A stretch of 64,000 bases of DNA, from the NCBI GenBank assembly GCA_037349105.1, contig JAYJMM010000103.1:930001-994000 (forward strand). Direction: 5' to 3'. The notes under the pieces were generated by a model. That model did not search any database and had not been told where the DNA came from. It saw only the letters and a list, made by a program, of their open reading frames with translations. The DNA is from Limnomonas spitsbergensis (taxonomy: Eukaryota; Chlorophyta; Chlorophyceae; Chlamydomonadales). Made by a program: the position numbers and the translations under genes. This document shows, piece by piece, positions 1 to 64,000 of the stretch. The number at the start of each line of letters is the position of its first letter. The first letter of the stretch is position 1.

Positions 1-1960
1 CTGCCCGCTTCTGTGTTTCTTTCCATCTTTCCTCCCAATTATATAGTTCGGCGGCCATGCGGCCGAGCCTTATTTAAGCAGGGCCCAGAGGTGTAACGTC
101 ATTGACCTGCACAGGCACATCAATGACGTGTCACCTATGGCCCCTGCTCAAAAAAGGCTTGCTTGCATGGGCGCGGGCATGTTGGCCGGATGCTCTAGCT
201 AGTGGGGTGGCATCTTATGATCCCTCAACCACGGGTCTACAAAGACCCGGACATTTGCAGCTGCTTCCGCCCATGAGGCATCAAGGTGGCACCATCGCCC
301 AATCTGTGCATGGTAGATGGAATTGAGCCAAGTCATCGTCATCAGCCCACGCGGCTGAGCGTTCAGCAGGGCCCAGCGGGTCAATGGCATTTCACGGCTG
401 GGCCATGCTGAACATGCTCGGCTGCGTGGGCTCAGTCCCAAATGCCTGGAGGACAATAACTGAAGGCAATGCGGTTATGCACCGTTTTAACCATGATGCG
501 TGAAGGTGGCACCAGGTTGGGCCAACACATGCACGCCACTCCAAATCAAAGGCGTTGTACATCTAGGCCCCACGTTTTGCCTGCTTGGCATGTTTGTTGG
601 TGTTCTTGTTGTTTGGAAGGTGAACTTCCTTTCCTTCCTTTCTACTTGTGCCTTCTCCCTTGACTCTCCTACCTGGCTTAATGTTTTCCGACATGGCCGA
701 GCTTTATTGAAGCAGGACCCAGAGGCGTAACATTATTAACATCAGAGTGGGCCTGACCCAAAAGACCGCACCGCAACCCAACGCAACAACGTCCAACTCT
801 CTGCCTCTCTGGGATCAAAGTTTCTCAGTCCAGCGGGGTATCACATTAGATGCACAAGACTGTACATGTCTAACTATCTCCGGGCCAAGGCCAATCAACC
901 CAGAATGAACCAGAGCAGGCCGACGTGGCTGAGCTTTATTTAAGCAGGGCCCAGAGGCACATCGTCAATAAAGGCATTAGCCAGAGCTGAACAGCGCATG
1001 CACCATGTCCCCAATCCTGACCAGACCAGCGCAAATTAAGATGTCAATCACTCATTCAAAGATAAGCAGTATAGTGCGCCGGGCCCTGAGCGGCATCCTC
1101 TGCTTTCTCCAACCCACTAGGTTCCCGACCGTCCCTTAACCCTTGTAGCTGCAATCTCCCATCTGGCGTCAATGAGGCGCTCACTTAATGTTTTGGTAGA
1201 TGGGGCTCGCAAGAAACTGCAATCACCACCTGAAACTAGCAGAGTCGTTGATTCATGGCGTGGACAACCGGCACAGGGATTTCAAATTTCGAGGAAGTAA
1301 GACCCGCCTACCGACACATCATTCAAATTTCAAAGCATCAGGTCCCGACCCAAGACTTCCCTGCTAGAGGTCTTCACCAGGTCGACCCAGAAATTGCGAT
1401 GAAAGCAGCTAAAGCGAGGTCACACATCATTACCAAATACTGCCAGTATTTGGTCGATTAAGGTGTGACGTTATTTTGGCCAAATACCGCCAAATACCCC
1501 ACCCATATCCACACAACTCCCACTCCCGCTGTCTAAGCAACCGAGCCAGGTCACTTGGCAGCGCAAGTTGCCGTCGAGCCATCCCCCCCCTCCACCAACC
1601 AACACATGCGCTCCCACTCATCCGTGTGCCTCCAACTGATGTCAGATCTTGCAGAATATCGAGACATCATGCATGCCGCCAAGATCATGTCCAGCCATCA
1701 TATGCTTCCAGCCTCTTCCTTCTGTCCATCGCACTCCACTAGGGTATGAGGCCTTTGTCTGCCCCTTCAAATTTTCATCCCTTTTCCTTTTTCTGCCCCT
1801 TTTACTTAGGCCCTTTTACTTAGGCGCCCAAGCCTTTTTTTGAGCAGGGCCCAGAGGTGTAACGTCATTGACTAGGGTATGAAGAGGGTAGATTTCTTCC
1901 CCCACCGTGCCAATCCGTGTATTTCCCGTGCCTCCATCTGACTTCCGATTTCCGTTATCC
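1..1960. repeat. Gene-free region rich in the MITE-like family
   Basis: Contains at least five partial or inverted copies of the GCCGAGCCTT/GCAGGGCCCAGAGGTG family (about 50-170, 340-400, 690-745, 935-975, 1820-1870). The pair inside 50-170 has inverted AACGTCATTGA / TCAATGACGT arms. No convincing exon was seen. Confidence 0.5.
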
Positions 1961-2129
1961 AGGTTATTCATGCTGTCGTTCGGTTCATCCCGCCATCATG
2001 CCCCATATGCCTCCGCTGCCTTTCTTGGCCTCCGCCTCCTTCACAGCTCTGCAAGTGGGAATAAGTGGGGGAGGCACGTGAGAGAGGGGGTAGCAGAGGG
2101 AAGGGGGCAGAAAGGGTTCGGGGGCATTT

Positions 2130-3785
2130 GAGCGGAAGGGAGCAGAAGGGGGCCCAGGGGTATATGCGGAGAGGGGGGGGGGGGGCGTGGGGGGCAGGGA
2201 GATGAGGGGGGCAGAAGGGGGGGCCCAGGGGCATATACGGAGAGGGGGGGGGGGGGGGGGCAGGGAGATGAGGGGGGCAGAAGGGGGGGCCCAGGGGCAT
2301 ATGCGGAGAGGGGGGGGGGGGGCGTGGGGGGCAGGGAGATGAGGGAGGCAGAAGGGGGGGGCCAGGGGCATATGCGGAGAGGGGGGGGGGGGCGTGGGGG
2401 GCAGGGAGATGAGGGGGCAGAAGGGGGGGCCCAGGGGCATATGCGGAGAGGGGGGGGTTGGGGGGCGTGGGGGGCAGGGAGATGAGGGGGGCAGAAGGGG
2501 GGGCCCAGGGGCATATGCGGAGAGGGGGGGGGGGGGGGGCGTGGGGGGCAGGGAGATGAGGGGGGCAGAAGGGGGCCCAGGGGCATAGGCGGAGAGGGGG
2601 GGGGGGGCGTGGGGGGCAGGGAGATGAGGGAGGCAGAAGGGGGGCCCAGGGGCATATGCGGAGAGGGGGGGGGGGGGGGCGTGGGGGGCAGGGAGATGAG
2701 GGGGGCAGAAGGGGGGGCCCAGGGGCATATGCGGAGAGGGGGGGGGGCGTGGGGGGCAGGGAGATGAGGGGGGCAGAAGGGGGGGCCCAGGGGCATATGC
2801 GGAGAGAGGGGGGGGGGGGGGCGTGGGGGGCAGGGAGATGAGGGGGGCAGAAGGGGGGGCCCAGGGGCATATGCGGAGTGGGTTGGGGGGCGTGGGGGGC
2901 AGGGAGATGAGGGGGGCAGAAGGGGGGGCCCAGGGGCATATGCGGAGAGGGGGGGGGGGGTGGGGGGCAGAGAGATGAGGGGGGCAGAAGGGGGGGCCCA
3001 GGGGCATATGCGGAGAGGGGGGGGGGCGTGGGGGCGTGGGGGGCAGGGAGATGAGGGGGGCAGAAGGGGGGGGCCCAGGGGCATATGCGGAGGGGGGGGG
3101 GGCGTGGGGGTGTGGGGGAAGGGAGATGAGGGGGGCAGAAGGGGGGGCCCAGGGGCATATGCGGAGAGGGGGGGGGGCGTGGGGGGCAGGGAGATGAGGG
3201 GGGCAGAAGGGGGGGCCCAGGGGCATATGCGGAGAGGGGGGGGTTGGGGGGCGTGGGGGGCAGGGAGATGAGGGGGGCAGAAGGGGGGGCCCAGGGGCAT
3301 ATGCGGAGAGGGGGGGGGGGCGTAGGGGGCAGGGAGATGAGGGGGGCAGAAGGGGGGGCCCAGGGGCATATGCGGAGAGGGGGGGGGGCGTGGGGGCGTG
3401 GGGGGCAGGGAGATGAGGGGGGCAGAAGGGGGGGCCCAGGGGCATATACGGAGAGGGGGGGGTGTGGGGGAAGGGAGATGAGGGGGGCAGAAGGGGGGGC
3501 CCAGGGGCATATGCGGAGAGGGGGGGGGGGGTGGGGGGCAGGGAGATGAGGGGGGCAGAAGGGGGGGCCCAGGGGCATATGCGGAGAGGGGGGGGGGCGT
3601 GGGGGGCAGGGAGATGAGGGGGGCAGAAGGGGGGGCCCAGGGGCATATGCGGAGAGGGGGGGGTTGGGGGGCGTGGGGGGCAGGGAGATGAGGGGGGCAG
3701 AAGGGGGGGCCCAGGGGCATATGCGGAGAGGGGGGGGGGCGTAGGGGGCAGGGAGATGAGGGGGGCAGAAGGGGGCAGGAGGCAC
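2130..3785. repeat. G-rich minisatellite, about 23 units of about 70 bp
   Basis: Each unit contains GGGCAGGGAGATGAGG, GGCAGAAGGG, GGGCCCAGGGGCATATGCGG and a G run of variable length. Length varies mainly in the G runs. Long minus-strand Pro-rich frames and Gly-rich plus-strand frames here are artefacts. The plus strand has high G-quadruplex potential. Confidence 0.93.
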
Positions 3786-3934
3786 GTGAAGACAGGTGAG
3801 GGGCGGGTGTGAGTGGGTGGATGGCTGGATGGGTGCTCTTGATAAGAGTGAAAGGAGGGGCTATGGGGGAGAACGGGATCCGAAGGGGGCGGAAGGGGCC
3901 CTGGGCTCCTGTGAGGAGGTGCGGGCAGCGCTTC

Positions 3935-4140
3935 ATTTTTTGGCTACGAGGCCACCTTGATAAAAGATTGCCCCGCGGCTGCCAAAGGCCGGATTGAGAT
4001 CCATGTCCTAGTTTGGGTTTAGGGTTAAGAGTTTAAACCCTTAACCCTATGACTTGTGGATGGCCAAAGCAACATGGCTGGCCACAAACGGGGCCTCTCA
4101 GAGACCGGAGTGTAGCTGACATGCAGCTGGGTCACAAAAA
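3935..4140. repeat. Copy of a dispersed repeat family (GGCCAAAGCA/GGCTGGCCACAA)
   Basis: Shares TTTTTTGGCTAC..CCACCTTG, GGCTGCCAAAGGCC and GGCCAAAGCAACATGGCTGG with 5805-5985. Weaker versions occur at about 56390-56510 and 56785-56935. Confidence 0.5.
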
Positions 4141-4379
4141 AAAACTGGATGAGGAGCACATGTTTTGGCAGCGTTTTTTTGCAGTGGTGTGTTTGGCCTG
4201 GCGAGTGGAGTGCTCAGGATAACCGAGTGGTCCAGGACTCTTGAAAATAGGTGAGGCGGCGAAAGGGGAGGGAGGAAGGGGCGAAACATCACCCCACACT
4301 TAAACCAAAGCACCGCCCCAAAGGCACCATAGCGCAACGGTACACGCCCTGCACTCAAATAACTATCTTACATAACTAT

Positions 4380-7300
4380 CTAATAATAACTTTCGCACCT
4401 CCTGAGCGCCTCCACTTCCTTCTGCAGCTCTGCCGCCACCCCCAGCTTCTTCTGCAACTCGGCAATCTCCACCTCCAGCTTCATGGCTTTCTCACGTTCC
4501 CGAGCCAGGCTCTGCTTAGAGTCGTCCCAGCCCTGCAGCAAGAGAGTCGATGGGGCTGAAATTTGAATGAAACATCGCCGGCGCAAGGTCGTGCGGCTCG
4601 TGAAGTGGACGCACAATTTTGTAAGTGGGGTGACATGTCATCATGAAAAAATCACTAAACCCGTACCCCTAAAAGGTTCCTGGTGATGTGTGAAAACACC
4701 AACCCTAACCTTAGCCCCTAAACATCGTTTCTGGTGATGTGCCAAACCTCCCAACCGTAACCCTAACCCCTAAACATTGGTTTCTGGTGATGTGTGAAAA
4801 CAACGTGACTTTCTTTCAGTTGCACATGGCCTTCTCACACTGATGAGCCAGATTTCAGCTAGGAGTCGTCCCAACGCCAACAAGATCAACTAGCTAGTAG
4901 ACAAGGGGGGTGATAGGTGACTTCAAAAAAACCACCATATTTGTTTTTCATTGGCACAGCTGTCGCGCGCTCACAGCCTAGTTTGGGGTTAAGGGTTTAG
5001 GGGGTTAAGGGGTTAAGGGGTTACGGGGGTTAAGGGGTTAAGGGGTTAAGGGGGTTAAGGGGTTAAGGGGTTAAGGGGTTAAGGGGGATGAACATGTTTA
5101 TTTCCCATTGGCACAGCAAACGCCGTGCGCGCTCACAGCCTGACACTGCTTGGATTCATCCCAACCTTGAAATAAATGCCCCGACCTCGCGTGAATCTGT
5201 CCGGCACATCCATCCCGAGGGATATCAGCCAGTCCAGGCATGCCTAAATGGGCATGCCGTGCGGCACTGAGCCATCAATCAAAGTAGCAGCGTCAGTACC
5301 CAACTGAGATCACTACATTCCCCCCCACTAGAATGAATACCCGATGGCATCCTAGCGGCATTGGTGGAGCGTGAGGGTATATAAGCAGTTTAGGCAGGGG
5401 CGTTACGCACACCATTCCTCAACTCTGTGCCCCCCTCCAGCCTACTGGCTGCCACTACTCCTCCCTTCTCCCCCTCCGTCCTCTTGCCACCTGCATCCCC
5501 CTCAAGCCAGCTTGTCCTACAGCTTGTATCCCCCCTTTTCACACCATTCCGCATCTGTTCGCCCCCTCTGGCCTCTCTGCTGCCTATCCTCCTCCCCCCC
5601 ACCCTTTTACACCATTCCGCAGCAGTTAAGGCAGGGGTGATATCTGACAGTACGGGCACAATATGATTCCCTCTCATTAGCACACAGGAAGAATCTGCTT
5701 GGATTCGTCCCAACCCTGACGGAAAGTGAGCCTCTTTCTGTCTTTAAAACACGTGTCACAAAGGAGCCTCACACCTCATATCCATTCGCCTCATGAACAC
5801 TGATTTCATTTTTCGGCTACCAGTCCACCTTTGGCAGGCCGCCCCGCAGCCGTCAAAGGCCCGTTTGGGACCAAGTCTGGACTGGCCTATGACTCGTGGC
5901 CAAAGCAGCATGGCTGGCCACAATGGGGGCCGTCGGCCAGAGGCGGGATCGTGGATGACATGTAGCTGGACCACACAAAACAAGAAGCCCTCAAGATCCC
6001 TCCTAGATCCCTCCTAGATCCCCCCTAGATCCCTCCTAGATCCCTCCTAGATCCCCCCCCCTCCCCTATCCGTGATTCTGTAGTCGCTCCTGGGTACGAC
6101 TCGTACTGGAACACAGAAACGATGATTGGTCTTCCAGTCCACAGTCGACGCTCAGCACCGGAAATATCCGTAACAACAATTATGGAATCACTGCCCCTCC
6201 CCACCCCTTTACCTTGTTGACCTCAACTAGTGCCGCATGCACCCTAATCAGCTTGGCAGGTGTTGCATTCCTTCCTAAACCCTAAACCCCTTACCTTGTT
6301 GACCTCAGCTAGTGCCGCATGCGCCTTGTTCAGCTCATTCCTCAACAGCGCTAGCTCATGACCTACAAGCACAAGGACAGATAGTGCATCAGTGGAAGCA
6401 TATGAAAGGAAACAAGACCAACACACACACACATACACACCAGATACAGGATGATGGTGGAGGTATACACAATGAGGCATGACCTTCGCACACACACACA
6501 TACACACACCGACCCCTATCAGACATCGGTTGAGGCGTATTCCTTGAGGCACGCCCTACGCACAAACAACCGCAGGTTCAATACCCCCCCTCAACACCGG
6601 CTACGCCCAGCAACCAGTCCAACGCGAACCCTTCCACGCCCCCCACCTGCAGCTTAACCCTCCACCCTTCATCATCCCCTACCTGCAGCTTAACTCTAAA
6701 CCCTTCGACATCACCCACCCGCCGCCTCCTTCGCCGCCGCCGCTTCGCGGATCGCCGCCTCAGCGCTCTGATTGGCATCCGCCAGCTCGGATCGGAGCTC
6801 TGAAACCTGCAGAGGGATGCAGGCTTGAGGCGGCATCGGGGGATCCCTGATCCGGATCCAGGATCCCTGATCCGGATCCAGGACCTAGGGCACGCGTGAC
6901 ATGCTTGGCCAGCACGTGTTTCTTCCCTGCGGAATATATAAACCGCATAAATAAACCTCTGCATACTTCCTCCGGAGAGATATTATTTCAGCTACCTGTA
7001 TTATTTTGTGTGTGCTAGTTTGTGTAAGGGTCAGTACAACTCAGCACTGCATTGGTACAATTCAGTACAATTCAGTACTGCATCTGTACTGCGTATTTAT
7101 GACGGATCATATGTGTTTATATTGTCCAATTTTAGTTTGGGCCTCGCATCGATACCTCGCAGTCCGGGCCTCGCATCGATACCTCGCCTTGGTGGCTGAG
7201 TGGAGGGGACCTCTCTCACCCGTTGCGCGTCTGTCGGGGGTGGTCGCGTGGGCAGCGGCGGCGGGACAGCTGCGGCAGCGGCTGCGGCCCGGTCGGCTGC

Positions 7301-7453
7301 GGGAGCAGGCGCCGCACCCCCTGCTGAAGAGGTGGACTTCTTGACGGCAACGGCAGCGGCGGCGGCGGCCGGCAGGGTTTGCCCGGTCGCTCGGTTCTGC
7401 AGCTCTGTGGCGGGCGCCTTGGGTAGGGCGTCCGGCACTCGGATGACGTTCAC
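4380..7453 (-). CDS. Linker and coiled-coil exons 14-17 of the kelch ACBP
   Basis: Exon 14 (7220-7453) begins VNVIRVPDALP and becomes an Ala/Pro-rich linker of about 60 residues. Exons 15 (6719-6806), 16 (6295-6362) and 17 (4380-4532) form a heptad-rich helix: SELRSELADANQSAEAAI, then HELALLRNELNKAHAAL, then MKLEVEIAELQKKL and ELQKEVEALR. The KLEVEIAELQKKL block mirrors the C-terminal coiled coil of plant class IV ACBPs. Exon 17 runs to a TAG at 4380-4382 after RRCESYY. A donor-like AG|GTGCGA at 4399 leaves open one more unseen exon. Confidence 0.8.
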
Positions 7454-10400
7454 CTATGAAGGTTAATGATTCAGGGTTAAGGGTTCAGAAACAGCATATA
7501 GGGTTCAGGGTTCAGGGTTCAGCAACAGCACATGTTCAGACTGATACACATGGCTCATGATTCAGGGCAGAGGGGTTCAGCAGCAAGACCTGTCCAGACT
7601 GAGGGTTGAGGGTTAAGATTACTTATTACGGTATATGAGAAGATTCACAATATCGCGAAACCCTTATCGCTCAACTAGGCATGAAGCTACGCGCATACAA
7701 ACCCTAACCTGCAATCTAGGCTTCATGGGTTAAGGGTTTAAACTAAACCCTAACACCTGAAACCCTGACCTGCAACCTAGGCTTCATATATATTTAGGGT
7801 TTAAACTAACCCTTTAACTTATACCCCTAACATGCAGCCTAGGCTTCAGGCTGCACGCATGAAAGCCTGGACCCTAACCTAGACTTGATGCTGGTTCACT
7901 GAGGGCTCAGTGATCTTCAGATTCGCCATGCCATGACGGGTTTGGTCTCATCTTGACGAGACGTGTTTTTACTCTTGTTATCGAGGTATATAGAGTTTCG
8001 CAAGGCCACTCAGGACATCTGGCGCCAGATCTCCGGATCTGGTGCCAGATGTTCCACGATCGTTTTTTTTACATTCAAAAAGAGAGCCCCAGGTTTACAC
8101 AAGACCCTATGGGAGCGTTAGGGGTACTGCGCACTCGGGGCCCCAGGTGTCCTCAGCGGCATTTCGAAACCCCATACTGCATACCTCAACAAACCAGTGT
8201 AGGGTTTGAGAATGCTGAGCCCATTGGTTTATCAAAGTGCCAAACTGTCTTTCAAAAAGCCAGTTTCGTTTTCGACTGATCACACACACGCAAGAGGTTT
8301 TGAAGTCACCACATCAAGGTTCATTACATTTCATGAAGGTTCATTACATTTCATGAAGGTTCATTACATTTCATTAGGGTTTATTACATTTCATGAAGGT
8401 TCATTACATTTCATTAACATTCGTTACATTTCATTAAGATTTATTATGTTCATTCAGATTCGTTAAATTTCATCAAGGTTTGTGCAATCACTGAACGACA
8501 GCTTTTCACCTGACCGCACCCTGGTTCACACAACGCCACGAGTAAATATTCATCACACGACGAGGGCTTTGCATTCAAATTTCTCTGATCACATCAGATG
8601 GGGTCCGATGGGCACCCCTGGGATCACATCTGGGGGTCAGATCTGGGTCAGATCTGGGATCAAATCTCTGGGTTTCACCCCAGATCATGTCCAGAGGTCA
8701 CACGTAAGATCACATATCTGGGTTTCCCCTGATCTCTTCTAGGGGCCACACCTGGGGTCACACTTGTACATTTTTGAACTCACCAGGTTGTGATACTTCC
8801 CGTTGTATCCTCCGAAGCTTAGAAGCACGTATTCAGGGATCTCAGCAGCGGCCTGCGGGTGATATAAGCAGCATATCGGGTGGTGCAAGCAACACCTTGG
8901 GTGGCTCAAGCAGCAATGAAGCATATCAGGCAGTACAAGCAGCTGTGCTGCATATCGGGCAGTACAAGCAGCAAGTACATGCATATTGGGCAGTACAATC
9001 AGCTGTGCCGCGTATCCGGTAGTACAAACAACAAGTACACATACCGGGAAGTACAAGCAGCAATGAAGTATATCGGGCAGTACAAGCAGCAAGTAGACGC
9101 ACATCTGGCTGTAAAATAAAACCGAGCGGTATCAATAAGAGTCAAGCGAACCCGGTCAGATCCTTGACCCAAGGTAGGGCCTTGGCGACCTAACGGCATC
9201 AAGTACCATATGCCAGCAGCGGAGATCTTTGCTATGAGTTAAACGCACGCACACGAGTGTGTGTGTGTGTCCCACCCCCCTGCATCCCCCCAAGTGTGTG
9301 TGTCCCTAGCGGCCCCAGGCGTACTATATGCCAGGGCAGCAGCTTAGATCTTTGCTATGCATTAAGCTCACACACAAGAGTGTGTGTGTCCCACCCCCCC
9401 TGGCCTGCATCCTGCCACCCCGCACACCTTGGGTGCGGGCAGAAGGGCGAGGGAGATGCCCTCAGAGGACAGCGGGTCGCGGATCGGGATGGACGCAACC
9501 AAGTGCCAGGCGACGGATCCGGAGGCAAGGTCCGTGAGATCCAGGGCCAACATGTCGGTGCAGCCTGATCAGGAGGGAGCAGAGGGGCAGAGGGGCAGAG
9601 GGTTGAGATACAGGGTGAAGGGGCAGAGGGGCAGAGGGTTGAGATACAGGGTGGAGGGCAGACGGGCAGAAGGGCGGAGGGTTTGAGATTCAGGGTCGAG
9701 TGGCAGAGAGGCAGAGGGTTTGACATTCAGGGTCGAGGGGCAGACAGGCTGAAGGTTTGAGATTCAGGGTGGAGGGCAGACGAGCATAAGGGCGGTGGGT
9801 TTGAGATTGAGGGTCTAGGGGTAGTGAAGCAGAGGGGTTTAGGGTTGAGGGTTTAAAGTTTGACATTGAGAGTGAAGGGAAAGGGTTTAAAGCTTAGGCT
9901 GGAGGGGTAGAGGTTTTCACATTGAGAGTTGAGGGGCATAGGCTTCAGGATTTAAGGTTGCCCACACTCACTCTTCCACACCTCCACACACTCGTGTCCA
10001 GCTGTTCACACCTTTGATGCTGTTGCCCTTTATGATGATGTACTACACAGAGCCCACAATCACTCTTCCACACCTCCACACACTCATGCCCAGATGTTCA
10101 CACCTTTAATGTTGTTGCTCCCTCCAATGATATACCAGACGGAGCCCACAATCACTCTTCCACACCTCCATACACTCTCGTGCAGCTGTTCACACCTTCA
10201 TGTTGTTGCCCCCTCCAATGATATACCAGACAGAGCCCACAATCACTCTTCCACACCTCCACACACTCATGTGCAGCTGTTCACACCTTTGATGTTGTTG
10301 CCCCCTCCAATGATGTACCAGACAGAGCCCACAATCATCCCGCAGTGGCCTGCCCTGGGCGTGACCTTGGATCCACCCTCGATACGAGTCCACTACTCGT

Positions 10401-13400
10401 GTCAGAGGAGAGGGGGGGACAGGTAAGGACGTATGTGATACATAGGGTGATACACATATGTGTGATACAAAGTGTAATACACACATGTGTGATGCAACGT
10501 GTGATACACACACGTTTCATGTTAAGTGTGACATCAACACTTGTGAACCAGCTGTACAAAGATGACGCCAGGAGGGGCGTGGCAAAGTGTGATACACCAG
10601 AGGAAGTGGCATGGATGTGCCTTGGATACGAGCGTACTGCTCATATAGGGGGGTGGGGGTGGGAGAATGTGTGATGATGCCACATTATGACATAAAGAGT
10701 GACAACAGGTGACACACAAAAGTGGGGGCCAGGGATCCACGTTTGACATGAGTCCACGTAAGTCAAGGTATAGCGGCTTTGTGATCAGCCCCAGATGAGA
10801 TGGGCACATGGGACCATTCATTGGGTCTATGGGGACAGCATGCATGAGCTTATTGAATGTACGAATGGCTTATTATATGGACTAAGGGTTCATTGCATGG
10901 ATTAATGGCGTATTGCATGGGAAATCATCATCATCATGCATCCATGTGTGCAAGGAACCTCCTTACCTGCATGGGGATCGCATGGGTGTCCAGGACGTGC
11001 AGGTCGTTGAAGCAGCTGGCCATGGTGCCGCCTAGGGACGGGGGGGGGGGAGGGAGAAGATGACTGGGATGGGAAGAATGGGAGGGGAGGGGAAATGAGA
11101 GGAGGGGGGGGGGTGATGAGGGGCAATCAACATAGGGCAGCAACCGCACGTGGATGGCCATTTACTTTTTCAGGATTTGCACGGAGAAGGAGCTCCTTCT
11201 CACTCAACTCCGGAGCTCCTTCTCACCCAACTCCAGAGCTCCTTCTCACTCAACTCCGGAGCTCCTTCTCACTCAACTCCGGAGCTCCTTCTCACTCAAC
11301 TCCGGAGCTCCTTCTCACTCAACTCCGGAGCTCCTTCTCACTCAACTCCGGAGCTCCTTCTCACTCAACTCCGGAGCTCCTTCCCACTCAACTCCGGAGC
11401 TCCTTCTCACTCAACTCCGGAGCTCCTTCTCACTCAACTCTAGAGCTCCTTCTCACTCAACTCCGGAGCTCCTTCTCACTCAACTCCGGAGCTCCTTCTC
11501 ACCCACCTCCGGAGCTCCTTCTCACTCAACTCCGGAGCTCCTTCTCACCCAACTCCGGAGCTCCTTCTCACTCAACTCCGGAGCTCCTTCTCTCTTAACT
11601 CCGGAGCTCCTTCTCATTCAACTCCGGAGCTCCTTCTCACTCAACTCCGGAGCTCCTTCCCACTCAACTCCGGAGCTCCTTCTCACTCAACTCCGGAGCT
11701 CCTTCTCACTCAACTCTAGAGCTCCTTCTCACTCAACTCCGGAGCTCCTTCTCACTCAACTCCGGAGCTCCTTCTCACCCACCTCCGGAGCTCCTTCTCA
11801 CTCAACTCCGGAGCTCCTTCTCACCCAACTCTGGAGCTCCTTCTCACTCAACTCCGGAGCTCCTTCTCACCCAACTCCAGAGCTCCTTCTCACTCAACTC
11901 CGGAGCTCCTTCTCACTCAACTCCGGAGCTCCTTCTCACTCAACTCCGGAGCTCCTTCTCACTCAACTCCGGAGCTCCTTCTCACTCAACTCCGGAGCTC
12001 CTTCTCACTCAACTCCGGAGCTCCTTCCCACTCAACTCCGGAGCTCCTTCTCACTCAACTCCAGAGCTCCATCTCACTCAACTCCGGAGCTCCTTCTCAC
12101 TCAACTCCGGAGCTCCTTCTCACTCAACTCCGGAGCTCCTTCTCACTCAACTCCGGAGCTCCTTCTCACTCAACTCCGGAGCTCCGTCTCACCCAACTCC
12201 GGAGCTCCTTCTCACTCAACTCCGGAGCTCCTTCTCACTCAACTCCGGAGCTCCTTCTCACTCAACTCCGCAGCTCCTTCTCACTCAACTCCGGAGCTCC
12301 TTCCCACTCATCTCCGGAGCTCCTTCTCACTCAACTCCAGAGCTCCATCTCACTCAACTCCGGAGCTCCTTCTCACTCAACTCCGGAGCTCCTTCTCACT
12401 CAACTCCGGAGCTCCTTCTCACTCAACTCCGGAGCTCCTTCTCACTCAACTCCGGAGCTCCTTCTCACTCAACTCCGGAGCTCCTTCTCCCTCAACTCCG
12501 GAGCTCCTTCTCACTCAACTCCGGAGCTCCTTCTCACTCAACTCTTGTCAACCTCTCCCCCCCTCCTCTTCATGTCTGTCATAAGGCCACCACCTTACTG
12601 ACATGTTTACGGTTCCGTTCACAGCATTCGTTTGTACCGTATCGGTATCCGTACCGCCTTCCCGGATGCTGGCAAGCTGCACACTAAACTAGATGGTAGG
12701 TTACCCAGTGCTACAGCCAAATGGGTGCCTTCCTTAATCCACGCCCCAGGGCGCATCTCTTTCTTACTTTCTTACCGTACCATTTCACCAAATCGTACTT
12801 CCGCACCGGGCAGCCCTGCTTCCTCCCAGCACCTCCTCTATATGCTTGGGTCCCAACCCCATATATGACATATGAATATATCCCAACACCGCATCTTCAA
12901 GCTATCCATCAGGCCCCCTTCTCGCCTCCTCCATCTGGCCCTGTCAATCCGTTTGCGCATTTCCTTGTCCACACTTTTTCACACCAGTGCACATTTTAAA
13001 GTATTCCAGAATATGAAGAGAAAATATCGCCCCACACACCTATCCGGCTACCCCCACCATCTCCTCATACTTATCCCACACTTGTCCTCACCTCCAAATA
13101 CCAGCAAGTAGCGGTTCTGATACACAGCCGCAGAGTGGGCCGACCTGGGCGCAACAGGCAGTACAAGACGCAGGGGTGATGGGTTGCTGGTACGGATCCA
13201 ATGATGTACAAGCAGTGCATGTACACAGATTACGGACCGCTCAGGCAGTACGCATGGTCGCATCCTTAGATGAGGTACGTTAATGCGGTACAGAAATAAA
13301 CAAACAAGGTTGGCTCAATCTCCCAAACAACCAAATACACACACTTGCAACACACCCATGTGTAGTACACACATGAGGTACGGTGCGTTTTGTACTTAAC

Positions 13401-16400
13401 GTGCCAACCTCACCAGGCCAGGGCTGCCTACAACAATACGTCAACAAACTGGTGGCAAACACACGAGCAGTACAAAATGTGGCGGCACATTTCCACACCT
13501 GGCCCGGACGGTAGGCCTGTCGTCTCTGGCTGCACTCAATTTGAGCAGTCCAGATCCAGGTACCAGAGGTCAACACATCAGCGGTACAGTGTACACGCAT
13601 GGGCAGTACACAATACGCACCATGCCCCCACCTGGCTAGGGGTGGCAGGCCCACCGTCTCTGGCTGCACCCAAGTCATGTAGTCTAGATCCAGGTACCAC
13701 AGGTCAACACATCAGCGGTACAGTGTACACGCATGGGCAGTACACAATACGCACCATGCCCCCACCTGGCTGGGGGTGGCAGGCCCACCGTCTCTGGCTG
13801 CCCCCAAGTCATGTAGTCTAGATCCAGGTACCAGAGGTCAACACATCAGCGGTACAGTGTACACGCATGGGCAGTACACAATACGCACCATGCCCCCACC
13901 TGGCTGGGGGTGGCAGGCCCACCGTCTCTGGCTGCCCCCAAGTCATGTAGTCTAGATCCAGGTACCAGAGGTCAACACATCAGCGGTACAGTGTACATGC
14001 ATGGGCAATACATAACACGCAACATGCCCCCACCTGGCTGGGGGTGGCAGGCCCACCGTCTCTGGCTGCCCCCAAGTCATGTAGTCCAGATCCAGGTACC
14101 ACAGGTCGCCGAGCGGGCGCCGGTGTGGGTCCTCCCCGGCAAACACGTACAGGCGCCGGCCAATCAGGCTGGCCTGGTTGAGGGTGGGTGGAGGGTGAGG
14201 GTGGGCGGAGGGGTAAATATCGAGGGTGGACGAGTTGAGGGTGAACGTGCCAGTCCTACCCGGCATGCACACGTACGTGCAGTGTCCAATCAGCCTGGCC
14301 TGTTGCAGCTCGGGATGGTGGGAGGTGTAGACGTCAAACAAGTGCAAGCTGGCAAGCTGTGTCCCGCTCTTCATTTTTACTCTCAGTCACATTTTCATGT
14401 TTTTATATGTTTGGATTCCAATATAGGGAAGTATACAGATTTTCAGAAAGAATTACTGAGGTGCAATTTATTAGTTAATTGCAAAAAAAGCGAAATTCCC
14501 TTTCCGGCAAATCAACCCCTTTTAATACAAATAAACCCCTTTCAATACAAATAAACCCCTTTCAATACAAATAAACCCCTTTTAATACAAATAAACCCCT
14601 TTCAATACAAATAAACCCCTTTTAATACAAATAAACCCCTTTCAATACAAATAAACCCCTTTCAATACAAATAACCCCCTTTTAATACAAATAAACCCCC
14701 TTCTTACCGAGTGCCCTCCCCTGGGTGATGGCGCATTGCCCTGGGGCCGTAGCGCGACCACGTCACCGGCCAAGTCCAGCACATACACCGGCATTACATC
14801 AGGGGCATCCTTGGCCTGCAGGTGTAGGGGCAGGTGTGGAGGCAGGTGTGGAGGCAGGTGTGGAGGCAGGCGTGGGGGCAGGTGTGGAGGCAGGCGTGTG
14901 GGACAGGTGTGGAGGCATGTGTGGGACAGGTGTGGGTGGGGGGCAGATTTCAGGGCTTCCTTGGCCTGCAGGTGCGGGGGCAGGTTTGTGTGGCAGGTGC
15001 GTGAGTGTGTGTGGGGGTAGGGGGGCAGAGTCCATCACTTGGCCTGCAGGTGCGGGGGGAGGTGTGGTAGTGGTGGAGTGTGTTTCAGAGTAGGTTAACC
15101 ACCAACCCGGGCCGCATAATGAGAATAAACAGTCGACATATACAGGTCGAGTGGGCCTTGGCACTGGCCGAGCGTTGGGCAGGGCCCTCGAGGTGCTACG
15201 CACCTCGAGGGCCCTGCCCAACGCGAGGGATGAGGGGGCATATTTCAACACTTGGCCTGCACGTGTAAGGGCAGGTGCGGGGGGGAGAGGGGAGGAGGGT
15301 AAGATTTCAGCACTTGGCTTGCAGGTGTGGGGTGGAGTGGGGTGGAGGGGCAGGTGTGGGGGCAGGTGTGGGGTCAGGAGTGTGTGGGGGGGGTAGAGGA
15401 ACAGGTTTCAGCACTTGGCCTGCAGGTGTACGGGCAGGTATGTGTGTGTGTGTGGGGGGGGGGGCAGATTCCAGGGCATCCTTGGCATGTAGGTGTGTGG
15501 GCAGAGTGTGAGGGGTGAGGGAAGGGGGGCAGGTTTCAGGGCATCCTTGGGGCCTGCAGGTGTGGGGGCGTGTGTGTGGGGGGGGGGAAGGGCAGATTTC
15601 AGAGCATCCTTGGACTGCAGGTGGGGATGAGGGGGGGGTTATAGTTCAGGGTAGCACATCTCGTTCTCTTTCAGAGCCCCCCTGCCCTCTCTCTATGCCC
15701 TGTGGATGAGTTCAGAGTGGAACAGTAGCTGACTATTTGCTATGTCCGCTGCTCCTGCAGTGCCCCAAAACCTAGCAGTGCAAACCACTAAATGGGCTCA
15801 CACCCTCCCCACACCTTGCTACGCCCACCCAGGTAATACAATAGTCAGAGGAAATGGGCGTTAGCGCGGAAAAAGGACGAACGAACGGGTTCGCAATGAC
15901 CCCCCAAGTTCCCCCTCCCACACACACCTTGCTATGCCCACCCAGGTAGGAAAGAGCCAGAGGAGTCACCTCCCCAAGGTCCCCCCCCCTCCCCCCCTCC
16001 CCCCTCCCCCGCACCTTGCTATGCCCCCCCAGGAGCCTGGGCAAACCTGGGCAAACCACTGAATGTGCTCACACCCTCCCCACCTAGGAGCACCCCAACA
16101 CACCCTCCCCCCACCTTGCTAGGCTCACCCTTGACGACCAGTGCAAAACACGGAAGGTATTCTCAGCCTCCCCGCCTGGCAGCGCCCCAACACACCCTCC
16201 CCCCACCTTGCTAAGCTCACCCTTGACAACCAGTGCAAAACACGGAAGGTATTCTCAGCCTCCCCGCCTGGCAGCGCCCCAACACACCCTCCCCCCACCT
16301 TGCTAGGCTCACCCTTGACGACCAGTGCAAAACACGGAAGGTATTCTCAGCCTCCCCGCCTGGCAGCGCCCCAACACACCCTCCCCCCACCTTGCTAAGC

Positions 16401-19400
16401 TCACCCTTGACAACCAGTGCAAAACACGGAAGGTATTCTCAGCCTCCCCGCCTGGCAGCGCCCCAACACACCCTCCCCCCACCTTGCTAGGCTCACCCTT
16501 GACGACCAGTGCAAAACACGGAAGGTATTCTCAGCCTCCCCGCCTGGCAGCGCCCCAACACACCCTCCCCCCACCTTGCTAAGCTCACCCTTGACAACCA
16601 GTGCAAAACACGGAAGGTATTCTCAGCCTCCCCGCCTGGCAGCGCCCCAACACACCCTCCCCCCACCTTGCTAGGCTCACCCTTGACGACCAGTGCAAAA
16701 CACGGAAGGTATTCTCAGCCTCCCCGCCTGGCAGCGCCCCAACACACCCTCCCCCCACCTTGCTAAGCTCACCCTTGACGACCAGTGCAAAACACGGAAG
16801 GTATTCTCAGCCTCCCCGCCTGGCAGCGCCCCAACACACCCTCCCCCCACCTTGCTATGCCTACCCAGGACCACCAGCCCCAAAATCTGCCGGTGCCCCA
16901 AAACACTCTCCTCACAAAAGGACCACCAGTTCCCCCCCCCTCCCCCCACCTTGCTATGCCCGCCCAGGACCACCAGGGCATCCTTCCACGGCGTCATGGT
17001 GTGACCCGCGATGGCAGGCAGGCCCGAAGGGGCGGAGGCCTTGGGCGCAATGGCGGCTGGCGCATCCACCGGGGTGGGGGAAGCAGCAGGCACGTCCACC
17101 TCAGCAGCAGGGGCATTCTCCTGCTGGGGGATTGCAGGGGTGGAATTGCAGGGGTTGGTTGTTGTTGATCGGCTACCTAGAGCGGAGCAGAAGAAAAGCT
17201 ACGGCGGAAGTTCTCTATGTAAGAAGGGTGAAGGGTTTAGGGTACGGCAGTAGCATTCAGCAGTACTATGGGTGGGACAGCAGGCTACGACGACAGCCTT
17301 CAAGCTGGGCAGTAGCAGGAGCACGGAGGTAACCGTTGCTCTGTCTCTGTTTCCTCTTCCCTCCCTCATACTCCAACATTCACCCCTCCCGCCCCTCCCT
17401 CCAACCCTTCTCTCCCTCCCCTCCCCTCCCTCCCTCCCTCCCTCCCTCGCTCCCTCCTTCCCTCCCCTCCCCTCCCCTCCCTCCCCTCCCCTCCCTCCCT
17501 CCCTCGCTCCCTCCTTCCCTCCCCTCCCCTCCCCTCCCTCCCCTCTCTTCCCTCCTTTCCTCCCTCTCACCCCTCCTTCCCTCCCTTCCCTCCCCTCCCC
17601 CACCCTCCCTCCCTCCCCTTCGTCCCTCCCTCCCCTCCGTCCCTCCCTCTCCTCCCTCCCTCCTTCCCTCCCTTCCTCCTCTCCCTCATCCTCCGACATT
17701 CACCTTCTCAACCGGCTGCAAGGTCTGCGTGGTGATGGAGGACCAGGTCATCTTGGTCACATCCAAGCGCCACATGTCACTCAAGTAACGTCCACCTGAT
17801 CACCGGAGGACGCATGCAGGGGGCAGCTCATTTCTGCAATTTACATTTCTACCTTTTGTAAGAAATAAGCGCTTGTCAGGTTTGGCAAGGTGCTTGGAAT
17901 GAGGGGAGGGGCGTCGTCACCCTTACTTGCGGTGACAAATTACCAGGGGGGCTAGTACACAAAGGGACCCATGCATACAGGGGGCAGCTTATTCTGCAAT
18001 TTATTTCATCCTTCTGGAAGAACTACGAGCTGGTCATGTATGAAACCGTCCTTCCTTCTCCTTCTCTTATACCTGTCACTGTTCAGGCACCACTGAACCC
18101 CTTGTGACCGTCCTCGTCCCCTGTCCCCATCCCTCTGTCCCCATTTAAGCTCCCCCCTGCCCCTGTCCCCGTCCCTCTGTCACTGTCCTTGCTTCTCCTG
18201 TCCCTGTCCCTGTCACCGTCCAGGCACCACTGAACCCCTTGTGACCGTCCCCGTCAGCCAGTACTCACTGTGGTTCCCGCCTTGTTAGTTAAGGGTTTAA
18301 GGTTTGGGGTTTTACCCTTGTGTCCATCCCCCTCAGCCACTGCTTACTGTAGCAGCTGCCCACCTAGTTTAGGTTTATAGGTTTAGGGTTAAAGATTCAG
18401 GGTTTAAGAGTTTAGGGTTTAGCCCCCCTTATATCCTTCCCCCTCAGCCAGTACTCACTGTAGCACCTGCCCACCTAGTTTAGGGTTACAGGTTTAGGGT
18501 TAAAGATTCAGGGTTTAAGAGTTTAGGGTTTAGCCCCCCTTGTGTCCACCCCCCTCAGCCAGTACTCACTGTAGTTCCCGCCCACCACGTACAGCATGCC
18601 GTTGATCATGGCCGTTGCATGTTCATACCTGAAAAGGATGAACAAAGGGCAAGGCTTAAATGCTGGAATTCAGCACAATTTTACCCCCAAGTGTCAGGGT
18701 TATGATAACACCAACTGAACCCGAACCCCTTTGCCTATTAAGTACTCCTTGTTTCTTTCAGCATTAACCCTCCGCATATCTATATAAATGCACTGTGCAG
18801 TACCAGTTTAAAGATACATTTGCCATGCCTAAACTATTTTGCGCTCATATCTTTCCACCTACTTATGGCTTTCCATAGTCAATCCTACACCCTGAGCTTC
18901 TCCTCCCCACGCTCCAACCACCACAGTGGCATGCCCAAATTAACCATAAACCCTACACCCCAAAACTCCTCCCCCCCGACCTGGGCCGCGGCATTCCCTC
19001 ATACACCCTAAACCCCAAGCAATCTCCTCCCTCCTATCCACTAACCATGGCAATGGCTTGCGCTGCAGGGTGGACTGCTGCACCAGGGTCCAAGCCCTAA
19101 TTGACCCAAAACCCCAAGCAGGCTTCACACTCCTATCCACTAACCCTAATATACCCCAAGCTTCTCCCTCCTATACACTAACCTTGGCAGTGGCTTGCGC
19201 TGCTGCGTAGACTGCTGCACCAGGGTCCCTGATATACCCCAAGCTTCTCCCTCCTATACACTAACCTTGGCAGTGGCTTGCGCTGCTGCGTAGACTGCTG
19301 CACCAGGGTCCCTGATATACCCCAAGCTTCTCCCTCCTATACACTAACCTTGGCAGTGGCTTGCGCTGCTGCGTAGACTGCTGCACCAGGGTCCATGCAG

Positions 19401-22400
19401 ACGCAACAGCCACCTCGGCCGCGGGGCGCAGCGTCTGGAGTGCTGCTGGTGGCTGGTTGGCCACAGCGGGGTCGGCTGAGCAAAGGACCCCTTCTTGAGA
19501 CGCCTGCATCGATCCCACCTCCAGCAGCAGGGAGTACCAATCTGCCTGCAAGTGGGAAGAGGGGGGGGGGGGGGGGGGGGGGCGAGTCAGGGGCAGCATC
19601 AGACTCCGCCTCCAGCAGCAGGGAGTACCAATCTGCCTGCAAGTGGGAAGAGGGGGGGGGGGGGGCGAGTCAGGGGCAGCATCAGACTCCGCCTCCAGTA
19701 GCAGGGAGTACCAATCTGCCTGCAAGTGGGAAGAGGGGGGGAGGGGGGGGGCGAGTCAGGGGCAGCATCAGACTCCGCCTCCAGTAGCAGGGAGTACCAA
19801 TCTGCCTGCAAGTGGGAAGGGGGGGGGGGGGGGGGGCGAGTCAGGGGCAGCATCAGACTCCGCCTCCAGTAGCAGGGAGTACCAATCTGCCTGCAAGTGG
19901 GAAGAGGGGGGGGGGGGGGGGGCGAGTCAGGGGCAGCATCAGACTCCGCCTCCAGTAGCAGGGAGTACCAATCTGCCTGCAAGTGGGAAGAGGGGGGGGG
20001 GGGGCGAGTCAGGGGCAGCATCAGACTCCGCCTCCAGTAGCAGGGAGTACCAATCTGCCTGCAAGTGGGAAGGGGGAGGGTGGGGGGCGAGTCAGGGGCA
20101 GCATCAGACTCCGCCTCCAGTAGCAGGGAGTACCAATCTGCCTGCAAGTGGGAAGAGGGGGGGGGGGGGGGGGGGGGCGAGTCAGGGGCAGCATCAGACT
20201 CCGCCTCCAGTAGCAGGGAGTACCAATCTGCCTGCAAGTGGGAAGAGGGGGGGGGGGGGGGGGGGCGAGTCAGGGGCAGCATCAGACTCCGCCTCCAGTA
20301 GCAGGGAGTACCAATCTGCCTGCAAGTGGGAAGAGGGGGGGGGGGGGCGAGTCAGGGGCAGCATCAGACTCCGCCTCCAGTAGCAGGGAGTACCAATCTG
20401 CCTGCAAGTGGGAAGGGGGAGGGTGGGGGGCGAGTCAGGGGCAGCATCAGACTCCGCCTCCAGTAGCAGGGAGTACCAATCTGCCTGCAAGTGGGAAGAG
20501 GGGGGGGGGGGGGGGCGAGTCAGGGGCAGCATCAGACTCCGCCTCCAGTAGCAGGGAGTACCAATCTGCCTGCAAGTGGGAAGAGGGGGGGGGGGGGCGA
20601 GTCAGGGGCAGCATCAGACTCCGCCTCCAGTAGCAGGGAGTACCAATCTGCCTGCAAGTGGGAAGGGGGGGGGGGGGCGAGTCAGGGTCAGCATCAGACT
20701 CCGCCTCCAGTAGCAGGGAGTACAAATCTGCCTGCAAGTGGGAAGAGGGGGGGGGGGGGGGGGCGAGTCAGGGGCAGCATCAGACTCCGCCTCCAGAAGC
20801 AGGGAGTACCAATCTGCCTGCAAGTGGGAAGGGGGGGGGGGGGGGGCGAGTCAGGGGCAGCATCAGGGTTACCCGGCACGAAAATACGGAACTTTCAATC
20901 GGTACGGACACAGTGGAAGGATTGGGTGAGCTTATAACTGATAAATATTTTTGTATATACCTGTTTGGTACCCCCCCCCTCCCCCCCTGCGTCCATACCA
21001 CGACCCCCTGTTCCCCTCCCTGTCCTCCGCGCCCATCGGCTGGCAACCACTCTTACTTCCTTGCTCTAAGGGTTGAGGGTTAACCCTCCAACCTTAACTA
21101 AGCTGGTAACCACTCATGGTTTCTTTGCTCTAAGGGTTGAGGGTTAACCCTCCACCCTTAACTAAGCTGGTAACCACTCATGGTTTCTTTGCTCTTAGGG
21201 TTCCCGGTTACGGGTTGTGGGTAAACTTAACCCTATAACCTTTAACCTAAACTAGGGTGGCGGCGACTTTCTACTTCCCAGCTCTTGCCCCCCTCCCAGT
21301 CCTCTGCACCTCTCCCCTAACGCCTGCTGTCACCGCTCCTCTCACTCCCCCACGCACGCCCCCCCCGCCCCCCCCCCCCCCCCCCCGCCCATGAAGTGGC
21401 AACCAGTGCCTCTTTCGCCGTTCCTTCGCTCTGTCTCATCCCTCGTTTCCTCCTCCCCCTCCCCTTTCTCTCCCCTATCCCGCCTTTGCCCTTCCCTTGC
21501 TCCCTCTCATCCTTCAGTCTCTCCCCCCTACTCTCTCTTCCCTCGCTCTCCCTTTCCCCGCTCTCGCCGTGCCCCCCTCTCTCTATCCCCGTTCTCTTGC
21601 ACCCCTTAAACTCTCCGACCCCCACTCCCTGCTCAACTACCCCCTACTTCCACACTCACCTCCTTCCCCCGCGAGCTGGCATCCCCAACAGACATCTCCC
21701 CCGCCGCTCAGGTTAGGGTTTCGGGATTTAGGACTCCCTCCTGCTCACCTGCTCCTCCTCCACCGTGCGCACGTACAGCCGCATGGCCTCCATGCGGTTC
21801 ATCTTCCCCAGGTGCTTCCAGCTCTGCCACTTTGCAATTTCCTCCGCATTGCCCAGGCCCCAGCCTCCTGGCTTGGCGACCTTGCACTCGCCGATGCTGA
21901 TCTGCTGCTCTAGCGCGTACAAGATGAGCTGAGCCTCCGTGCTCAGAGGCTTGCCTGCGGCAGGTGCGGAAGGGTTTTTGAGGACCGAGAGATCTCACCA
22001 GAGGTGTGGCATGTTCTCTGCTCTGCGCTTTCGGCGCTGTCCGGAATGTGCTCGAGAGCGTTGCCTGTGGCTGATGGATTTATTTTCAGGATACCGGTAC
22101 CCATACCAAAATGCCATTATATTTATGTTCTTTTCAATTTGAGCATTTTCCTGGATGTCAGAAATGTGTTCAGGGGTGCCCTGGACGGAGGGGCGGAGGG
22201 ACCGAGGGCCATGTGATCATTAGTAGGTTCTGTGCAGCGCACGCCTGAGGCGTGTTTGGCGATAAATGCGCCAGTGCCCCCAACCCAGGTGGCAGATCAT
22301 AATCCATAACTAGATTTAAGATTGGAGGGCTCAACAGCATTGGAGCCACGCACTCCAGCAAAAGGAAATGGATGTAATGAAGAAGGAAATGACATGCTGC

Positions 22401-22695
22401 ACTCTATAAGGACTTAGTCCAGCACCTGTGTTTGAAGGGCTGCTTCTAAATACTGTGACCTTCAACTTCGCAACGTGACTGATCAGAAGGTGCGCTGGAT
22501 CCACTGTGCGACCTGCTCCAGCCCCGCCAAGTGGCCAGGCAGATCCCGCCCTAAGGGGCCAGGCAGGTCCTGCCCTACCAAGGGACCAGGCAGGTACTGC
22601 ATTGGAGCTTTTTTGCCTTTCCCCTTGCCCATCTTGCCTGCATTCATCTTCATGAACTTGGCAGCTGCCTCGAATCGATCCGGGTAGCCGAGCAT
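4380..22695 (-). CDS. Kelch-repeat acyl-CoA-binding protein (class IV ACBP), 17 exons
   Basis: Binds acyl-CoA esters; plant relatives (ACBP4/5 type) are cytosolic lipid carriers with kelch interaction domains. I built the model from splice sites and phase. Exons: 22638-22695, 21749-21954, 19349-19545, 18570-18628, 17704-17795, 16950-17120, 14708-14815, 14034-14173, 13092-13144, 10967-11031, 10287-10392, 9428-9564, 8784-8852, 7220-7453, 6719-6806, 6295-6362, 4380-4532. Every junction keeps frame and the total is about 667 codons, close to the roughly 670 aa of plant ACBP4/5. Domain order matches: ACB domain, six kelch-like blades, Ala/Pro linker, coiled coil. All introns are GT-AG except intron 1, which looks GC-AG. 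Uncertain points: the first ATG (22695), the exon 6 start (17120 or 17123), and the last exon, which could instead splice out at 4399 rather than stop at 4380. The coding sequence is dispersed over 18 kb of repeat-rich introns. Confidence 0.88.
4978..5086. repeat. Interstitial telomere-like TTAAGGGG tract
   Basis: About fifteen units of GGGGTTAA/GGGGGTTAA in tandem. Many shorter TTTAGGG/CCCTAAA runs occur elsewhere (for example 7500-7800, 18300-18540, 50220-50400). Confidence 0.75.
5805..5985. repeat. Second copy of the GGCCAAAGCA dispersed repeat
   Basis: Contains TTTTTCGGCTACCAGTCCACC, GCAGCCGTCAAAGGCC and GGCCAAAGCAGCATGGCTGG, aligning with 3935-4140. Confidence 0.5.
8318..8480. repeat. 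20-bp tandem repeat (AGGTTCATTACATTTCATGA)
   Basis: About eight units with increasing divergence toward 8480, inside intron 13 of the ACBP gene. Confidence 0.8.
8784..19545 (-). CDS. Kelch-propeller exons 3-13 of the kelch ACBP
   Basis: Exon 3 links the ACB domain to the propeller (ADWYSLLLE start, then an Ala/Gln-rich linker). Blade signatures follow: exon 4 YEHATAMING...YVVGGNY; exon 5 GRYLSDMWRLDVTKMTW; exon 6 AGHTMTPWKDALVVLGGHSK after an Ala/Pro stretch; exon 7 PVYVLDLAGDVV...PRGGHS; exon 8 LYVFAGEDPHRRPLGDLWYL then DLDYMTWGQPE; exon 9 SAAVYQNRYLLVFGG; exon 10 GTMASCFNDLHVLD; exon 11 PRAGHCGMIVG...YIIGGGNN; exon 12 DMLALDLTDL...PLSSEGISLALL; exon 13 EYVLLSFGGYNGKYHNL. The double-Gly, Tyr and Trp spacing is kelch-like, and the order is colinear with plant ACBP4/5. 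Phases of all joins agree. The propeller should be a protein-interaction platform. Confidence 0.87.
10010..10345 (-). repeat. Exon 11 donor echoes, four units
   Basis: Four copies of the exon 11 end (GTNTGGTACATCATTGGAGG through AACATCAAAG|GTGTGAAC) at about 10020, 10100, 10195 and 10285. Only the last is contiguous with the rest of exon 11; the others lie downstream in the intron. Confidence 0.85.
11190..12545. repeat. 23-bp minisatellite, about 58 units
   Basis: Unit contains CTCAACTCCGGAGCTCCTTC with the palindrome GGAGCTCC. The 23-bp period makes all plus frames open, giving spurious Ser/Leu-rich ORFs. Located in ACBP intron 9. Confidence 0.95.
13560..14105 (-). repeat. 134-bp array repeating the end of ACBP exon 8
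   Basis: Copies of the exon 8 end (TACCTGGATCTGGACTACAT ... CCAG|GTGGGGGCAT) plus intron sequence recur every 134 bp (starts of the shared block at about 13671, 13805, 13939 and 14073), with a divergent fifth copy near 13520. The 14034-14173 copy is the functional exon. Confidence 0.88.
14516..14703. repeat. 20-bp tandem repeat just inside ACBP intron 7
   Basis: About nine units of ATAAACCCCTTTCAATACAA begin immediately after the exon 7 donor at 14707. Confidence 0.88.
14821..15640 (-). repeat. Acceptor echoes of ACBP exon 7, about a dozen units
   Basis: The motif CACCTGCAG|GCCAAG with GATGCCC or similar recurs through the intron upstream of exon 7, separated by short G/T-rich spacers. Each unit reproduces the acceptor and the first codons of exon 7. 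Confidence 0.8.
15172..15224. repeat. Perfect 25-bp inverted repeat with 3-nt loop
   Basis: GCGTTGGGCAGGGCCCTCGA... and its exact complement flank a TAC loop, giving a very stable GC-rich hairpin on either strand inside ACBP intron 6. Confidence 0.92.
16010..16960 (-). repeat. 92-bp / 184-bp higher-order array repeating the ACBP exon 6 donor
   Basis: Eight to ten 92-bp units each contain the exon 6 terminus motif AGCAAG|GTGGGG. Units alternate between two variants (CTAAGCTC...GACAACC and CTAGGCTC...GACGACC), giving a 184-bp higher-order period. Spurious 85-codon ORFs start every 92 bp. Confidence 0.9.
17360..17710. repeat. C/T-rich tract in ACBP intron 5 with donor copies at both ends
   Basis: A roughly 300-bp CCCTCCCT-type tract is bracketed by two copies of the exon 5 donor context (GGTGAATGT) at about 17380 and 17700. 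Confidence 0.75.
18250..18570 (-). repeat. Exon 4 donor echoes of the ACBP gene
   Basis: Three decayed copies of the exon 4 end and donor (CTACAGTGAGTACTGGCTGA) at about 18255, 18335 and 18450 lie 3' of the real one at 18570, interleaved with TTTAGGG-like runs. Confidence 0.75.
19145..19348 (-). repeat. Exon 3 donor echoes of the ACBP gene
   Basis: Tandem roughly 80-bp copies of the exon 3 end (CAGCGCAAGCCACTGCCAAG|GTTAGTG) at about 19185 and 19265, and a more divergent one near 19045, follow the functional copy ending at 19349. Confidence 0.85.
19546..20875 (-). repeat. Acceptor echoes of ACBP exon 3, about 16 copies including the real one
   Basis: Units of about 82-92 bp each carry a poly-C tract, CTTCCCACTTGCAG and the exon start (GCAGATTGGTACTCCCTGCT, with GAGGCGGAGTCTGATGCTGC). 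Each is a near-perfect polypyrimidine tract plus AG acceptor. Variable C-run lengths destroy a common frame, so only the copy at 19545 leads into the rest of exon 3. Confidence 0.92.
21749..22695 (-). CDS. ACB-domain exons 1-2 of the kelch ACBP
   Basis: Exon 1 (22638-22695) starts at an ATG and encodes MLGYPDRFEAAAKFM, matching the YPxRFxAAA opening of plant ACB domains. Exon 2 (21749-21954) reads KPLSTEAQLILYALEQQ, then GECKVAKPGGW, then KWQSWKHLGKM and EAMRLYVRTVEEEQ. These are the classic ACB helices with the YxLxxQ, KWxxW and EAMRLYV signatures that form the acyl-CoA pocket. The exon 1 donor that fits the phase is GCAG|GCAAGA, a strong GC-AG type donor. An in-frame continuation past it is Lys/Gly-rich and low complexity. 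Exon 2 is flanked by a CCGCAG acceptor and a CAG|GTGAGC donor. About 680 bp of intron 1 shows no repeat array. Confidence 0.88.
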
Positions 22696-23176
22696 GCAGG
22701 GCTGCGAGCCCGAGGATTGGCCCTGTGTCGATTGCACCAATAATTCGTTTCGTCGGTTCCATCGGTCAGCGAGAGACGAGCCATACAATACTGATATTTC
22801 CCAAATACCTATACATTGATGTATGATGGAGAGCGCCTCACCTCTAATGCCATGGCTCGTAACTTTGGGATGTTCAAGATCTTGCCACTCCGGCAGAGTT
22901 TCCGACAGCCTCGACACAAGTGGTATCACGAACAATTTTTTCAAACTATTTCAAGTAACACCCTGGCGCAAGGCAACAAGACGAGATCGATCAGCTGACC
23001 TCGCTAGGACCGCAACATGACATGACAGCGTTAGCCTTTACTGTACCCTGGCCCTCAACTACAGAATCTCGTCCTCAGCTACTGCGCTACTACGACCAAC
23101 TCAAGGCCAGTCACGCACTGCGCACGCGAGCTCCACTCTGCGACCCACCGGCAGCACAGCCTTTGACACCCAATTT
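22696..23176. promoter_or_regulatory. Candidate bidirectional promoter between the ACBP and DUF493 genes
   Basis: The 481 bp between two head-to-head first exons contain none of the repeat arrays that fill the flanking introns. No TATA-like core can be assigned with confidence. The inference rests only on geometry and on the two predicted starts. Confidence 0.4.
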
Positions 23177-26100
23177 TTGAATTTCGGCCCCATGGTTTTT
23201 TCCGCCAGTGCATCCTGCAGCACGGCCCGCTGCCTCCACTTGCCGCCCCAACAGCGGATGACTAGCCAGCGCTGCGCCCCCACTTGCAGCGCATTACGAC
23301 TAACTCTTGCGTCCAGATCCTACCCTCAAGCGCCTCCCAGCAGACCCCTTCAAACGCCCTCAGCGGCGACAGCGCCCTCTTTACTTTTTCCTCCCCACCC
23401 CCAGCAACAGCGGCGGGTCCTCGCATGTTCGAACCCGCAAGATGGCGTGCCGCAGGGTAGCGACAGCAATAACGATAGCATCGATGACACCAGCTGCAGT
23501 GGGAGCAAAAGCCCAGCTGAGCATGAGGAGCCCGGCGCCAGCCTTTCCAATGCCATTCACTTCTCGCTGTCCGAGGTGGCGAAGATACAGGTGGGCAGTG
23601 CGAGTGTTTCTTTCGGCCATGCTTATCGTGATCAAAGCGGCATTGCTCATGGGAGCAAAGACATGGCATAAGCATGCGTGGGGGGAGGCGGGGAGCAAAT
23701 AAGGGACATGCATGAATGATAGGAGCGAGCATGGTAGGAGCGTGATTAGCAGGAACATGTATGGGATGAGAGTGCATGGGCAGAGTATGCATAGGAGAAG
23801 TGTCCGTGGGAGGAGTAAGCATGATAGGAGCATGCATGGGAGGAGTTTGTATGGGATGAGCATGCATGAGAGAGTGTGCATGGGAGAAGCTTGTATGGGA
23901 GGAGTGTGCAGGGGAGGGGTGTGCAGGGGAGGAGCATGCATGGGGGGAGTATGCATGGGAGGAGCATGCATGGGAGGAGCGTGCATGAGAGGAGCGTGCA
24001 TGAGAGGGGCTTGCATGGCAGGAGCGTGCATGGGGTAGCGTGCATGGGAGGGACAGGCATGGAATGAGCTTGCATGAGAGGGGCATGCATGGGTGGAGGG
24101 TACATGGGAGGGGCATGCATGGCTGGGGCATGCATGGCAGGAGCATGCATGGGGAGGCGTGCATGGGAGGAGCAGGCGAGAGGGGGGCATGCATGGCAAG
24201 TGCAGGCATGAGAGGAACGTGCTTGGGAGGGGGGTGCAAGAGAGGAACGTACATGTGAGGAGTATGCAGTGGAGGAGCGTTCATGGGGGATAGGATAAGG
24301 GGAGAGGCCTTGCTGCCCACCCCTCGCCCTGGCAGGGATGGAATGGACCCCTAGCTTAAGTGTAGGTTCGCTGTGTATTGTATGCGCAGATGCTGTAGCC
24401 ACCCTCCTCTTTCAATTCCCACCTGCCTCCTTTCTATGCAAACCACCGAACTGGTAAGCAACGATGCCTCCACTTGAGCCATGGGTGGGCGGGTGGGCGT
24501 GAAGATGCTTTAATTTTCTATTGACGCTTTTGCGAAAGAAGATAAATGTTGCCAGATTTCAGGGGCTCTTAATCTACGCACCATCCTATCCCTAACCCTT
24601 CACCATATAACCTTATCCCTGTCACTCCTGTCTGTCAGGGTCACAAACCCAACGCACGATGTTCCTAAACCCTTAACCATATGACCTTAACCCTGTCCTT
24701 CCCGGCTGTTAGGGTCACAAAGTCACGATCTTGTTTCTTAACACTTAACAATATAACCTACACCCCGCCCTTCCTGGCTGTCAGGGGCGCTCAACCAACA
24801 CACGATCCGGTTATGAACCCTAAATCATAAATCCCAAACCCTGTCCTTTCTGGCTGTCAGGGCCGAGGGGGGGGCAAAAACAAAAAAATCGACCCCATCC
24901 CCCTTTTTTGTAGAGCTTAACGAGAGCGTTCCATACCTGTTTTTTAAATGTATTTTCCCCGGGGGGGTGGGAGATATGGGGGGGCAAAGTTGGGGGAGGG
25001 GGGTGGGTGGTCCCCCCAAAAATCCGTTTTTGCCCCCAAACTTCGTATCTTTTTTTCTGTAGGTTTGTTGAGGCTGGCAGCGGCACCTATGTGTCCTCCT
25101 TGCCAACATGAGTCCATTTACATCGTAAAATGCTGCTTGAATTACCACTTGCCCCCCCCACACTGAGGGTTTGGCTCCATTGGACACACCCCGAAACCAG
25201 TGGAGTCATTCTTAGTTGACTGTTGGCATGTCATCACCCAGCGAATTGAGTATACGAGCAGAAGCGCCTTGATGAGCTGATCAAAAAACACCCCTTACAT
25301 GCCCTGTAATTTTCAATTTTGACTGATATATTTGAATTTTAATGGGTCCGGAGGCGGGGCTTGGGGTGGGTGGGTGGGTGGTAGGCTCGTTGGTTGTTTT
25401 ATTTGGGGATGGGGTCCCTGGCTTTTTTTGCCCCCCCCCCCCCCCCTCGGTCAGGGCCACAAACCCAACACACGATCCTGTTCTTAAACCCTAAACCATA
25501 CAGCCTAAACCCTGTCCTCCCCGGCTGTCAGGGGCGCTCCACCAACAGCACCAACCTCTTCTTAGTCAATGAGTCGGAGGATTCCTGGAGAAGGCTGGAT
25601 AAAAAGTGAGCACAAAAAGTGAGGGGAGGTGGGGGAGATCTGGTGAGGGGTGAGAGAATGCAAAGACAGGGTGGAGGGCGGCTGACGGTGGATGGGTAGA
25701 ACGTATAGCATATACTGCGAGGGTGCTTAGCGTTCCCCCACAATGTGTCTGAAAAGTGCTTAGCCTTCCCCCACAATGAATGTTTTTGGGAAGTGAAGGT
25801 TGTTCCTGAGGCAGGTGTTAAATGATATTTCGGGGGGGTGAAAGGCAGGTGAAAGGTGTCCTCTTATTGGGAGGTGAATCGCCTGGCCTCTGTGCCTCTG
25901 TCCATTTGTTGGGAGGGGAATTGCTTGTTCTTTAGGACCTTAACCCATTGCAGCAAGCTGATTTGGGTGCTGTACGGTTTAGAGTTTAGGTTCATACCTT
26001 GACGCTCCACCCTTCATGGGGTTGGGGTTTAGGCGTAGGTTCATACCTTGACGCTCGACCCTTCATGGGTTTAGGGGTTGGGGTTAAGGGGTATAGGTTC

Positions 26101-27656
26101 ATACCTTGACGCAGCACCCTTCATGGGTTTAGGGGTTGGGGTTAAGGGGTGTAGGTTCATACCTTGACACAGCACCCTTCATGGGGTTAGGGGTTAGGGG
26201 TTAGGGGTATAAGTTCATACCTTGACGCAGCACCCCTCAGGAAGTCACACCTTGATGCACCTCCCTGAACCCAAGCCCTGATCTGCCCCCCCCCCCCTCT
26301 GCAACCCCTCAGGGTCAATCAGTATCCCATACAGCGCAGCTTCACCGGGATAGGGCCGGGCGGAGACGGCTTTCGGGCGGAGATGCTGCAGGCGGTGGTG
26401 GAGGTGGTGGGGCCCGTGCACGTGGAGTGCATGAGTGAGCGGGCGTCTTCGAAGGGCTCTTATCTCAGCATTACAGTGAGGGGGAGGGGTTCTGGGGCAC
26501 GGGATCAGGGACGTCTTTTAAAGTTTGGGGGAGGTGTGGTGCTGGCGGTGGGAGGGGTGGTGGGGCCGGTGCAGGTTGAGTGCATGAGTGAGCGGGTTTC
26601 CTTAAAAGGGCTCTTACCTCAGCATCTCGGTATGGGGAGGAATTAGGAATTGTCTCTTAAAGTTTTTTTAATTAATTTATTTGTGTTTTTCAGAAAACCA
26701 GTTCGCAGGGGGTAAATGTATGAGGATTTGTGGATGTATGAGAAAATGTCTCTTGCACAAACGCCAAACCCTAAGCCACAAAGTGTCTTTTGCACAAACC
26801 CTTAATCCAAATATTTCACACCCACTTGCGCTGGCCCTGTGCTGGGACCATCCTGTCCACCGACGCTGACGGCGTCTCACCCACACCTATTTTAACTCGT
26901 ACCGTACAGCATTATCTTTCAGGGTTAAGGTTAGACTTGTACCGTACAGCATTCTCTTTTTTGCCTTGTTTTCCAGCTAATGACCTCGTGTCTACACTTT
27001 CTCAAGACCAGATGGGGGGGTGGGCAGGAAATTAATTGATGTCCAATACTTGATCTTGATGTTTGAAATGATTTGCAAATGATTGCAGATTGGACCTGTG
27101 TGGGTGGAGTCCTGCGACCAGGTGGGTTGAGTGAGATGGGTGGGTAGTGGATTGAGGGGGAGGGCAGGGAGAGGGTGTCAGTGGGTTGAGTAGAGGGGTG
27201 GGGCAGGGAGAGGGTGTCAGTGGGTTGAGTGGGGCGGGGGAAGGGAGAGGGTGTGCAGTGGGTTGAGTTGGGGGGGGTGGAGGGAGAGGGTGTGCATTGG
27301 GTTGAGTTGGGGGGGGGGGGAGGGAAGGGGTCTGCAGTGGGTTGAGCAATTTGGATCTATCATTGTATATGCGGGATGTGACTGTTGTAGCTGAGCTGTA
27401 GCCGAAGCACTTGGAAATAAAATGGGTATGTTGCACATCCTGCGGATATAGCAGATCCCAGTAACTGATCTAGCTGTACGGGTGTAGCAGATCCCAGCAG
27501 CTGATCCAGCTGTACGGGTATAGCAGAATCCAGTAACTGATCTAGCTGTACAGGTAGCTGGCATACAAAGTGTGTTGCCCCTCCTGCCGATCTGAGCAGG
27601 TGATCCAGATCTATGGGAAGCTCAAGGAGGTGGCTGGCATCAAGTGGATCATCTGA
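23177..27656 (+). CDS. DUF493 / YbeD-like protein, probably plastid-targeted, 5 exons
   Basis: Exons: 23177-23590, 25532-25605, 26313-26475, 27089-27121, 27600-27656. All phases are consistent (0, 0, 2, 0, 0), giving about 246 residues. Exon 1 is rich in Ser/Ala/Pro/Arg and low in acidic residues until Asp/Ser-rich stretches, which looks like a chloroplast transit peptide; the ATG at 23192 is an alternative start. Exon 3 carries the family core: QYPIQRSFTGIGPGGDGF then a hydrophobic helix and ERASSKGSYLSIT. Exons 4 and 5 add IGPVWVESCDQ and VIQIYGKLKEVAGIKWII with a TGA stop. The pattern (YP, IG, SSxGxYxS, QV.xIY, short hydrophobic end) is that of DUF493, including land-plant plastid members. 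Function is unknown; bacterial YbeD has an ACT-like fold. The start lies 481 bp from the divergent ACBP gene. Confidence 0.8.
23700..24295. repeat. GCATGCATGGGAGGA minisatellite in DUF493 intron 1
   Basis: About 35-40 degenerate units of about 15 bp built on CATGCATGGGAGGAG. Open frames on both strands here (Met/His/Pro-rich) are artefacts. Confidence 0.85.
24600..25532 (+). repeat. Acceptor echoes of DUF493 exon 2
   Basis: Five decayed copies of CCTGTC..CCGGCTGTCAGGGGC with ACCAACA (about 24620, 24700, 24770, 24855, 25450) precede the functional acceptor at 25531. A segment at 24880-25060 is shared with 63885-64000. Confidence 0.75.
24880..25060. repeat. Dispersed repeat shared with the right end of the window
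   Basis: GTAGAGCTT.ACGAGAGC.TTCCATA and GG.GATATGG.GGGGCAAAG occur here and at 63910-64000, so the family is repeated about 39 kb apart. Confidence 0.55.
26525..26645 (+). repeat. Donor-side echo of DUF493 exon 3
   Basis: The end of exon 3 (GTGGTGGGGCC.GTGCA.GT then GAGTGCATGAGTGAGCGG, AAGGGCTCTTA.CTCAGCAT) is repeated once at 26555-26630. Substitutions remove the SSKGSYLS codons and the donor. Confidence 0.85.
27150..27345. repeat. GTGGGTTGAG minisatellite in DUF493 intron 4
   Basis: About six units of GGCAGGGAGAGGGTGTCAGT and GGGTTGAG start shortly after the exon 4 donor at 27122, whose context (CAG|GTGGGTTGAG) they repeat. Confidence 0.8.
27430..27600 (+). repeat. Acceptor echoes of DUF493 exon 5
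   Basis: Three units of about 54 bp carry TAGCAGATCCCAG and TGATC.AGCTGTACGGGT, degenerate versions of the real GAGCAG|GTGATCCAGATCTATGGG at 27592-27618. Confidence 0.6.
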
Positions 27657-29065
27657 TATAGATCTTGGACGTGGATATGGATCCAGATCTGCCAAATTAC
27701 GGCCTCGAGGACAAGGATCTGGGGATGAGATCTGGATCTTTGAGATCTGGGACCAAGTGTTTGCAGTGCTACAATAAGGCATCAAGTGTGAACATACAGT
27801 TGGGGAATGTGAACATGCAGCACACTTGCAGCCTCCATGGATCTGGATGTTGACGTTATTTTATTGCCCCGCTCCTCCCCGCCCTGCCCCACACCCTGCG
27901 TTTAGGGTGGAGGGCAGTTTGTGCCCCACACCCTGGGTATGGGGTGGAGGTTCGTTTGTGCCCGACAGCCTGGGCTGAGGTTGGAGGGAAATTGGTTCCC
28001 GTCCCGTCCCTTCCTGCCGTGCTCAGGGTTCAGGGCTGGCTGTGCCCCGTCCCGTCCCACCATGCCCTTTGCCCGTCCGGGCGCACGATATCGGCCGGAT
28101 GAATAAAGAATTACACGGACGAATTGAGTGAATGGGCGATCATCAGTTTGATGCTGAAGGTATCAGAACAGCTCCGGCCGGGAGCCCCTGTCGGGACTTT
28201 CGGTGTTTTCTTGTTTCCACTCTATATATCTTTGGCCACCGATCGGGGCTGTCATTTCACTGATCAGAAGGTGATGTTGCAATAGTAGGAGTCATGCTGC
28301 CAGCTCAGCAGCCAGCTGGCGGATGTTGCTGTGAATGTGTATGAGGATGTTGCAGTATTAAGGATCAGCAGCCGTATGGTGCATGGTGTGGGGGATGTTG
28401 CAATAGTGGATTTCAGGATGCCAGCTCATGGGTGCCAGCCTGGGAATGTTGCGGTAGTGGCAATCAGGCTGCCAGCTCAATAACCAGCGGCAGGGACCTC
28501 CCGAGTGCCATTTTTTATGAGGGTGTGCACAGCTGTTTGTGATCTTGCCATGCGCCCTCGCGCGGCTGCGAGCTGCTAACGATGCTGCTGTACCTGTTGT
28601 GCATTGGGCTGCCCGTCCTGTGTTCGTGTCCGTTTTTTTAATGAAAAAATGGAATTGATTGGGGGCGTTGTCAATTGCGTGCAGGGACGTTTCCCGCCGC
28701 TCCACATCTGGCAGGCTCACTTTCGCTGAATGAATCGCTGTAGAGCTTGATGGTTTTGTGGCACTGTCAATGACGGTATACCTTAAGGCCCTGTCCAAAA
28801 GGCTCGGCCGCATGGGCGCCCGAAAAAGGGGTCAATGACGTTACACGTATGGGCCTTTTCCTCTTTGTTTTGTCTGCCCCTTTTTAGTTCGGCGCCCACG
28901 CGGCCGAGCCTTTTTGAGCAGGGGCCAGAGGTGTAACGTTTTTGACACCTCTGGGACATGCACAAGAAGGCTCGGCCGCATGGGCGCCCCCAAGAAGAGG
29001 TGAAACAAATATATTTGTATACGCAAACAAGTGCTTGTATTAAGAAATGAAGCCGCCTATTTTGA
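27657..29065. other. Intergenic region with short repeats
   Basis: Holds CCCACACCCTG-type repeats (27880-28110), repeated GGATGTTGC segments (28270-28460) and copies of the MITE-like family after 28790. No exon supported. Confidence 0.4.
28890..28989. mobile_element. MITE-like foldback element
   Basis: Terminal inverted repeats GGCGCCCACGCGGCCGAGCC and its near-perfect complement (AAGGCTCGGCCGCATGGGCG) bound a roughly 100-bp element with an internal AGAGGTGTAACG motif. Relatives containing GCCGAGCCTT...GCAGGGCCCAGAGGTG...AACGTCATTGAC lie at about 50-170, 340-400, 690-745, 935-975, 1820-1870, 28790-28860 and 29720-29805 in both orientations. Confidence 0.6.
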
Positions 29066-29605
29066 CCGAAGCATGGGACATGGCCACTGGGGTAAAAGAG
29101 GGAAAGAAAGCTACCTGCATGGGACATGGCCACTGGGGTAAAAGAGGGAAAGAAAGCTACCTGCATGGGACATGGCCACTGGGGTAAAAGAGGGAAAGAA
29201 AGCTACCTGCATGGGACATGGCCACTGGGGTAAAAGAGGGAAAGAAAGCTACCTGCATGGGACATGGCCACTGGGGTAAAAGAGGGAAAGAAAGCTACCT
29301 GCATGGGACATGGCCACTGGGGTAAAAGAGGGAAAGAAAGCTACCTGCATGGGACATGGCTACTGGGGTAAAAGAGGGAAAGAAAGCTACCTGCATGGGA
29401 CATGGCCACTGGGGTAAAAGAGGGAAAGAAAGCTACCTGCATGGGACATGGCTACTGGGGTAAAAGAGGGAAAGAAAGCTACCTGCATGGGACATGGCTA
29501 CTGGGGTAAAAGAGGGAAAGAAAGCTACCTGCATGGGACATGGCCACTGGGGTAAAAGAGGGAAAGAAAGCTACCTGCATGGGACATGGCTACCGGGGCA
29601 TAAAG
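29066..29605. repeat. 46-bp tandem array, about 12 units
   Basis: Units contain CATGGGACATGGCCACTGGG, GTAAAAGAGG and GAAAGAAAGCTACCTG. Copies are nearly identical, differing mainly at one base (GGCCACT/GGCTACT), which implies recent amplification. Confidence 0.94.
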
Positions 29606-30464
29606 AGTGTCCCAACTGGTGGGCGTTTTCCGGGTGCTCTAGGGGCTGCTGCTTTGGTGGCAGCCCCCATGCAATGGCGGTTTTGATAGGGTGTATCTAC
29701 CCATATGTATGCAGCCACAGAGGTGTAACGCCATTACACCATTTGTTAATGACGTCACACCTCTGGGCCCTGCTTATAGGAAGCTCGGTCACATCGGCAA
29801 GCGGCGTAGCTGCGGCACATACCAATACCGGTACTTGGTGTCGCAATCTTCGTTCAATTTGCAACAATCCTCCGTGCATCCTTCAATGGGTGCCGAGAGA
29901 TGCACGGAGGAATTGGGCTTGCGCTCTCCTGATGGTGCGGTGTGGGGCGATGTGCCATGCACCAAGACATTGATGCACCGCCAAACAAAGCTACCATGCC
30001 TGGGTGTCATCGTAATGCCCATGGAGGGCACGTGGAATGACCTGTTCTGGCGTTCCACATGCTACCATAGCGTTCCTGACACCAGAAGATGGCTCCCCCC
30101 ACTGGAGTGTCCTTCGCATCGACGTGGTACTTGTTTATTTGTGTAGTCCTTGGTCAGACCAAAGTTGGTCATATCATCATATGCTGATGTGCTGTGAGCA
30201 GCTGTGGGGCATGCTCCCCAGACACAGCCTTTAGCCTTTAGCTGATCCATCTGGAAGGGGACCAAATATGTACATGGCTCCTGGCATGGGAGTGCTAGGC
30301 ACAAAATCAGGCATCACAACGTGTAGTGAGTGGTTATAGGCCCCGGTTCTATTACGGCTAGTGCATATGGGGGAAGACCTTTGTATTGTGGAGTCTGTCT
30401 TTGTATGAACAGAGAAGGTGCGGTGAAACAGGTTTTGGCTGCATTCATTATAGGGGACTCCGAA

Positions 30465-30625
30465 CGTTTACTGCCAAACACTAGTTCACTGCCAAAGTTC
30501 ACTGCCAAACACTACTTCACTGCCAATGTTCACTGCGAAGCACTACATAGTTCAAGTACACTGCCAAACACTAGTTCACTGCCAAAGTTCACTGCCAAAC
30601 ACTAGTTCACTGCCAAACACTAACA
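30465..30625. repeat. AGTTCACTGCCAAACACT repeat
   Basis: Seven or eight irregular units of 17-26 bp; no coding signal. Confidence 0.75.
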
Positions 30626-30658
30626 TGTCACAATTTAAGGGCAATTAACAGCTAGTGA

Positions 30659-31155
30659 CTATGAAAGATCTCTGACCCCAGCCACGGTTCCTAGCAGCTT
30701 TGTTCTTATCAGCCTTATCAGCTTCAATTGTGTAATCAGCTGCTGGGCTTGGGCGGTGGTTGGATCACTGTCCACAAATCTGTCGTACACGGCATGCACT
30801 GGCTGAAATGTCGTAATTAACAGAATTACATGATCAAAAATGGGCGTGGGTTTGAGGGAATGAGATAGATTAAAATCTGGAAAAAGAAAACTGGAAAGTG
30901 GAGAGCACCCAACAGGCATGTGAGAGCAAAGAATACAACATGCAAAAAAATGAGAATGGAGACGAAAGTGCCCAAGATCATGCTTGCAAGTGCATCCAAG
31001 CGGGCAAAGGCGGGGGCAACATTGTGGGATGCACGAATGAAAAGCAATTTGACAATGCGTGAACGATATGTGCTGCATAAGCATGATAGGCCTAGCCTCT
31101 TAGCTAGTTGGAGCTCAATTGCAATGTGTGAGTCACAAAGGGCATGCCTGACCTG
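30659..31155 (-). CDS. Unidentified exons (possible terminal exons of a minus-strand gene)
   Basis: The segment 30659-30802 follows a TTTCAG acceptor and encodes 47 residues (PVHAVYDRFVDSDPTTAQAQ, then a Leu/Ile/Lys-rich helix) to a stop. Upstream, about 31155-30880, a frame after a CTCAG acceptor reads HALCDSHIAIELQLAKRLGL and later a hydrophobic run (MILGTFVSILIFLHVV). I do not recognise either. They could belong to cargo of the adjacent Helitron-like element or be a decayed host gene. Confidence 0.25.
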
Positions 31156-31578
31156 AGATGTACCCTTGTTTAAGCCTTGGAGGAGACCGTGGATTTACTT
31201 CAGCTGGGCTGCAGTTGCAGGCTTGTCTTGTGCAACGGAGGCAGCTGAGACTGTCATACTCGAAATAAGGGCTGAGGCTGCAGCCTTGCTTGCAGGCATA
31301 ACAAACTTGTCACCCAGCCGCCCTCGTGAGAGGGTGAGCTGCGGCTCCGTAGGGGGTACGTCATCTGACTTGTTCTGCACACCCTACTCCACGATGTGGT
31401 CACTTATCAGCTCCTTGGCCTCCAAAATTGTACAGCCTGAGCATGAATGGACAGGTAAATCAAGGGACAGGGTGAATAAGCAGGTAAATTAGGCAGGGTG
31501 AATAAGCAGGCAAATAATGAGGTCTGGTAAATTGACAGGTCATTGACACTACTTGGCAGAAAATAAGGGACAGCTAAA

Positions 31579-33260
31579 TTAGGGGACAGGAGAATTCATA
31601 GAAGGGGCAAATAATGAAATAGAATGTTCACCTGGTGGCAGCGTCAGACCAATCTGTGACGCCTTGAGGCGCTGTCTTCCTAAAGCAGGACTGGAGCCCT
31701 CATGACCCAGCTTAAAGGCATTGAACGCATCCTTCTTCTCATCAATAAGGTCGCTGGCTTCGGCGTAGGTGAACGTCTTTATGAAGAACGATTTACCAGT
31801 GCCTCCGTCCTGGACCTTGGATTCGATAAAGACGAGGCAGAGCCGGTTTTTTCGATGCATCTCCAATTGCTTTTAGAGCTGCAGCCTGCTCGGGGGACTT
31901 GAACAACATATTTATGTCGAGGGCAACAGCTTCGATTGGTTTGGTCGGTGAGTACATGCGCTTTAGAACCGATTTGAAAAAGGCATTTACAGCATCAAGG
32001 GGTTTAGTCAACATGGTAGCGTGCATATCATCACCTTCCATTGCACTTGCAGGGTCAGCTATGATATTCTTGGAGGCTTGAATGGGGCCCTCACTCTCCA
32101 TGAAAGACACAGCATTTTTTACTTGCCAATCCTCCCACTGAAATCTCCTACCTTCCTTGACATAAGTCTGCATAAGCTCTGCGTCTGTGCTCCACACATT
32201 ATGCAGGACTGCAGACTCATGCCAACCCTTAGTTTTATTTAATTTTCGCATACCATGTATCACAGGGTTTAACATGTCATGGTGTGAGGACTGGGGTTTA
32301 GCTCGAGACAACTCGTTGTACCAGAAGTTTTCACCTGCTTGGGGGAAGTAGGCACAAATGACAGGGACAGTGGGTGAGGAAACCAATACAACAGTCATGC
32401 CATTTTTATCAATGTGCCTAACACGGTCCTTACCTAGGCTTTGGCAGATGAGGCAGTGTGAACCTCATATTTACGGAAATATTCCTCAAGGTTTAGATCT
32501 GCCATGGCAGCGGGCCGAGCAAAATACTTCTCCACCATGGGAGTTGTATCAGCTCTATGCATGGCTCGTTTAAAAAACTGGGCAGTTGGGGATTTAATAC
32601 TGACATGCACAAATAAACTTGTGTGTGCCAGGGTGTAGGACAAAGTCAAAATATTGCAGGTTCCAGGCAGCTTCAGGAGTTGTTATGATATGAGTGTGGA
32701 CACAAGCAGCAGATGCAGTCACCACTCCAGCACTTACCTCTTCGGGGAGTCCAAAGGCTGCCTTGTTATCAGCAGTGAGGTTGCACTTACCATGTGTATC
32801 AACCTAGACCAAGTATTTCATTAGGTATTTTATCCTGACAGTTGCACTAGCTCTCTGGAGGTGGCAGTGTCCACCCCACTGGAGAAGCAGGCCAGGGTGG
32901 TAGTTCACAATGAACTGGTCAGCCTTGGAGCGGCGAGGGTAGCGCCAGCGATCCATAATAGGGCAAAGGAAGGCTTTTTTAGTTATGGGTTCAGGGAACC
33001 CTTTGGTGCACATGCCTTGGTCATTCTTGCAAGCTCCATTGTGCTTTTTACAATCATGCATCATCATACAGGTCATAACCAAATGATACACACTCTTCCA
33101 GAATGGCTTAGCGCACTCAGGGTACATGTTCAGGTCAGGCACAACAGCAGTGATTTCATTGTTTAACAGCTCAACATCATCACGTCCAGTCATCCATATA
33201 GCAATGTGCGCATGGGCTGAGCCTCGAGACTGGAACTCGATCTTACCAACCCAGTACCTA
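31579..33260 (-). pseudogene. Helitron-like Rep/helicase remnant
   Basis: Reading on the minus strand, 33260-32800 gives IEFQSRGSAHAHIAIW, with the His-x-His motif of Helitron Rep nucleases. It is followed by CTKGFPEPITKK and YPRRSKADQFIVNYHPGLLL, then IKYLMKYLV, matching the Rep-proximal domain of Helitron proteins. Downstream (32398-31793) is a long frame ending near LFKSPEQAAALKAI...YRIQGPG. The P-loop GGTGKSFFIKTF follows in a different frame (31579-31866), so a one-base shift splits the Walker A region. A stop lies just upstream of the Rep motif. No TC...CTRR termini were identified. It is most likely a decayed element. Confidence 0.6.
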
Positions 33261-34176
33261 CTTTACCTTCCTGAAGATGGAACTGTCTCGCTTAGTCGCT
33301 TGCCAAGGTGTCGATTAAGAAACCACTGATGTCGCAAGGCAAACAACATATTGACTTCAGATGGAGCTTTAGTAAACAGGTTTTTTAAGCTACGATCTGT
33401 CCATTTAACTCTGGGCTGCAGCTCAGCTAATTAGCACGTCTTGGTCCTCTGCGATGAATAGCTGGTATTTATGCGCCTCGCGTGGCGGGAGATATCATAC
33501 TGATTCAAATTTGGCGGGAGCTGCAACGCCAGATGACGACGACGATTTCGACTTCACATTCGTCGCATCCCGACACTACTCACAGGGACGCGGGCGGACC
33601 GCGGGCAGTGACCAGCATCGGCTGGCAGTGCGAGGTATGAAGTGTGTGAACACAGTTTGAATCCCAGCTGTCAGCTGTGACAGGCACTGTCCCTGGCAGT
33701 CATGGCTGTTCACTCTCTGGCGCACGGTTTCCTCTCGCTGTTCCACTCGATTTGGTGTGATACCTAACAGTAGCTAAATACACCAGCGATGTTGATGTTC
33801 GCATTCATACGAGGTCGTGGTGACGAGCGTTGGCCAGCGATGACTGGCTGACGACGCGTCGGTTGCAGTCGGTTTGTACATCAAAATGGGCTCTTGAATC
33901 TACTATGGTGCCGTACGCGAGGGAATTGTACATCAAAATGGGCTCTTAAATAATAGACCGGGGCAATCATAACAAGTAGGCCAAATTTCAGTTTTCATTA
34001 GTTGCAGCGATTGGACCATCCTTACGTCATGGATGCATCACGACTCTTACTTCATTCGAGGAAGGATGTTTGAGATCTAGAGCATGGGTTTATACCTTGG
34101 GCACAAAATTCTGTAGGGATCTCCTTTATGGGAGACTGCAAAAAATTGTGCCTAGGAAAAAATGTGACTAAAAAAA
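33261..34176. other. No gene seen
   Basis: Unique-looking AT-moderate sequence between the Helitron-like remnant and the inverted-repeat element. A short repeated phrase (ACATCAAAATGGGCTCTT) occurs at about 33880 and 33929. A 68-codon plus frame at 33454 has no recognisable motif. Confidence 0.3.
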
Positions 34177-36229
34177 CCCGGGGATCTTCGCACCTTCCCC
34201 GGGTTTCTTTTGGTGTATTTTCTTTTTCTTGAACACAGCGCTCTTTAACTTTTCGAATACATATAGCCTACACCCGACGTTAAGTAAATTTTACTCACAT
34301 TGCTAATGCGCTCCTTTAAATCGAGGCCGCACTTGCGGCGGAAGACTGCGTAGCAACCCAGGCTGTGCATGCCGAGCGTCGGTATGTAGCATGGGTGGTT
34401 GGCCGGCGCAGTCAGGTCTCCCATAACTCGTACGTACCGCGAGGGGGGTATACAGTACGTACCGCAAGGGGGGTACTCATATGAACCCACGCATTTCGCT
34501 CTAACAGCGATCGCATAATTAACACATATATGTTCGCATATGTAACACGCTAAAATTGAGGCGTATTCCGGAGATCGGCGAATCGACTTCAGAGGAGGCA
34601 CAGGAGACACGAGAGGACCTCATCAAGCTCAGGAAGCGTGCGTCACTCGTATGGTATGGACGAGGTTCCAATTTAGTCGGGAAGGCCGCTGACTACTTCA
34701 ACGCTGGGGGGCTGAGCGCTTCGCCTTGCTGACAATCTGCCGGCGTGGGTAAAGAGCGCCTTCGAGGATTAAGTGCGGAACCTGTGAAGACACTGTAAAG
34801 AAGGCGCCTGAGCGAAGTTCACTCGCCCATTAGGGACGCTTAATGGTTTAGTGAGGTCCTAGATCTTTCAGGTCAGTGAGCTCCTAGAGCTTGCCAGCTT
34901 GGTGTTCAGGGGGAGATCATAGTCCCGAATCAGGCCAGACAACTAGCAGGGTTGGCACAGCTCATCCCTGCAGCATTTGAGCTAATTCATCAGAGGAAGG
35001 GTGGCATGAACAAGGGAGCTTTGAGGAGACGAAAGCATGGTGACATGAAGATCATCAGTGGCAGCATAAGTGGGAGTGAGGGAGATGACATTAGGGAGAG
35101 GCATTAGGGAGAGGCATTAGATGCATGTGTGTCTGACTCACCAGCCAGACCCAACTCGGGGAGGACAGAAGGGGCTGAAGAAGAAATTGGAGAGGGACAT
35201 TATGCTGAGTCCAACTCACCCCAACTCACCCCAACAAACAGCAAATCACCCCCCATGAATGCACTTGATCAGTGTTCCAGCTTGACTCGCACGCGCTCCC
35301 GGCTAGCTTTGAGGCCAGTCCTCCTTAGTGGGCAGGACCAACATCTTCAGATTTGTTGAAAATAGTCACTGTTGTTTGTGCTCAGAAGGGTTGATTCTGC
35401 TAAATTCATGTCATTGTGGCAACTAAATATTTGTGACAGCCCAGTCCCTCATTTGCCCTTGGGCGCGCGCTCCCGGCTAGCTTTGAGGCCAGTCCTCTAG
35501 TGGGCAGGACCAACCAGGGGGGGCCAACATTTTCAGAATTGATGGGGGAAGTCACTGTTTTTGTGTTCAAGAGGGCCAGAGCTGATTCTGCTAGATTCCG
35601 ATCATTGTGGCACTTTTTTTTGTGACAGCCCGGTCCCTCACTTTGCCCTTCGCCGTGCGTTCCCGGCTAGCTTTGAGGCCAGACCTTTAGGTTGAACGAG
35701 GACATCTGCTCTCGAACCTAGCTTTATTAGTATATGATAAGGGCATTTCCAAACTTTCATCATGAACTTCCGTAAATGTAGTTGGCTGACAGATGCGAAG
35801 TCCGATCAACATGCCATCATGGGTAGGTGGGCTGGTCATGACAGAAAAGTAAGAGCAGCTGGTCAGAAAGGTTGAATTAGGACATCTGCTCTCGAACCTA
35901 GCTAAATTAGTATATGATTAGGGCCTTTCCAAACTTCCATCATGAACATCCTTAGATGGAGTCGGCTGACAGATGCGAAATCAAATCAGCTTGCGATCAT
36001 GGGTAGGTGGGCTGGTCATAACATAAAAGTAAGAGCAGCTGGTCCTCTTTCATGAGCACCTCTGCTATGCTCCTCTGTGTCCAAATACACAGCCACACAG
36101 CCATCTCCTGCAAGGTCTTCTCAATCTGGACAGCAATCTAGAGCAGAATTACACAGCATGACTCAAGCCAGAAAGGCATGCATGGAGATGATGGAACCCA
36201 GCCCGCATTGACCGTAGCTGCACATTCCA

Positions 36230-37075
36230 CCTGAAGATAGAGGGAATCAGGGAGGGAGGTGGGCGGTGGCGCAGCATGCAGCAACGCATGAGGGGGGGGA
36301 GGGGGGCAGTGGCGCAGCCTGCAGGCAGCGCATTAGGGAGGGAGGTGGAAGGTGGCGCAGCATGCAGGCAGCGCGTTAGGGAGGGAGGTGGGCGGTGGCG
36401 CAGCATGCAGGCAGCGCATTAGGGAGGGAGGTGGGCGGTGGCGCAACATGCAGCAACGCATAAGGGGGGGAGGTGGGCTGTGGCGCAGCATGCAGGCAGC
36501 GCATTAGGGGGGGTAGGGCGGTGGCACAGCATGCAGGCAGCGCATTAGGGAGGGAGGTGGGCGGTGGCGCAGCATGCAGCAACGCATTAGGGGGGGAGGT
36601 GGACGGTGGCGCAGCATGCAGCAACGCATTAGGGGGGGGAGGGGGGCGGTGGCGCAGCAGGCAGGCAGCGCATTAGGGGGGGTAGGGCGGTGGCGCAGCA
36701 TGCAGGCAGCGCATTAGGGAGCGAGGTGGGCGGTGGCGCAGCATGCAGCAACGCATTAGGGAGCGAGGTGGGCGGTGGTGCAGCATGCAGCAACGCATTA
36801 GGGAGGGAGGTGGGCGGTGGCGCAACAAGCAGGCGGGGCGTTAGGGAGGGAGGGGGGCGGTGGTGCAGCATGCAGGCAGCTTGTTAAGGTGGGAGGGGGT
36901 CGGTGGTGCAGTATGCGGGCAGCGCATACCAGGGGTGGGGGGAGGGAGGTGATGGTGCAATAGGTGGTGAGAGAGTCCGCCCTGCAGCATGTAGGCTGCG
37001 CATGTCAGGAGGTCAGGGGTGAGGCGGTGCAACATGCAAGAAGCACATGCCTGGAGGTCAGGGTGCGGTGGTTCT
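36230..37075. repeat. GGTGGCGCAGCATGCAGGCA minisatellite
   Basis: About 16 degenerate units of 45-60 bp containing GGTGGCGCAGCATGCAG and GCGCATTAGGGAGGGAGG. Pro/Cys-rich minus-strand frames are artefacts. Confidence 0.88.
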
Positions 37076-37530
37076 GCATTGATTAGTCACACCATGTAGC
37101 TGGAGCACTTGGAATGCTGGGGAAGCAACACAGCGCGGAGGGGCCAATAGCCGTCGACCTCCTCAACATCATCGCCGCTCCTGCCACCAAGCGATCCAGG
37201 TTCTGAAGCGCGACGCAGACCCAAGGGCAGCAGTTCATGGTACCTATTAAACGTGGGCGCCAGTGGGGGGTGGAGCTTTCCTGCTGTCACTGAGCGAGCG
37301 AGACTTATCTTTTTGTCGCGAGGATGCTTTCAATGAGTTAGGTCCATATCAAATACACACGCATATATAAATTAATTGCGAGATCGCTTTTAGTGCGAAA
37401 GGCGTGGGTTCACATTAGTATCCCCCCTGCGGTACATACTGTATGCCCCCCTCGTGGTACATACGAGTTATGGGAGACCTGACTGGCCGGCGAGAGATGT
37501 CATCGGCCCCCAATTCGCAGCGAGTGCAAT

Positions 37531-37937
37531 AACTTTTCGAATACACATCGCCTACACCCGACGCTGAGTGAATTATAATCACATTGTTAATGCGCATCTT
37601 TTGATCGCCTGCCCGGTGCCTGCTGAGCGTCGTGAACCGTCCAGGCCGGCATAGTAGGTTCTTGTGACGCGTGTTTGTGGATTTTTTTGAAGTCGCTTTT
37701 TTTTCTAGGCACACATTATTTACAGACTCCCATAAAGGAGATCCCTAAAAATCCACAAACACGCGCCACAAGAACCTACTATGCCGACGCGACGGCTCAC
37801 GACGCTCCGCAGGCACCGGGGTGGGTTGCTACGTAGCCTTCTGCCGCAAGGGCGCCTTCGATCAAAAGGAAGCGCATTAAAAATGTGATTCTATCGTGCA
37901 CAACGTCGGGTGTAGGCGATATGTATTCGAAAAGCTT
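37531..37937. repeat. Large palindrome, arms about 160-190 bp, spacer about 58 bp
   Basis: Left arm from ACTTTTCGAATACACATCGC to CGTGTTTGTGGATTTTT; right arm is its diverged complement ending in ATATGTATTCGAAAAGC. The arms share GCATAGTAGGTTCTTGTG. Confidence 0.8.
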
Positions 37938-38632
37938 TTGGGCCGCGCGGCGATGACACCTCTCGCCCGCCACCGATAATACCGTACGGGTGTCAGCCGC
38001 TTATAGCCTAGCACCGACGACACAGATCAAGCGGAGGTCGCAAGTTCGACACCTGTCGTTCGATACCTGCCGTCAGAAAAGTTATCGCAGGCCATGCGTC
38101 ATCGCACTGACACGTACATGGTTGTTCGCACCCGACAGATGATAACAAGCCTGAAAAACAGTGAAGGGTTCAAGAAGAAGAAAAGACACCAAAATACACT
38201 CGGGGAAGGTGCAAAGATCCCCGATTCCCCGGTTTTTTTTTAAATATATTTATAAAACAATGAGATAGTTTAGGGGAGAATATGTTTAGCTTTGTGACCA
38301 TGTTTCAAAAATCGCTCAATGCCCAACCGCTGAACGCGAAGTCTGGAAAAATGGAATGCATATCTGAAATGTGTTACCATCCTGGGCGGAAGATTGGCGG
38401 GAGAGCTGAGGGCGGATTAGCTCGCAAGGCACGGTTATCTGCACCCTATATTCTGCACCTCAAACCCTTCAACATAAGCCTGGCACCCTAACAAGTAACA
38501 ACTATACCCTTCGCCCTTAATCCCAGGCCAAGCACCCTGAAACAGTGAAACCTACACCCTAAAACCTGCACTCTTAACCCTTCACCCGAAGCCCTAGACC
38601 CTGTACCCTAAACCCTGTATCGTAAGCCTTGC

Positions 38633-39202
38633 ATGGGAGGGGACATCGTCATGGCAGACCTGGGGACGGCCGAGAAGTGTGAGAGAGCAAGAGCACCAGC
38701 CATGCTGATGAATAAAGTCCCCTCGTACTTAATCCCCCACGTTGCGGCACCAACACTTGGAGCCGTCCAAATGAAAACGAAAATGCAGCTTGGCATGTTG
38801 TTGATGCAAACTACAGGACAAAAGAAGGACTTTGTAGTTCACATTGGGAAATTTAAGTATTGCAGAGACACTGAGCATGTGGACCAGTTAAAAGCTTGCG
38901 TAAACCAGCACACTGACCTCGTTGAGCTACTGATCTTGAACGGGCACCAACGAAACAATATAAACAATATTCCAATCTTGATCGGCACATCGGGCACTAT
39001 TTATAATAAGCACACAATTGAAGCCATGATGTCTATAGGGATCACCGCGTACCAGGCTAAGAAATGCACCCAGAAAATGCATGTCCATTCGATAAAACTC
39101 TTGCATAGCATAGTACAAACCAGACGCAGACTCGAATATTTTTCCGCCACAATGCCTGTCACTGGGCCAATAAAGCACACCCATAAGAGAAAACCACCGT
39201 GA
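38633..39202 (+). pseudogene. C-terminal fragment of a retroelement reverse-transcriptase ORF
   Basis: A 189-codon frame contains a block KFKYCRDTEHVDQLKACV, then IPILIGTSGTIYNKHT, MSIGITAYQAKKCTQKMHVH and IVQTRRRLEYF. This resembles the segment after the reverse-transcriptase domain of LINE-like elements, where a hydrophobic strand, IGxxGTIY and a TRRxLE motif recur. No RT catalytic YxDD lies in frame upstream, so the copy is 5'-truncated. It is immediately followed by the retroposon tail at 39224-39320, as expected for a LINE 3' end. Confidence 0.5.
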
Positions 39203-39223
39203 GGAAGTTGCTTCTTTCTTATT

Positions 39224-39320
39224 GCCACATGGTAACGGCGTGGATGTGGCTACGGCCCCAAGCTGCGTTGCTTCCTTAACCTCCACGCCCTAATATGGCG
39301 TAGCTTTCTTTCTTTCTTCC
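39224..39320 (+). mobile_element. LINE-type 3' tail with pyrimidine-rich simple repeat
   Basis: The block (TGGTAACGGCGTGGATGTGG, later CTTCCTTAACCTCCACG, then GGCGTAG and TTTC repeats) lies directly after the RT fragment. Related tails occur at 48215-48290 (+), 57575-57665 (-), 58033-58130 (-) and 62905-63000 (-). Confidence 0.55.
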
Positions 39321-41488
39321 TGCACCCTCAAACCTCCAATTCGACCCTGCCCACTTTTGTACCTCTTCCTCACATGCTCGTGCCGTTCTCCTTGGTAACC
39401 CACCGTGATCCCTTATTCCCTTGCCCACACCTCCATCCATGTGTCTGCTTGATTACGGTGACCTAGTGTCAGACTGTCAGGGAGCAGTTCTAGGGGCGGG
39501 GGTAAGCGGGTCATGAAAATGGGACTGGAGGGGGTGCGTGTTGCTTGTAACTCTACTCGCGGGTATGCATGAAGACACATATTTTCCTCGACTTCTCGAT
39601 GTTCAGTTGTCTCACGACAGGCCTTTCATTCGTGCCCTCTCGTTTTCAGATGCCCTGTGAGGTTCACATCGTCGTGATCATTCACCTAGCCACTGTTATG
39701 TACTGCTTGTCATCGCCGTAGATTACACCATATGTGACCCCACGATGCCACCACGCACGTCGCCCCAGGTTCGCCACCGTACGGCGCCGAACGTAACCAT
39801 ACCTTACGCCATGTCCATACTTCATCATACTGCCTCGGGAATAGTACCAGGGGATTAATAACACCTGAGGCAGGTCTGGGGGTATCCCTCTAGAGTCCAG
39901 AGGCAGATATGGGGGCAGATCTGGGGGGCAAACGTGGTATTTTTTTTACAGTACTGCCAGGGCCGCAGCGTGTGGGTGGCCATCTGTGCGCCGTACCTCC
40001 AAATCTCATCGATGCCCCTCGCGGATCGTATGTCAAATTTGCAGTGCCTTGCTCCCCCCATCTCTCGACAGCCTGGCATGCCCATCATAGTAGCCCCATG
40101 GCCTTGATTGCCCGTTAGTGGTAATCGCGCCTGCTGCACAACAAAACCGCATAGCCTACCTCATCCTCGTCTCCACCGAGTATCCATGCGGGGTGGGCAT
40201 TCATTGTAGTATCAGCAGGCAGGCTTCCAGCATGCCGTGTACTCCTTCTTCCCCGACCATGCTCCGCGCCACGTGTCGCTAGCTGATACTTATCGCAGTA
40301 CCTGATCTGCTGCTGCTGCTGAAATTGCGGGAGCCGTTGCGGAAGCTATTTTCACTCTTCCGTCCCCTGCTGCTGCTAGTCGGGGGGACACCAGGTGCGT
40401 AATCCGGTGCTGCGTGCAACTACCACTGCCGCTGCGGCTAGCATAGTGTTGTCTTTCACAAGGCGCATAAAGGGACGTCGGTCCCTTCATTCGTCGCTGC
40501 GAGTAGCTGCAGATCCGACCAGTATACGGGGGCACGTGTGCGACATGGCAGAGTATTGCTGCACTATATTGCTGCACTATATTGCTGCACTATATTGCTG
40601 CACTATATTGCTGCATTATATTGCTGCACTATATTGCTGCACTATATTGCTGCACTATATTGCTGCACTATATTGCTGCACTATATTGCTGCACTATATT
40701 GCTGCACTATATTGCTGCACTATATTGCTGCACTATATTGCTGCATTATTGCTGTGTGTTGTTGCGGCGAAGATCCTGTCTGATGCTTGCTCGGACTTTG
40801 TCAGATCGAATCTGCAATTGTTGTTGCTTGGGGGAGGGGTGCATGCATGTGAGTGCTCAACATACATAGCGCCCACTCATCTACATCTGATGCTGCCACA
40901 TGCTGCAAGGAACCTGTAACATATGCCGATGGGTAGTGAACGGCTGGCAACACCTGCCAATGCCGACTAGTTGCTGCTATTAAGATAGGCACCGACGGAA
41001 AGCTTGAAGGTTACCATTGTCGTCGAGGTCGGCCGAACAATTGGATATTGCGGATGGAGTCGGTGGCTGATTGAGTACCGATCCCCGAAGCATTCTATAC
41101 TTAATTTTGTGCATATAATCTGCGCATCAGGAGATGCCGCTGTGCATCTTGTTGCTGGTGACGATACAGCAACACAAACATTCGCTGACCCATCACGTTC
41201 CACCCAACTGGATCCTCACAGGCAACATATCAGGGGAAACTGCTGCCAAGAGGAAAAACTTAGACCAGGCCGCTCGTCTTATTCCGCAAGCCACTACGCC
41301 GCCCATGGCGGAGCCGATGCACAAGCAGGGAAGGAGCAGAAGCGGCGGTGCGTGCAGCCAGCCCACCAGCAGCAACAACCACAGCTACAGCCACAGCAGT
41401 TCCGATGGACAACTAGTACAACTAGCGGGCAGCAACAGCCACAGCAGCAGACCGGACGGGCAGCACATGAGCAGTAGCTGCCAGAAGA
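39321..41488. other. No confident gene; repeat tract and Gln/Ser-rich frames
   Basis: Contains a 13-bp repeat (40553-40750) and CAG-rich plus frames near 41340-41480 that could be 5' exon material of the cyclase. A minus-strand stretch at 39960-40050 (DIRSARGIDEIWRYGAQM) is exon-like but unplaced. Confidence 0.3.
40553..40750. repeat. 13-bp tandem repeat ATTGCTGCACTAT, about 15 units
   Basis: Nearly perfect units; since 13 is not a multiple of 3, all plus frames translate to related Cys/Leu/His/Tyr-rich peptides. Confidence 0.95.
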
Positions 41489-60509
<19,021 letters not shown>

Positions 60510-63500
60510 ACGACAGGCTCGCACATGAGTAACATGACCGGTGGCACCCGCACACTCATGGAACTCGCACACCGGTGGCACCCACCCAACATGACTGATG
60601 GCACCCGCACACTGGTGGCACCCGCACACCGGTGGCACCCACCCAACATGACCGGTGGCACCTGCACACTGGTGGCACCCGCACACCGGTGGCACCCACC
60701 CAACATGACCGTCGGCACCCGCACACATGTTAATTGTGGTCGCGAGGATGCCCAATAGACGATGGGATCTCCCAAGAGATTTTCCCAACCGAACTGCGAG
60801 GGCGCTCAAGGGAGGATCTCCGAGTTTCGTTCGCAGTGACGGGCTGGTCGGCGAGGACTGGCCATAACAGCAATCGTTCGAATAAATCTGTGGACTGGGG
60901 GGCAGTCCGAGAGCACAGGCATGCAATTCAATTCCCGCGTGGAAGGGCAAGCAGCAAGTAGCAAGCGGCAAGCAGCAAGCAGCAAGCGGCAAGCAGCAAG
61001 CAGCAAGCAGCAAGCAGCAAGCGGCAAGCAGCAAGCGGCAAGCAGCAAGCGGCAAGCGGCAAGCAGCAAGCGGCAAGCAGAAAGTAACAATCGGCAAGCA
61101 GCAAGCAGCAAGCGGCACTGTTTTTGAAAACTTGCATCCCACCATCCATCCATTTATCCGGCGACATGTGCCCAGTCTATGCAGATGGCCCAGGGGGTGC
61201 TGATGGCCCAGTTTTTGCCACGTGCTCGGTTTGTGCCGCTTGCCCAGCGACCTGTGCCCAGCCTGTGCAGATGGCGCAGGTGGTGCGGATGGACCAGTTT
61301 GTGAGGATGGCCTAGGGTGTGTGCCGCTTGCCCAGCGACCTGTGCCCAGTTTGTGTGGATGGCCTAGGTGTTCCAGATGGCCCGGTTTGTGTGGATGGCC
61401 CGGTTTGTGTGGATGGCCTAGGTGTTCCAGATAGCCCAGTTTGTGTAGATGGCCTAGGTGTTCCAGATGGCCCATGTGGTGTGGCTGGCCCCAAGCCTAG
61501 TCTACCTCCAGATTGTGCCCCAAGTTTTCCAGCCCTGAGTAGGAACAGTAGAACGATTATCATCATTTCCGATTGGTTCTCGGTTGTTCAAATCACCAAC
61601 TGTCCACCAAAAAGTCTGCTTACTATCCAGGGAGCAACACTGTCGGTATCCAGAGGATGTGTAGTTGCATTTGGATGTGTCTGGACACCTAGTTGGACAT
61701 TTATGTTTTCCCTGAAGGGCTGAGTGGGCTCGAGCTCGCGTCAAAAAGCGTCGCTCCGCTGGATCGCGCTCTTCTTTATGAGTTTCGGTGAGATTCTTTG
61801 GTTTTACAGTAGTTAGCTTTGCGGGAGCTACTCACGCACCTCACATCTCCATGGCGTGCCTCTTATTGGAAGGTTTTGCAAATGCTGAAATGTTGCAAGA
61901 GCTCCACACGACCGCTGCCCGTTAAATAGATCTCTGCGTTCTTGAGCACCGTATGATCTGAAATTCCCATCCGGGTGAGAGAAGGGCCATTAGCTGGGGT
62001 CTTGACAGTGCGGGGTATAGAGTACGGGGATCACCAATGATCACTCGTAGTCTGGGGTATGGGTGTGGGGTACGTTTTTTTTTTTTTTTTACGGATTTTT
62101 ATTCCAATACCACTGTGAAGTTTTACAGTCCAGCAGAGCATCGCATTTGATCCATGGGGAGGGTGAGGCTAGGACAGCGAGCGAGAACCAGAACCCCTTG
62201 TCATTGGTTGTGTGAGGTGCAGGGTATGGGGTTTAAGACTGGCCGATGGTTGTATAGCGTATAGGGTATAGGATTTTCATTCCTATGCCGCGGGTCACTT
62301 GTCGTCTTATAGTATGTTTGGAACGGTGCATACCCGCTGGGCATTGTTCAGCCACGCGGGGCTGGTAGGGAATGCTAGTATGTTTTGTGCTTTGGGGTCT
62401 GTCCTAGTCTGGTAATGCCGGAATCGTATGCATGTTATTCTAGCTTATGCATCGCCTGTCCAGGTTGGCGGGCATCTAAACCTGTCATTAATTATCGCAT
62501 GCTTTTAAAGACTGTTAACCTTCAGGAAACGTATTCGGTGGCCTCAAAGACTGGCTGTTCAATCGAAAAGAGGAAATGGCCATACTTTCGTACGAAATAT
62601 TTCGTACGGAAAGGGTTGCATCCATTGTCGTACTACATTTCCATTAGCCTGGAAGTTGCTTAAGAAAGAATAGGCTTTGTAGGCTGGCAGTTCAGTGGGA
62701 ATATATTAATGGCCATAGCACAGCTTTGGGTACTTCATACGGATAGGGGTGCGTCCTTCGCTGTACTCCATATCAATTAGCGTGAAAATTGCTCAATACA
62801 GAGAACTAATAAGCAAGGTCGTTTGAAGTGTGTGTGTTTTATGCCACTAGCAGTAGAATGGACACGATTTGGGCCCAACGCTCCACCTCTGATGCTTGCA
62901 TAAAAGAAAGAAAAAGAACTACGCACCCCTAGATGCGTACGTGTTAAGAGAACAGCGCAGATCAGGGCCGAAGCCACATCCGCACCGCATTGAGGACTTG
63001 GCCACATGGGCATCCAACAGTACAGCTGGGAGAGGAAGGAAACAGGGAAATAAATAGAGGGGAAAAACTAGAAATGTGAAGGCCGAAATCAAAGAAATTT
63101 GGGTCCGGCCCAGCCATAGAGTCTAGCCCACAAAAATACTCGACCTCATCCTACCAGCCGTTCAAAAGTATGGGCATGCCGTACCGGTAGGGCATACAAA
63201 GTGGCCACTTCGATTCCCCTCTACGCGCAGCCTAGTACAATCATCCGATTTCGACGTCTATGCCGGTAATAATTATCGATTTAACATAACCCGGTAAAAG
63301 TACGATGGCAATGGACGTTTGCGGGTGGTCTGCTAGACAGATGGATACCCTGAATAGAAAAATGAAAATAGGAGGTAAGGAAAGTGAAAGTGTGGAACCA
63401 ATGTTGCCCCATCCAGGGCACTTAAGCGATCAGCAGCAGGGTCAAGATCGGGGTAGCAGCCATTCGCCAGCCAAGTAATAGCCTGGCCATAGACTGGCAA

Positions 63501-64000
63501 TAGACTATCCATGGATTGGCCGTAGACTGGCTATAGACTGTCCTGGATTCATGCAAGTTTCATGAATCTTGGCCGGTCTCTTATTTTTGCCTGGACTCGA
63601 CATTGTGTAAGGCTATGTACCGCTCTGATAAACAGTGTGAGGCTGGTTGCCCAACCCTAGGCGCAAATAAAGTAAGACCTTACGAGCCTACGAGGGGGAG
63701 CAGACACCCATACAACTGGTAGACCCCATCACAGAAATGCATGGAGCTAGACGAGAGTTTCCCAATACCTTTTATTTTTGCTTTTTGGCCTAACGGTGAC
63801 CAAGGTACAGAGGGATTAATAAGGATTTCGAAAACTGAACTAACAATTATTTGAAAAGTAATATTTAAACCCGAGGGGGGGGATGCAAAAAAAAGTTTAA
63901 CACCCTATCCTCGAAAGTTGTAGAGCTTGACACGAGCTTTCCATATCTGGTCTTAACATTATTTTTGGCCCAGGGGGCTTGGATATATGGAGGGGCAAAG
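60510..64000. other. Gene-free repeat-rich right flank
   Basis: Contains CACCGGTGGCACCCAC repeats (60540-60730), GCAAGCAGCAAGCGGCAAGC (60945-61125), GATGGCCCAGGTGT-type units (61170-61490), a 16-base T run (about 62077), a roughly 125-bp duplication (62547-62668 and 62684-62805), a retroposon tail (62905-63000) and ATAGACTGGC repeats (63480-63545). No exon supported; a 92-codon plus frame at 62385 overlaps the duplication. Confidence 0.4.
62905..63000 (-). mobile_element. LINE/SINE-type retroposon tail copy
   Basis: The minus strand carries GCGGATGTGGCTTCGGCCC, GCGCTGTTCTCTTAACACG and a TTTTTCTTTC end, matching the family above. Confidence 0.5.

Follow-up and report, generated by a model that had tools for sequence, protein, structure and literature searches.

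The stretch of the Limnomonas spitsbergensis genome analysed here (64,000 nucleotides, referred to as the window) raises the question of whether splice junctions are preferred targets of tandem duplication, or are struck at the same rate as the introns around them. The original prediction held that introns of three genes in the window carry tandem units that each include an exon edge, its splice site and adjacent intron, and that repeated duplication of the junction is a mode of intron growth. A junction-spanning copy of this kind is called an echo below.

Exon models were built from Pfam matches, from protein homologues mapped by tblastn and from GT/GC-AG sites in compatible phase, the splice sites being picked by eye from the printed sequence. 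The three genes match Chlamydomonas eustigma proteins in the same order, g5694 (ACBP), g5695 (DUF493) and g5704 (cyclase), the last being one among several cyclase homologue matches:

1985..22800, minus strand: ACBP4-like gene (ACB domain, Kelch and ACBP4_C) with 18 exons, E1-E18, from Pfam ACBP4_C, P0001 and other homologues, tblastn and junctions; the outer end of E1, the E5 donor and the E6 acceptor are only approximate.
23429..27656, plus strand: DUF493 gene with exons F1-F5, from Pfam PF04359, homologue P0031 and junctions; the start of F1 is not fixed.
41420..60510, plus strand: guanylate/adenylate cyclase gene with exons C1 (queried) to C12, from Pfam PF00211, homologues P0035-P0041 and junctions; C1-C3, C5, C6 and the start of C7 are only partly defined.

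Edges that had no homology support were left uncalled (for example the E5 donor, the E6 acceptor and several cyclase edges). The uniquely placed junctions of the three genes numbered 55 (29 donors and 26 acceptors), the calls being least secure for the donors of C1 and C3. The donor of ACBP exon 1 (22637/22638) is of the GC type, GCAAG. Near position 50470 (50402-50560) the cyclase homology seems to switch frame, either at an uncalled junction or at a frameshift. No match at the gathering score was found in Rfam, and no relatives were found among viral contigs.

When each junction was used as a 120-mer query, with 60 bases on each side, in a gapped search of both strands of the 64 kb window (E≤0.01), a local junction-spanning copy was present at 14/55 junctions (10/29 donors and 4/26 acceptors). 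With homology-based exons, the predicted figure of at least 14 exon edges was therefore right. The ungapped test gave 13/55 junctions at a score of at least 16. Junction queries shuffled base by base, each side separately, gave 0/1100 at a score of at least 14, which is the strong excess of real over shuffled junctions that had been expected. Of 54 matches, 53 were direct copies that lay on the predicted side, within the intron of the junction itself; the lone exception was a minus-strand match of the ACBP E2 donor within a cyclase exon. These findings confirm by direct observation the presence of the echoes and their local position. The arrays and single echoes, delimited by TRF and blast, were as follows:

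19506..20866, minus strand: acceptor-type array of ACBP exon 3 (exon at 19349-19545), 15 echoes beyond the exon copy, mostly at 82-91 bp spacing.
18996..19398, minus strand: donor-type array of ACBP exon 3, three echoes that are 99, 98 and 85% identical, the unit including approximately 50 bp of exon.
18182..18586, minus strand: donor-type array of ACBP exon 4, three echoes with 17 bp of exon, unit of 111 bp with telomere-like filler.
15996..16980, minus strand: donor-type array of ACBP exon 6, 12 echoes, unit of 92 bp.
14803..15626, minus strand: acceptor-type echoes of ACBP exon 7, five copies with 10-13 bp of exon, in two blocks.
13459..14107, minus strand: donor-type array of ACBP exon 8, four echoes, unit of 134 bp including 74 bp of exon.
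9960..10337, minus strand: donor-type array of ACBP exon 11, three echoes, unit of 92 bp including 51 bp of exon.
6205..6253, minus strand: an isolated echo of the ACBP exon 16 donor, with 88% identity, at a distance of 82 bp from its junction.
24593..24865, plus strand: block with an acceptor echo of DUF493 exon F2 (junction 25531/25532), the echo 747 bp upstream.
26537..26640, plus strand: echo of the DUF493 exon F3 donor (junction 26475/26476) with 82% identity, lying 153 bp downstream of it.
54963..55198, plus strand: block with an acceptor echo of cyclase exon C8 (junction 55179/55180), the echo 104 bp upstream.
57219..57288, plus strand: block with a short donor echo of cyclase exon C9, a 23 bp match 222 bp downstream.
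58590..58660 (approximate), plus strand: decayed echo of the cyclase exon C10 donor, with 72% identity and the GT lost.
59140..59698, plus strand: donor-type block of cyclase exon C11, two echoes.

The strongest cases were both edges of ACBP exon 3 and the donors of exons 4, 6, 8 and 11. The larger arrays consisted of head-to-tail direct copies with units of tens of bp; the single echoes of C9 and F2 were not head-to-tail. By eye, the ACBP E17 acceptor also has weak copies, and a copy lies near the cyclase C2 junction; these stand outside the counts. The exon share of the junction-spanning units (13 units, exon and unit lengths entered by hand) was between 0.13 and 0.60 and never above 0.6. 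Anchoring of the unit at the splice site was rejected on this variation, although uniformity of the shares was rejected as well (P 0.02); selection or exon length may lie behind the upper limit.

The polarity that had been predicted, donor echoes 3' and acceptor echoes 5' of their exon, was observed and proved uninformative, because a local copy of an exon edge hardly survives anywhere but in the adjoining intron and the expected side is forced by locality. The predicted decay of remoter copies held in part. Of the eight cases with several copies, the nearest one had the highest similarity in six (one of these a tie), and the trend was not general: no clear gradient was seen along the acceptor array of ACBP exon 3, whose 15 echoes had 82-94% identity, with the seventh copy best and a rho of -0.33.

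A search of the same genome for kinesins gave 139 exon matches, from which 27 stretches were taken, chosen for compactness before repeats were examined, so that long introns are under-represented. Splice calls were obtained for 48 kinesin introns. The 44 with an automatic score of at least 8 were kept, and the four that scored below 8 were dropped, the intron with the nine-copy array of locus L028 (see below) among them. Echoes with a score of at least 16 were found at 15/88 kinesin junctions (17.0%) compared to 17.8% of 1621 intron-interior positions; copies were found for 5.8% of 1128 exon-interior positions and for 0/352 shuffles. The echo phenomenon thus recurs in unrelated genes of the same genome. 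Longer kinesin introns had more echoes (median 966 bp compared to 394 bp, for 10 and 34 introns, respectively), a relation that is confounded by the larger target. In another kinesin stretch (L042, G000:C41:6292500-6295600), the exon that encodes YGKLVLVDLAGSE is preceded, 326 bp upstream, by another similar copy, possibly a duplicated exon. It is highly improbable that wrong exon calls or assembly errors account for the echoes: three automatic kinesin acceptors did look mis-set, and their introns were dropped from the pooled test below, but the window exons match proteins of other algae in compatible phases and the array copies carry private differences.

The junctions of the window (52/55, the partner edge being uncalled for the rest) were pooled with the kinesin introns, leaving out the three with doubtful acceptors and one more that had no valid controls. 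Over the 66 pooled introns, echoes were found at 26/132 junctions (19.7%; 15 donors and 11 acceptors) compared to 21.5% of intron-interior positions, a difference of -1.8 points with a 95% interval of -9.7 to +6.0, so that junctions could still exceed the interior by as much as 6 points. Self-matches were therefore no more frequent at junctions than inside introns, the outcome that the original prediction itself had named as its refutation. In the window, with equal weight per intron, the interior rate was 33.5% compared to 25% of 52 junctions; the length-weighted one-sided interior rate was 46% at a score of at least 16, inflated by giant arrays. Circular shifts with all arrays in place gave 19.3 ± 3.6 junctions spanned compared to 11 observed (P 0.013 for so few), so strict equality of junction and interior fails in some counts.

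That splice junctions are preferred sites of duplication, owing to co-transcriptional structure, a nucleosome edge or splicing-coupled breaks, is quite improbable. Apart from the 14/55 affected junctions, it can draw on the counts made outside arrays of at least five copies (listed by hand from tandem-repeat output), where 10/54 junctions (18.5%) compare to approximately 16% one-sided interior cover, and on repeat blocks, which lie within 25-50 bp of junctions slightly more often than random placement would give (18 vs. 12.2, P 0.04, and 23 vs. 15.6, P 0.02, both P values uncorrected). Yet the pooled junction rate equals that of the interior, and in a block permutation the excess of junction-spanning blocks was not significant (10 vs. 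7.75 ± 2.5 expected, P 0.23). Repeat cover did not rise at junctions either: outside the large arrays it was flat with junction distance and lowest in the first 25 bp (0.19, compared to 0.25-0.31 farther away), and with all arrays included it climbed toward the intron centre from 0.24 to 0.86. The 82 repeat blocks of the window comprised 50 that were intron-only, 12 junction-spanning, one exon-only and 19 intergenic. The junction rate is close to the interior rate, and a preference for junctions is thus not supported; they are struck at about the intron background rate.

The echoes are probably best accounted for by frequent short-range tandem duplication at indiscriminate positions, combined with exon-proximal splicing. 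The units would range from tens of bp to approximately 180 bp, within the 3 kb searched, and would arise presumably by slippage, unequal exchange or break repair. Where a unit straddles an exon edge, the outer copy would stay on the exon and the others would enter the intron, to persist there, amplify into arrays or decay, and the arrays would lengthen introns by hundreds of bases. Selection on the protein would remove events that break the exon. The polarity of the survivors and their intact exon-attached copy would then follow from the local nature of the duplication and from selection on the exon.

In 20 pieces of 10 kb, evenly picked from 4 of 124 contigs, the mean cover by local tandem duplication was 31% and the median 22%, the mean being raised by two pieces that are satellite-like. 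These two (L014 and L015, from G000:C95, 10 kb each) are nearly all tandem repeat, with 97 and 100% cover, respectively. In the window, local repeat cover was 48% in introns compared to 15% in intergenic sequence, which lies, with its low duplication, mostly at 27657-41419. This intron excess counts against a purely indiscriminate process, unless the intergenic sequence of the window is unusual. Very long intronic arrays were found at 2148-3775 (approximately 68 bp x 23), 11189-12544 (23 bp x 59), 42137-44616 (39 bp x 65) and 48290-49914 (CTTC x 407). Telomere-like CCCTAAA units, mainly in introns, gave 52 matches to CCCTAAACCCTAAA (at most two mismatches) in the window compared to 0.6 expected, and averaged 4.55 per 10 kb in the 20 pieces from elsewhere in the genome; such common filler may mark repaired breaks. 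On the minus strand at approximately 33170-33380, the sequence matches Helitron-like N-terminal and Rep domains weakly and below threshold, and is perhaps the relic of an element.

One amplification could be polarised by a paralogue, in two kinesin genes, L028 and L029, that lie approximately 15 kb apart and are identical at 65/66 residues before a shared junction. A unit of 89 bp (49 bp of exon and 40 bp of intron, with a GC donor) is present in nine head-to-tail copies in L028 and in one copy in L029, and the intron at this junction is 1190 bp and 534 bp long, respectively. This is variation in copy number between paralogues, 9 vs. 1, in one pair only. The L028 donor (position 2211, reverse strand) is of the GC type, GCAAG, in all nine copies. 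The simplest polarity, judged from one paralogue, would make the single copy ancestral and the nine derived. The array-free L029 has an intron at the same place, and the duplication therefore enlarged an existing intron and created none. Thus, the predicted growth of introns by amplification of a junction unit, with one copy keeping exon function, is supported by this pair, and the junction-directed part of that claim is not. The L028 copies are 96-100% alike across the exon part. At one base, the exon-attached copy and the next six share a variant, and the two most distal copies match L029; the copies of the array, including the one at the exon edge, have apparently exchanged sequence.

The echoes also seed cryptic splice sites in number, as had been predicted. 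The core dinucleotide (GT/GC or AG) was kept in 50/53 echo copies of the window and lost in three, one of which comes from a poorly resolved alignment. If the 50 intact echoes were used, 31 would cause a frameshift, 16 would bring in an in-frame stop and three would stay in frame. That selection retains the spare sites as a back-up or for regulation is very improbable. Core retention did lie slightly above flank identity, at 0.905 compared to 0.807 for seven donors and 0.80 compared to 0.706 for five acceptors, a small sample of 12 junctions and 49 copies; against this, most echoes ruin the frame and their frequency is no higher than the intron background. Use of some echoes in splicing, with copied edges supplying the material for new introns or for alternative exons as in the tandem genomic duplication model, is unlikely. 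The kept dinucleotides would suit it, boundary tandem repeats reportedly yielded new introns in human paralogues (PMC2812944) and tandem duplication reportedly yielded an intron in potato (PMC4974935), but 47 of the 50 usable echoes would wreck the frame, and in the kinesin pair the duplication only enlarged an intron that L029 has without an array.

With indiscriminate duplication as the source of the echoes, what would make the extra splice sites tolerable is a preference of splicing for the donor and acceptor nearest the exon, of which the simplest form is pairing across the short exon. The proteins are conserved, and the exon-proximal sites are therefore presumably those used; so many echoes would destroy the frame that splicing apparently favours these sites. 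The donor predicted to be used is presumably the first of its array and the acceptor the last. Pairing across the intron would favour the inner decoys, so exon definition would explain the exon-proximal pattern, as judged from the anatomy of the decoys. For Volvox and Chlamydomonas, intron definition has been argued, with short introns given as the reason (PMC4378016). Tentatively, the decoys may be read as a natural experiment in which the alga picks sites across the exon in the face of up to 15 close copies, and in which exchange between array and exon, as in L028, lets the exon edge evolve in concert with its echoes.

Approximately one fifth of the sampled junctions thus carry decoys of themselves, mostly with intact cores, that arose without an experimenter. 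Such arrays let one ask how the spliceosome ranks near-identical sites by position, and they bear on exon versus intron definition in a unicellular alga whose introns are a few hundred bases long. The paralogous kinesins expose one concrete route of intron growth. Exon edges predicted by gene finders or by self-alignment methods may be wrong in genomes of this kind.

Introners and introner-like elements are intron material that spreads by sequence copies. Introner-like elements form dispersed families, whereas 53/54 echo matches in the window lie in their own intron. In PMC4974935, introners are named, an 83 bp duplication inside an intron is mentioned, and an intron gain in the potato RdRp gene is described that resembles the echoes in the tandem duplication of a stretch with exon and splice signals; it differs in that the algal introns already existed and grew, as seen in the one pair examined, L028/L029. 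The L. spitsbergensis genome contains 33.16% repeats, with unclassified repeats making up 22.78% of the genome, and its mean intron is 720-823 bp depending on the annotation method; the repeat section of that report, as far as available, makes no mention of junction-spanning tandem repeats (PMC11228838). Among titles and the beginnings of abstracts, few of them from subscription papers, nothing was found on junction-spanning tandem arrays this frequent. The closest likeness is to the minisatellites at the boundaries of human segmental duplicates, whose tandem units straddle exon-intron boundaries and alter intron size; they belong there to a recent set of paralogues and are tied to new introns and alternative transcripts (PMC2812944). 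In contrast, the echoes of the alga occur at approximately one fifth of the sampled junctions, in existing introns, and the exon-proximal sites are apparently still used. A unit that holds both exon edge and splice site, as in boundary minisatellites, was found at 14 of the 55 window junctions. The echoes represent a known process, that of minisatellites at exon-intron boundaries, in a variant form whose frequency is striking.
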